The translations under genes and the position numbers were made by a program. The notes beneath the pieces were generated by a model that saw only the letters and a program-made list of their open reading frames with translations, had not been told where the DNA came from and made no database searches. Below, piece by piece: positions 1 through 64,000 of a stretch of 64,000 nucleotides of DNA (the stretch's first letter is position 1; each line of letters begins with the position of its first letter). The stretch comes from Pseudomicrostroma phylloplanum. Lineage: Eukaryota; Basidiomycota; Exobasidiomycetes; Microstromatales. The DNA lies in NCBI GenBank assembly GCA_039545275.1, contig BCHS01000009.1, positions 734,779 to 798,778 on the forward strand. The letters run 5' to 3'.

Positions 1-396
1 CCATGATCTGACAAGACCTCTACTGACCTTTGGAAGTCCACTTCCCTTCTTTGTCCTGGCAGACAGGCTCCCTCATGGTGTCGAGCCTACAGCCATTTCT
101 GTCAGGGAGACGTAGTGGACCGAGGTTTGGTTAGCAGGCGAATTTGGTGGCCGGAGGTGGCTGCTCCACTCCACTCACGGACATGAGATGAAGGTCCCAT
201 CTGCGGCCTTCTTAGCGCAGTGGACGGCTGTCGAGCCACAGCAGAGGGGGAGTGGGGTGGTCAGAAAGGTCATACACCTCGGTGTGGCGTCAGATCCATG
301 CCGATGTGGGGACAGCGCTCATTGCTCACCGCTGGTACCGGTCACGCAAAGAAGCGCCGTCGCAACGGCTACGATTGTGGTGGAAGCGAAGCGCAT
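1..396 (-). CDS. Small secreted Cys-rich protein A1 (partial, runs off left edge)
   Basis: First three exons read as 330..396, 179..227 and 28..98, each bounded by GT..AG introns (donors gtgagc, gtgagt, gtcagt). Exon 1 is a signal peptide beginning MRFASTTIVAVATALLC. Exon 2 carries two cysteines (AVHCAKK.. and ..FISCP) and exon 3 two more (NGC, PVC). Intron phases are 1, 2, 1. The fourth exon, which in the neighbours holds four cysteines and the stop, would lie beyond base 1, so the gene is cut by the window and not broken. Exon sizes (67, 49, 71) match its paralogues, which supports the model. A candidate upstream element shared with A2, A3, A5 and A6 lies at 627..648. Function unknown; a secreted effector-like role is inference. 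Confidence 0.75.
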
Positions 397-626
397 CTTG
401 AGCTCGTTGGAATGGCAAAGGCCGGGAGATGTGGTGAAGAGGAGTGGTAGGGAGTGAAAGATGGGGATTTTGCCGGACTCGGTTCTCGAAGCTGCATCGG
501 CTATCTCCCTCCGACCTGGCATGGTGACGGGCGAGAATTGCCCTGGTGCCTCGCCTCGGACTTCCTCAACGTATACCCGGGCCCAGTTTTCCGGCCGGAA
601 GGCGCCGAGCGCGGACTTCCGGCTTC

Positions 627-648
627 CATCCGACACACACTGCTATGC
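627..648 (-). promoter_or_regulatory. Candidate A-type upstream element (A1)
   Basis: A plus-strand stretch reading ccatccgacacac..tgctatgc, about 230-250 bases upstream of the A1 start. It is a degenerate match to the elements before A2, A3, A5 and A6, so it is weaker than those. Confidence 0.35.
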
Positions 649-843
649 TACCCAACGGTGCAAAGCTGAAGACACCTCGAAAAGCCGCACTTCAAGGGTT
701 TGGAATTCACGGACGGAAGTCGGAGTCTCTAACAATAGGGGTATCGGAAGCTGGGCACCTTCTGCCAAGAGTGACACAGTACGGTGTTCTTGTCGCTGAC
801 CACTTATTGACAGCGAGTCACCTGCTATGTGCCACACATGGGC

Positions 844-1216
844 TCAGAGTCCTCCAATGCAGGTGCCGTCGCTGCACGAGATCGTGCAGAACAAGCCTGT
901 ACCCCTACCCTGTGCGTCGGCGGCATAGCAACCCTTGAGTGAGGGATCTGAGGGGACATCGATCACGATTGAGAGGCAAGTCAGCTCTATCTTTCTTTGG
1001 ACTTCATGAGCACAATCTGTACTGACCTTTTCTGTACGAGCCACCCTTCTGTCTGCAAGCGATCCCCGTCGTCCCGACGTCGCAGCCACCTGGGCATGCG
1101 ACGAAGATGTTGTCCTTATTCTTCGTGGCACAGACGAGAGCATCGGCAGTGTTTGCGCTGAAGAGGCAGAACAAAGCAGTCGCAAGAACGGTGAAGCTGA
1201 CGGTAGTGTAACGCAT
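844..1216 (-). CDS. Small secreted Cys-rich protein A2, two introns lost
   Basis: Two exons, 1027..1216 and 844..947, encode 97 residues. The start is the ATG at 1216 (MRYTTVSFTVLATALFCLF), a clear signal peptide. The first exon runs straight through the positions where its paralogues have introns 1 and 2, with no gap or extra residues, so both introns look precisely removed. Only intron 3 remains (948..1026, gtcagt..cag). The mature part has eight cysteines in the array-wide 2+2+4 order and contains a CPGGCDVG segment and a C-terminal GCYAA..CxxxC..C block closest to A5. Secreted; function unknown. An upstream element shared with other A members is at 1464..1490. Confidence 0.85.
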
Positions 1217-1463
1217 TGTGATTCGATGGGGATGGGATGGGCGAAGTGCTGTGATAGTGGTAAAGTCTGGGAAAGCAGTGATGTATCAGTCGAGAGCAAA
1301 GCCCCTTTTGTACTGCCACGGTTATGGACCCCTGACCCGGGAGAGAGCGGGCTACACCCCTCTCTGTGACTCACCTTGGAGTCCATTGACGGCTTTCGCC
1401 CCTCTTTCGGCGGCACGGTGACGGCTTTACATAAGGCACTGCCCCTTATTCCGGAACGCAAGA

Positions 1464-1490
1464 TTTTCCGTCGGCACAGCATTGCTCTCC
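1464..1490 (-). promoter_or_regulatory. Candidate A-type upstream element (A2)
   Basis: Read on the gene strand it contains GAGAGCAA, then TGTGCCG, then CGG, 248-274 bases upstream of the ATG. The same order and spacing recur before A3, A5 and A6. Confidence 0.5.
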
Positions 1491-1736
1491 GATTCTCTGC
1501 AAGAGCAAGGAGCACAGAACACCGGTACGGGATCCGACCTCCCTCTTTCAGATGCGAAAGGCTACTAGGCAAACAATCATGAGGAGCCGCATCAATCTTT
1601 GTTTCAAGTCTCGCTCACACAGTGGACAGCGCGTGAGAAAAGGACATGCTCGAAGAGAAAGAATCTTCGCCTACGATGTCACTCTGTCGCAGAGTGTAGG
1701 CAGGCAAAGCTACCGCCCAGCTTGGGTCCTGTCTAT

Positions 1737-2216
1737 TCACTCGCAGGTGTAGCTGCCCGATGAGTGGGGTGCGTCACACTTCACATTGCATCGGAGGGGC
1801 TTGTACTTGGATTGGCTGAACACGAGCCAGCACCCGGCTGACCTTCCACCTATAGGACAGTCCAATGCAAAAGAGCAGGTCAGCATAGTGTCCAACGAAT
1901 TTCTCCTCTCTAGAGACGTTCGCCTCACCTCCGGTGGGGGGACCATTGAGGTGTTTGCACGTGGGATCGCCCGCTTGATCGACGTCACATCCGCCAGAAC
2001 AAGGTAGGAACCAACCATTGACGTCCCTCGTTGCGCATGAAAAGGCTATGGACAAAAGGTACGAACAGCGGTTGCGACTTGCTCAGAGTCAGCATGCCTG
2101 GCACTTTTGCGCGGAGAGCTGACATCGGAGGATCACTCACCGCTGGCAGTGCTTGCACTGGAAAGGCAAAGCAGGGCCGTCGCCATGGCCGTGAACATGA
2201 GGGCAGCGTGACGCAT
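1737..2216 (-). CDS. Small secreted Cys-rich protein A3
   Basis: Exons 2141..2216, 1929..2045 and 1737..1849 encode 101 residues. The signal peptide starts MRHAALMFTAMATALLC at 2216. The 117-base middle exon equals the separate exons 2 and 3 of A4 (49+68 bases), so intron 2 is missing and the reading frame is intact. Eight cysteines follow the array pattern. The segment CATRDVNGW..CSGGC..NGPPT is shared with A6, making A6 its closest relative here, and the last exon has the GCWLV motif of A4, A6 and A8. Secreted, function unknown. Upstream it has both the CTGTACCT motif (2370..2377) and the A-type element (2397..2420). Confidence 0.87.
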
Positions 2217-2396
2217 TGAGAGTCGACAGGGGTGGGCGGTTGATTCAAGGGCTGTAGGGAGTACCGGTGAGGAAGCGAAAGGCGGTTCGCTGATCATCTC
2301 AGGCTGAGCCCTATGAGCCGCGTCGGCCATTTGGCGCCGGTGAGAGGATGGGGTGGGCTCACATTGCCCCTGTACCTCACTTTCGGGACGCAGGAG

Positions 2397-2420
2397 CTCC
2401 GGCGGCACAGCCCTGCTCTC
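2397..2420 (-). promoter_or_regulatory. Candidate A-type upstream element (A3)
   Basis: GAGAGCA, TGTGCCG and CCGG in the same order as before A2, 181-204 bases upstream of the ATG. The CTGTACCT motif lies between it and the gene at 2370..2377. Confidence 0.5.
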
Positions 2421-2798
2421 AGAGCCTCTTCACAAGGAGCACAAGGAGCACGGACTTGTAGCATTAGACACGATATCGGTATTCCAGCAGCACAAGACTA
2501 TTACAATACACTCATAAGAGTCTGCATGCATCGTTGCTTGTGTTTATAATCCTGCTCATCGAGGGAAGAGCGCGTAAAAGTATGCAAGTTCTAGAAAAGG
2601 AGACTATGTTGATATACAACGTACCTTGATCGTCGAATGTAGGAAGATACTAGAGCTTACGTGTGGCTCTGATACTGTGCATTCATACGCAAGTGTAGTC
2701 TCCATGAGGAGCGTTTCGATCCAAGGAAGCCAAGGCGAGGGGCACCTCAGAGCCGAATGGGTCGCGGTCGTTAGTCTTCGTGACTATGACAGGCTTCA

Positions 2799-4655
2799 TT
2801 ACTCATTACTTAGATGGTTGTGATGACTGCGATGTTCTGGCCTTGCGATCCTCTTGGCCCAAGCCTCGACGACGGCAAGAGACATCGTCTCGTGATCCAC
2901 TCGTGGCGAGACAGGCGGGGAGAGCATTCCGTTTTCGTCCACCTCGAAGCGGCACTCTGCACCCAAGTGAGCGATCAGCACCATCGCCTCCTCAAGCTCG
3001 TAAGACTGCTTGACGAAGTTGCAGCCCACGTCCAAGAGCTGGATATTGTCGTCGGAGTACTTGCCTCTGTTGCTGCGCGGGACTATGGCGTCCAAGGAGA
3101 CCATGCTTGGCAAGACGGTGCCTGGGCCATAGGGAGATGCTCCGAGAGAGGGCACCATCTCTGCGTCGCACATTTGGCAGGTATGACTTCAAAGACAGGA
3201 AGCAGAGCATCTTGACGATGGATGGCGTGAAGTAGTAGAGTCGTACAGCAGCGGCGGCGTGGCCAAGGTCGCTGCATTCGTCCAGGTACCGTACGATTGC
3301 CTCCAGCACGGGTAGCGCTTCCTCCACCAGAACACGCGCAGACGGGCTGTCTCCGATCCTTTCGGCGGACCAGGGGAACCTCGGCATGAGTATGTCCGAA
3401 GTCGAGTCATTGGCGGGGGCAGGGGCAGCGGAAGCACGCTTGACGTGGGCAACCCAAGTCATGATCGACTCGTGGGGCCGGAAGGCGAGTATCTGAGTGG
3501 TCGATGATGATAAGTCAACAGAGCTTCGTAGTTAGTGATCTGCATGTTTGCATTCCTGACTGCGTCTCAGATCTCGTCTGCTCACCATTGACTCTACCTC
3601 GTCAAGATCCAGCCGACCGGCAATGTCCACTAGCCGTGGCGCCACATCAGCTGCCACGACACCTCCGAAGTTTGTGATGAGGCGCCTCCAGACGTTGCCA
3701 TGCATTGAATTCCTGTTGAAGCGGCTCAGCAGCGACGTCCAGCGAGCAGCCCTGGTGGGATCCTGGCGTAGGCTATGGGCCACTTGGTATAGGAGGCACA
3801 ATGCTCCGACGGAAAGCCATTGCCTGACGCGATCTTGCCAAACGGGGTCTCCGGCGAATCCTGATGGTTGACCGGACCTGTTGAAAAGGAATGTGGTGAG
3901 CAATCAGCCTTGGAGCGACACATCTGCGACGGTAGACTCACAGGGCCAGGATGTTGGTCCCCAGGATGAACGCCAGTGGTATGCCGCTGATGTCTAGAGT
4001 TGCCGCCTGTGGGTCCACTCCAGACTGCCGCAAATGCAGCCCCACATACCACTCCACAGCGGTCTGTTGGGGGCGACGTTCTGCCAGGGAAGTCGCACTT
4101 ACATCCGGTGGCACAAGCAGGTCTGGAATCAGCGGTCCGTTGCCGACCTCGACGCGAGTAGGAGGAGGAGGAGGAGGCCTGGCGATCCTTCTGAAGTCGT
4201 CAGCACGGAGGCAATCCAGAATGCTCTGGTGGTGTGGACCCGCCCGCAAAAACTATGACATGAAGGAGAGAGGGAGGTCAGAGGATGTCAGCACTTGTGC
4301 GTAGACAACGCTTCTTGCATCCCCTACTCACCGACTCCAGCGCCAGAGGATAATTGCCGGAGCGCATCTCACCCAGGAGCTGATCGAACACCCGCCGTAG
4401 ACCGTCAGTCCCATAGATCTCTTCTCGAGGAGCACCACCGGCGCTGTACCGGAAGACTGCATTCCATATCTCGTAGGAGAGATGCTCGCGTAAAGCCGTC
4501 TTCCAGTGCGCAAGCCAGCCCTGCTGAGCTCCTGGCTCCCGAGTGGAGAGGAACTTCAGAAACTGAAGGCGGGCCATTTTGGTATCGAAGTCGTGCTGCA
4601 CATCCGCCCGTAAGCCGTGCATGGCCTCGAAGTTCGTGAGATTGGTTGGCTTCAT
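2799..4655 (-). CDS. Hypothetical multi-exon protein inside the secreted-protein array
   Basis: Well-supported exons are 4332..4655 (from the ATG at 4655, MKPTNLTNFEAMHGLR), 3942..4252, 3586..3877 and one starting at 3492; the introns have gtgagt or gtgagc donors, good acceptors and matching phases 0, 2 and 0. The exon from 3492 reads well to about 3180, but the plausible C-terminal part (2799..3173, ending HHNHLSNE) lies one base out of frame. This is either an unrecognised intron (for example one ending just before 3162) or a real or assembly frameshift. The true 5' end may also lie further up, since an intron-like stretch runs 4661..4736. The product of roughly 540 residues has no signal peptide, and I recognise no family. 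It has a PPPPPP run and is unrelated to the secreted genes around it. Confidence 0.5.
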
Positions 4656-5981
4656 CTGCCTGTTCGAGGGTAGGCGAGGAAAGTGTCAGTGCAGACTCTC
4701 GGCTGAACTTTGTCTGGGCTGCGAGGGACGTCTTACCAGAGGAAGAGAGAAGAGGAGTCCGTAGATAGACTCCCGCGCCTCGCTTGCCAAGCCTCTGCAT
4801 GGCTGACTGCTGACGAGGTTGGGGGTACAAGGTTGGGGGTACAAGATTGGTGCAAGATTGAGGGCATTGGAAAGTCGCATTGTCTTGCGCTTTGTTGCCT
4901 CTTCTCGAAAACCTATCGAGTTGCTTGTGCCGTTGTGATTGCCCAGAGCTTGATGCTACTTTGAGAAAAGAAGAAGAACTAGTCGTTGAGGCGAGCTAGG
5001 AGGTGGCGTTGCCCGCGTAGTGCGTTGATGCTGATACTGATGCTGTAGCTGCTGTGGCTGCTGTTGCTGTGGTCCTTGAGGCGTGCAAAGAGGCGGCCTT
5101 AGCCTCTCTTGACGACGATGTTCCCGATGTAGAACGCAGAGAGGATGGCCTTGGCCTGCTCTTGTCAGGGTTCGATGTTGTCTAAACGAGGCAGAGCGGG
5201 GTGTGGAAGAGTGGCGACTATCAATTCTCCGAACGTGCATGCATAACCGAGACTCTCTGGTGAGCTGCCCTCGTGTTGAGCTCTGCAGGTGTGTCTTACC
5301 TTTTGGTGACGCGTGAGTCTGAAGTGGCTTTGTCGAGGACAGTTGATCAAGATGGGTGATGGTTGGGTGAAGAGGTGACAATGGTGAGTGGGAGGTGGGA
5401 GACAAGGGAAGGCAGCAACGGATGAAAATTCGATGGATGGGCGCGGTGAAAAAAGGGGGGGGGAAAGAGATTGCGGCACCCCGCACACGTGCACGGGGCC
5501 CCGCGCTCGCCCCAGCCTCTGCACTCTGCAGGCATGGCCTCGAGCTCGGGTCCGTCCCGTGCTGCCTTTCCGCCAACGCCTTTCCGAAGCAGAGGAGTCA
5601 TACGGGCCTTTCCCTGTTCCCACTGCCAACTTTGCGACCCTGCTCTACATCTCACTACACCACCTTTGATCCTCGTCACCCTCGATCCTCACCACTCTTG
5701 ACCCTCACCACCTTTGATCCTCACCATCCTTCATCTTTACCACGGTGGGCGCACGTAGCCATCAGGACACGCGCACCCTCCATGCACCAGATGAGCGGAC
5801 AGCATCACGACTTTTGCGACCAAGCACGGCTTTCGATGGAATGTATTCTACTATGGAAGATTGAAATTCATCACAGGACGTGGCAGAGACAATGCATCTC
5901 ATGTCAGAGACCCGTCTAGGTGTGGGCTGGTGAGCACGCTGAGTCGCCTCCCGAGTGATCCCAGTGGCCTTGTTAGCAGCC
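4656..5981. other. Intergenic region with low-complexity tracts
   Basis: Between the hypothetical gene and A4 I find no convincing complete gene. There is an A6G10 run near 5450, repeated cacc/tgatcctcacc tracts at 5650-5750, and a Gln-codon-rich stretch at 5010-5080. On the minus strand, 5098..5157 reads AKAILSAFYIGNIVVKRG before a stop, with an intron-like GT..AG just above (5180..5318), but I cannot connect it to a start codon; it may be the tail of a small gene. Confidence 0.4.
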
Positions 5982-6514
5982 TCAAACGCAGCCGAAGTCG
6001 CCTGTCGCACCGCCATCGCTACACTGCAGACTGCAGCTCTTGGGCTTGTACGCTGGGTTGCTGTAGACGAGCCAGCACCCGTTGTTCCCCTTATCTGGAG
6101 CAAGCAATTCCAGATAGGCAAGAAGGTCAGCAGCGTGTGTAGTCGGTCGCCTTCTGAGACGAGAACTCACCCTTCGCATATTTGCCATTGGTACCTCTGC
6201 AGGCCACTTCCTGCTTGGTCCCTATGTCGCATCCCCCCCTTTTTGCAGAGAGAAACAGAGAGGTTCAGCTTGCTGGGCGGTCGTGCGCTCTGACAGTCAA
6301 AGCGTGCTACTTACGGACAAAAAGCGAACTTGCCATCGGGGCCTTTCGTAGCGCACTGCATAGCTGTGGTTGCAAAGGTGAACAAGCGGTGTCAGAGCTT
6401 TCCGCTCGCTGATACAGTAAGGAGGTGGGCGTACCTACCGTTGGCGCCGCTCGAGTGGGACAAGCAAAGCAGCGTCGCTGCAAGGACAGTGAGCGTGATG
6501 GAAGAGTAGCGCAT
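5982..6514 (-). CDS. Small secreted Cys-rich protein A4
   Basis: This is the full four-exon form: 6439..6514, 6315..6363, 6171..6238 and 5982..6094 (76, 49, 68, 113 bases), encoding 101 residues. All introns are GT..AG with phases 1, 2, 1. The signal peptide begins MRYSSITLTVLAATLLC. Cysteines fall two in exon 2 (QCATK.., FCP), two in exon 3 (GGCDIG, ACRG) and four in exon 4 (GCWLVYSNPAYK.. then C, C, C near the stop). I used this member as the reference to recognise intron losses elsewhere. CTGTACCT is at 6649..6656 upstream. Extracellular; function unknown. Confidence 0.9.
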
Positions 6515-6958
6515 TGTGGTTCTACGAGGATGCGAAGATCATCTTTGACCCGGTGGGAGAAGCATTTCTCCTTGAAGTGCACCGCCTCGGCTATCTCTAT
6601 CTGACCCCGCCCGGTGAGCCGATTCGCAATTTCGTGTGCCTCGTCTGGCTGTACCTTTGCTCACAATATGCCCTGAATTTCAATCATTCGGCGCAGGATG
6701 GCCCTCCGTCGGTGAAGGCACGACCGTCCGACTGGCATCAAACGCGGGCCACGGTGCTGGGCGGTGCAAGGCTGCATAGCACTCGAGGATCGTGGCTCAA
6801 ATGGGAGTCTCATTGGGGACTCGACTGGTAGTCGAGAGATTTTCAAGAACAGGTGTCCTAGACTGAGCACGTGATACAGTAACAAGAACTGGGATACGAT
6901 GCTCTTGTCAGGGGCTGCATGACGGTCCTGAGTCTCTTGCTGCGTGCCACATGTGAGC

Positions 6959-7494
6959 TCAGTAGGAACCTCCCAAGCAGGTGCCGCTGTTGCACGAGAA
7001 TTTGCACATCAACCCCGTGCCCTCACCTCCCTGGGGAGCGGCATAGCATCCCTGCAGCGAAGAATCTGAGGGGGCATTGATGGGAAGGGAGGAGCAAGTC
7101 AGCTTTGTGCCCGCAATATACTTCATCGAAAAGTCGTCGTACGGACCTCGCTTATACGATCCATCATTTTGTCGGCAGGCTATCCCCTTGTCACTCCCCA
7201 CATCGCACCCTCCTCTGGCGAATTGTCGTGGAAAAGGACCTTTGGAGCTGTTGAGCGAGTGTGTCTGCTGATGGGTACTGCTAAGTCTAGCTACTCACGG
7301 GCATGCAACGAAGGCGCCCTGCTTCCTAGTAGCACAGATGAGATCGTTACCTGCCAAGTCGAAGAGACAGTTCAGCGTGCTATCGGCTTGAATGGAAGAG
7401 CGGTGAATCTCGGCTCACCATTGGCAGTGCTTGCACTGAAGAAGCAGAGCAAAGTGGTCGCGAGGACGGTCAGGCTGAGGGAAGTGTAACGCAT
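6959..7494 (-). CDS. Small secreted Cys-rich protein A5
   Basis: Exons 7419..7494, 7299..7350, 7147..7214 and 6959..7065 encode 100 residues. The signal peptide starts MRYTSLSLTVLATTLLC. The third intron uses an uncommon donor, gtccgt, but the phase (1) and the flanking protein (..GSYKR / DSSLQGCYAA..) fit the family, so I keep it. Eight cysteines are in the 2+2+4 order. Its exon 3-4 protein is closest to A2, suggesting these two are a duplicate pair even though A2 has lost two introns. Upstream motifs are CTGTACCT at 7651..7658 and the A-type element at 7711..7735. Confidence 0.87.
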
Positions 7495-7710
7495 GGCGAT
7501 TGATGTGAATTGGGAAGAGGGAAGTCTGGTGGTAGAGACGAAAGGCTGTGTAAGAAGCGGGAAGAAGGGCCTTTATCCTCTCAGGGTGACCCTTCTGTAC
7601 TGCATCGGCTCGGACTGCTGACCCGGCACGGTGGCGGGTTCAGAGTGCCGCTGTACCTCACCTCGGAATACCTTCAGGGGTTTCGCCCCTTTCCTTCGGG
7701 GCACAGAAGT

Positions 7711-7735
7711 CTTTCTCCGGCACACTGTTGCTCTC
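7711..7735 (-). promoter_or_regulatory. Candidate A-type upstream element (A5)
   Basis: GAGAGCAA and TGTGCCGG in order, 217-241 bases upstream of the A5 start; CTGTACCT is nearer the gene at 7651..7658, the same arrangement as A3. Confidence 0.5.
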
Positions 7736-8015
7736 AAACCACTCTGCATGGGCAAGGAGCTCCGAGGCCCTGCTCGTATTGGACGCAATGCCACAGTCGC
7801 AAATGTACATGGCTGCTGAAGCCTTGTTGTACAGAGCAGCGGTCGACTTCAGACCGTTTTGATCGATTCTCACATGGTAGGTCTTCTCATATGAAAGGAG
7901 CAGTACGTCAAAGTTTACATGCTCCGGAGAAGCGCTACACCTCGGCTTTCTTTCATCCCAGGCAGACGCCGCTGCTGCAAGACAATCCCCAGAAGGAACG
8001 GGCTGCTCCACTTGT

Positions 8016-8499
8016 TCATTCGCAGGTGTACTTGCCGGACGAGTTGAGTGGCGCACACTTTGTTTTGCACTGCTGAGGCTTGTCCTTTATGCTGCTGGAG
8101 ACGAGCCAGCACCCGCCGTACCACGTACCTGCACCATGTTTTCGAATGCCAGGAAGGAGGTCAGCACAGTTGGAGAGTGCACGGCGTAGTTGGAGAACCT
8201 CTCTACTGACCTGACGTAGGGGGTCCGTTTGTGCGCTTGCAAGTCACCTTACCATTGCTGACTTCGCATCCACCACTGCAAGGGAGGGACCAGCCGTTCC
8301 TGTCCCTCGTAGCGCATGAAACAGCTACGAAGGCGTGACACAAACAGCCGGTGACGGATTGGTACTGGTAAAACTCAGCGTCTTCCGTCTTACAACATGA
8401 GTAGATAGTCACCGATCACTCACCGTTGGCGGTACTCGCATTGAATACGCAGAGCAGAGCCGTGGCAAGAGAGGCGAAGGTGAGAGCAGTGAAACGCAT
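8016..8499 (-). CDS. Small secreted Cys-rich protein A6
   Basis: Exons 8424..8499, 8211..8324 and 8016..8128 encode 100 residues. The signal peptide starts MRFTALTFASLATALLC. Like A3, the middle exon (114 bases) is a fused exon 2+3, so intron 2 is absent. The shared CATRD..NGW..LPCSGGC and NGPPT segments show that A3 and A6 are recent paralogues, and one loss event before their duplication explains both. The last exon has GCWLV and ends with a C-terminal CE. Eight cysteines in the mature protein. Secreted, function unknown. The upstream A-type element lies at 8688..8712. Confidence 0.87.
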
Positions 8500-8687
8500 T
8501 GCAAGTGGTTGGGAACGGATGGACAGGCGGAGACTTGGTGAAAGGTATCGTCATTGAGGAGAGGTCGACGCTTCAAGGCCTTCATCCTGAGCCTCCTACA
8601 CAGCCCGTTCTGCTGAGCTTCGGGCAACGGGTCGGCTGTTCCGAGGCGGCTGTACGCCGGCCGGTACCTCATTCTCGGGACGTAGGT

Positions 8688-8712
8688 CTTCCGACGGCAT
8701 GGAGTTGCTCTC
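8688..8712 (-). promoter_or_regulatory. Candidate A-type upstream element (A6)
   Basis: GAGAGCAA followed by ATGCCG and CGG, 189-213 bases upstream of the A6 start. A GGTACCTCA at 8663..8671 occupies the place of the CTGTACCT motif. Confidence 0.45.
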
Positions 8713-8885
8713 GGTACATTGCGTCCGGCCGTCAGCGTGCCCCATCAGCAGTCTTAGCCGAGGCAGTGGAAAAGGCGCGAGGGTCAAGGCTGCAGGCCAA
8801 GAGCAATAGATCTCATCATTTCTCCCTGTCCACCGGAGTGGCCTGGAAAAGGTCCGCCTGTCACCGCGTCGCGGTGCAACAATTC

Positions 8886-8958
8886 GGTCCGAAATTGACC
8901 AAGGCGAGGAGTTCCGCCGGCTTTTGTGTCTTTTGCGGCTCTGACACGACAGGGACCA
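8886..8958. repeat. Upstream block, copy 1
   Basis: About 73 bases recognisably similar to 9971..10043 (shared runs AATTG, CCAAG, CGCCGGC, CTGACACG). It lies between A6 and A7, about 390 bases upstream of A6. A shorter, weaker match is at 10156..10198. Confidence 0.5.
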
Positions 8959-9223
8959 GCATTTCCGGTAAAAAACCCCAGCATGGCTTGGCCGCACGAG
9001 GCACCTAACACTCAGAGAAATGCAGAGCGGACACGCTTGGCAAGAAAGCGAGACAGGTAGTGAAGAGAATAGAAGAGGCCCAATGACGGTACCGAAGGAA
9101 GGTATACAGCGTGAGGCATGTCCGTTCTGTGTTGTCTTCTCAGACCTGCGAGAGCGAGCCAGATGAATAGACGTTCATCGCAGCATGCCCCTCCCGCCTA
9201 CAGTCGCAACGACCTGACGCTTC

Positions 9224-9783
9224 TCAAATGCAATTAGCGCCCGCATGACCGTTCGTAGGTGAACAGTGCAGGGGGCACAACTGCTTCGAGTTGCCCTCGC
9301 CGGGCTGGTCCCGGATCAGATAGCAACCGTCATCCTTCCATCCTGAAGAGAAGGTGCGGCGGGGGGCAGAAGACCTCGCAGCATGAGCTCAGGAAAAAGG
9401 TGCTCGTGGGTACAAATCCTGCTCACCTCGGTGGTAGTGTCCGTTTCCATCGGCACAAACAGGCTGATGATCGGTGTCGACGTCACAAGCGTCGCTGGGC
9501 AAGCAAAGAAGCTGCCTCAGCAATCTGCAGCGAAGCTACAAGCGCGACTTGTCTTCCTCAGAAGCATCGTAGACTCACGGGCAGATGGCATACGTTCCAT
9601 CGTAGGTCCTCACGCCGCAGTGAAGGGCTTCGTGAAGGACAGGGAGAGGGTAAGCATCAGAGGCTTCAGCGCAGTGGTGCTCCAGGATCAGGGAAGTATG
9701 CGCTCACCATTGATCTTTGCCGCGCTCAACATGCAGAGCGCTGCCGCCGCCAAGATGGTCGCTTTTGAGGATGACAAGCGCAT
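9224..9783 (-). CDS. Small secreted Cys-rich protein A7
   Basis: Four exons, 9708..9783, 9579..9627, 9427..9494 and 9224..9342 (76, 49, 68, 119 bases), encode 103 residues. The signal peptide starts MRLSSSKATILAAAALC. Exons 2 and 3 match the reference sizes exactly, and every junction is GT..AG in phases 1, 2, 1. Eight cysteines. The last exon contains CPLHCSPTNG, shared with A8, making A7 and A8 a pair. A roughly 73-base block at 9971..10043 upstream is repeated at 8886..8958. Secreted; function unknown. Confidence 0.87.
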
Positions 9784-9970
9784 GATACTGAGTTGAAGGT
9801 GAGGAGGTAGTGCAAGCCGAAAATGAAGGATGTTGAAGGGACGGGCTGAAAGAAAGGAGGACTCTTCTCAAGAGCTATGGTTTAAAGGACAACAGACCCG
9901 CTCATTTCCCCCTATCCGTCGAGGCGGCACGGAAGAGACCCGTGTCATCTCCGTCTCGCGGCCCGGAAAT

Positions 9971-10043
9971 CCGGCCTGTAATTGGCCAAGAGGAGAACCT
10001 TCGCCGGCGTTTGAGGGCTTTACACCACTGACACGGCAAGTAC
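9971..10043. repeat. Upstream block, copy 2
   Basis: Diverged copy of 8886..8958, lying about 190-260 bases upstream of A7. Probably duplicated together with an array gene. Confidence 0.5.
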
Positions 10044-10483
10044 CGCTCCAGTAGGTGATGAGCGCCCGAGGCAATTGACACAAGAAGACGAGCATTTGCT
10101 CTTATCCGGCAGGATGAGCAGCAGGGTTTTGGTCGGTCCCCATTTCTCCGCCGCCGCAAGTTGCCCGAAGAGGGGCACTTCCGCCTGCGTCCTTTCGCTT
10201 CCGCGCCGCGACGTGCACGTTCCGAACTTGGATGGAGGACAGCACACGAAGTTTCAAAAAGACTTCACATGTGTGCAGTGCCAAAGGAGGAGGCGTGACG
10301 GAAAGCGTTTTGTTGTCTAACAGCGGACTAGAAAAGAGGGGAGCGCGCGATGACGGTACGGAGAGACGCGCTGAGAGCAAAGTGTGCATTGCACCTGCAG
10401 GCGTGCAGATGCGACCGAGACGAGCACAAGAGTCGTTCAGTGGTATCCCAGCTGCCTAAGGTAGCGCTGAGAATTGGTGCTCC

Positions 10484-11009
10484 TCAGACGCAGACGTATC
10501 CCTCCGGTCCGTTCGTCGGCGAGCAATGCAGAGGACACTTGGTCTTTTGATTGAGCTCTCCTGGCTCGTCTAGAATCAGCCAGCATCCTGTCTGCTGGTA
10601 CCCTGCACAAGTGGAAGGGGAGCTGGAGTAAGTTCAAAGTGCTTGCATCTCTATTCAATCGACACTGACCGAAATGATAGCCTCCAATACCGTCTTTGCA
10701 AGCAGGCCGATGCATAGTCGTGACATCGCATTGGTCTCTAGCTGGGTAGAAGCGAGGCTGTTCGGCTTGTTGCTTGAAAGTATGCGCAGATGGCCTGATA
10801 GCGTTCCGCACTCACGGGCACCGAGTGAAAGACCCATCGTAATTCTTGACGGCACAGTGCCAGGCTGCGAAGAGGCACTCGATTCGTCAGTGAACCCAAG
10901 CGCCGCGAAGCATCACATATAGTACACCTCCCTCACCATGGATACGGGGGACGTTGGAGATGCAAAGCAGCGCCGTGACGAGCACTGGGCTCAGGGAAAC
11001 AGAGCGCAT
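10484..11009 (-). CDS. Small secreted Cys-rich protein A8
   Basis: Four exons, 10937..11009, 10816..10864, 10670..10737 and 10484..10602 (73, 49, 68, 119 bases), encode 102 residues. The signal peptide starts MRSVSLSPVLVTALLC. For exon 3 the acceptor at ..cccag would give an immediate TAG in frame; the next acceptor, gctag four bases on, keeps the frame and gives the family length of 68 bases. Eight cysteines; GCWLI and CPLHCSPTNG appear in exon 4. Closest to A7. Secreted, function unknown. Confidence 0.85.
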
Positions 11010-11591
11010 ATCAAAGAACCAAACGTAGATGTCCTCCAGGTAAGAGAGCGACAGGAGTGCCGAGATGTGTTGAGGACAAATGAGAAGGGGGGCTGAGGGA
11101 GGGCTGTGTTTCTGTGACTGACAATTTTTTCTATCCGTTACGGTATTACAGGACTTCGCAAGGCCGCTTACCGTGCCTGACGGAGTACAATTTCCGCACG
11201 AAGCACGTTGGGCCAGTCGTTGGCCACCGAGCGGGCTTCGAAGGATGCGCGAATGCCGAGGGACACCTTTGAGATACAGACGGAATCCCGAGCTGAGCTG
11301 CGCTGATACAGTATCCCCCCACACGCTCGGCGCTTCAGCACTCTTCTCTAGACAAACGTGTTCGGCAGACTGCAAGTGAGATATCGAATGTGATATGGAA
11401 CGAACATGTGAGGAATTCTTATTTCAATGATGAGGTAGACCGCTCCGCTTGAACAGACGGGGAGACAAGGGCGAGCCTCACCAGAGACAATCGACAGAAG
11501 AGATCTTGATTGTGGTGGTCTCTTGAGAGCAGGACTTCGTACATTGGCACAGGCAAGCCGACCATCTTGCGCAGGTGCCATCATCGCATTC

Positions 11592-12136
11592 TCACTTGCA
11601 GACGGGGCGTCTACCCTTGACGGAGCACTCCGTGCTGCAACTCTTGGTGGAACCCGCTTCAACGTCGTCGTCCATGGTGTCTCCGACGACATAGCACGAC
11701 CCTCCGACTGGGCCTGATGATGATGTGAGGTGGTGGGCGAACAGTGAGCATCGGAAAGTAGCTTCGTTGGGACTGTCTGCACTCACCTTTGAGGAATTGT
11801 CCGTCGGCGCTCTTGCAGAACGGTTGGTTCATGAATAGAATGCAGTCAGAGCTGGAGCTACACAACAGCAAATGTGGGTGTGGGTCAGCGGATGAGGAGA
11901 ACACGATGCAGGCGAAAGAGACTCACTTGCACAGCTCGAGATCCCCAATAGCATTCATCACAGCGCAGGCGGTACCCCCTCCTGCTATAGTATTGTTACA
12001 AGGAGGCCAAAAGTGTGTGAGTGAGGCTATAATGGCCCAGCTTGAACTCGCCGCTGGTCTCACCTTTGACATGAGTTGCGCCGAGCAGGCAGATAAGAGT
12101 CGTAGCAATAACAGCAATGGTCAGAGAGGCACGCAT
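11592..12136 (-). CDS. Small secreted Cys-rich protein A9
   Basis: Four exons, 12064..12136, 11927..11984, 11787..11857 and 11592..11713 (73, 58, 71, 122 bases), encode 107 residues, the longest of the complete members. The signal peptide starts MRASLTIAVIATTLIC. Phases are 1, 2, 1. Exon 2 is more divergent (an Ala-Gly-rich start and no CATK motif) but keeps its two cysteines; exons 3 and 4 keep two and four. The GGSCYVV segment opening exon 4 resembles the inverted exon at 12211..12320. Its 5' leader abuts that inverted exon, so its original promoter may have been displaced. Confidence 0.85.
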
Positions 12137-12210
12137 GGTTGGGAGGTAGGTCAAGGAGTGGAATGATGGAGAAGGGGAGACGAGACGAAGTAAGTCTTGC
12201 GTTGTCGGAG

Positions 12211-12320
12211 ATTCATGCTACTTGGTCACCGACCACAACGATCCTGCTGGTAGCGGTACCAAGGCGTGCGGCTTCCACTGCTCGTCGACTGACGGCAAGG
12301 GCGGGTCGAGCTGCATGTAA
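12211..12320 (+). pseudogene. Inverted orphan copy of an array terminal exon
   Basis: On the plus strand, opposite to all array genes, 110 bases read as a typical last exon. They begin after an AG at 12209..12210 in the right phase (2 bases, then 36 codons), open with DSCYLVTDHNDPAG, carry four cysteines in C..C..C..C order (SCYLV, KACGFHC, SSCM) and end at TAA 12318..12320. No plus-strand exons 1-3 precede it; upstream is the 5' leader of A9 on the other strand. The nearest minus-strand gene, A10, lacks a recognisable last exon. The phase and length would complete A10, so I read this as its displaced, inverted fourth exon or as an inverted duplicate fragment. Confidence 0.7.
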
Positions 12321-12856
12321 AGGGCTGTGAGCGCATCTGCCTACGCAAGACGCTATTTGTCCAATCTGTCCGCTGCGATATCAGCGTGCTGCCCTCGCTT
12401 TTCGAGATACAATTCCAACCCATGTGCCCTCTTTCCAAAGCGTCGTTAGTGGGAGTCAGCCTGATCCTCTGATCTGTCTGTCCCACCAGACAGACCACTG
12501 AGGTACTGCAGACTTCGTCAGCCAGACCGAAACCCAGCCGGCTTGTGGTGCTGGCGATGTGTTGCCTCCGAAGCCGAGCTATCTTGTTGTGCGCCGGACT
12601 GACTTCTGAGCTGCCGAGAATTCGACGTGGGCCTGGATGGGTCTGACCGAAGCCCACTTCTCCGACAGTCGGTTGCAATGTGTCCTTCGCAGACGTCGCG
12701 AGTAAGGAAAGCATTCATATTCTCTACAAGACCAATCTTCCTCTCTGAAGAAGAGACAGGGGAGACAAGGGTGGACGTCACGAGGGACAGGAGGTAGAGA
12801 AGAGACGAGACCGGTCAGCTTCGCAGCTCACCTCTCATTCGATACTTTGCACTCAC

Positions 12857-13220
12857 CCTTGATGTATTTGCCATCGCCACCCCTGCAAGCGGGTTGTCTC
12901 TTTGTGCTCACATTGCAGTCGGAAAGGTAGCTGAAAGCCACAAAAGAGGGCTCTGCGTGAGTCTTGGGTAAGCCAAGAAAGTGTGGTACGGGGGACTTAC
13001 GGGCAAAAGACAAAGTTTCCATGAGAGTCTTTGACGGCGCAAGTAGGAGTCGTTGCTGTCGTTGTCGGAAGGGCAGGGTATCTGAGCTGGGTCTGGTACG
13101 ATTTGATCGCAATCTGTCGCTGGCGTTCAAGCTTATGGAGATCTCACCTTCGACTTGGCTGGCGCCAAGAAGGCACAGAAGTGCCGTGGCTACGATGGCA
13201 ATGGTTGACGTTGGGCGCAT
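12857..13220 (-). pseudogene. Small secreted Cys-rich protein A10, lacking its last exon
   Basis: Exons 13148..13220, 13001..13055 and 12857..12930 are intact: signal peptide MRPTSTIAIVATALLC, then two plus two cysteines, phases 1 and 2, and a normal gtgagt donor after exon 3. Downstream on the same strand I find no exon with the four terminal cysteines; acceptors near 12743 lead to unrelated protein. Reading through the donor adds nine codons (GECKVSNER) before a stop at 12828, which would give a shortened protein. The matching terminal exon lies inverted about 540 bases away (12211..12320). Either the gene is broken by a local inversion or it survives as a truncated form. Confidence 0.7.
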
Positions 13221-14494
13221 GATGCTGGCGGTATCAAGAATGGTCAGTGGGGTGTGGTGACAAGCGTTGCCACTAATGGTCAGAGAGAAGAAGACGAGTC
13301 TGGTCACGACGCTGGTGCACAGCCAGTCGCATTCCCTGCCCTTTCTCTAGGGGTACTTCCGGCGGCTCGCGCTTGCCGTGGGCGGCAACGGCTAGCGGGA
13401 TTCCGAGGGCGCATGCAGGGCAGGCACCGGCGTTCAGGAACAGCTCCGAAGTCGAGTTTCCCGGCGGCTGTAGGACGGAGCACTCTTGGATATGACCGCG
13501 AGGTTGACCGCTAAAACCAGAACTCGGTGATAAGGATGCACGGGTGCTTTCGCAAGACACACTTTTCGTCTCGCATCGATTCACAGCCACCCTTGCCCTT
13601 TGATGGCCCAGCTTCTAGCATATTTTGGGGACAGCAGGCCCCACGATCCGAGAAGAAGGGAGGCATCGCGCCCAGGCATGGGGGAGCTCGACTGGGCTTT
13701 CACAGATTCGACTCGAAGATGCACGTTCGCCAGGAACAACGGCGAAGGCTCAGTAGCACCAGACAAAATTGACAAATCTGCGCCGAGAAAGGAGTGCGCC
13801 GCAAAGTCCCTCTGGAGCAAGTCGGATTACAGAACAGGGTCGACGCAGGGCTACTATATAGCTCACTCGACGCCGCTAGATGCAACGGCGCACGGCTTCC
13901 TCGGTAATCCGATTGGGACTTCTGCGCCCTCCAAGGTGCAAGGGGGCCAAAGGACAAAGACTCGGGCGTAACAGGTGTCTTTGATTCACCCCCGAGCCCG
14001 CATTGGACCTTTCTTAATGTACCTCCCAACAATCCAGCACCTCTGCCCACTCGTCCGACCCTTGACTCTCTCCTGTACCGCGATCGCCCTGAGCGAGGCG
14101 TCACCCCTGCATTGGTGGGTGAGGATTGCCGGTTCCTGAGGCGGGTACGCTTTGCATAACGAGGCTAGAGCAAGGCGCTTGCGCCACTGGCACAATGTAA
14201 AGTACTGTACCTTAGCGGGATCCTGAGCCCGCAAGTCCGAAAGGCAACGTCTGGAGTCCGATGACCCTCGCCGAAGGACACTTCGCCGTGTGACTATGCG
14301 AAAGCCTGGGGGTCTGACTGCAACTGAGAGTGCTGATCACAAGTGGAAGGACATGTCACAGCCTCACAAGACACGGAAGACAACGGTGTTCTTCTGGAGA
14401 GAGACAAGGACCGCTTCATTGCATCGGCCGAGATGCGGGGGACAGTGGTGCTCCATGTGCAGTAGTCGTGAGCCGCTCGCTATAGGACGAATCC
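13221..14494. other. Gap between A and B subfamilies
   Basis: Nearly 1.3 kb without an array gene. Apart from the orphan TATA module at 13854..13873 I see no supported feature; open frames here lack signal peptides and splice-consistent exons. Confidence 0.5.
13854..13873 (-). promoter_or_regulatory. Orphan TATA module, possible promoter relic
   Basis: The plus strand reads tatatagctcactcgacg, matching the B-type TATA module, but no ATG follows on the minus strand within the usual 80-105 bases and no array exon is recognisable below it. It may mark a lost array gene. Confidence 0.4.
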
Positions 14495-14923
14495 CTAGCG
14501 GCAGCCACTGCCGCGAAGTCTACCAAGGGAGCCACACTCCTGCCCCTTTTCGCACTGCTTGAGTGGCTGGGTCGACACCCGAAATAAGAATTCAGCGCAA
14601 GGCGTACCGCTATCGCCTATAAGGGCATGGGACGGTCAGACTGGCTCGATCTTGTGGGGCGCATGCTGCCGCGACCCCTCAGACTTACCGACTTCACCGC
14701 CAATGGGACCTGCACATCTGGTGGAGCCGGACCTGTCAGCAAGGCAGCCACCCCTACAAGTCTTCCATTGTCCATTCGATTTGATGCCACAGAAATTAGC
14801 TGGCAGGCGGTGGAGACTGTCAATGATGCCGAGGATGAGACGGCTTCGGCTTCAATCTGCCGACTCACCAAGCGTCGTTGAGGCGAACAGGACGCAGAGG
14901 ATAGCAGCGCTGAGAATCCTCAT
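14495..14923 (-). CDS. Small secreted Cys-rich protein B1
   Basis: Exons 14869..14923, 14689..14799 and 14495..14616 encode 95 residues. The signal peptide starts MRILSAAILCVLFASTTLG. The 111-base middle exon equals exons 2 and 3 of B2 (46+65), so intron 2 is precisely absent; the remaining junctions are phase 1. Exon 2 begins ANFCGIKSNGQWKTC, almost as in B2. Eight cysteines follow the 2+2+4 order of the whole array. A TATATA sequence lies at 15001..15006, 78 bases upstream of the ATG. Secreted; function unknown. Confidence 0.87.
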
Positions 14924-15000
14924 GATGGTGTGTGGGAAAGGAGCGAGGTGGCAGTGTGAAGAGAGAGAGTCAGAGTGGCCACGAAGGATCGTGAGGTCAT

Positions 15001-15016
15001 TATATAGAGCACTCGA
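15001..15016 (-). promoter_or_regulatory. TATA box with flanking motif (B1)
   Basis: On the gene strand it reads TCGAGTGCTCTATATA, 78 bases upstream of the B1 ATG. The same TATA plus flank occurs before B2 and, less exactly, B3. Confidence 0.65.
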
Positions 15017-15523
15017 TGTCCTTCGCGACAGTACCTTCGTTAAGGTGGGGCGTAAAGTTCCTGGTAGTCCGAGATTGTATCCTCCCGTACCTGGACCTCC
15101 GCGATCATGAACGAATTTCACGGGCATAAGAAGTTCTGTTCCTGGATGAGCGACAAAGCAAGGCCGAGAAAGGCACAAGCCCGGCCAGCACGCTAAGGAA
15201 CGATGCTGCAGCAACATCAGAAGGCGCATGCGCCGCTGATGCAATGTACCTCGATGTCGATTCGGAGTGCCCTACCCGAAGGGCAACCTTCAGCCTCGAC
15301 CAACGTCGCAGAGTGACGTCCGCTACCTGAGCTCTCAGCGCTCGATTGAGCACCGTACAGTATTGTAGTCACGAGATGGAACAGCCGCCGCAAGCACACG
15401 GAGCACGATATGTATTTGTCAGCAGAGAGACAAGAAGCGCTTCAAGAGTCTGGGTCAATATGAGAGAGGTGGCATGTCGAGCGATGCGTATAGTCTGCTC
15501 GCTGCAGAACAAAAGTGACCAAG

Positions 15524-16059
15524 CTAGTGGCAGCCCATGTCTTTGATGTTGCCAAGGTAGCCGCACCCTTTGCCCTGGTCGCACTCCCGGAGTGTTGAGG
15601 TCGAGGCTCGAGATTTGAGCACTGCGCAATTCGTGCCAAGGTCGCCTGTGAAGATATATAGTGGTCAGACTGCGTCTCTCTCAGGGCACCTCTCGCTGAG
15701 GCCGTTATAGCTGCAGATCTGGGACTCACCCTGCTCGCCGCCACCAGGGCCAATGCACTTCGACTGGCCGTAGCTATCGATAGCGCAGGCGCCCCTGGGA
15801 AGCGTGTTGAACAGATCATGGAGGGACGAAGAACCGGTCAGCGCCACTCTACGATGGTCTGCAACACCGTTCGAAGCTCACTGGCAAGTTTTCCATACTC
15901 CATCGTACTTGAGACCACAGAAGTTAGCTGACAGACAAGCGCAGGAAGGTGCAGAATACTCAGCGAGGCGCACTCGAGCTGCTTTCGTCATGGAGCAAAC
16001 ATACCAAGCGTCGTCGACGCGAACATGATGCAGAGTATGGCAATGCTGAAAGTCTTCAT
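15524..16059 (-). CDS. Small secreted Cys-rich protein B2
   Basis: Four exons, 16005..16059, 15882..15927, 15730..15794 and 15524..15645 (55, 46, 65, 122 bases), encode 95 residues. The signal peptide starts MKTFSIAILCIMFASTTLG. Donors are gtatgt, gtgagc and gtgagt, in phases 1, 2 and 1 as in the A group, which argues that A and B derive from one ancestral gene. Two cysteines are in exon 2 (NFCGLK, KTC), two in exon 3 (GACA, SKC) and four in exon 4. A TATA box lies at 16148..16155, and CTGTACCT at 16385..16392. Secreted, function unknown. Confidence 0.9.
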
Positions 16060-16148
16060 GATGGGGTCGTGGGGTTGCGAAACGGAGAGGGCGAGGTGTT
16101 GGGAGTGTGGAGCAAGACGAGTCAGGGAACCATGGAATTGAGACCCCT

Positions 16149-16163
16149 ATATAGAGCACTCGA
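16149..16163 (-). promoter_or_regulatory. TATA box with flanking motif (B2)
   Basis: CGAGTGCTCTATATA on the gene strand, about 90 bases upstream of the B2 ATG; nearly identical to the B1 site. Confidence 0.65.
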
Positions 16164-16772
16164 CGTCGTTCGAGGTTATGAGCATGGTCGCGCAGGGCTC
16201 TTGCTACCTATTCGTGAAGGGGGCGAGGGTACCTCTCGGAGTTCCGAGATCCGTGCCCCCCTGGGCGCCCTGTTCCCGGGCCCTCGAAACCAAGCCTCGT
16301 CACCCTGGAGGGGGAGTACCCGGGCTGAAAATTCAGGTTCCTACATCCTGATGAAAATGGGGTGTAGGGTCCCACCGGGGTGCACTGTACCTGGCGGGTG
16401 GATATTCGGGGGCGAGGGGAGTAGGGGGCAGGGGTCTGTGGGTTCCTGCGTTTAACTTTGAAGCTCATGTCCGAGTTCCTGCATGCAGTATATCGTTGCC
16501 CGAGGGCCCGGAAGACGCGGAACACCTGGCACTATGACACTACGCTACGGTGCGAGGGGGCTGATCTTTCGGCGTTCTACCGAACGCAGCGTACTGCTCA
16601 CACAAGGAGAGTCATACCCGAAGGACATCAGGCACAATTTGTAAAATTCAGAAGAGACAAAGGACCACTTCGCAGTGTCGGTCGGTAAGGGAAGCTGTGA
16701 GGCACGTCGAACGTGCGCTTTCGGGGCAAAAGGCGACATGGTACCAGCCCAGTCGTCAAATCATCAGCCCAA

Positions 16773-17299
16773 CTAGAGGCAGCCGTTGTCGCCAGAGTCG
16801 GCGAGAGGGCCGCATCCCATGCCGCAACTACGGATGGGCGACGTCGAAAGCTCAGAATCGAGCACTACGCAGAGGGAACCAATCTCGCCTGGGAGGGAAC
16901 AGAGAAGGGTTAGATAAAATCAGTTTTTCCACGACCTTGGAAGTCCTGTCACAACTGTAGCTCGTGAGACTTACCGATCTCGGCGCCGTCGGCACACTTG
17001 GGAGTGCCGAGGTCATCGACAGTGCACGCGGATCTGGGGACAAAGTTTGGAAGCGCAGCAGTGAGGACGAAGGGAAGCTTTGAGCATGGTGCATCGTCTG
17101 ACTTCGCAGTGGCCTCGTATTCACTCACTGGCAGCTCTTCCACTCTCCGTCAGACTTGAGCCCACAGGATTTCTTAGCTGTGAAGGGGCCGCAGAGTGGT
17201 CAACGAAGCATGTCCAACGTATGGGCAGGCATACTTCGACTCACCAAGCGTCATGGAAGCGAGCATAAGGCAGAGCATAGCAACAGTGAAGGTCTTCAT
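16773..17299 (-). CDS. Small secreted Cys-rich protein B3
   Basis: Four exons, 17245..17299, 17129..17177, 16975..17033 and 16773..16888 (55, 49, 59, 116 bases), encode 92 residues, the shortest complete member. The signal peptide starts MKTFTVAMLCLMLASMTLG. Eight cysteines: CGLK..KSC in exon 2, ACTV..KC in exon 3, and LC, SC, GC, GC in exon 4. Exon 1 is nearly identical in layout to B2. A TATA box is at 17404..17409 and CTGTACCT at 17642..17649. Secreted; function unknown. Confidence 0.9.
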
Positions 17300-17403
17300 G
17301 ATGGCGTCGTGGGGGTGGAAGAAGCAGGTGAAGTGGGTGAATGCGGTGAAGTGGGGAATGAGAATGGTTGGCGAGGCGAAAGGTAGACCAGATTTCGAGG
17401 TCG

Positions 17404-17420
17404 TTATATAGGGCATTCGA
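17404..17420 (-). promoter_or_regulatory. TATA box with flanking motif (B3)
   Basis: CGAATGCCCTATATAA on the gene strand, about 105 bases upstream of the B3 ATG; a variant of the B1 and B2 sites. Confidence 0.6.
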
Positions 17421-17950
17421 AGTGGCTCGCTACAGCAAGACGATGCATGCAGGACTGTTTCAAAGCATCACACGAAGCCTGCGAGCCGTTGCTCAGTATG
17501 TCGAGGTCTGTGCCTTGCGTACCCGGAGCCTCGAGACCAGATGCCTCGTTTCTCGAGACATCGGACTTGGTGACTCTCGGTATGAAGCACCGTGTTCCTG
17601 CCTCTACGAACGAGTGGGGTGTAGGGTCCCTCCAGGCTGCACTGTACCTGGAGTTGGAAGCAAGGAACCGAGGGGCGGCCCTGCATAAAATTCTGAAGGT
17701 CACACTCGGAGCTCTCGGCGACATAGGAGTTGCACGCAATGTGCTTGAACAAGGCACGAGCGCACTCCCGACTGAGGAACTGCAAGAGCTGAGGAACTCC
17801 AGTATCACACTGAGCGCGAAGGGAACGATGGCGAGCACAACGGCATGACAATCTCATAGGCAAAAGACAAAGAAACGAAGTTGTCGACAGTGATGTACTT
17901 CTAACAGTAGCAGTAGGGGTCTAGTCTGCTTTGAGGCCCGGGTTTCATTT

Positions 17951-18478
17951 CTAATTGCCAATCTTGCAAGCGTACTCTGGCACAACGTCGGCATGGGAGA
18001 AGTGACAGTCGCCCGGGCACATCTCGAAAGGGCTTGAGGACGTGGGGGAGAGCAGCGTTACACAGGGCGAAAAGCCATCGCCTGTGAGAGCGCAGAGGCG
18101 AGTAATGATCGCCAGCGAGACTGCTACATCTGGTTGCTGTTTTCCACGAGGCAATGCTCTTGGGACTTACCCTGCTTGTCGTCACAGGTAGCTCGGCCAG
18201 CGCTGCTCTTGCTGCAGCCCTCGCTACAGGTTGCACAAGCGGAAGAAGCGGATAGCGGAGGGATTTCAGCTGAGGAGAAGAAGCATCGTGTGGCTAAAAC
18301 ATCACTCACGAGCAGGATTGCCACTGGCCCTTGACCAGCATGCCACAGACGTTGGCTGTGAGGATGCAGCGATTTTGTGAGTATGAGATGCTACTCTCCG
18401 AGCTCTTCTCAACTGCTCACCTAGCGCCGCCGAAGTGAATGTCAGAAAGAGAGCGATAACGACTACTGGGGTCTTCAT
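17951..18478 (-). CDS. Small secreted Cys-rich protein B4
   Basis: Four exons, 18421..18478, 18310..18355, 18171..18223 and 17951..18081 (58, 46, 53, 131 bases), encode 95 residues. The signal peptide starts MKTPVVVIALFLTFTSAALG. For exon 3 the first possible acceptor (..cctcag) would create an immediate in-frame TGA; the downstream acceptor ..tgtag keeps the frame and the two expected cysteines. Exon 2 reads ANVCGMLVKGQWQSC, clearly parallel to B1-B3. The last exon is longer than in B1-B3 and has four cysteines. CTGTACCT occurs upstream in reverse orientation at 18794..18801. Confidence 0.85.
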
Positions 18479-18925
18479 GACGGCTTTGAGGAAGGTTTGT
18501 CAAGTCGTGAAGGAATGCGAAGTGCAGACCGACTGAAGAATCCTTTTCAGGGCATCTTGAGACGCTCGGGAACAGGGACATGCATATCGAGCCGAGCAAT
18601 TTAGGGGACGTTTGCGCCATTGCAATCGACGATATACCCGGTGCGTGCCTGGCCACCGTCCTACGCGCTGGCTTCATACAGCCACTACAGACAAGTCAGC
18701 CATTTCAAAGAAGTTCATCACATTTATTTGGCTCGTTCGTGCCTGAAAGAGCAGGTGCGGGCAGCAGGAACAGTACTTTGCGACTAGTGGCCCAGGTACA
18801 GTAGCCCCCCCCTCGGACAAGTCCTGAGAGCAACACGGACTTTCCTCTCCCGCGATGCGATTTCCCGCCTCTAGCACCTCCGTGGCGACCGGCATCGGCA
18901 TAGCCACTGTTACTGTAAAGTCTGC

Positions 18926-19511
18926 TTAGAGACTGCCCCTCTTACAGGCGTACTTGTTCGTGGCGGGATTGCGTAGACAGGCGACGTGACAAAGGTCGAC
19001 TGGGCCGCCCGTAAGGTGGTTCTCCGAGTCCAGAAGACCACAGGGCGTGTTCGCGTTGCCTGTTTGAGGGAGAAGGAGGAGCAGGGGCAGGGAGGAGAGA
19101 ATGGTCAGCGTATTTTGTATGCTGTAGAGGGCAAACAGAAGAGGAGGTCGGACTCACCATGCTTATGTCCACAGTACGCCTGGCCCATGGTGTTTACTTC
19201 ACAGGGACCCCTAGAAGGACAGAGGTGAGTGGGGAAGGTGCGGAGTCAGCATTCGCCATGCGCTCCCCTCTCCTGGGCTTCGTGTACCAGCACTCCACTT
19301 ACTCGCAGGATCTCCAGTGGTCACCGACCTTGATGCCACAGCTGAGCGTAGCTGTTGGTCTCGTCGAGAGGAGGGAGTGGTCGGAGGTTCAGTGGAGTCC
19401 GAGGAGGGACTACTGTTGAAAGGAATGCGGAGGTCTGCTGCTGTACCCACCCATTGTGGACGAGGCAGACGCGATGCATACGAGCATCGCGGTCATGATG
19501 GAGAGCTTCAT
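18926..19511 (-). CDS. Small secreted Cys-rich protein B5
   Basis: Four exons, 19451..19511, 19303..19351, 19158..19210 and 18926..19059 (61, 49, 53, 134 bases), encode 98 residues. The signal peptide starts MKLSIMTAMLVCIASASS. The first intron has the donor gtgggt. Cysteines: LSCGIK and RSC in exon 2, PC and YC in exon 3, and four in exon 4. The last exon (NTPCGLLDSEN.., then three Cys near a basic C-terminus) groups with B4. This is the right end of the array. TTATAA lies about 75 bases upstream of the ATG, and CTGTACCT at 19766..19773. Secreted, function unknown. Confidence 0.87.
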
Positions 19512-20209
19512 CGTGTAATGTGTAATGGTGAGGTCGTTAGAGCTGTGTGGTGAACTCGCTGTTCAGTAGAATTGGATGGTGAGGTTATAAGCCGGGCCTC
19601 GTGCTGTGCATCTCACAAGGACCTCCCCTCGGATATCCGCTCGCCGGGCAAGGCCATTCATATCCGCCTTGCCTGGCCCCCGACCCCGCCCTGGGCCCTC
19701 AATCAATCAGCGCCTAATCCGCCGGATAGCCGAGGAGAGGCCGTGCCTGGCCGGTCGGTAAGCCACTGTACCTGATCCTGATGAACGGGGTGTGTTGCTC
19801 AGGACGGACGGTGGAGTCGTCCTTCCCGGAGGTCCGACTGCTTCGCACCTTCCGATCGCTAGGCCGGAGCATTGTATCGAGCTTTGAGTCCACTGCAGAA
19901 ATAAGACCATCAACTGAAAAGAATGGATTATGTTCAAGTAGGGCGCATGTACATACAGAGTAGAAGCAGCGATCAACGGCAATCGGTAGTAAAGAGAGTG
20001 TATAGCAAACGAGAAAGGCGCTCCGAAAGACGGGACGGGAAGATCGGGTGACAAAGGGAAAGAAAGGGTCTACTGTAAGTAAAGGACGGGAAAGGTGGAA
20101 GTCTGCTTGACTACAAGACCGAGAGCGAACATAGTGAGTGAGTGTCCATACGACGAGCGAGCGATCCAGTCGCCTTCTTGCCTGCCTGTCCCTCTCCAAT
20201 TCAATCACC
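19512..20209. other. Intergenic region at the right end of the array
   Basis: Holds the B5 promoter region (TTATAA near 19584, CTGTACCT at 19766..19773) and the 3' flank of the TVP38-like gene. No gene seen. Confidence 0.5.
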
Positions 20210-22416
20210 TCACCGCCGCCTGGGCGAGCCGTCCTGGTACCCCTCGCGTGCCTCGGCCCAGTCCAGTGTCTCATACCGCGGTGGGGAAGGACGAGCCGAA
20301 GCGCTTCCCTCGGCCTCGGCAGAGGAGCACACAGCGGACCGAGGTGGTGTGCTCCTGGTGGTTGCGGCGAGCAGGACGTCCACGTCTAGTGGCTCGAGTC
20401 GAGGCGGGGTCTTCTGCCGCTCAGCAGCAGGGTGGTTCTCGTGCGGTGGAGAGGGTTGATGAGGGATGAAGCTCCCGCGATGAAGCTGTAGATGCGTTCG
20501 AGGGGGACTGCTACTAGTGGGAAACGGGATCTCTTCTCCCCCTCGGGCAGGCAGCAGCTGTTCCGTGCTCCGCCCTGCGTCGACCATGGTGGTGACGCCG
20601 CGGCCCAAGGAGGCTCCTCTCGGCGGGGCGAGCTGGCGCATCTGGATTCCGTCGACGTTGCTCCTGCCGCGACTGCTTGGGTAGCCATAGCCGTGGTCTG
20701 CATTGCGAGAAGGGTAGTACTGCGTGGCCTGATCACTTTTGACTGAGCCTTGCACGTAGCTCTGGTCCTCGTTGTAGTGGCCATATGGGTCGACGATGAT
20801 GCCGAGGTCGCCTGCTGCAGAAGGGTTCTGTGGCCGCACAGATCCAGAAGGGACCCTTTCCCCACTCTGCCCAGTTTCAGTCCTCCTCATCGTTGCGAAG
20901 CTGTCTCGGCCTCCTTCCTTGTTGAGGAGAATGCCAGGAACAGGCCTCGGCGCGCCCTTGCCGCTGATCTCGCTCAGCAGAGTGTACCTGTTGAGACGCA
21001 ACTTCCTCTGCACTTCTGGCCTGGCAACTTCCATCTTCCTGTAGAGGTACCAAGCCGCCAGTATTGTGATGATACCGGTGATGACCAGGACGACCCACTT
21101 GACAATCTTTGACGCGGTCGACTCCTCGCCGTCTGCGGAGGATCTGATAGCATAGCCGACATAGACTACCGCCATTTGCTTTGGCATGGATAGAAGAGTG
21201 GCTATGGTGAAGATCCAGAACGACATGCCTACTGTTGAGAAGACTGCCGTTGTGAAGTGGCCGGGCTAGTAGGGATGGAGGAATGACGTCGCAAGTGTCA
21301 GCATGCGAATGGGACTGCAATGTGCTCTTGCCCTACACCACTCACAATGGCGGACAGCCTGGCTACCAAGACTGTAAAGAGACCGCCCTCTCTGACAATG
21401 TGGGCCATGCAGGCGTAGTTGAGGCTCTTGCGCTCGTACTTCTGGGCCGTCTTCTGCAGGCAAGCACCGAAGGCCCAGAAGTTTCCCCACTCTCCCAGCA
21501 GCGTTCCAAGCGCCACGATGCCAAATGCAATCCAAAAAGGATACACAATGCCGCACAGGACCCCGATGATTTCGTGGCCGAAGAGTGGCGGGAAGGAGAT
21601 GACGAAGAGGATGGCGACGGGGATGATCCAGCCCCAGACGACGGAGTTGATCTTGATGGAGACTGGTGTCAGCCAATCGATGATCCTACGGTGCAGGATG
21701 ACAAAGACGATGACGGCTGCAATGACTGCGATGAAGAGGAGGTAATAGTACCAATAGCTCCACTTGACCCAGCTGCGCCAGTCCTTTAGCATGCGCATGT
21801 AAGAGTCTTTCATCGTCGTGCCCTCTTCATCGAGGTCCTTGGGAAACGTCTCGGCAATCTTACGCTGTTCTGGGCTCAGGCGGTCTAGCTTGATGGGCCG
21901 ATCAGGGTATAGGCCTTCAGACTGAGTAAGTGAGGGAGGCGTCAGGGCGACGTGGGACTGTGAGGCGGGTGAATGCAGAGCGGCATACGACTCGGGGCCT
22001 TGGAAAGGTTGATGAGCCGTGTCAAGACGCGGTGTATGACCTCTCTGCATCCGCGGAGGCGAGCTAGACGAAGGGGTGGCATAAGACTGGGCGTAGCTGT
22101 CCGAGGTAGGCGCAGGAGGGTAGGACGTTGGGATGTGCTGGTTGGGATCACTGTAGCCCTGGCTGCTGCTATACTGAGGCTGTCTCGCACGTTCGGCTTG
22201 ACCGCCATAGCCTTGAGACCTGCTAGGCATCCGTTGGTCTTGTTGGCGTTGGGGAGAGGATGCAGAAGACGGACCCGGCCGCGTCTGATACGAAGGCTCG
22301 CCGCGATAGGAGGGATGTGTCCCTTGCCATTGCTGCTGCTGCTGATGTTGTTGTTGTTGCTGCGCGTAGTACATCGAATCGTCACCGTAGCGGTGGTATG
22401 AATCTGGTGCAGCCAT
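20210..22416 (-). CDS. TVP38/TMEM64-family (VTT domain) membrane protein
   Basis: Exons 21346..22416 and 20210..21265, intron of 80 bases in phase 0, encode 708 residues. The start is the ATG at 22416 (MAAPDSYHRYGDDS); an upstream in-frame ATG at 22602 is less likely because the protein before it is featureless. Residues 1-230 are low complexity with a Gln run. Several membrane segments follow (YYYLLFIAVIAAVIVFVIL; WIIPVAILFVISFPPLFG), then the conserved VTT core FTVLVARLSAI joined across the intron to PGHFTTAVFSTVGMSFW, and a further membrane helix near TGIITILAAWYL. The C-terminal 280 residues are disordered. Family members sit in the Golgi or ER and act in membrane traffic or lipid scrambling (family knowledge). 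Divergent from the NDUFAF7 gene. Confidence 0.85.
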
Positions 22417-23054
22417 TAGTGATAGAGGGCGAGTGCTCAGCGAGGTAGATGGGCGGGCGATTGGAGTATTGATTGCGAGTGGTCTGCAGCTAATTGGGCT
22501 GTGGTAGGGCGTGGCGGGTACGCAGGCTAAGGCTGCTTTCCTCACGCGACAGGGGTCGAGTCTCGAGTGGGTATCTAGGCCGTCGTTGTGCGCATATAGC
22601 AAGCCCGAGGATGCGTGTTAGCAGGGCAGAGAGAGAGGCAGAGGACGATGTGGCGGATACCAAGTACAGTCAGGAGTAGCACAATGGTCAGTGTCTCTCT
22701 GTGCCAAGCCAAGGGACAAGGCGCGCCGAGCCGACGGACGGACAAGGCGCGACTGAGAGATGCACACACACGCACACACACGCAGGCAGGGCACCGCCCC
22801 ACCCGCCCCCTACGCTCGCCTTCACGGCACATTCTCCACGCGAGGCGGCGGACAAATATGCATCGACGCGGGACTCCGATCCGATCAGGTTGTCCTCCGA
22901 CCCGATTCTGCCACCCACCGCGCGCCCACACACACACATCCTCTCGCGGACGGACCACGGACAAAATTGATTCGCACACCAAGGATATTCGGTCAGCCCC
23001 AGGGTCTCACTGCGACACCATCGCCATCACGATCATCGGTACCGACCTCTGACC
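22417..23054. promoter_or_regulatory. Divergent promoter region with CA-rich tracts
   Basis: The 638 bases between two divergent starts contain cacacacacgcacacacacg around 22763..22783 and a second cacacacacac around 22927..22937. No gene seen. Confidence 0.5.
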
Positions 23055-24890
23055 ATGGCCAATGCTGTCCATCCCAGATATGGCACAGCGGCAAGGAGCG
23101 CATTGCAGCCCGCGCTGAAGTCTAGCAAGGCCCGCAAAGCTCCTCTACTCTCAGCACCCGCAGGATGCCTCACGCAACCGCACGGCAACACCTCCTCGCC
23201 GCTTACTCCACCCGCCCCACGCCGCTTGTTCTCATCCGCATCTTCTCCCCTCGCTCTGGCGGGTCCTTCTCGACCTCGTCCACCTCCTCGCCCGTCACCG
23301 TCACCCGTGGACCGCGATGACACACGACATCGGCATCAGTTCAATCCCGACCCCTTCACACTCACCCCGCCCGAAGAGCACAAGCATCTCCCGCTGGTCA
23401 ATGCCCAGACACTCGCCGCATCAAAGGATCGCCCGAGATCGTGTCGCATGCTAGCGAGAGACTTCATTCACGACAGCTTGTATAACCCACACTATGGATA
23501 CTTCAGCCGACATGCTGTCCTGTTGCCCGACGTCGAGAATGATCAGGGCGAGAGAGAGGCGTCTTTCGGCGACATCAAGAATGAAGCCGACTTCATGAGA
23601 AAGGTAGAGGGAAGCTACATTGCCTTTGAAAAGAACTTCATGGACAAGGCTGCCAAGCAAGCGCCACAGCCGCCGCCACAGCCACCGCCGTCTTCACAGC
23701 CATCGCCTGCTCCTTCTCAATCGTCTCGCGCTCCTTCACAGCTTCCCAGATCCTTTTCCGCCGCCGGTCTCGACGCAGCCAAAGCTCAAGGGCGAGCAGC
23801 TTGGCTCAAGTCGCAGCAGCAGGGCATGCAGCACGACGAAGACGTCACCTCAATGGTCGCCCGTCAAGTTTGGCACACACCTACCCAGCTCTTCAAGCCT
23901 CACTACGCCAATGTCGTCGCTCAGCATTGCATCGAATCCATCAGCGATGGACGTCCCCTGATCATCTATGAGATGGGTGCTGGCTCAGGCGCAATGGCAG
24001 AGTGCGTCCTGAATTACGTTCAGGAGCGCTACCCCGATGTGTACAGCTCTATGCAATACCACATCATTGAGATTTCGGATCGCCTGGCCACTCAGCAGAC
24101 GCAACGGCTGAGCAAGCATCTGCAGAACAAGAGGGTGATTGTTCATCGTCAGGATGTGCTTACTTGGGACACTCCTGTGCACGAGGACTGCTTCGTCTTG
24201 GGTCTGGAAGTACTAGACAACCTCTCGCATGACGTCGTTCGCTACTCGACGAGCGACTCTACACCATACCAGTGCTACATCTCCATCGACTCCACCGGCG
24301 ACATGCACGAGCTCTATACCCCCGTCACGGACCCTCTCATCAGACAGTACCTCTCACTGTACCACCAGCTCCGTCCCCGGGAGCAGGCGCCAGCACTACC
24401 CAAAAGTCTCACATCCCTGCCCCCACCTCTGAGACGACTCGTGGCAAATCAGCTGCCCTTCTACCCGAACATGTCCCAACCGCACTTCATACCGACTTCG
24501 TCACTGAAGCTGCTGCAAACACTGGCCCGCTTCTTTCCCAACCACCGGCCCATCTTCTCCGACTTTCACACCCTCCCAAAGGACGCAAGCGTAAGAGGCA
24601 TCAATGGGCCCATTGTGCAGACGCGGATAGGAGGCGAGATGGTCGACGTGGGCACCTATGCCGTGCTTCAGGGGTACTTTGACATCTTCTTTCCGACAGA
24701 CTTTCAGCTCTTGAGGGACTTCTACGCGCAAGTGGCAGAGGGACGGAAAGACCTGGGAAGCGGGCTGGAGGTGGTTAAACACAGGGAGTTCCTGGAGCGC
24801 TACCCGCATCTGGCAAAGGGCTGCCAGCTGAAAGACGGTAGTAATCCGATGCTGAGCTGGTATGAGAATGCCAGCTGGCTGGTCGGGTAG
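23055..24890 (+). CDS. NDUFAF7-type mitochondrial arginine methyltransferase
   Basis: Single exon, 611 residues. The N-terminal 90 residues are rich in Ala, Ser, Pro and Arg and include RRLFSSASSPLA, a mitochondrial targeting style. The SAM-binding glycine motif EMGAGSGAMAE is at about residue 305, followed by the acidic post-I segment YHIIEISDRL. Other family marks are FIHDSLYNPHYGYFSRH near residue 137 and the terminal FLERYPHLAKGCQLKDG..MLSWYENASW. A Pro/Ser-rich insert occupies about 206-240. The human protein symmetrically dimethylates an arginine of complex I subunit NDUFS2 during early assembly; that activity is inferred here by family. A complex I subunit gene lies 2 kb away. Confidence 0.9.
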   Translation: MANAVHPRYGTAARSALQPALKSSKARKAPLLSAPAGCLTQPHGNTSSPLTPPAPRRLFSSASSPLALAGPSRPRPPPRPSPSPVDRDDTRHRHQFNPDPFTLTPPEEHKHLPLVNAQTLAASKDRPRSCRMLARDFIHDSLYNPHYGYFSRHAVLLPDVENDQGEREASFGDIKNEADFMRKVEGSYIAFEKNFMDKAAKQAPQPPPQPPPSSQPSPAPSQSSRAPSQLPRSFSAAGLDAAKAQGRAAWLKSQQQGMQHDEDVTSMVARQVWHTPTQLFKPHYANVVAQHCIESISDGRPLIIYEMGAGSGAMAECVLNYVQERYPDVYSSMQYHIIEISDRLATQQTQRLSKHLQNKRVIVHRQDVLTWDTPVHEDCFVLGLEVLDNLSHDVVRYSTSDSTPYQCYISIDSTGDMHELYTPVTDPLIRQYLSLYHQLRPREQAPALPKSLTSLPPPLRRLVANQLPFYPNMSQPHFIPTSSLKLLQTLARFFPNHRPIFSDFHTLPKDASVRGINGPIVQTRIGGEMVDVGTYAVLQGYFDIFFPTDFQLLRDFYAQVAEGRKDLGSGLEVVKHREFLERYPHLAKGCQLKDGSNPMLSWYENASWLVG

Positions 24891-25199
24891 AGAGGGGCTT
24901 GTAATCCCGAAAAGGGGAAGGACTCGAAGCCGTCCCTGTACGATACAATGCATGTAATCCCTATCTCTGGCCGGCCGTACGAGTTGCGGTTCGGTATACA
25001 GCGAAGACAATCTTCTGCCGGAAGCACGACTGGGATGACCCCTAGATTGCGTGCCTGATATGGTGCCTGAGGGGTCGCGCCCGTCGCCAGGGGTCGGGTT
25101 CCCCACATGTACAAATGTCTTGACTCCTCTCTTCACTTCTGGTTATTCCCTACTCAGATCATCTCCACCTCTCCTCAACACTCCCGCCCAACCACCAAC

Positions 25200-26477
25200 A
25201 TGTTCTCTCTCCCCTCTCAGCGCGTCCTACGCGTCCTCCTCCCCTTCGTATCCTTCAGTCTAGCCCTCTGGCTAACCATCTCCTACATCAGCCCCTCCTC
25301 TCCATCCTTCTCCCCCTCCTCACCCTTCACCTCCCGCGCCATCCCCTTCCACGCCCACCCCCAGTCGCAGCTCGAGGCTCGCCAAGCCCCCAACACCTGG
25401 TACTCCAAAGACCCCCTAGGCCAGACTGCCTCGTACAACTTCACTGCCTTTGTTCTTCCTCTGAAGAAGGAGATCGCAGCGGGACTTGTCGGTGGGACTG
25501 AGCGGGACTTGTTGCCGCTTCCGGTCAAGGAGCTGGCCTTGGAGGGAGTGGTGGGTGAGGGCGAGCATGCGCTTGTTTGTATGAGTGGACTGTTGTTTGA
25601 TATTAGACAGGCGGTGCTGAGTATCGAGAGATTGCAGGTGAGTACCGGACAACACAGCTTGCAGCAAAGAGATCGAGTCTGGTGCACTTCGACTTGCCTA
25701 CTGACATCGTCTCTGCGCTGCGCATCTTGCCCCTGCTCGTGCAGTCCGCCAACTGCTACCTCCCCTATTACGACGCGACGCACGACGGCCTCACCCCCTA
25801 CACCTTCGACGTGATCAACCTGCAGGACAAGCTCATCCCCGTCCTCGCCGGCTCGCTTCAGCAGTCCATCAAGCTCCTCCCAGCCAACTTCGAGCCAAAG
25901 AACGACGCCTACAGGGCTATCGGAGCACAGGCGCGTGGGGTGGACGTCTCGATCGGGGCGCAGGGAAGTAATGCGCTTGGTTTGCCGGTGCCGAACGTGC
26001 CTGTCATGAATCTCCTCTGGACGGGCGAGAAGGCCGATAAGGACGTAAGCAAATTTGTACAGGGAGCGTTGACGGCGCCTTATGTACACACCTACTCGCA
26101 CTTGTGCTCCAGGACTTTTTGGAAGTTCGATGAGGTCTTTGCTGATGCGGAGAATGTTAGGGGAGATGTACAGCGTGAGTGCGGGCGATGGGTAACGCCA
26201 AGAGCTCTGAGGTGCTCTTAAGGCTGAGACTTCCCTCTCTTCCCGTACACAACAGTATTCCCACCCGCTACTGCGTCCCATATGGAGTTCAAGGGCGTCG
26301 CTGGCTACAAGGCCACGGCGGCCTGGGACAACCAATTCGGGTGAGTGTTGAAGTCGAGCGATGATCCGGCCCGTCCAGCTCTGCTGACTACTTGCTGCTA
26401 TTTGCTTGTCTTACATCAGCCCCGGCCAGACTTGCTCTTCGCTGCGAGCTGAGGCGGCTGCTGTTCGATACCACTAG
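25200..26477 (+). CDS. Conserved-looking type II membrane or secreted protein, unknown
   Basis: Four exons, 25200..25637, 25745..26174, 26256..26340 and 26420..26477, with phases 0, 1, 2, encode 336 residues. The ATG at 25200 (MFSLPSQRVLRVLLPF) leads into a hydrophobic segment, FVSFSLALWLTISYI, at about 17-31: a signal anchor or signal peptide. A Ser/Pro/Phe-rich linker follows, then a soluble domain with segments NTWYSKDPLGQTASYNFTAF, SANCYLPYYDATHDGLTPYT and HTYSHLCSRTFWKFDEVF; possible N-glycosylation sites include NFT. The last exon is short and basic. I do not recognise the family. It shows no sign of horizontal transfer and is spliced like its neighbours. Confidence 0.75.
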
Positions 26478-26954
26478 TGCGGATCCTACAAAAGCCGCCG
26501 ACTGCCCACCGCCGACGGTAGCACCCCTATGTGCATGCTGTGAAGGCCCTCTTTCAGCCCGATGTCCGCGACCTGCCCGTTCCCTGAGAAGTCCGACTGG
26601 CTCGGGTCGAAACTCTCTGTTGTTGCTTTCTGTTCTCAAAGTCCATTTTCTACGACTTCCACAGATCTCAGTCTGAGTTCCATGTCGTGGCTGCTCGACC
26701 ATGTCGCCTCCTCGAGCATGAGTGTGCGTAGGCGGGCAGGCGCGTAGGCGGGGCGGAAGTGGGGCAGGGTCGTTGCGCGGCGCAGCTGTGCGGGCGTGGC
26801 TTTGTAATGCGAGGCGAGGCGGCGGGTGGGCAGCGCTCCCTCGGCCAAGTCGGGGCGGAAGGCTGAGAATCCATCGATCGGTCTCACTAATCACCACTGA
26901 TCCAGACTCACGATCTCATCCTACCGAAGCTGCATCACCCGTCATCCTCCCGCC
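26478..26954. promoter_or_regulatory. Upstream region of the complex I 24 kDa gene
   Basis: 477 bases with no gene; GC-rich, ending in a pyrimidine-rich leader (tcatcctcccgcc) directly before the ATG at 26955. Confidence 0.4.
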
Positions 26955-28025
26955 ATGTCGCTTGCACGATCTACCATCTCGGCACTCGCAAGGAGGGCAG
27001 TAGCTGCTCCTGCCGCCGCTGCTGCTCGCCCCTCGGCCATTGCTACCACGTCGCGGTGCTTCTCCACGTCCACCCCCGCTCGATCCGACTCGCTCTTTGT
27101 TCACCGTGATACCGACTACAACAGTGCGTAGCCGGGCGAGAGAGCCTCGATCATAGTCCACAGACTGAGATCAATACTGACTCGGGCTGTTTTCGCCCTT
27201 CGCCTGTCGCTTTCCCCCCTGCAGACGCCTCGATCCCCTTCTCCTTCAACGAGCAGAACATGGCCCAGGCAAAGGAGATCATCTCCTACTACCCACCACA
27301 GTACAAGAAGGCAGCCGTGATCCCTCTGCTGGACTTGGGACAGAGGCAGAACTCGGGCTGGACTTCGATTTCGGTGATGAATGAGGTGGCTAGGATCTTG
27401 GAGATGCCCCCGATGAGGGTGTACGAGGTGGCCAGCTTCTACACAATGTGAGTGGGAGGAGAAGGTAGCAGCAGGAGGGGCTTGGATGCCCTGATTCAGC
27501 AGTGGCTGAACAAACGTCTTCCATTGCTTTCTCTCCCCCAGGTTCAACCGAGAGCCCGTTGGCAAGTACTTCCTGCAGATCTGCACTACCACGCCTTGCC
27601 AATTGGGAGGATGTGGTAGCACAAAGATTCTAGAGACGCTGCAAGATCACCTGGGCATCAAGCCTGGTCAGACGACAAAGGACAAGCTCTTCACTCTGCT
27701 CGAGGTGGAATGTCTAGGGTGAGTTTGGCCGAGCAATCAGGGGAGCCTTGGGTACATATCGGGAATCGTAGCTAAACTCGTGCTTGCCCCACCTCTCCCT
27801 TTCTGCAGAGCCTGTGCAAACGCCCCGATGATCCAATGCAACGACCACTACCTGGAGGACCTGACACCCGAGACCACAATCAAGATCATCGAGGACCTCA
27901 AGGCTGGCAGGGAGATTAAGGCCGGACCCCAGAGCGGCCGTCATTCGTCGGAGCCAAAGGAGGGCAGGACTGCTCTGGTGACTGAGCCTTACTCGACTCA
28001 GTTCAACCGGGAGGAGTTCGCTTAG
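26955..28025 (+). CDS. NADH:ubiquinone oxidoreductase 24 kDa subunit (NDUFV2/NuoE)
   Basis: Four exons, 26955..27123, 27225..27447, 27542..27718 and 27809..28025 (phases 1, 2, 2), encode 261 residues. The first 50 residues are a mitochondrial presequence ([20 protein letters not shown].., [10 protein letters not shown]). The thioredoxin-like domain binds the N1a [2Fe-2S] cluster of the complex I N-module: two cysteines in [12 protein letters not shown] and two in VECLGACANAPM give the expected C-x4-C and C-x3-C ligands, the second pair split by the last intron. ALLDLG-type and [15 protein letters not shown] motifs are typical. The length fits the family. Plus-strand neighbour of the complex I assembly factor gene. 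Confidence 0.95.
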
Positions 28026-28457
28026 AGCAGAGAGGAAGAGGGAGTGAGGGGCAGTGAAAGAGAACAGATCGGATAGGACTCGATGACCAGCGGGACCATC
28101 GTGACCCGTCTGGCAGGATTTTGTGCGCCGATCAATGTCGCCTCTGTCAGGGTCTTACAGAGGAGATCAGCAATGTGATGCTACTTTACATACCGCTACG
28201 GCTGCCGCCTGGGACGACTGATGCTGGCCCTCGAGTGACCTGTGCCATGGTTCAGATGCTTCCTCCTCGTCTGCCCCGCGTGTTTGTATTCCGTCTCCGC
28301 TTGTCTCCAGTCCGTGTTGCATCTTCTGATTTTCCAGAGGCGATGCATTGCCGCTTCTCACTTCACCTCGACTGCTCTACCAAGCTTCGTACCACTCTCC
28401 GCTCCAATGCTGAGCACACCCCTGTCCGCCATACCATCATCCTGAGGTGTCATCCTC
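28026..28457. other. Intergenic region
   Basis: 432 bases between two plus-strand genes, with a pyrimidine-rich stretch toward the downstream start. No gene seen. Confidence 0.4.
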
Positions 28458-31400
28458 ATGGGGGACTTGGGTCCGCATCGATCCGATCACTACTCTCCCT
28501 ACTCTCCCTCGACTTCTTCCTACCGCGGTGACTGGCGCTATGAACCCCCTCGCGCTCCTCGATGGCCTCAGCAGGATTGCAGGGACAGACAAGCATCGCG
28601 CTCGAGAGATGCTCCGTATGGCTCTGTAGCTCCAGACTACGGCGATAGGAGAGGTTGGTCTGGCCAATATGACTCGCCTTCAGCGTCCTCATCGTCGTAC
28701 CGAGGTCCCGGCCCTGCTCCTCGCCTTGCGCCTCGCCCTGGACCACCTTCCGCTCGGCCTGGACTACCACCACGACCACCAGCCTCTGTTCCTGCTCCAG
28801 CAGCAGCTCCAGTGAGATCCCCGGTACATGCCCTGCCACCAAAGCCAAAGGCAAAAGCAGCAGCCAAGCCTGTCGCTCCCCCTTCCGTTGCAGCTCCGGT
28901 CATGAGAGCCGAAGACCATCAGCCCAATGCCGAAGGCCGCTCTCGCCTGCAGAGGCATCGCGTGCCGACAGCCCCGCCAATGATCCTGCCTACCAAGAGA
29001 CCATCGCCGGCACCTCTTCGACCGCCTGCTGTTGGGAAAAGGGTGCCGTCGGGACCGTCGTGCCAGTCGCCTGCTCGGGGACGCGGAAATGCTAATGGCA
29101 GAATTATCGCCCCGCCTGGGAGACAGGCGATGGAGAGTGCTGCTCGAGTTCCCCCTCTTCCAGCTCCATCCACATCGTCGCAGCCTGCGACACTGAGAGA
29201 GAAGCCAAGAGCTGCTCACCAGCTCTTCCCGTGGGAGAGACCGAGCGAGGCTGAAGCGGAAGGGGAAGCAGAACAGACCACGAAGCCGGTACCCTCGGTA
29301 CCGGGAGGGATGAAGAAAAGAGCGCTCCGTCCTGCTAGGGTTGCGCCTCATTCTCATTTGACGAAGCCGGGCGGGGATGACGGGCCAGAAGAGGAGGTGT
29401 TGCCCTTGGAGGAGGTGATGCCTTGGGAGGGAGCAGAGCTACGGGAGCTTGATAAGGCGCAGGACAAAACCCCTCTGCGAGAGCCTACAGACCGAGAGGG
29501 AAAGAGCGCGACGCACAAGAAAGACGTCGAGAAGGTCAACGAGCCATCTAAGGCAGAGCAGTCTACAGGCAAAACCCCGAAGAAGACCAAAGGCCAGAAG
29601 AAGGCAGAGAAGAGAGCTGCTGCTGCTGCTGCTGCTGCCGCCGCAGAAAGCGCATCGAGCATCAATGCTGGCTCGCCGTACCAAGCAGCCTTCACTTCGT
29701 CCGAGAGCGACGACTGGCAACCAGTCACACCTCCTTTGAGCAAGCTCCCTCGAGCGCGCGGCATTCAGGTCTTTCCCTTACCGCTCTCCCTCTCGAATGG
29801 AACACAGCCGCCTTCCAGTGACAAAGGGAGTTCCTCGGATGGTCCTATGAAGGCCGAATACAGAACAGCCAGGAAAGCTGCGCAAGAGCGGCGAAAGGAG
29901 AAGGCTGCACGGAAAGCTGCTGCGAGAGGCGACGAGGTCGACCTCCCCTTGGCCAAGAAGGCCAAGAGGCAAGGCCAAGCGCTGCAAGGCAGTCAGTCTC
30001 CTGAGTCGTTGCGGAGGGAAGAGCGCTTAGCAGCGTTTACGTCGATGCGCAGCGATCCTGCACCGCCTTCAGTACCGCAAGAAGAGGCTGCTGTGAAGCC
30101 TGACGTAGCAGATGTCCTGCAAAGTGAGGATCAAGTGCAGACTGGCCCCAGCTCTTCGGGTGGGAAAAGCGATGAGAGGCCCACTTTGGTGCTCAGCCTG
30201 CGAGAAGACGGCCTGGATACGACGGGGGTAAGATCTGCGAGCCCTGCAGTCACTGAAGAGCAAGCGCTGCCTCGGTCACCTTCACCAACCGCTCCGGATG
30301 TCGAAGCCATGTCACTCGAGGCCGGGAGCCAGCAAAGGCAGATGTCGGTCTCATCAGACGACATACCTCTCATCACAACGCTATCGAAGGCCGCTGCCGG
30401 TAGATCAAGCGAGACCCCTCCCGCCAGAAAGATGGAAAGTGAGACTGGTAGATATCGAGGAACCTCTTTCGGACCAGCGAGGCGTCGTCACGCAGACTCA
30501 ACGAGCGACACATCGACCTCAGTACTGCGTCTGAGCTCGGCGGCGGAGAAGTTCGACACGACAGGAAAGCGCCAGGCACACCTTGGCTGGCGCTGGAAGT
30601 GGATGGCCATGCTGGAATGCCAGTCTTCGCTTCCGAAGAACAGCAATGCCACTGCAGCCCCCTCGTCTGCCCTGCTCGCCATCACGCCCAAGGGCAAGAC
30701 GTCTCTGCGCTTCCTGTCAGAGGGTACAGCCAGTCCGGACTGCTCTCATGACCTGTCCTTCCCGAGCGAGATGAACATCGAAGCCGTCCGGAGGGTATCG
30801 AGTCACGCCGTGGCCGTCGCTTCTTCGAGCAACAATCGTGTTGGGGAAGGTGGCCCGCAGGTGTCTCTCGTCTTTGCCAAGGACAGCAAGAAGCCGATAG
30901 GAGAGAGCAAGACGGACGATGACATCGAGATGAGCGAGCTTACTGCGCGTGCTTCTGCGATCCACCTGCAGCAGCGTCCTCACATCACCGGGGCTACGTC
31001 CATCGCCCCTTTCCTACCACTAGGCGACCAAGACGCTCTGACAATGGTCACTGGAGGAGCCGACGGGGCCGTCTTTGCCTGGTCCTACTCTGGCTCCCAC
31101 CATAAGTCGACAAAGACGACACGCCTGCACGCCCTGCACAGCGGAACTATCACCGCCCTCGAGACGCTACCGAAGCTAGACCTCGTCGTCTCCGCCTCGA
31201 CGGTGCACCAGCACCGGGCCGGGGGAACCACGCAGCTCGTAGCCTTTGATGCGCGGGAGACGAAGCTGCTCCACTCGTGGAAGAGCTCGGACGTGGTAGC
31301 GCACCTGAGTCGAACGACGCACTCCCGTCTCCTCGATGTGAGCTTCCTCCGCGCAGATTACGACCAGCACAAGCTGTACGACTTGCGCGTCCCCACCAAC

Positions 31401-31793
31401 AGCGGCGGCAGCAGCGGCTCTACCTCTACCTCTGCCTCTGTGGTCAACTCAACGCGCAGCAACCCCACAAAGCCCATCCTCTCCTTTGGCTGGGCGAGCG
31501 AGTACGACCTCCCCTTTCTCGGTCGGCCAGCCTTCAAGAACAACTACTGTCTGCAGGGCTGTCCGGATGGGAAAGTCCGGACGTGGGACCTGCGCTGGGC
31601 TTCGGAGGTGCTGCAGGAGGTGAGCGTGGGGGAGAAGGGGATGCCGGTTAGTGATGTGCTTCTTTGGGATAGTGGGAAGGAGCACGCTGGGACAGGCGTG
31701 GAGGACAGCGGTGGTGGTGGTGGTGGTGGTGGTAGCGGTACCTCTGTCATGGCTCTGTCCCCTGATGCGGCCTGGAGGATACCCCTTATCTGA
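28458..31793 (+). CDS. Long disordered protein with C-terminal WD40-like region
   Basis: Single exon, 1111 residues, from the ATG at 28458 (MGDLGPHRSDHYSPYS). Residues 1-700 are low complexity: Pro/Arg-rich start (RPGPPSARPGLPPRPP), then charged stretches, a ten-residue poly-Ala followed by ESASS, and a basic KAAQERRKEKAARKAA helix. From about 720 the protein becomes ordered with beta-propeller-like repeats: QAHLGWRWKWMAMLE, TMVTGGADGAVFAWSYSG, LHSGTITALETLPKLDLVVS and GCPDGKVRTWDLRW. A run of eight glycines precedes the end. Such proteins are usually scaffolds, but I cannot assign a specific family. Confidence 0.7.
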   Translation: MGDLGPHRSDHYSPYSPSTSSYRGDWRYEPPRAPRWPQQDCRDRQASRSRDAPYGSVAPDYGDRRGWSGQYDSPSASSSSYRGPGPAPRLAPRPGPPSARPGLPPRPPASVPAPAAAPVRSPVHALPPKPKAKAAAKPVAPPSVAAPVMRAEDHQPNAEGRSRLQRHRVPTAPPMILPTKRPSPAPLRPPAVGKRVPSGPSCQSPARGRGNANGRIIAPPGRQAMESAARVPPLPAPSTSSQPATLREKPRAAHQLFPWERPSEAEAEGEAEQTTKPVPSVPGGMKKRALRPARVAPHSHLTKPGGDDGPEEEVLPLEEVMPWEGAELRELDKAQDKTPLREPTDREGKSATHKKDVEKVNEPSKAEQSTGKTPKKTKGQKKAEKRAAAAAAAAAAESASSINAGSPYQAAFTSSESDDWQPVTPPLSKLPRARGIQVFPLPLSLSNGTQPPSSDKGSSSDGPMKAEYRTARKAAQERRKEKAARKAAARGDEVDLPLAKKAKRQGQALQGSQSPESLRREERLAAFTSMRSDPAPPSVPQEEAAVKPDVADVLQSEDQVQTGPSSSGGKSDERPTLVLSLREDGLDTTGVRSASPAVTEEQALPRSPSPTAPDVEAMSLEAGSQQRQMSVSSDDIPLITTLSKAAAGRSSETPPARKMESETGRYRGTSFGPARRRHADSTSDTSTSVLRLSSAAEKFDTTGKRQAHLGWRWKWMAMLECQSSLPKNSNATAAPSSALLAITPKGKTSLRFLSEGTASPDCSHDLSFPSEMNIEAVRRVSSHAVAVASSSNNRVGEGGPQVSLVFAKDSKKPIGESKTDDDIEMSELTARASAIHLQQRPHITGATSIAPFLPLGDQDALTMVTGGADGAVFAWSYSGSHHKSTKTTRLHALHSGTITALETLPKLDLVVSASTVHQHRAGGTTQLVAFDARETKLLHSWKSSDVVAHLSRTTHSRLLDVSFLRADYDQHKLYDLRVPTNSGGSSGSTSTSASVVNSTRSNPTKPILSFGWASEYDLPFLGRPAFKNNYCLQGCPDGKVRTWDLRWASEVLQEVSVGEKGMPVSDVLLWDSGKEHAGTGVEDSGGGGGGGGSGTSVMALSPDAAWRIPLI

Positions 31794-32052
31794 TCTGAAC
31801 GAGCGATCAGCCAGAGCAAAAGGTTGTGGGCCGTTGTCGCTTTTCTGTTCAATTTCATCGCACTATTTACTCATACCGCAATACAATCAGCATGACGTTT
31901 CACTCTCTCAAACCTAGGAGATGCTCCAAGGAGTCGTTAAGAGATGTTTCTCATGGTGTGTCTAAAAGAGTGAGCAAGCTCATGAGGGCGGACGGCCGAA
32001 TTTGATTATGTACAGGACCGACCGACCTCGTCCTCTCCTCAAGCTAGCTAGT

Positions 32053-35000
32053 CTAGGCAAACCCCTCCTGACTCTGGCGAGGCGTTGTCGCCGTCTGCTC
32101 TACGCTACGCTGTGCACTCTCCTCCCCTCCCCCTCCGACTCTTCCTGGGTATATCCCCTCCTTCATCATCCTCGCGCCCTGCTCCCCTCGCAGAGCTAGG
32201 ATACTCATGATCTCCTCCTCTACCTTCCTCGCCGCCTCGTCCGGCATGTCGCTCAGGGGTCGCAGACCTCCATCTACACCACCACCCTCAACAGGCCCAG
32301 CCACTGTGCTAGCTGCAGCAAACAGAGAATCGCCTTGCCGCACAGTATCGTCCCGCTGCATCGTAGCGCTTCCCGGGCCAGGGCCAGGGCCAGGGCCAGC
32401 GTCGCTCTGACTGCTAGCAGCACTAGCGCGGCTCCTCGGGTCAAAGTGGAATTTGGCCGCATCGGTCCGTCGAGCCATGGCCTCTAGCAGTTGCTCTAGC
32501 TCTACGTCGTTCGAGTACACCACGCGCGTGACGCCAGCGCTGGGAGTGGCCATATCGAAGGAGCGCTCCTGGCGTTGGCTCTCTGCAGCGGGGAGGATGA
32601 CCTCGGTGCCATCGTCTGGCCCTCTTGAGCCGTTAGCCGTCTGCGCGTGAGCCAAGCTGTTCGGACTGAAAGGCGGCAGAAGTGGGACCGGAGGCAGGTC
32701 ACTCGTCTTTTGATCAAAGGAGGCCTGCTTTCCGCTCCTCTGTCGAGCAAAGAGGGATCGGGAGTCTTCGTCCCTGTTGGCCGGTAGGCCAGAGAAGGTC
32801 CTCTCCATAAAGGCGGGACCAGAGAGACCAGCCGGATTAGGCGAAGCCTCGAGCGATGCCCTCTGCAGGAAGGAGAGCTGCGACGACTGGCTATCAGCAC
32901 GCGAGTGGCCGCTGTAGCCCGTGTACCGACTATTCCGATTGCCATCGACAGATGTGAGGCGCTCTTTGCCGCCCAGGCCAGCAATGACCTGCCAGACGAT
33001 CGACCCGTCAGCCCGTTCGGTCACTTCGATGTGATTCTTCTCCGCACCAACACCTTCGGGTAGGTACGAGGACCTCGATCCTTCGTAGTCGTCATAGTGG
33101 AAAGCAGAGACTTCTGCGCTGTGCCTGTCGCCTTCGACGTACATGTCGTACAGCGAACCAGCATACGAGCTTGCAGCGCCTTGAGATGATCCATAGTTCG
33201 ATCCCACAGGTGAGGGAGGCCTGAGATTGGGACTCTTAGTGAACAGAGCTTGGCCGACCAAAGACGATTTCGACTCCGTGGTCGGCATCCCGGTGGTATC
33301 TGTTGGCAACTTCTGCACGGACAAGTGCGGCGAATCAGGAATGCCACTGCCATAGCTACCGCCTCTGAAGACGGGAGATGTCAAACCCTTCGCATCCAGG
33401 CCAAGGTGGTCTCCATGCCGCCGCGACTTGCGCTTCGAGGCAACAGAAGCCATAGACTTCCGCTTCTCCTCGACAAAAGTCGCATCGCCAGGAAAGATCA
33501 GCGTCCGACGCACAATGGTATCCCTCTTTGACTTGGGCTTCGCCTTCTCTGGCACAGAGGGACTCATTGGACTGATAGGTCTGCCTGGTAACTCCTTATC
33601 GGTGGCCAGGCTGCTACTGACAGGGGCTGTCTGGCCGCCACTGATGGTGCGCATCGAGTCAGAGTGCGGAAGGAAGGGCCGAGGCTCTTCTTCGGCAGTC
33701 GATTCTGCACCAAGCGGCAGTGGGGTGAGCCCTCCAGATTTGGCTGCTTGGTCCGTCTCGTCATAGCTGATCGCTTGGCTTGTGACGTCCCCGATCGACC
33801 CATCCTGGATGAGGGCGGGCGACTCCACAGGCGCATAAAGCTGACCATTTCGAGAGGACGCTGTGCTGCGCGCTTGACCTCGATCGTCGGTGGGGCTCAG
33901 AGTTCCTGACCGGTTGGTGGACGTCGGCGTCTTGGACGCCGCACCGAGCCTGCTTGAACTTCGGACTTCTCGAATAGGTGAAGTGTTTCTGATAGTCGGA
34001 GCATACGAGTTCTCCGGCGATGCGCTTGGAGAGACTCCCGAGGGTCTCCTCGTCCCATTAAAGGCCAGAGGCTGTGTCGGGGTCAAGGCTTGCTGGCGAC
34101 GCTCCAGCTCTTCTTGTGACGTGCTCTCAGGGATACTCTCCGCAGCCTGCATCGCATAGCCAGAAAAGCCAAACGGCGACTGATTACGAGTGGTAGTAGT
34201 ACTGCGCTCATTGGTGGGCGAGGCCAGCCGCGAGCTCATAGCACTGCCTCCTGCTCCATTTCCAGTGCTTGCCGGGTAGGGATCGACTGTCGTCTGCTGA
34301 TCCGAAAGCCCATTGGTGGCGGATCCCTTTCTGGAGCGCATCCTGGACATGAGCCGACCGAAGCTGCCAGGCTCGCGGCTCTTCTCTTTGATGGGCGTGT
34401 TCGGCACACTGGCAGAGCGGAATTGACGACCATCCGTTGGAGTTGCATTCTGCATTCGAGACTGTGCACGGCTAGGCGGATTTGCCACTGTGCTCATCGG
34501 CCCCACACCGCTCGCATCACCTGTGTTGCCAAAGCTTGATCGCCTGTTGTCTTGCCCCTCCTCAAATAGAGTGGCAGGCAGAATCTTCGGATTATTGCTA
34601 TAGTCTGACGGTTCCCTTTTCAGTACCGGCGGCCTCATCGACGTTTCGGCACCGCCTGTACTATTCACGGCTGGAACGCCAGAGCCTGCGGCGGAACCGG
34701 CGCGCTCGTCACCCTCCGCGATCGGCTGAGCATGAAAGAGGCTCTGAGTCGTCTTGAGTAACTGAGGAGGTCTGATGATCTTGCCTGGATTTTTTCGACT
34801 CTTCTTCTTCGACAGACTTTTGCTCCTACGTGGCGGGATGTGGGGTCCATTACTCTCCACAGCTTGCGGCCCCTTGAGAGCCCGCGTAGCCGCGCGAGCT
34901 TGAGACGCTACGTCTTGAATCATATCTCCGCTGACCTCCCGGCGACTGTTGACACTGCCGCTGCGACCAGACCAGGCTGACTGAGCCGAAGCTGAACTGA

Positions 35001-38000
35001 GCGCACTGACGTCGAGGGGTGGTCCCAGGGACCTCTGCTGCGAGGCCTCCCCTGCCTCACTACTCAAGGTTTGGTCAGGCGAGAATGGCATGGAAGCATC
35101 GGCCTCGTAACCACCATAGGCGTCCACTGGCTCAAATTGACCAGACTGCCGACTGTCTTGCGCCATATCTGGAGTATGCAGGCCAAAGAGACCAGTGTAC
35201 CCAGAGACTCCTTGTCCTCCGCTGAATAGTGGCCGCTTGTCATCCGCTTCGCTTTCTGGCCTTTGCACGTGTTGCTGCCGCTCATTGTAGCCTCTCTCGC
35301 CATTCTCAAAGTCGCTCGATTGACTCTCAAGAGCCTGGCCAATGGTGATCGGCTCCTCATCCGAGAGGCCCCCAATGGCGGGATCAAGCATTGGTCGATA
35401 TCCAGTCGAGCTCTCTCGTCCACTGCCGACACCGTGTAGCCGTAGACTGAGGTCATGAAGAGTCGGGAGGTTGTTCAACGACGAGTTGTTTCGGCGATGC
35501 GAGCCCTGCGTTGACATCCGTCGCAGCGGCGGAGACGTCGGGCGATGAGACGTAGTGACGTCGTACATCACTTGCGACTTGAATGATCTGACAGAGGAAG
35601 ACTTGGTCATCTGCGAGGCAGGGCTTGACTCTTGCGGCTGCATTGCCACAGCATTTGCGGCAGCACGCCGGGCTGGCGAGGTGAACGCGAGAGGAGGTGC
35701 GGCACCATGCGCGGTCCCACCATTCAGCTCTGGCGTACGAGGATTTCCAGTCGGGGACAAAGCGGGGTGGCCGACTTCGACCGGGGAGGACTGCGCTCCG
35801 CGAGAAGATGCTGGCTGGGCATTGCTAGCCGGTTCCAAAGGCAGCGCTGTGAACCCCGCATCGTTTCCCCTCTGCGTGCCACCGTCTTCGGCGTCATATC
35901 TTGTTGAATGTCTGGCGCTGCCCGTTGCTGAAGTGGCTGATGAGTATCGCCGCGGAATATCAGGCACTGCAGGCGCCATCTCAAGGTGAATCCTGCCAGG
36001 CTGTTTCTGGCTGGCCGATCTGACGAGATTGGCTTGGAGCTGCGCTAATTGGCTCATCGTCACACCTCCAGTCGCTTCTAGCTCCTGAGGCGGTAGATGG
36101 CTGATCGGCCTCCAGCTGTCGTGGCCAAACGTGGGATTCAAGTCTCGAGCCTGACTTGCACCATCTTCTCGGATTCCACTCGAAGAAGACTGACCGCCAT
36201 AGATGTATGGCAGGCGAGTATCAGAAGACTCATCAAAATTGCTCCCCTCTGTTTCGAGATTACGAGCTACCTTGGCCCACACGTCATCATCTCCTTCGCT
36301 CTGATCGGAACGATTGCCGAAAGGAGAGACGGGGGAGTCGCCATTGGTATCGGCCACAGACAATCGTGAGATCTCTAGATGGGGCACCTCCTTCGTTGCA
36401 GGTTTTGCCGGGGTGTCATCAGCGATCAGCGGAGATGTATAGGCTGCAGTCGCAGGAGGAGACGCTCCAATGTCTCTCTGGACGTCTTTGATGACATTGG
36501 CAAGAGCAGAAGAGGCTGCATAGGCATCAGGTATTCCGCCTCTGTTGCCGCTACCTGGTCTGTAGTCTTTGTTTTGCCCTGCAGCAGAGGGAGTCTGTCT
36601 GAAACCGCTGGCGAACATGTCTGCAGTGGCAGCTCGCGTCAAAGAGGTAGGAGTCTGTGGGAAGTACCGATGCTGGCTCCTGGCTGCTATAGCATCTGCC
36701 GAAAGGACGGGCGGGTGAAGAGAGGATGAAGCGCCGCCAGGTGAGAGAGGCCGTCGACTACTTTCGCTGTGTGGTCCTCGACTACCATCTGCGCCACGCT
36801 CTCTGTGGAAGCGCGTCGTTGGCGAGTCAGGAGGCGCTGATCTGGATGGCGACATCGGAGTGCTTGATGCAACAAGTTCGCCCAGCCTGTCTTTGCGAGC
36901 ACTGTCGGCCAGTACGCCTCGCGGAGAGTCGGTAGTCCCTTGCCTTGTGGGAATGCGTCTGACAGGGGTCTCAAAAGCAGCTAACTCTCGATCCATCTTA
37001 GGGGTAATTTGCTGAGAAGGCGCCTCATGATCACTGTCTTCGACTACACCCTCATCAGCGGTCGCTGTCCTGGCGCCTTCTACATCGGTCGCTGCAACGA
37101 TGGTATTAGTGGCCGAAGCAGATGGGGTCATCTCTCCATCAAGCCCAAGCAGCGTTTGTGAGCTCTTGGTGTAGGCGAGACCTAGCTCCTGCTGCAAGCT
37201 GCCAGAGGGTGTCAGACCTGTATCCGCAATGTCTGTGACATGATCGTCATCAAATGACAGATGCGTGCTCGGGTTCGCTGCATCCTCTATGGCGGACGTG
37301 AATGAGGTCGTGTCCGATTCGGGCGACTTGCTACGCTTGCCCTTTGCGCTAGTCCTGCGTAGACGGGGCAGTCGTACAGGGGACCGCGGCAGACCCCCGG
37401 CTTCGTCCTCCTCATCATCCGCATCGTGAGTCCTTGAAGAGCCATTGGTCCTGCCAGTAGCATCTGAGTAGTGCCGTTCGTGCTGAGCCCCTGCGCCCGA
37501 GCTGTAGCTGGTACTGGCATCACCTTCTCCCCGCTCCTCCTGCTTTGCTATGTCGAACGGATCGTACTGGGCAGGCTGCGTCGCAGGTTGTGAAGATTGA
37601 TCTGCACCTGCTGCGTCTGCTTCGTCGCGGTCATCATCTGTATTTTCCACTGATTCGCCAGTAACCTCGTAGCTACTGCTTTCTGATTCGCCCATAGAAA
37701 GATTCCCGTATTGAGCTGGGGCCACCAAACTGATGACCTCCTCAAGAGCTGTGCTGACACGCCGAAATGCTTCAGGAGATAGCGTTGTGAGAAGACCTGA
37801 TGGCCTTGAGCCAGAGGGCGTCCGGGGCGGTTGGGGAGGTCTTGAGCCGGAGCGGGGCACCTCTTCGTCTGTGTCTATTGTATTGACGGTACTAGCGAAG
37901 CCTCCGGGCATCAGTCCTGTATCTGCTGTGGACACTTCCTCTTCTTCCTCGATTGCAGGTCCGGCACTGCGACCAGGAAGTTGAGGAGCTTTGGGCTTGT

Positions 38001-38803
38001 CCAGACTGCGAAGGTATGCGTGGTCCCTCTGCGAGCTCCGACCGGAGAAGAGAGAGCCAGAAGAGGCAGACGGAGCCATGGCGTTGGACGAGGATGAGGC
38101 ATTGAGGTCGCCGAGTGTCTCTGCCAATGACCCGAGTCGGTCGTAGTTGCCTGAGCGAGAGGAGCTTGTGGGACTTGAGGAGGTGAGGCGCGATGTACTA
38201 GCCCAGTCACCCCCGAATCCATCTGTGCCACCAGCCTGGAACGTTCTCGGCCCTGATGTCGTGCCCAGGCCAGCCTGATAGCTGTCTGCCATGTCTGCTT
38301 CCAGCCTAGTCTGCCTCTTCATCTGTTCGATGATCTCGTCTTCTTCTTGTTCAGTCAGGAAATTGGCCCCTGGCTGGCCCTCGACCCTGGCTCTTTGCCT
38401 CTGCGCTCTGAGATGGGCCCTCATTGCGTCAGGCGTGACCATGGTGCCGTCAGGAGCTTGTAGTAGTGTAAACCGGCGAGTGAGGTGGGGCATGATGAGT
38501 GACGTTCCTGCAGAGGGGAGCAGCGGGGTTTGCGGTCAGCCATAGTGGGAGGCAGGTCAATCTGTCCAGGGGGTCGTGTCTGCTGTACTCACTGTAGCTA
38601 CTCTCCGGCGGCAGACGCAGCTGAGGGGGTTGATTAGCTGCTACCTCTGCGCGGTCTGACGCAATGCCTGCTTCCTTCCCACCTCTGCCTTTGCGCTTGG
38701 AAGAGATGCCATCGGTGGCGATGGTGATGGCTGGTGCGCCGCTGGCCTTGGATGGCTGAGAGTCTGCCGTCTTTGCTCTCCTCCGAAAAGGGTTGGCGAG
38801 CAT
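32053..38803 (-). CDS. Giant Ser-rich disordered protein, unknown
   Basis: Exons 38593..38803 and 32053..38507 joined by an 85-base intron (phase 1) encode 2221 residues. The start ATG at 38803 gives MLANPFRRRAKTADSQPSK. Joining across the intron gives a continuous frame into the large ORF. Most of the protein is Ser/Pro/Gly/Thr-rich and predicted disordered. More ordered islands, likely functional, are a helical RAHLRAQRQRARVEGQ..EQEEDEIIEQMKRQ segment near the N-terminus, IVRRTLIFPGDATFVEEKRK, DGSIVWQVIAGLGG, and near the end VELEQLLEAMARRTDAAKFHF and AARKVEEEIMSIL. There is a GPGPGPGPG run. No enzyme motif is visible; possibly a cortical or polarity scaffold, which is speculation. Confidence 0.75.
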
Positions 38804-39477
38804 GACGACGACGACCAGCCTCTACCGGAAGCAGTGGTGGATGATCAGGCTACGCTTCCTTTCTTGCTCCGGAGCGGCTGCGAGCCGGGGCGTGGACAAA
38901 GGGGGAGGCCAGTGTGGGAGCGAGGTTGGATTGCGCACTAGGAGTGTGATGGCATAGAGTATGTGGGTGCTATGCGCCGGGCTGCGCAGAGGTCCACACC
39001 CAGAAGTGTGCAATCTTGGGTATTCGGGATAGGAAGAAGTATACGTCTGTACAAGGAAGCAGAGTGACCGAGAAGAAGGCAGTCGGGGGGAGACTGAAGG
39101 GCAGCCTGGCAGCAGCAGCAGCAGCAGCAGCGATACCAGGGAGCAAAGGCACGCACTCGGCACTCACTCGCTCACTCTCTTGCCTTTGTCCCCTTCCCAC
39201 CCAACTTGCCGCCGTCGTGCAGGGACCCCGGCCTTTTTTTGTTCCTTCCGCGCTCCGACGCGTGGCGTGATGCACCGGCGCACGACGAACGGCGAACAGA
39301 ACAATCGATGGATCAATCTGACAGGTAGACAGACACACACCAAAGCATCACCGCCGGCACTCCACCACCACCACCGCCACAATCACACACCTTTGCTCCC
39401 ACGATCCACGCCGCCCATTGACGCCCTCACTCGTGCGGCAGAAGACGTCATCCCTCTCTCTCCGAGTACCGCGGCTG
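38804..39477. promoter_or_regulatory. Divergent promoter region with small repeats
   Basis: The 674 bases between divergent starts contain a (cag)n-like tract at 39112..39130, a T7 run near 39233 and cacca repeats at 39361..39378. No gene seen. Confidence 0.45.
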
Positions 39478-41601
39478 ATGCTCAGGTCCCTCGCGGGCAA
39501 TGGCTACCGGTACGCAACTACCCCCGTCTTTTCCACTTCCGCACCGCCGCCACTCCTCGGCGCAGCACGCATCGTCGGCGTTCCCTGCCGCATTGTCAAC
39601 CGTCGATCAGGTGCGGTAGTACGCAGCTTCCATGCCAGCTCTGCAAGATACAGCGACATCGATGACGAGTCGCACGAAAAGAAAAAGGCAGCCACAAAGG
39701 CACACTTCTTCCGCAATGCAAAGGTGAGCAGGGCTGTCCCGCAACGAGCGCCTGGCAGCACCTGTCCGTAAGCTCACAATCCTCGATGCCTGCTTCAGTC
39801 GACTTCCTTTCTGGACATACTCTCCGTTTCGGGTACTGCAGGCTCAGGAGGAGATGGCTGCGTGTCCTTTGCTCGGGCCAAGTACGTAGAGTACGGTCCC
39901 CCCTCGGGCGGATCAGGCGGGCCGGGCGGATCCATCTATATCCGAGCAGTCCCTTCCTTGCGCTCCCTCGCACGCGTGTCCTCCAGGATACAGGCAGGCG
40001 AAGGTGGGTTGGGCAAAGGAGAGTGGAGGGACGGCCGCAAGGGCAGGGACGTCACTCTGCAGGTGCCCGTGGGGACAGTGGTCAAAGTCTGGAGCAGGGG
40101 CGTCAGCATGGAGGATGGTGAAGCGGGAGCAATGGCCGAGAGGAGGGAAGTCTACGAGGGCCAATTGCTAAGAAGACTTGGAAGGGGGAAGCGTCTAAAA
40201 AGACTCAGGGGCGTACAGATGCCTGGGGATCCGGAGCCAGAACAGGAGACCGAGGAGGCAGCAGAGGAAGGCGCAGAAGAGGAGGGCCACTTCGAAGAAG
40301 CAAGTGCTACCTCGCGATCACAACGCGACTACGTTCAAGAGGAAGAAGAGTCACTGGAGCGTCGCCAGATGCTCAACTCCGTCTGGCGTCACTACCCCGG
40401 CCAAGGTGGAGCAGTAGAAGGCCTGGGAGCCGACTCAAAAGACGAAGAGAACCTCTACTCTCGAGAGGAATTCCGCCTGGCCGAAGAGCGGTACGCAATT
40501 GCACTGCGAAAGGAGCGCGCTGAACGAGCCAAGGAGCAGGCCGACGATCTCGACAAGGGCATGGAGAGCGACGAAGAGGATACGCCTCTGGGAGAGGACG
40601 AAGGTCAACCAAGCTTCATCCTCGATCTCTCGACGCCAACACCTGCATCCTCGATGGGCCACCTCCTAGCCTCAGGAGGCTCCGCCGGCTTCGGTAACCC
40701 ATACTTCCTCACTGGCAGCAATCGCTCGCCCAAGTTCGCCACCAGGGGCCGGCAGGGCGAGTCCATTTCCCTGACGCTGGAGCTCAAGACCCCAGCGGAC
40801 ATCGGCTTCATCGGGCTACCAAACGCTGGGAAGAGTAGCCTCCTCCGCGCTCTGACAGGGGCCACGAGGAAGAGCGCTCAAGTGGGCGGGTGGGAGTTCA
40901 CCACCCTCAGTCCCAACGTAGGCGTGATGAGGATGAGCGGAGCGTCGGGAGAAGCGAGAACCTTGATCGGTACGGGCTCTGAGCCCATCCTCGACTCTAG
41001 CGTCGAGGACCTGCCATCCTCTGCCGAAGAAGGGAGCGGTCGCAGATCTTCCACTCCGGCCCTCGACGGCGAGGACGGCAACGAGTCGCAATACGTCCTC
41101 TCCGATCTCCCGGGCCTCATCCTCGGCGCCTCCTCCAACCGCGGACTAGGCTATCAGTTCCTGCGACACGCAGAGAGATGTCTCGCCCTTCTGTACGTAG
41201 TCGACGTCTCGCCCTCTCGGCCTAACCCCTGGGAGGACCTGCTCGTCCTCAAGGGCGAGCTCGAAGGATACAAGGAGGGGCTCAGCAGTAAAATCCGGGG
41301 CGTAGTTGCGAACAAGTGCGACATTCTTGGGCCTGGTCAGTTGCAGAGTCAACAAGACGACGAGACGGCGGCGGCGGCGGCAGAGGGGCCAGAGAGATTG
41401 ACGGTGGAGGAGGCGAGGGAGAAGCTGCGCTACCTTCAGCAGAGGGTCAGGGAGGATCATGGGGAAGGACTCAGAGTCTTCCCGGTCAGCGCCATGTGGC
41501 GGCAGGGTGTGCAGGGATTGGCGACGAAGATCGAAGCAACGATCTTGGAAGAAAAGCGCAAGGAGGAGGAGAGGAAGGCAAGAGAGGCGAGCGGTCACTG
41601 A
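39478..41601 (+). CDS. Mitochondrial Obg-family GTPase (Mtg2-like)
   Basis: Exons 39478..39723 and 39799..41601 (phase 0) encode 682 residues. Exon 1 is mitochondrial presequence-like (MLRSLAGNGYRYATTPVF, then RSFHASSARYSD). Exon 2 starts in the glycine-rich Obg fold (GSGGDGCVSFARAKY, GPPSGGSGGPGGSIYI). The G domain has G1 GLPNAGKSS near residue 421, G3 DLPGLILGA, G4 NKCD and a G5-like VSAMW. Two inserts are unusual: about 170 charged residues splitting the Obg fold, and about 60 Ser/Glu-rich residues between G1 and G3. The family acts in large mitoribosomal subunit assembly. Confidence 0.9.
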
Positions 41602-42154
41602 GGCGCTACGCACGGGCAGCGCCCGAACAAAACGTCTGAATTGGCATCTGCGAGTTCTACCATTTGTACATCATAAACATACAAGCATCAATTTGGCCCC
41701 TTTGCTTGAAGTTGTGTGTTGGCTAACCTTCAGGGTAGAGCTGCGGAGGTAGCCCTATCCCCTTGAACGGACTGTGTATACCCGTCGGACGATGCGGCCA
41801 GAGATACTCTCACACGCCTGAAACACGATCGATATCGCAAAGTGCGATGAAAGCAAGGAAAGCACCCTTCTCTTTGACCTTTGTCCAATGCGAACCATCC
41901 TTGGCGATGGTTGTGGCCTTGAAATCGGGCCAGTAGAGTATCTGCGCATCTTGCAGCAAGCCTTCCGGTCGAGTACCGACTTTGGCATACGAGGGTGCAC
42001 CACTTCCTTGCAAAAAAGCGCTCACTTGTAGGGAATGCAGCTTAGGAATCGCAGTCAGCCTGACTGCCTGACCTGTGTTCGAAATTGGCTCCCCTCAGCG
42101 GCCTCTACACCTCTCGATCACTGCCGATCTTGAATCCCCTGCAGTCCAAGCTCG
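41602..42154. other. Intergenic region with an orphan exon-like ORF
   Basis: On the minus strand 41810..42005 reads as a terminal exon (..GAPSYAKVGTRPEGLLQD.. WYPDF-like hydrophobic mix, ending DIDRVSGV and TAG/TGA stop) after a possible acceptor at 42006..42008. No start codon or upstream exon fits in the 150 bases left before the next gene, so it looks like a gene fragment. Confidence 0.35.
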
Positions 42155-42592
42155 CTACCTAGCCTTGTCCTCATCTTGTCCACTTGCGCCAGCGCTCTTC
42201 TTCGCAGCATCCCAGCCACGACTCTTCACGTCCTCCATCTTGTTCGTCACATCTTCCAGCTCCCATCGGATCTGGACTTTGCGCCTCTCCCGCTCGAGAG
42301 CCTGCAGCTCCTGTTCCTTCTTCAGGCGCGTCTTCTCCTTCTCCTCTGGTGTCTCTGCAGCGGCCGATAGACCTTCTGCTCCTGAGCCCTGGTCGTGTTG
42401 CTGAGCTTGAGCGGCTGTTAGCTGCTCTCTGGCGATGGGCTCGTCGTGCGTGCGCTCGTGGATGTAGGAGCCTAGGAGGAAGCCAGTGGGGAGGATGGCC
42501 ACGGCTGCGAATGCTGCTGCCCAATTCCGCAAGGGCAGGCGCGGTGGGATAGGCTGAGAGCGCGGAGGAGGCGGCGGCGGCGGTAGAGGCAT
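42155..42592 (-). CDS. Small single-pass membrane protein, unknown
   Basis: Single exon, 145 residues. I chose the ATG at 42592 (MPLPPPPPPPRSQPIPPR); the frame stays open upstream, but only with residues typical of untranslated leader. A proline-rich N-terminus precedes one membrane helix, NWAAAFAAVAILPTGFLLGSY, at about 24-44, then a Gln/Glu-rich stretch and a charged coiled-coil-like segment (KEQELQALERERRKVQIRWELEDVTNKM). This layout resembles small mitochondrial inner-membrane proteins, but I cannot name the family. Same strand as the fusion gene 149 bases upstream. Confidence 0.65.
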   Translation of the reverse strand: MPLPPPPPPPRSQPIPPRLPLRNWAAAFAAVAILPTGFLLGSYIHERTHDEPIAREQLTAAQAQQHDQGSGAEGLSAAAETPEEKEKTRLKKEQELQALERERRKVQIRWELEDVTNKMEDVKSRGWDAAKKSAGASGQDEDKAR

Positions 42593-42740
42593 GCTAAAAT
42601 GAAAGGCGGTGGTATGCGATGGATAGTATGCTGAGATACAAGGGAGCAGGTGCCATTGGAAGTAGTGGTAGGAGCACTTCTTCGACTTCAAAAGTCCCCC
42701 TCCTTCACGCCACGTTGCCCTTTCCGCTCCCGCCTGCCCC

Positions 42741-44597
42741 TCACTTGTACGCCTCGAATACAATGGTGGCTCCCACCTTGTTGGGCTCTACCCACTTCAC
42801 GTCGCCCTTTCTCCTGACTCTCACAGCCGGTGCAGATCCCTCTGCCGCACTGCCAGCGTCGGCCGCCATCATCAGATCCTCGATCTTCTTGACCACGGCC
42901 AGCTTGTCTTCTTCCTGCCCACTGGTCCACTTCCGTCCCTTTTTTGTGGTGATAGTGATGCTTACTCTGCTGCCAGGGCCCTTCTTGCTCAGATGGCGCT
43001 TTCCAGACTCGAGCTTATGCGACAGGTCATGCTCTGTGACCAGCCAGCTGATCTGTACCTCTGCAGGGGGTTGACTGGCCACTGTCTTGCCTGCGCCCCC
43101 GCCACTGGCCTTCGATTTGAGGTAGGCGTCCTTCTTGCTCATCACCTTTACGATGGGCACTTCCTGGTCGCGCGTGACCTGGAGCAAGTAGTAACGGGTG
43201 CGGTCTATCTCGGCGAGGATCACCTTAGGATTGCGAGGCTCACCAACGAGCTTGCCAGTTTCGCTGTCCACGAGCTGCACTCGGAAGGCGGAGATGCCTT
43301 CGTCCTTGACCTCGCCAGTACGAGCTTTGGTCATTGGTCCCGTAGAGTAGGCTGAGAAGTGCTGAGGAGGCGACATAAAGTGGGACGCAATGCCACTGCG
43401 TCCCGCAATGAGAGTGGAGTAGCTTCTCGCCGGCTGCTGGGATCGAGAGGATCTGAGGCTCTTGTAGGATGGCGTAGACACGGCCGATGTACTATGGAAC
43501 CTCCCTCTTCTCTTTGACTCATCGAAGACCAAACTCGGGCGATTGAGGCCTTCGCGACAGCCCCGCAGGATGAGCAGCCATCCATCTCGGAGGAATCGCG
43601 AAGTGGCCCCAAGAAGGCGATTGGAGACGAGTATTGTGAGGATGTTCGACGCCCATGGAGGAAGCGAGGAGCGCTGTAGCTGAGATGCGATGTAGGTCGA
43701 GGGCGTCGGGTCTGACAGTAGTATCCTCGAAGAGGGCGAAGGCGTGAGGACCTGTGATGCTGGCGCAGACCGCTGCTGCTCCAAAAGGCCGTCCCAGGCC
43801 GGCAGCGACCCAGCTGCTTGCTTCCAACCGCCTCCGGGTCGTACTCCTCGCTTGACAAGGCGAGACCTCACCGCAGCTTCTGCTCTCCTCATGAGCATGT
43901 TCATTGGCCCCTCATTTGCCCATAGTGTGGTCGTGATCACAGAGATGGCTTGAGGCGGGGAAGCTTCGAGCCCTTGCGATGGATATCGCTTCGCCAGAAC
44001 GTCGCCCATTCTGTGAGATGTGACTGTGTCAGTAGTGATACGATCACCAATCACCAAAATATTTCCCATCCTCTTCTTGACCAGCCGCTTCACCACCTCG
44101 CCCTCGCTGCCAGTCGTGCTCTGCGTGGCAAAGACCCGCTTCAGGCCGCCGGAGAAGGAGGGACGGAGACGGGACGTCGAGGATGAGGGGTCATGCACCT
44201 GTGAGAAGTAGTCTACGACCTGTCTTGCGCAGCCCTTCGCTGGCTTCTTCTTCGGGTGGCAGAGGACGGTAGTGCCATACAGCATGCGGGAGAGGTGCTG
44301 GGCGCCTACACCTCCCACGTCACTCGAGCTGCCCGCCGAGTTGGAGACGATGAGAACATTCTCCTCGCCAAAGACCTGCAGACATTGCCTGTATGAGTCC
44401 TCTAGTGATGGGTGTAGCGAGTCGGAATGCGGTGCGGTGATGCAGTTGTCCTTGTCGAAGACGATGTAGTCGAAGCCGAGGCGCTTCGCGTGAACCCAGG
44501 ACAGGGAGCGAATATCCGGGATGACTAGGTGTGGCACTACCAGACCAGGCCGCAAGAGGGCGGATCCGATGGCAGCCACGCCAGATAAGTTGACCAT
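42741..44597 (-). CDS. Fusion: Gep4-type phosphatidylglycerophosphatase + IF3-like domain
   Basis: One uninterrupted ORF of 618 residues. I chose the ATG at 44597 (MVNLSGVAAIGSALLRPGLV), which aligns in style with Gep4 starts. Residues 1-215 are a HAD phosphatase of the Gep4 family: nucleophile motif FDKDNCIT at about 38-45 and the distal motif GDRITTDTVTSHRMG. Gep4 dephosphorylates phosphatidylglycerophosphate in cardiolipin synthesis on the matrix side of the inner membrane. Residues about 425-618 resemble translation initiation factor IF3: N-domain (GISAFRVQLVDSETGKLVG) and C-domain (EVQISWLVTEHDLSHKLESG). The linker contains GRFHSTSAVS, which looks like a mitochondrial presequence cleavage region, so the product may be cut into two. 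No stop or clear intron separates the halves. Divergent from SF3b4. Confidence 0.85.
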   Translation of the reverse strand: MVNLSGVAAIGSALLRPGLVVPHLVIPDIRSLSWVHAKRLGFDYIVFDKDNCITAPHSDSLHPSLEDSYRQCLQVFGEENVLIVSNSAGSSSDVGGVGAQHLSRMLYGTTVLCHPKKKPAKGCARQVVDYFSQVHDPSSSTSRLRPSFSGGLKRVFATQSTTGSEGEVVKRLVKKRMGNILVIGDRITTDTVTSHRMGDVLAKRYPSQGLEASPPQAISVITTTLWANEGPMNMLMRRAEAAVRSRLVKRGVRPGGGWKQAAGSLPAWDGLLEQQRSAPASQVLTPSPSSRILLSDPTPSTYIASQLQRSSLPPWASNILTILVSNRLLGATSRFLRDGWLLILRGCREGLNRPSLVFDESKRRGRFHSTSAVSTPSYKSLRSSRSQQPARSYSTLIAGRSGIASHFMSPPQHFSAYSTGPMTKARTGEVKDEGISAFRVQLVDSETGKLVGEPRNPKVILAEIDRTRYYLLQVTRDQEVPIVKVMSKKDAYLKSKASGGGAGKTVASQPPAEVQISWLVTEHDLSHKLESGKRHLSKKGPGSRVSITITTKKGRKWTSGQEEDKLAVVKKIEDLMMAADAGSAAEGSAPAVRVRRKGDVKWVEPNKVGATIVFEAYK

Positions 44598-44837
44598 TGG
44601 GACCACCCAAGCAGCAGCGATGGCAGGACACGCACGGGTAATACAGTGACGATGACGATGACGATGGTCTGAGTGCAAGAGGCTCCTTTTGTGTATTTAT
44701 GTGTATTTCCGTCGGAAAGAGGCGGCGGATGCGCAGAAGCGGACAAGTTGTGTGAGAAGGTCTGGTCTCCTTTCCGATCCTTCCTTCCCACCGTCCATAC
44801 CGACTCGTGTTCTTTGCCCCTCGTGCTGCGCTCGATC
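44598..44837. promoter_or_regulatory. Short bidirectional promoter
   Basis: Only 240 bases separate the divergent ATGs of the Gep4-IF3 gene and SF3b4. A gtgtatttatgtgtattt stretch lies at 44690..44707. Confidence 0.5.
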
Positions 44838-45836
44838 ATGTCTGGTCCTCCGCAACAGGATCGTAATCAGGATGCCACGTGCTACGTCGGCAACTTGGAC
44901 GATCGCTGTACATCGTCCCTCGTGTGGGAGCTGATGCTCCAGGCCGGACCCCTCGTCAATGTTCACCTGCCCAAGGACCGCATCACGTCGGCCCATCAGG
45001 GCTTCGCATTCACAGAATACCAGACCGAGGCAGACGCAGAGTATGCTTGCAAGATTATGAATGGCATCAAGCTGTTCGGAAAGCCCATCAGGGTCAACAA
45101 GGCTAGCTCGGACAAGAAACAGATTGATATCGGGGCTAACCTCTTCGTTGGTAATCTGGACGGTAACGTGGACGAGAGGGTCCTGTACGAGACATTCAGC
45201 GCTTTTGGCCACGTCGTCGGCCTCCCGAAGATTGCAAGAGACCCTGCCACGAACGTCTCGAAGAGCTACGGCTTCGTCTCATACGACTCTTTCGAGGCGG
45301 CCGATTCAGCGATTGAGTCACTGAACGGTCAGTTCCTTCTCAATCGTCCCATCAACGTCTCCTTTGCGCTCAAGAAGGACGGCAAAGGAGGTGAAAGACA
45401 CGGTACGCCTGCTGAGAGACTGCTGGCCGCTCAAGCACGGAAGAACAATGCCATGCCTGCGCGGGTACCCCTCCCCCCTGGTCTCTTCGCCGGACCTCCG
45501 CCAGGAATGCCTGCCTTCGGAGCCATGGCCCCTCCTCCTCCTCCTCCTGGTATGCCTGCCATGCCCATCCGGCCGCAAGACGGCGGTTGGGGCCAACGGT
45601 CTGGTATGCCACCTCCCCCACCACCGCCCTCTGGGTTCACTTCATACTCGGGTCCTCCCCCTCCTCCTCCGCCGACGAATGGTATGATGAACGGTGCAGG
45701 AATGCCACCACAGCCGCCGCCTATGCAAGGACACTATCAAGGTGGACCGCCACCACAGCAGTTTCAGCAACATCAGCCTTACTATGGAGGCCCGCCGCCG
45801 CCTCCGCCGCCAGGAGTGCCAGGAGGGTATCACTGA
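44838..45836 (+). CDS. Splicing factor SF3b subunit 4 (SF3b49/Hsh49)
   Basis: Single exon, 332 residues, from the ATG at 44838 (MSGPPQQDRNQDATCYVGNL). Two RNA-recognition motifs: RRM1 at about 13-90 (ATCYVGNL as RNP2, HQGFAFTEY as RNP1) and RRM2 at about 100-178 (NLFVGNLD, KSYGFVSY). The typical Pro/Gly-rich tail starts near 215 (VPLPPGLFAGPPPGM..). It belongs to the SF3b part of the U2 snRNP and contacts pre-mRNA near the branch site. The intron-dense genes around it make this core spliceosome role unsurprising. Length agrees with fungal homologues. Confidence 0.95.
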   Translation: MSGPPQQDRNQDATCYVGNLDDRCTSSLVWELMLQAGPLVNVHLPKDRITSAHQGFAFTEYQTEADAEYACKIMNGIKLFGKPIRVNKASSDKKQIDIGANLFVGNLDGNVDERVLYETFSAFGHVVGLPKIARDPATNVSKSYGFVSYDSFEAADSAIESLNGQFLLNRPINVSFALKKDGKGGERHGTPAERLLAAQARKNNAMPARVPLPPGLFAGPPPGMPAFGAMAPPPPPPGMPAMPIRPQDGGWGQRSGMPPPPPPPSGFTSYSGPPPPPPPTNGMMNGAGMPPQPPPMQGHYQGGPPPQQFQQHQPYYGGPPPPPPPGVPGGYH

Positions 45837-46036
45837 GCTTGCGGACAGGGCATGCAGCGAGATGGACGTCTCGAACATCGCAGAGCTGTACCTGCTCGAA
45901 TGTACACAACTTGATACAGACTCTGCATCACCCATTGTAATTGTATCTTCAACATCGCAGCTTTGTGATCGACATTGATTGCATTGAGATCTCACGAGAT
46001 GAGTGGGTATATCGCAAGTTGCTCGAGGGCGCACAT

Positions 46037-47087
46037 TCACAGAGGCTTGACTCCCAGCAGCCCCCTGAATCCCTCGAATAATGTCAAGCTAATGACGGTA
46101 TGACTCCCCAGTCGAGCCCAGCACATCCCAAAGCCCTTCCAGAGCGCCATGGGTCCCTCATTCTTCAGCAGCTCTCCCAAGTGTGCCAGCGCGTTGGGAC
46201 GAGGTAGGTGGGCGGGCATTTTGGAGATGGACATTAAGCGAGTCTTGAGGACGTCGATTGGCTGAGAAGCTGCTGAACAGACGAAACTGTCGATTGGAAA
46301 GGCACGAGGCGAACTCGTGAGATCAGAAAAAGAGTGAGGGTGTGACTCGTTTTATCCGCTGCTTTACTCACCCAGCGATCATGCTGGAGGTCAGATGGAG
46401 CTTGATACCCTCTTGCATATTGAGACTACCACCTTTGAGCCAGATCTTGACCTCGTCGTACGTCGCAATCTGCGACGAGGTCAAGACGGCTGCCCTGATG
46501 GTGTTTGGCCAGATTCCCCTCCACAATGCCCGCACGCCTCCTTGCCTGTACACCTCAGCGAAGCCATGCAGCGTTGTTCGGTAGGGCGGTCTGCCGTCCG
46601 GCCTTGCTGCCTGCATTCTGACTTTCATGAGATCCGTCGGTGTGGAGATGGCTGCTCCGATGGCCCCACTTGTGATCCCCGCCAGGAGCTTGTTTCCAAA
46701 GCCGTCAGCTCCGAAACCAAGCTGCCTGGCATAGAACTTCTTTGCAGGCTCGTACCCGCCCATACGAATCGTCGAGTATGTTCCCTCGCGATACATGCTC
46801 GCAGTCACACCAGACCAAAGACCTCTGATGCCTTCACTCCGCACCATTGCAGCAGCGATCGAGGGGAATGATGCGCGGGTACGGGTGAGGAGGAGCTGTT
46901 GCCGGACTTTGATCACGTCTGCGGGATTGGTACACACGGCTGAGAGGACATTGGCCAGACCGGCTGAGAAGAAGGTGGCCGTTGTGATGTATCGTGGCGA
47001 GTGAGGGACAAGCTTGGGACGGGTCGAGGAGGAGAGGGATTCTTCCTCCTGAAGAGCGGTCGAGGGCGAGGGTACGGAACGGCTCAT
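46037..47087 (-). CDS. Mitochondrial carrier (SLC25; dicarboxylate/UCP-like subgroup)
   Basis: Exons 46372..47087 and 46037..46286 (85-base intron, phase 2) encode 321 residues. Three carrier repeats each show the Px[DE]xx[KR] signature: NPADVIKVR, TPTDLMKVR and, in exon 2, QPIDVLKTR. The helix-2/4 regions YREGTYSTIRMGGYEPAKKF and LWRGIWPNTIRAAVLTSSQIATYDEVK are closest to the dicarboxylate, oxoglutarate and uncoupling carrier branch. Inner-membrane transporter; the substrate is not fixed by what I can see. The start at 47087 (MSRSVPSPSTALQEEES) gives a 35-residue lead before the first repeat. Confidence 0.88.
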
Positions 47088-47493
47088 CTTGACGGGCGAG
47101 AGAGACAGAAGGTGGAGGGAGATGCTACTGGGTAAGCTCTAAGCGCAACAAAAGCAGTTCTGTTACAAGCGAGAGCAGAGCGGTGCGTGGTATGGCCGCA
47201 GGGGCCGAAGATGATGCTGGAGGAATGGCAGTGTGGGGTAAAGGTGGGGCTGCGACACAGGAAGAAGCCGAGGAAGCCTCCCTTTGGCTTGGCTTCCCTC
47301 GATCGACGCTCATCTCTGCTCCGCCCCCGATCGGCAACATCCGATCTGCACAGACGTTTTTCCGCACACGCGAGGACTTCTTCCGAGAGGAGTGCGACGA
47401 AGTCTCCACAATCGTCCAGCAATCCCCCTCTACCACTCCTTGATACCCTCTAGACTAAAGCCTCGTCACGACACCTTGTCGTTGGAGCTCGCC
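47088..47493. promoter_or_regulatory. Divergent promoter region (carrier / helicase)
   Basis: 406 bases between divergent starts. The helicase frame is open upstream to 47284 with another ATG, but that stretch reads like leader sequence. No separate gene seen. Confidence 0.45.
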
Positions 47494-50400
47494 ATGGCAT
47501 CCTCCTCCTCGTCAACTTTCGCGGGGGCTATCCAGCTCCTCGTCAATGGAGAGGACTCCGCAGACGACATCTCCTCGGCTGAGCTCACGTCGTTGCAGGA
47601 AGCCATTGCGCAGCTATCCGGAGACAGTGCCGCCCAGAGAGCCAATGGAACAGCAATGCCTTCCATCATTAACGACCCTGGTCCCTCACGTCAACGGTCT
47701 CTGTGGGGTGAAGTGCTAGATGCAGCTGACCTCAGCGCAGACGAAGCATGGAGGGGCGATGCGGTGGAGAGGCATGCTGACGAGATGGAAGCCGAGGCAG
47801 CACAGGAGCCATCGTCCGCACTGCCAAAGCTGGAACACCTGCTCAGCTCAATGGACAGAGACGTAGCCCCTTCTCTGCGTCTCAGCATATCAGAGCTGCT
47901 ACCAAATACCGGAAAGAGCGACGATGTGATAGCAGCAGAGTTGGCCGAGCTATTGGGCTACGAGCACTTGGAGCTAGTGGGAGAAGTTGTTGGACAGAGG
48001 CACAGCATAGGCGCTAGTCTCAGAGGCGCAGACAACCCAAATCTCTCCAGCACTCCTATGCTCGCTACACAAGGACATCAGAGTCATGATGATCACTCGC
48101 AGCAGCTTCAACAGCCCAGCTCCCATTCCTCTCTCGCTGCTATGAAACCAACAGCCAAGCCATATACCCCAAGGTCTCAGCTCACGGTCCACTCTGCACA
48201 AGAGCTAGCCGAGCAGAAGGCCTTGCGAGCGGCAAGTCGTAGATCTAACAAGAACAAAAGCGCTGCGGGATTGAGTGCCGCTGATGGACACCTCACGTTT
48301 GCGGAGATGGAGCAGCTGCGAGAGCAGCAGCTCGCAGAGAATGCCAGTCGGCCCCTCTTCACGTCCGAAGCAACGCCATCGGATCAGCCCAAATACCCTC
48401 ACGTCTTTGCCTCTGGAGCTTCAGGCAATACTCTGTCCATATTCGGCTCCAAGTTCGCTTTGCCGCTGGGCACAACTCGGGCAGAGCACAAGGAGTACGA
48501 AGAAGTCACAATACCACCGCCCCGGGCCATCCCGATGAGATTCAATGAGCGACTCATTCCGATCGGTGAAATGGACACCATGTGTAGGGGCGCATTCCCC
48601 GGATACAAGTCTCTCAATCGCCTTCAATCGGTAGTATACCCGCTAGGTTATGGCTCGAACGAGAATATGCTAGTATGTGCTCCTACAGGAGCTGGTAAGA
48701 CAGACGTTGCCATGCTGGCGGTCTTACGAGCCATCTCTCAGTACACAGATAATCTGCATGCACAAGGAGGGAGAGGCTACGCGATCAAGCTGAATGACTT
48801 CAAGATCATCTACGTAGCACCGATGAAGGCGCTTGCTGCCGAGATCGTTAGGAAGTTCAGCAAGAGACTGGCATACCTGGGTGTCAAGGTCAGGGAATTG
48901 ACTGGTGACATGCAGATGACACGGCAGGAGATCAACGAGACGCAGATGATTGTCACAACACCAGAGAAGTGGGATGTGGTCACTAGGAAGCCCACGGGAG
49001 AGGGTGAGCTGGCCAGCAAGGTGAAGCTGTTGATCATCGACGAAGTTCATCTGCTTCACGAAGACCGAGGTGCTGTCATCGAGACGATTGTTGCACGAAC
49101 TCTGCGTCTCGTCGAGTCAAGCCAGTCTTTGATCCGTATTGTGGGTCTCTCAGCTACGCTGCCAAATTACGTTGATGTGGCGGACTTCCTGCGCGTCAAT
49201 CGCTACCAAGGCCTCTTCTACTTCGATTCCTCTTTCAGACCTGTGCCCCTCGAACAACACTTCCTGGGGGTCAAAGGCAAGGCCGGGTCTCCCCAATCTC
49301 GAATGAACCTGGACAAAGCGATGTTCCTCAAGGTGGAACAACTGATCTCGGACGGCCATCAGGTCATGGTTTTTGTTCATGCTCGCAAAGAGACAGTCAA
49401 AACTGCCACTACCATCAGAGAGATGTGTAGGGCTGAAGGGTCGGAAGACTTGCTCCTTGCGGGCAGGGAAGACAAAGACGGCATCGTCAATGGCTTCAAG
49501 AGAGATCTGGCGAGCTCGAGAAACAAGGAGCTCAAAGAGCTGTTCGAGAGCGGCCTAGGGATTCATCATGCCGGCATGTTGCGCAGCGACCGTACCCTCA
49601 GCGAAAGGATGTTTGAGACGGGTGTGACAAAGGTGAGTGCGAAAAAGCACCAGATACCCACTGCGAAGGCTTCCTGACCACAACTCTTGCCTTCACAGGT
49701 CCTTTGCTGTACATCGACGCTCGCATGGGGAGTCAACTTGCCTGCCTTTGCAGTCCTGATCAAAGGGACAGACGTGTATGACTCGAGCCTTGGCAAGTTT
49801 GTGGACTTGTCTATCCTCGATGTACTCCAGATCTTCGGTCGAGCTGGAAGACCTCAGTACGAGGACCTGGGTGTCGGCTATATCTGCACTCCTCAAGAGA
49901 AGCTGAATCACTACATCGATGCCATCACCAGCCAGCACCCCATCGAAAGCAAGTTCGACAAGGGCTTGGTCGACTCACTCAACGCCGAGTGCGCTCTCGG
50001 TACTGTCCAAAGTGTTCAAGACGGTATCTCCTGGCTGAGCTACACGTACCTCTTCACGCGCATGCGGCGCAATCCCATGGCCTATGGTATGTCGCACGAT
50101 GAGCTAGTCGACGACCCTCATCTTGGTGCAAAGCGACTCGCGCTCATTACGGGAGCTGCAAAGCGTCTTGTGAGCTGCAAAATGATGGAGTTCAACGAGA
50201 GCGCTGGCAAGCTGTCAGTCACCGATCTTGGACGCATCGCTGCTCGATACTACATTCCTTGGAAGACGATTGAAATTTTCAATGAGAAGCTGCGACCAAA
50301 GATGACGGAGGCCGATGTCTTGAGCGTCCTCTCCCTCGCCACCGACTTTGAGCAGATCATCCCTCGCGATGCTGAAGAGAAGGAGCTCAAGAAGATGCTT

Positions 50401-53319
50401 GAGAATGCCCCATGCGAAGTTCCTGGCGGCCTTGAGACCTCAGCAGGCAAAGTCAACATCCTGCTGCAGGCTTACATCTCCAAAGTCTTTGTCGATGACT
50501 TTGCACTCGCCTCGGACTCTGCTTACGTTGCCCACAACACTGGCCGAATTATCCGAGCGCTCTTTGAGATTGCTTTGTCCAACAAATGGTCCTCAACGAC
50601 TTCGGCTCTCATTAACATGAGCAAAGCTGTGGAGAGGCGAATGTGGCCTTTCGATCACTCGCTTGGACAGTCAAATCTCACGCCAGACACCATGTTCAAT
50701 CTGCAGCGCTGGGCTGACGACGTAGAGATTTCAGACCTAGCGCATATGTCGGCTAGCGACATCGGGCAGATGATACACCTCAACGATCGGATCGGAGCAG
50801 CAGTCCGGACCGCTGCATCCCAATTTCCTCGTCTCTCCCTTGCATGTCATCTCAAGCCGATCACCAATGACACTGTCCGCATCGAAGTGCGGGTGGATCG
50901 GGACTTTGACTGGAACGAACGAACCCACGGCGGAGCGCAAGCTTTCTATGTCTGGGTCGAAGAGGAGAGCGGGGTGGAGATCCAGCAGTGGAACCGGGTC
51001 CTCATGCGGGCTAACCTGAAGAGTACGGTGATCTCTTTCAACATGGCCGTAGCTCATCCCATGCCGTCAGGTATCAGCCTTCGCTGGATATCTGACAGCT
51101 GGCTGGGATCTGAAGACAGTGTATGGATCTCTTTCGAGGAAGGTCTGATCGTGCCGCCAGCTCCAGTGCCGCATTTGCCACTACTCGAGCTACCGCTGCT
51201 TCCTCTGGATACCGCCCTACATTCGCTCGCATCTGAATCCCGCGAAGAGTACCGCAAACACTTCCAGGCATTCAATGCACTGCAGAGTCAAGTCTTCCAC
51301 ACAGCCATGCACACAAGCTCAGACATGCTCTTGGCCGCGCCCGTAGGCTCAGGCCGCTCCACTATGGGTCACATGGCGCTGGCAAGGGCTCTGAAGGCCT
51401 CTCAGGGCCAAACAATGCTTGTGGTAGTTCCTCNCCCTCGGCTGCTTTCGCAAGAGGCCGAGAAGTTCTCCCGCCTGTTCCCGATGGTGCGACATCGGAT
51501 CGTCAGCTCGTCCGGGGAGCTTGCAATGGAAGACCGATCGCTAAGGGAAGAAGTGGTATTTGCACTGCCATCTCACGTGTTACAGCTTGCCACAAGGCAC
51601 AAGGGTACGCTGGTTAGCAGCCGTCTGTCAAGGTTTACCCTGGTGGTTGCAGAAGACCTGCACTTGATGGATCCGATCTACGAGCTAGCTCTGAGCCGCA
51701 TACGACAAGTGTCTGCGCTGGTAGGCCAGCCGCGATTAGTCGCTACCAGTGCAAGTCTTCATGACGCCACGAGTGTCGCAGACTGGCTGGGCATCAAGGA
51801 GCTGGCGTGCTACTCGTTCGATCCGAAAGATCGTCCGGTACCGCTGAGAATCAGTCTGCAGGCCTTTGAGCTGGCACACAGCTATGCTCTCCTCAAGACC
51901 ATGGTCAAGCCAGCGTACGACCGAGCACGTGCAGTCATCGGAGAGGGCAAGTCCCCCTCAGCTTCTGGGTCGTGCCTGGTTTTCGTGCCTTCCGCGAGTC
52001 AGTGCCTGTCCACCGCCTTGGACTTGGTGACTCGATCTGCTTCAGATCTTGACCATCCCAATGGCACTGCTTTCCTGGGCTGTACGCAAGAAGAGATTGA
52101 GCCGTACCTGATGCAGCTCTCCGACTCGAGGTTGCACGAGGTCGTCTTGCATGGCATCGGACTGTACTACGATGGCCTCAATGCTAGAGACCGCAGCCTG
52201 ATGTTGGACCTGTACAAGAACGGTACGATACAGGTGCTGATCGCTCCAAGAGAGGCGTGTTGGTCGCTACCCGTGCGAGCCGGTCTGGTGATCATCATGA
52301 GCGCCCAGTATGTAAGACTGGTCGCAGCAAGCAGTGAAGGCCACGAATCGTCCAGCGAGCGTCGCACAACCAACTATCCAGCTACTGATCTGCTGAGGAT
52401 GGCAAGTCTCGCTTCACGCCAGAGCCAGGGTCTCAGTGGCGAATGCTTCATCCTCTGTCAGACGAGTCAGGTGGACGAGATCAACCAGTCGGTCGTCAAC
52501 CAAGGTCTCCCATTGGAGTCGGCGCTGGCGGAAGGCGCTATGGACCACCCTGCCGAAGGAGCGGCGACGATGCTCCTTGCGACTGTCCTCCTCCGCGAGG
52601 TCCAGAATGGCAGGATCAATGATCGCCAAGACTTTGTCGACTCTCTGACCTGGTCATTCTTGTTCCGAAGATTGCAAGTGAACCCCTCGTACTACGGAGC
52701 CAAAGGGACCACCGTCGAGGACGCCAGCGGCTGTCTGTCCGAGCTAGTTGACGGCATTGTCACGGTGCTCTGCAACGCAGGCTTGCTCGCTGCAGAGCCA
52801 GACTCTCTCGATAGGACGGGTGCCTTCCGTCTCACAGCTCTTGGTGACGTCTTTGTCAAGAGAGATGACGCTAGTATCGTCTCTCTCCTCGACCTTTACG
52901 GAGTAGTCAGCATGCACGCAACTCTGGCAGCTGCGGTCTCCTCACCTGAAGCGAAGAGCTCAAAGGGGGAATTGGTCATCGATCAGCAGCAGCTGGTAGC
53001 GATTCGGGATCGTACGCCTGGCGAATGGCTAGCGGCGTTTGGTATTGCGAGGGCGGACAGAAAGGAGAAGAAGGCGCGAGAGGCAGCAAGAGAGCAGGGT
53101 CTGCAGACGGGAGGCACAAAGGAGATTGCCGAAGAGACTGGAGAGAAAGGCGAGGCTGCTGATGCTGGTGGTGAGGCTGCGCTGCCTCAGGCTGCGTTGC
53201 TCCTCTGCGCCTACTTCTCGTCGACGAAGGTGAGCGGACAGGCAGCGGAAGAAGAGCAGGCGCAGCTCGTGCGAAGAATGGTGGAGAGGCGAAGCAAGGG
53301 TGGCAGTGGGCGGGGCTGA
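47494..53319 (+). CDS. Slh1/ASCC3-like Ski2-family RNA helicase, second cassette degenerate
   Basis: Exons 47494..49632 and 49699..53319 (66-base intron, phase 0) encode 1919 residues. The N-terminal helical part (ELLPNTGKSDDVIAAELAELLGYE) is of ASCC3/Slh1 type and not Brr2. First cassette: Walker A CAPTGAGKTDVAM near residue 396, DEVH near 515, SATLPN, then CTSTLAWGVNLP, a winged helix and a Sec63 domain. Second cassette from about 1207: Walker A lysine replaced (VGSGRST, near 1258), DExH changed to AEDLH (near 1363), SAT changed to SAS, and a shortened C-terminus (about 130 residues after the winged helix). ASCC3/Slh1 splits collided ribosomes in ribosome-associated quality control. One undetermined base (N) at 51434 makes one residue unknown. 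Confidence 0.88.
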
Positions 53320-53602
53320 ACGATAGAAAGCTGGGTGGCATGACCGGTGCGCTTGACTACACTGTACATTACATCACTACAATCTTGCAACGACTTCGAT
53401 CGTCTCCATCTGAGTAGCTCCGTAGAGCAGAGGTGCGGGCAGGCACGACGTAGCGACCAAGGTCCCTTGCCCGGAGTCTGCCCGCGGCACGGAACGGGGG
53501 TGCAGGCGGCGGCGGGGCAGGCGCAGCCAGTCCTTCCTTCCAGTTGCCCTTCCCGCCTTTGACTCGGGCTACCACCGCATACCACATCAATCACCAGTCA
53601 TC

Positions 53603-54867
53603 ATGGCGTCGTCTGCTGCGACTTCCTCCTCTTCGCCTCGGCGCTTCACCATCAAGGTCCCCGGCACTTCCTCCAACATCGGACCCGGATTCGACGTCGT
53701 GGGCCTCTCCCTCTCCCTCTACCTCACCTTGAAGGTCACTGTCGATGCAAACGCCCCCAATGCCCTGCCTCAGCTCTCCTACACCGGTGAGGGAGCAAGT
53801 GAAGCTCCCCTCGACCCTTACAAGAATCTCACTACCCGCTGCGCCCTGTATGTGCTGCGCTGCGCAGGGCTCAACTCTTTCCCGCACGGAGTGGACATCA
53901 AGGTGAACAACGAGGTGCCCTTTGGCCGCGGACTGGGATCCAGCGGAGCAGCGGTCATCGCCGGTATCCTCCTTGGTGATGCGCTGGGCTCTCTCAAGCT
54001 CTCTCGCGCTCGTCTGCTGGATCACGCTCTCATGATCGAGCGCCACCCGGACAACGTCACTGCCGCTCTGATGGGAGGCTTTGTCGGCTCCTACCTGCTA
54101 GACCTCTCCCCCGAAGATGTGCAGCGGAAAGCCGTGCCTCTGTCAGAGGTGCTACCAGAATACCCTTCTGACGCCGGTGAAGAGTGGGGCAGGGATCCTC
54201 CTAGCCCGCCAGAGGGCATTGGACACTTCATCAAGTTTGGCTGGGCAAAGGAGATCAAGGTCATTGCCATTATCCCGCAGTTTGAGGTCTCGACTGCCAA
54301 GGCTAGGAGCGCATTGCCAGACACCTACAAGAAGGAGGACTTGGTGAGAACAACGGTATGAGTTCAGATGATGCGATGGCGCAGAGCGTCCCTGGCTGAC
54401 TCTGTACGACTCTCTTCCTCCTTTGCAGATCTTCAACCTGCAACGTCTAGCTGTCCTCACCACGGCACTAGCCCGCTCACCGCCAGACTCCTACCTCATC
54501 TTCCAAGCAATGCAGGATCGCGTGCACCAGCCATACCGCAAGCATCTTGTGAGTGGCTCAGAACCGGAGTGCGGGTACATGAGAATGATTCTGAGATGCT
54601 GACTCTTTGCGAATGGTCTCCATATGCCCCTGATACCTTCAGATTCCAGGCCTTCCTCGCATCCTCTCATCGGTCACACCCCAGTCACACCCAGGTCTCC
54701 TTGGAATCTGCCTCTCCGGAGCCGGTCCCACCATCCTGGCACTGGCTACAGAGAATCAAGAGGGCATCGCCAAGACGATCGTAGAGGAGTTCGCAAAGGA
54801 GGACATCAAGTGCAGGAGCGAATTCTTGGTGGTCACAGAAGAGGGGGCAGTGGTGAGGGAAGAGTAG
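53603..54867 (+). CDS. THR1: Homoserine kinase
   Basis: Exons 53603..54355, 54429..54548 and 54643..54867 (all phase 0) encode 365 residues, close to yeast Thr1 (357). It is a GHMP kinase: N-terminal KVPGTSSNIGPGFDVVGLSL, ATP-binding PFGRGLGSSGAAVIAG near residue 112, RHPDNVTAALMGGF, and the C-terminal GICLSGAGPTILALA loop in exon 3. It phosphorylates L-homoserine to O-phosphohomoserine, the penultimate step of threonine synthesis, in the cytosol. Splicing removes an in-frame stop just after the first exon. Plus-strand neighbour of the helicase gene, 283 bases downstream. Confidence 0.95.
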
Positions 54868-54980
54868 AGGAGGATACGTAGAGCTGTAAGATGGCTGGCC
54901 CTGAGATGTCTTGATGTTACAGTAGGTTGCAAGCCGCCTTACATGGCTCGTGTGAGCGTGGATACTGGCACTGTGCTTCC

Positions 54981-56902
54981 TCAACCACCCGCGATCTCCT
55001 CCCTCAGGACGCCGGCGCCTTGGATCCTGACGGGTCCCGTTGCCAAACCCTTCTTTTCCCTCTCCCTCTCCTCGCGCCTGTTACGCTCCCCGACCAGGTC
55101 TTCGTACCACTCTCTCCCCATTCCCGCTTTTGCCCGATCTGCTGTGTTGAACGGTCCCTTGAGCCTCCCAGCAAAATTCTGGCGCACCTCTTGACGAAAG
55201 ACTTCGATGGGATTCAGCGGGGGAGAAGGGAGGGAGCAGAGGTGGAGAAGGTGACGGTGGGCAATTGTCACTGCGTGAAGTAAGAATGGAGAGGGGCAGA
55301 TGGGTCAGGAAACAATGGAATTCTTTGCTGACTCGCGGGACTCACCGTGCGTAACCTCATCACGGTGGATGATCTCTAACAGCTTCGTACTGTCCTCATC
55401 ACCCGCCTTTTGAAACTTCATGATAGTCACTGGGTTTACGTCGAGACCCCTCGCCTCGTTGACGAGATGGATGATGCTCAAGCGAGCAGTCAAAGCGTGC
55501 TCCGTCTGGAGGGCAGTGTCCCAGAGACCTTGATGGACCTCCAGATCGCCAAAGTTGGCGCCCATGGCTCCGAGACGGTCAACCAGGAGGGAGAAGTGTT
55601 TTGCCTCATCCACCGCAAGCTTGACAAAGTCGTTATAGAATTCCAGAGGCAGCTTGCCTTTCTGTCCGCCAGAAGGTAAGCCTTGCTCCTCGCAGAACTC
55701 GGCAAACAGACGCGGGGAGCGTGCAATGATATCCCATCCGAGGTCGATTGCCCATAGCTCGATATTGGCTAGCGAGTGTAGCATCGCAATGCGCGACTTG
55801 AGCGTCCCCCACTTCCCACGCTTTGCTTCTTGCCCAGGTCTGACAGTGGTGATATGGGCCTCTCGGGGCGGAGTGTGAGGTGGTGTCTCCTCGGGCTTCG
55901 AGGTCCAGGTGCGGTGAGGGGAAGTGCCAGCGCCGTCCTCAGCGGCTGGGGTGGCAGCTGGAGTGTCCGTCTGCCATCTACCCCCACCAATGATCTTGCA
56001 TTCGCCAGACCGAAATGCGTCTGCTGCCATCCGAGTGTACGCAACTTTCGTCGCTGGGTTTGCGGTATTCAAGATTAGGCAGGCCCAGGCAATTAGCGTC
56101 CTTGGTCTAGGTTCCGGGGGAAGGACAGATGAAGAAGCGTTCGCAGCGGGACCCGTGCTTTGCTCCTCTGCGATCGAGAGGGCATTGGCATGTATATGTA
56201 GAGACTCGGTTTCTACCTGACGCGAGGCAAGAGCCCGATCCGGGAAGGCTGGCAAGAGAAGGGGAAGGTCAGGGTCAATGACTGCTTGCCCCGAGGCTGA
56301 CCTCCCGGACCGCAATTCTCTAGCTCACCTTCACTGACCGCGCGAACCTCTGTCACTTCCCACTGCGTAGGCCTAGCATCGTCCTCCCTAGCCATGCTCT
56401 CTACCTCTACCATGGCCTCATCTCCCTCTCCCACTACACGCACCCGGTAGGTACAAGCCTGGAGCCCCGTGGAGCTCTCTCCAGACCTCAGATCGAAGTC
56501 GTACTCGTGCCATGGGCAGATGATCACAGCGTCTTCTATGTCATCGCCATCCTCTTCCCCGAAATCAATATCCTCGCCATTCGGATCCTCTTGCAGTGCC
56601 GCTTCCCTATCAGTGGACGTCTCCACTCGCCGCACCGGAGCGGACTCTAGAGGCGCTCCCAGGTGGGGGCACTGCGAGACCATAGCGTACCATGTACGTG
56701 TCTGTGAGGTCCTGGGCGTCTCGGCATTCTTGTCAGCTGGAAGTGGATTGGTGAAGCTGAACAATAGGATCGAGTGATATAGGGTGGGCTGAGTAGTGGT
56801 GGTGCGGAGGGTGATGTGATGGCGATGCGAGGCTAGAAGCGAGGAGACGCTGCCTATTGTAATCCAGGACGGTGCAGTGCTGGTCCCAGTGTCGAGCGTC
56901 AT
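54981..56902 (-). CDS. Rieske [2Fe-2S] domain fused to DUF455 ferritin-like domain
   Basis: Exons 56329..56902, 55346..56248 and 54981..55270 (phases 1, 1) encode 588 residues. For intron 1 the acceptor after cttctcttgccag keeps the frame; a nearer AG does not. Rieske ligands are in exon 1: CPHLGAP (C-x-H) near residue 76 and CPWHEYDF (C-x2-H) near 133. From about 195 the DUF455 helices follow: a Glu-rich ETESLHIHANALSIAEEQS, NIELWAIDLGWDI, DEAKHFSLL (ExxH-like) and EIIHRDEVTH (second ExxH, its His codon split by intron 2). The ExxH pair suggests a di-iron or similar metal site. Together this looks like a one-polypeptide oxygenase or reductase; the substrate is unknown. Divergent from the NADPH oxidase gene. 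Confidence 0.85.
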
Positions 56903-57312
56903 GATGCGAACCGGGGCTCTGCCGTAGCCAAGATGAAGGCAGGCTACGACGACGGGAGTGGACCTTTCGCCGACTTCTCATCTCCCCGCGTCCCTTTCCG
57001 TCCGGCATTTGCCAGGAACCCCCTGGCCGCCACGTGCGCTGCCGCATCTCGCTCCGCCATAAATTTCCGAGGGACCACTAGACTACTCCGCATTTCACAC
57101 TCCACGGATGACGCAGGCAAGCCTTGGCAAGCCCGTGAGGATCAAGCCTTGGCACCTCAGCAATCGCCTCATGTCCACGCAGACGAGGAACATGATGCTT
57201 TCTCTTACTCCTCAAAGCGACTCCGTCTGCCCCACCTGCGTCTCCGTATCGCCCAACGGCGCAAGGCAGCTAGCGACACGCACACTCTCTCGTCTTTCAG
57301 CCTCTTGTAGCT
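56903..57312. promoter_or_regulatory. Divergent promoter region (Rieske-DUF455 / NADPH oxidase)
   Basis: 410 bases between divergent starts; a pyrimidine-rich leader and a short ATAAATTT at 57059..57066. No gene seen. Confidence 0.45.
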
Positions 57313-59556
57313 ATGGACAAGGTCCAACGGGAAGACTCGACAGACTACGAAGAGCTGTCAGACGATGAGATCAAGGCCTTTTTCGCCGATCTTGATTGCG
57401 ATAGAGACGGCTTCATCACCTTCCAAGAACTAGAGCAGAAGCTGCATGATGTCCACGATGAGATAGCGCCCAAGCTCCAGAAACATCACATTCTGCACCC
57501 TGCCCGTCGCGACCTAGAGAAGAGGGAAGGTCACAACGGCGGCGATAGTGATGGTCTGCACGCCTTTTTGTGCCATCTCATGCCTTCGTGCGGCGCCAGG
57601 CTAGACAGAGATGAGTTCGTACGTCACGTTCGTACATGGCACGTCCCGAGCCAACGCTGGAGCGACTCAGAAGAGACAGACAAGGCCGATCGTCAAGAGG
57701 AGCAGAAGATACCCTTGCGTAGGCGGGTCCGTGCCTATTGGAGCGTCCATGGCCCCAACCTGCTCTTCGTCGCCTGTGTCGTTGCATCCATGCTCGCTTT
57801 TGGTCTCTGGCAGATGATCATTTACATTCAAAACCAGCCTGCACGACAGGCTTTCGGCTGGGGCGTCATCATGGCCAAGGCGAATGCCGGTGTCCTCTAT
57901 CCCACGTTCGTATTTATCCTACTGAGCATGAACAGACACCTTGCCACAATGCTGAGGAGAAGCTATTTGATCAGCACCTTCATCAATTGGGACGTCAGCC
58001 AAAGGTTTCACATCATAATGAGCTGCGCTGGCCTGCTCTTCGCGACACTGCATGCCATCGGACACCTCACCGGTACTTTCGTCTTTGGCTCCAAGGCTTC
58101 AAGACAGGCAAATTTGAGTGCGTATCTTGAGGACGACTATGTGCCTCGATCGTATGCGGAGTACACCCGCACAAGGCCTGGCTGGACAGGACTTGCGGCA
58201 CTAGCCCTGTACTGGACCATGTCTCTTTTGAGCATGCCACAGGTGCGTCAGTGGAACTACGAAGTTTTCCAGCTGGCACATCTCCTCATGTTCCCCATGT
58301 TGGGCTTACTATCAGCCCATGGTACGGCGGCACTGCTACAAGCGCCCATGCTGGGGTATTTCCTCGCGGCTCCTGCTCTGCTAGTCATTTTTGAGCGACT
58401 GTGGCGTTTCCTGCGAGGCTTCATGAGCGTCCCTGCTACATGCACGATACTCGATGACGCTGTGCTCCTGACGGTAAAGACCAAAGACGGCAAGGACTGG
58501 GCGTACAATGCTGGGCAGTACATCTTGCTTCAAGTGCCCAAGATTAGCTTGTTCCAGTGGCATCCTTTTACCATCTCGTCTTGTCGAGGCAGCGAAATGC
58601 AAGTGCACATCAAGGTCGAAGGCGGCTGGACAGGGCAACTGCGGGACCTCGGACTGGAAGGGAAAGCCATCAAGGTTGGGATTGATGGACCCTTCGGCGC
58701 GCCGGCGCAGCGATTCTACGAATACGATTACTCATTGATCATCGGCGGTGGCATAGGTATCACGCCGTTTTCGGCGATTCTGACGGATCTAGAGGAAAAT
58801 TACTCGCGACAGCGCGATCCTTGGCAATCAAATCGAGGATCTCGCTCACCCGCACGAGCGCTATCACGCTCCGCCTCCCGTCAGTCCTCTTTGTCTCGCC
58901 GTCAGATCATCGCCGATGCAGACACGGCAGCAGTGAAGCCCACCAACGACCAATCGAATGGGGACGGCGGGAATAGTTCCGACAACGACGACGACAGGCC
59001 CGCCCCTCGATGCGTGAACCCCGACCGCAGGGTGGATTTTCATTGGACCGTACGGGAGAAGAATAACCTCCTCTGGTTCTCTGAGCTGTTGAATCGCGCA
59101 ATCAGCGGTGCGGAGCCACTCGCACGAGAAAACAAGCTCGACCTCAACATTCACACCCACATCACAGCCAAGCGCAACAATATCTCTACGTATGTGTTGC
59201 GATACATGCTCGACGGGTATCGGACGCCCTCAGCGCCCTACTCAGCTTTGACGGGGCTCAAGCAGCGCAGTCATTTTGGGCGGCCGGACTTTAAGCAGAT
59301 ACTGCAGAGACACTTCCAAGATCTGCTGGATGATGGAGTAAGGGAGAAGAAGGTCGGCGTCTTTGTGAGGATCATTGTGCTAGCCGAGCTGTTCTGAGCT
59401 TCTGGGATTGCTGAACCTTCCACCTTCCCTCGACAGTACTGTGGGACCCCTATCGTTGGCGAGATCCTAGCCGATCAATGCCACGAACTCACAGCCCGGG
59501 CTAGAGGCATGGGGTTGAAGATCCGGTACGACTTCCTGATGGAAGTGTTCGGGTGA
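57313..59556 (+). CDS. EF-hand NADPH oxidase (NoxC/NOX5-like)
   Basis: Exons 57313..59364 and 59437..59556 (72-base intron, phase 0) encode 723 residues. A canonical EF-hand loop, DLDCDRDGFITF, lies at about 27-38, and a second degenerate one (..CGARLDRDEFV) near 98. Six-helix haem-binding ferric-reductase-type core: His residues in RFHIIMSC..LHAIGH and FQLAHLLMF..SAHG. The F/YxPF FAD motif is WHPFTISS, and the NADPH pyrophosphate loop IIGGGIGITPFSA. A 70-residue Ser/Arg/Asp-rich insert interrupts the NADPH domain (about 500-570). The last exon supplies the conserved VF-YCGTP..YDFLMEVFG end; without splicing the protein stops after ten other residues. The family makes superoxide across membranes, calcium-controlled when EF-hands are present. 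Confidence 0.92.
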
Positions 59557-59806
59557 CGTAGGCGGGTAGGTGCGCGTGAGCATGACACCTTTGGACGCCG
59601 AAGCTTGCTAGTGGACCGTACGGACAACATGGAACGAGGACAGAGCAGTGGGCAGAGGACATCGCGCCACTCTCGATGTGATGATTTCAATCGAGCTGAT
59701 CTATCAGACACAGAAGGTAATGGTGCAACACTAACCTATTGCGAGCCTCGTGGGATCGTTCGGCACAGCATACTCGTGAAAAGTCCAAAGCAAGGCTCTT
59801 GATGAA

Positions 59807-61605
59807 CTAGTAGTCCCTCTTGAACTCAGGCGCCTCGTCTCCCAGATATTCCCTGATCTGCTCATCTGTCGCTCCGGGGAAGCGCTCCCTGGCTTGGAGC
59901 ACTTTCCAGTCTCTCTTACCCGCCGCTTTCTGCTTTCGGTCGAACCAAACGTAGGCCTCAATGGCGACGACCATAGCTAGGCCCACGACGGCCATGGCCA
60001 AATTGATCCGAATCCCTCGTGCATATCGTACAGTGCCAGTGGTGGGGAAGTCGAGCCAGGTGCTAACGATTGCTCCCGAGTTGGAGAGGATGATCTGCAC
60101 TGCAATGGAGACCGCTCGCTTGTAATGACCCCAGGTGCCCAAGGAAGACCAGGTGAAGAAGACGGGAGGCACCGAAAAGGCTCCCATCGACATCAAGTGC
60201 AGCCCTACATACTGCCCTGCGGGCGTAGGAGCGGCATAGGTGATGGAAGAGCCGATGATGGCAAAGAGGAAGCCGAGCAAGGCTGCTCCTCCACGCCAGC
60301 GTGTGCGGTCAGAGAAAAAGCCAAAGGCGACCGAGGTGAGGAAGGACGCAAAGAAAGGCGGCACGGTGAGCAAAAGGACTGTAGTACGGTCCGTCGAGAT
60401 TCCTAGACTCCGCACGATCGTCGGAGCGAAGAAAGAGATGGAGAACACAGTCATTGCCGAGCAGAAGTTTGCGGTAGCAAGGAGCATCACAAAGGGATCG
60501 GTTACCACCTTGATGAAGACTTTCCAGTGAAATTTGGCCGTCGCCTGCTCAATTGCTGTGCTGCCCATGGGCTGGTGCTCCTGATTGGCGGCGAGGACGT
60601 CATGCTTCTGTCCCTCAGCATAGGTTTGCCCACTCCCTTTGCCAATACGCCTGAGCGCCATGCGGGTTTCCAATGGGGTGAGACCTTTAAGCTTGTCCGG
60701 GCCATTGGGCAAAAGTTTGAAGCAGATGACGCCAACGACGATGGTCAGGAGTCCTTCAATGAGAAAAAGCCACCTCCACGGGTTCCAGCCAGCGGCATCA
60801 ATGTTGTTGATTCCGGCGGCAATGAGACCCCCAAAGGCCCCTGCCAGGGATGCACCGCTGAAGTACAACGCTTGTCGAAGCTGAATCTCGCTAGGTTTGT
60901 AGAAGAAGGTCATGTACAAAATCAGACCGGGCAATAGTCCGGCCTCGGCCATGCCCAGGAAGACGCGGTTGATGTACAAACCGGTCCTGGAGGTGACGAT
61001 CCCTTGCAGCGTGCAGACGATGCCCCAGGAGACGACGAGAGCAGGAAGAAGGCGCGCGGGTCCGAACTTCTTGAGGACGAGGTTGGATGGGATCTCAAAG
61101 AAGATGTAGGTCGGGTACTTTGGGAAAATGACAGACGTGAAGTGAGTTGGACTTGTCGGCATCGTCGTAAGGTCGAATACACAGTCGTTGGTCCTCTGGG
61201 ACAAGACTCACCAACACAGTCAGACAGACGCGGAAGTCGTGCATCGTCAAGTTCAAATCCTCCATCAATCCCATGATGCGAGCGCTCCCAATGCTGACGG
61301 GAACAGAGAGCGAGCCACGTCCTACGAAGGTCAGCTCTCCATCACTCGCGCAATCTAGAGCAGACAATGACTCACTTTGTTCTATCCAAGAAACTGAGCA
61401 AGTACAGAACTCCCGAGAGCGTAATCACTTGTAGATCCATCTTGATTTTCATCTTCCTCTCCGCGCGAGTGTACTCTTCCGGCGTCATTGCGGCGATGTG
61501 GCGGTCTAGCTCGTCATCCTTCTCAGTGAGAATGGGCGTGGTGATGACGCCGCGCTCGCTCTTATCAGAGCCGTTTGACGCAGGAGAGTCGACTTTGTCC
61601 ATCAT
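59807..61605 (-). CDS. MFS anion:cation symporter (allantoate permease/Dal5-like)
   Basis: Exons 61376..61605, 61212..61293 and 59807..61117 (phases 2, 0) encode 540 residues from the first of two tandem ATGs at 61605. Typical family marks are YLLSFLDRT joined by splicing to NIGSARIMGL, then DFRVCLTVL joined to YPTYIFFEIPSNLVLKKFGP, and GLYINRVFLGMAEAGLLPGLILY. About twelve membrane helices can be traced. The family imports organic anions such as allantoate, nicotinate, pantothenate or other carboxylates with protons across the plasma membrane; the substrate is not predictable here. Convergent with the NADPH oxidase gene. Confidence 0.92.
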
Positions 61606-62593
61606 GTTTGTCAAGACTGTCTGACAGCGGAGGGCTCAAGACAGAGAGGTGTATAGAGATACCGCGGGAGCAAAGGAACGTGTCCACAAAAAAGGTACAG
61701 AGGCGAGGTAGGACAGGGATACAGGCACGCACTTTATGTAGACATGAATGTATCGCGGCAAGATATGGCACTCTATCGGATGCACAGTCTGGTCTGAACA
61801 CGGACATCACGGCATCAAACCGAGGCGGATCGAGCCCCTTTGGCTTTGGGGGCCCCTGTGGGGCTCCGTGGGGTAAAGGGTGATGAAGGGCGGAGTTTCG
61901 CTTTTCCTTCGCCAAGACACGCTGCCACGCGCCAAGACTTTTGATCCATTGCAGCCGGGTGGCCAGAGCCGGGGAGCCAAGAAGGGCTAGGGCACAATGT
62001 TGCGAGACCTCTGGCCGCAGGCTTCACCCGTCTTAGCCCTAGCGATATCGGGGTCGCGGTCACAAGACGAAGATTACAGCAGTCGCATGTACGTGGCGCA
62101 AGAAGCTGTCGAGCAGCTGTTACGAAGTGACAAGCTAGGTGGGAGCGCACGTGAGTGATATTGCAAGCGATTGTTCACGGAGGCAAAGCAGGACAAGCAC
62201 AGTCGAGGACCTCGAAGTCGAGCATCTCTACGCCTTCACAGATGACCGGATTGATTCGTCGCAAGTCATTAAAAATGACGCTATGCTTCGAACTATGTTG
62301 TCACTGCTAAGTAGTCAGCATTTTCCGATATGTCTTTCCTTCGGTGTACTGAAAGTAAGAGAGGCCTCTCCAAGCGGCGCAGAATCGCTGGCAGAGCTTT
62401 TGGCAGCAACGTGGGACTGTCGGCGGAGCACAATCGTCGAGAGGAGCGAGGCTAGGAAGAGACACCAGCAACAGATCAAGAGCGCCAGTAAAGGCCGACC
62501 TTCTACGGCAAGGCGATGTGCTCCGGATCGCGAGAAACGGGCGGTCTTGCGTCAATCTGGCTGGTCTGCATGAAGAGGCTTCATAGGGCAAGC
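61606..62593. other. Intergenic region
   Basis: Nearly 1 kb between two minus-strand genes. It contains a gggggcccctgtggggctcc dyad near 61850 and the MFS promoter. The plus-strand ORF at 62139..62573 has no recognisable protein features. A possible 14-base alternative last exon of the upstream gene lies at 62552..62565. Confidence 0.45.
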
Positions 62594-63649
62594 TCACTCA
62601 CTTGCTTTCTGGTAGGCTCCCTGCTGGAAATCACACTCGGTACCGTTCGGCGGAGTCCAGAACCGAAGCCCCTGTGGCATATCGAACCCATTGAGAGCTC
62701 GACAGGCTGTCACTTGATTGTGTGTGTAGTACCAGGGCATGGACCCATCGGAGTACATGCCGAGGTAAGGTCGACTGGAAAAGACGGCTGCTGCTTCGGT
62801 GATCAGGACGAGGGGAAGTCTGATGGGGACAGAGCTGAGTCGTCACTTCTAGAACGTGATTTTCAGGCTTTGCACGGCTGAGACTTACAGCAGGAGGGAA
62901 GTGAGTAGTCCGAATATTGGTGCCAAGACCGACTGACTGATCAGTCTGGCGTGCAGTCCGGAGGTGTGCGATGGCCTGTCCAGAAGGAGAAGCCAGGATG
63001 GCTTTGAGTAGGACGCACACATGTGAGTGAAACTGAAACGGTCTGTCTTCTCTGGGGCCGTCGTCAACGTCGCCACCGATAAGCCTACCTTGTCCCGCTT
63101 GAGACCGTGCTGCGTAGCGTCTTTCAAACGAGCAGCTCTATGAGAGACGGCTGCGAGTCGCAGAGCCGCAACAAGAGCGACTGCCAGCAACAAGAGTGCT
63201 ACCCCAAGAACCCAGACCTTGATGATTGGCCCGACGCGAGTAGGTATGAGCAGGTAGGTTGTGGAGCTCGGCATGTCGGTTGTCCAACAATTGCCGCATT
63301 CTCCCCTTGGCGGTACGTCGCCGCCGTAGGGCGGGCTAATTTGGCCTCGAGCATACCCTTCATTGGGGCTGTGAGGATAGGGTGGGCTTTCATTGGCCCC
63401 GGCGAGAGCGAGCGGTGTCTGCTGAGCAGATCCCTGGTACTCCGGGTAACGAAGGGTCGTCTGACGCGGGTAGACGGCACTGTAGCTGGCTGCTGTAGTA
63501 AAAGCAGAGGCAGTAGCGGTTGACTTGACGAGGTGGAATTGGACTTGTTGGGGCGCAACAGGGGCATAGAGGAATACAAGTGTCAAGATGGAGCTAGCAA
63601 TCACAAAGGCCAAAGCGACAAGCTGCAATGAGCGACTTGCAATGGTCAT
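62594..63649 (-). CDS. Multi-pass membrane protein, unknown, three exons
   Basis: Exons 63089..63649, 62889..63001 and 62594..62774 (phases 0, 2) encode 284 residues. The third exon is short of usual ORF cut-offs but clearly coding (RPYLGMYSDGSMPWYYTHNQ, CRALNGFDMPQGLRFWTPPN, ECDFQQGAYQ) and fits the phase through the acceptor tccag. The end may instead be a tiny fourth exon at 62552..62565. Hydrophobic segments: SLQLVALAFVIASSILTLVFLY at 7-28 (signal anchor), VWVLGVALLLLAVALVAALRL near 150, and a weaker VLAPIFGLLTSLLL near 210. A Pro/Tyr-rich loop with CGNC lies between the first two. Family not recognised. Confidence 0.7.
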
Positions 63650-63684
63650 TTCGACGTATGAGCCGGCTGGCTGACTGGCTGCTT

Positions 63685-63737
63685 GGATGGATGGATGGAT
63701 GGATGGATGGATCGATGGATGGATCGATGGATGGATG
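63685..63737. repeat. (GGAT)n tandem repeat with two GGATC variants
   Basis: About 13 units of ggat, interrupted twice by cgat, lying 36-88 bases upstream of the ATG of the membrane protein gene, probably in its 5' leader or core promoter. Confidence 0.9.
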
Positions 63738-63905
63738 CACTTCTCCACAGGGTGAACATAGAGGCTTGCCGTGTGGCTAGTGGCTAGTGGCTGGTCCGTG
63801 CTGAGCAAGGTTCGGCTCCAAGCGGGCTCAGCCTGATCTAGTATCGGTGCTCGCTCTCGTGGCGCTGTCTGTCTGGCTCTCCTTTCTTCTCACTGCCTCT
63901 TGGTA

Positions 63906-64000
63906 GCGAGGGTCAGGGAGGGGGTGTCTCCGCTCTTCCCTCTGCTTTTGCTTCATTGCGAGGGTCAGGGAGGGGGTGTCTCCGCTCTTCCCTCTGCTTT
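63906..64000. repeat. 52-base direct repeat, two copies, cut by the window edge
   Basis: The unit gcgagggtcagggaggggg.. starts at 63906 and again at 63958; the visible 43 bases of the second copy match the first exactly. More copies may follow outside the window. No coding potential noted. Confidence 0.9.

What the first reader, a model, noticed from the sequence alone, without database searches (positions are those of the whole stretch)
1..19511. Tandem array of 15 small secreted eight-cysteine proteins with one conserved gene plan
Seen in sequence: fifteen minus-strand genes, each with a signal-peptide exon and introns in phases 1-2-1, with cysteines 2+2+4 over exons 2-4. Two signal-peptide subfamilies (MR.. 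and MK..) share the plan, implying descent from one gene. Mature parts are highly diverged apart from the cysteines, the pattern expected of fast-evolving secreted effectors or antimicrobial-like proteins. I do not recognise the family. Individual exons are so short that automatic ORF finding misses nearly all of these genes.
Basis: partly seen in the sequence, partly recalled or inferred. Interest (0 to 1): 0.88.

Follow-up and report, generated by a model that had tools for sequence, protein, structure and literature searches.

The report
Tandem array of eight-cysteine secreted proteins
A fungus related to the yeast Microstroma glucosiphilum carries a row of about 16 related genes for small, apparently secreted proteins with eight regularly spaced cysteines that fit no protein family we could find; what they do is not known.

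Summary
The array is real. Fifteen minus-strand genes start in the window (396–19511) and a sixteenth lies outside at −847. An automatic splice scan with the 2+2+4 cysteine rule found 10 loci there (9 of the 15, plus −847) and none in the controls. Three spliced models match annotated Microstroma glucosiphilum proteins end to end without gaps, at 71–81% identity. "One plan" is too strong: 10 of 15 fit fully, 4 lack intron 2 (one also intron 1), and 13220 lacks an in-frame four-cysteine last exon. No significant Pfam or PDB sequence match; full-length relatives were found only in M. glucosiphilum. AlphaFold2 of one relative (pLDDT 78.5, pTM 0.62) is all-beta, one cysteine per strand in two four-strand halves, without PDB match; this counts against the KP6-like fold I first suspected. 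Function is inferred: disulphide-locked extracellular proteins acting on other organisms. Positive selection was not seen (dN/dS 0.32–0.76 in 7 of 9 pairs) and mature pI is mixed (4.3–9.0), so effector or cationic antimicrobial roles are unproven.

The parts
18926..19511 (-). Gene 1 (MK group), 98 aa, 4 exons, phases 1-2-1, cysteines 2+2+4
17951..18478 (-). Gene 2 (MK group), 95 aa, full plan
16773..17299 (-). Gene 3 (MK group), 92 aa, full plan; likely orthologue P0001, 78% identical without gaps
15524..16059 (-). Gene 4 (MK group), 95 aa, full plan; likely orthologue P0006, 71% identical without gaps
14495..14923 (-). Gene 5 (falls with the MK group although it begins MR), 95 aa, intron 2 absent
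12858..13220 (-). Gene 6 (MR type), exons 1-3 with four mature cysteines; no four-cysteine last exon in frame as modelled
11592..12136 (-). Gene 7 (MR side of the tree, longest branch), 104 aa, full plan
10484..11009 (-). Gene 8 (MR group), 102 aa, full plan
9224..9783 (-). Gene 9 (MR group), 103 aa, full plan; likely orthologue P0002, 81% identical without gaps
8016..8499 (-). Gene 10 (MR group), 100 aa, intron 2 absent
6959..7494 (-). Gene 11 (MR group), 100 aa, full plan; unusual GTCCGT donor at intron 3, modelled by hand
5982..6514 (-). Gene 12 (MR group), 101 aa, full plan
1737..2216 (-). Gene 13 (MR group), 101 aa, intron 2 absent
844..1216 (-). Gene 14 (MR group), 97 aa, introns 1 and 2 absent
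1..396 (-). Gene 15 (MR group), exons 1-3 in the window, exon 4 outside at -57 to -166; full plan. A sixteenth gene (88 aa, full plan) lies outside at -847 to -1342

Best explanation
An old tandem family of small secreted proteins in the Microstroma lineage. Seen in sequence: the gene structures, a hydrophobic leader that ends near the first intron, eight fixed cysteines, diverged groups, and three members with likely orthologues in M. glucosiphilum, so part of the array is older than that split. Predicted: each mature protein (67-79 residues) is an all-beta domain of two four-strand, four-cysteine halves, probably held by four disulphides. Inferred: they are secreted as stable scaffolds whose loops and charge differ between copies, and act outside the cell as binders or inhibitors aimed at other organisms, more likely microbial competitors on plant surfaces than a plant host.
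For: 10 loci (9 in the window and -847) against 0 in each control. Three spliced models match annotated proteins of another species over their whole length without gaps (proteins), which supports their junctions independently. Constant cysteine spacing in 17 sequences. Model of P0001: pLDDT 78.5, pTM 0.62, eight strands with one cysteine in each by position, no helix outside the leader. Net charge runs from -5.3 to +5.7 on one scaffold, as expected if copies have different partners (inference). M. glucosiphilum is described as constitutively yeast-like in culture (PMC7766764, passages), which leans slightly away from a host-invasion role.
Against: No expression, secretion or activity data. No significant match that gives a function. 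dN/dS below 1 in all 7 pairs that could be computed, so no sign of an arms race by that measure. The model rests on 4 full-length rows and 18 exon pieces, mostly of MK type or of the last exon, and the MR-type model is of low confidence and does not show the second half. The lifestyle of the window's own species is unknown. What the targets are is inference from general knowledge of small cysteine-rich secreted proteins.
Confidence: 0.45

Rival explanations
1. Plant-directed apoplastic effectors, as in the tandem effector clusters of the smut Ustilago maydis.
For: Same subphylum (for Microstroma); tandem, lineage-restricted as far as searched, small, without known domains. U. maydis cluster 19A is such a cluster, with five gene families at about 30-86% similarity and no paralogues elsewhere in that genome (PMC4081774, passages).
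Against: Part of the array is shared with M. glucosiphilum, described as constitutively a yeast in culture. Cluster 19A proteins are said to lack a characteristic cysteine spacing, unlike these. No in planta data.
Confidence: 0.3
2. Self-directed structural or developmental proteins, such as wall or surface coat components, with different copies used at different stages.
For: dN/dS below 1 in the 7 pairs computed and likely orthologues between species fit a housekeeping role; hydrophobins are eight-cysteine fungal families used this way (listing only).
Against: No hydrophobin-type adjacent cysteines (hydrophobin pattern recalled); no credible Pfam match; the wide spread of charge is unexpected for one structural part (inference).
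Confidence: 0.2
3. Misread non-coding DNA or an array of pseudogenes.
For: 13220 lacks an in-frame last exon; 7494 has a weak intron-3 donor.
Against: 15 of 16 models keep an open frame and eight mature cysteines; dN/dS below 1 in the 7 pairs computed; annotated counterparts in another species.
Confidence: 0.02

Closest known systems
Four hypothetical proteins of Microstroma glucosiphilum (P0001, P0002, P0006, P0007)
   Same: Full-length homologues, each on a contig of 790,043 bases; three match genes 17299, 9783 and 16059 at 71-81% without gaps.
   Different: Annotated singly as hypothetical. P0007 carries a 22-residue insert at the intron-2 position, perhaps an intron annotated as coding, and its partner gene is unclear (66% to 16059, 57% to 14923).
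Ustilago maydis effector cluster 19A
   Same: Cluster of secreted, lineage-specific proteins without recognisable domains (PMC4081774, passages).
   Different: 24 effectors, several families, no characteristic cysteine spacing, expression mostly coupled to plant colonisation (abstract start); here one family with strict spacing and no expression data.
KP6-like effector fold (KP6, Zt-KP6-1, AvrLm6-like)
   Same: Small secreted cysteine-rich fungal proteins (PMC9632046, passages).
   Different: KP6-like proteins are described with two alpha-helices; the model here has no helix outside the leader.
Hydrophobins
   Same: Small secreted fungal proteins with eight cysteines.
   Different: Adjacent cysteine pairs there (recalled); here the smallest spacing is 3 in 17 sequences, and Pfam gave no hydrophobin match.
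CFEM proteins
   Same: Secreted, eight cysteines; the cut-off UniRef name of P0001 begins 'Extracellular membran', perhaps a CFEM label (recalled).
   Different: No CFEM match in Pfam and no C-x-C spacing (CFEM pattern recalled).

Membership tests
Tandem cluster of small secreted proteins (smut type) | Adjacent paralogous genes for small proteins with leader peptides | tested here: met
   16 models in a row on one strand; leaders judged by hydrophobicity only
Tandem cluster of small secreted proteins (smut type) | No paralogues elsewhere in the genome | tested here: inconclusive
   5 of 15 eight-cysteine members used as queries hit only the array, except one weak hit on C1 (E 0.05) with no gene model; these searches also miss many array members. 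Structure scan of about 1.2% of the genome: none
Tandem cluster of small secreted proteins (smut type) | Expression induced on a plant host | not testable with these tools
   No expression data
KP6-like fold | Two alpha-helices packed with beta-strands | tested here: not met
   P0001 model all-beta outside the leader, pLDDT 78.5, pTM 0.62; P0002 model without helix, low confidence
KP6-like fold | Structural match to a solved KP6-type chain | tested here: inconclusive
Hydrophobin | Adjacent cysteine pairs (recalled) | tested here: not met
   Smallest spacing 3 in 17 sequences
CFEM | Pfam CFEM match; C-x-C spacing (recalled) | tested here: not met

The most novel reading that the evidence does not exclude
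A disulphide-rich all-beta fold not yet in the PDB, built by duplication of a four-strand, four-cysteine module, restricted to the Microstroma lineage and deployed as a diversified extracellular arsenal from one tandem locus, whose genes repeatedly lost introns 1 or 2 but never intron 3.
Probability: 0.3. Interest if true: 0.65.

Novelty: new member of a known kind. Interest (0 to 1): 0.42.

Why it matters
If the fold is new, one locus offers 15 natural variants of a small disulphide scaffold. Exons this short are easily missed: only four full-length relatives came back from three protein searches, although the limited reach of those searches may also be the cause. Sister copies with and without introns make a compact case for studying repeated intron loss.

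Tried and rejected
KP6-like fold: suggested by the C...CxxxC...C pattern occurring twice; set aside because the model is all-beta. Internal duplication by sequence: hhalign of the two halves gave only 9.5% probability over 14 columns, so it rests on cysteine spacing and predicted strands. A second locus: the C1:995602 hit gave no gene model. Cationic antimicrobial family: pI is mixed. Positive selection: not seen. Viral structure library: 60 matches at E<=10, none at 0.001. The first gene finder asked for a strict branch point and found 3 loci; I loosened it for after reading the sequence, and used the loosened one for the controls too. Papers: BCV69DRAFT is in 0 papers. I saw no description of this family in the listings of the nine searches, which cover open-licence PMC papers only. 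PMC9816061 (passages) modelled the secretome of this same species, as Pseudomicrostroma glucosiphilum, so models of its members may already exist; supplements were not open to me.
Full report
WHERE. Its closest proteins come from Microstroma glucosiphilum (Ustilaginomycotina, Exobasidiomycetes, Microstromatales) at 71-81% identity, so the fungus is probably a close relative. No conserved gene was compared to settle this.

THE ARRAY. Sixteen gene models lie in a row on the minus strand, fifteen starting in the window. The scan (hydrophobic first exon, three introns in phases 1-2-1) gave 13 loci on the array strand and left flank, 10 of them with 2+2+4 cysteines: nine window genes and the one at -847. 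The plus strand there gave 0, and the rest of the window, both strands, 1 locus, without the cysteine rule. Twenty-one other stretches (20 plus L003; 418 kb of strand, about 15 kb masked) gave 6 loci and 0 with 2+2+4. Thirty order-1 simulated copies gave 6 and 0, against 13 and 10 for the real sequence. Six genes (14923, 13220, 8499, 7494, 2216, 1216) were modelled by hand.

GENE PLAN. Of 15 window genes 10 show the full plan. 14923, 8499 and 2216 lack intron 2; 1216 lacks introns 1 and 2; 13220 has exons 1-3 and no in-frame four-cysteine last exon as modelled, though a loose cysteine match lies downstream in another frame. The gene at -847 has the full plan. Close copies keep the introns that 14923 and 1216 lack (16059 and 7494), so loss is the simpler reading. 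The tree asks for three changes of the intron-2 label (bootstrap 2-3), but starred branches force only one, and shuffled labels do as well in 393 of 500. Intron 3 is in all 16 models.

PROTEIN. Cysteine spacing over 17 sequences, 15 array members plus P0001 and P0002, is C-x(10-11)-C-x3-C-x(8-9)-C-x(10-16)-C-x(12-18)-C-x(3-5)-C-x(4-12)-C. Pfam at E<=10: 10 families over 15 members, none in more than 2 members, best E 0.0018; P0001 none, P0002 one at 1.9. PDB by sequence: none for the profile; three estrogen-receptor chains at E 0.1-0.18 for P0002, probably through cysteine spacing. AlphaFold2 on A9 (22 rows: 4 full length, 18 exon pieces): pLDDT 78.5, pTM 0.62; strands 22-27, 30-34, 38-40, 46-48, 61-64, 74-76, 79-82, 89-91, each holding one cysteine by position (sequence). 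P0002 alone: pLDDT 52.6, pTM 0.35; strands 28-32, 38-41, 45-47 and 53-56 hold the first four cysteines, while residues 76-103 are below 50. I had no coordinates, so disulphide pairs are unknown. Foldseek and VIA-align gave no PDB match for the P0001 model; the tool warns that this does not show a new fold.

RELATIVES. Three protein searches passed 1 of 997 candidates (E<=1), 4 of 652 and 2 of 280 (E<=10). P0001, P0002, P0006 and P0007 are from M. glucosiphilum. P0003 and P0004 look like unspliced pieces of a near copy of gene 7494 on a contig of 1,948 bases; P0005 is a diverged metagenome piece. In the own genome five members served as queries; the matches lie in the array except one on C1 at E 0.05 without a gene model. 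These exon-by-exon searches also missed many array members, so absence elsewhere is not proven.

EVOLUTION. Nei-Gojobori dN/dS of the mature parts over nine pairs: 0.32, 0.32, 0.36, 0.50, 0.33, 0.61, 0.76, and two not computable because dS is saturated; one of those two includes 13220. Introns of the pairs still exceed the best of 20 random pairs (0.43) in 9 of 21 comparisons, and upstream 250 bases exceed the best of 10 (0.39) in 5 of 9, so some non-coding likeness remains. Mature pI 4.3-9.0 over 15 members.

UPSTREAM. AGGTACA lies within 450 bases upstream of 7 of 16 genes against 0.4 expected, AGGTACAG in 6 against 0.17; three MK genes share CTATATA. Shared ancestry may explain part of this.

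FLANKS. Left: a gene with histidine-specific methyltransferase and FGE-sulfatase domains, and a DnaJ/TPR gene. Right: a gene with a weak VTT-domain match, just below Pfam's cut-off.

VERDICT. A genuine, old, tandem orphan family of apparently secreted eight-cysteine proteins; a new family within a known kind of locus. Function is open; extracellular action on other organisms is my best guess, at 0.45.

Noticed in passing
window about 2820-4800, minus strand: Probably a multi-exon gene in the gap between 6514 and 2216, by eye; the one open frame tested (2992-3462) has no Pfam match.
   Followed up: partly
window 63900-64000 and L034, first 120 bases: The contig ends in a short repeat whose reverse complement begins contig C5 (a 40-mer: 2 copies in the window, 1 in L034), so the assembly may break at a shared repeat.
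   Followed up: partly
L024 and L028, first bases: Contigs C2 and C3 begin with short tandem copies about 47-48 bases apart.
   Followed up: no
upstream of 19511, 17299, 16059, 14923, 7494, 6514, 2216: Shared AGGTACA word within 450 bases upstream, 7 of 16 genes against 0.4 expected.
   Followed up: partly
P0007 (M. glucosiphilum): A 22-residue insert at the intron-2 position, possibly an intron annotated as coding.
   Followed up: no
L018 (C1:1-10000): 7578 of 10000 bases read N.
   Followed up: no
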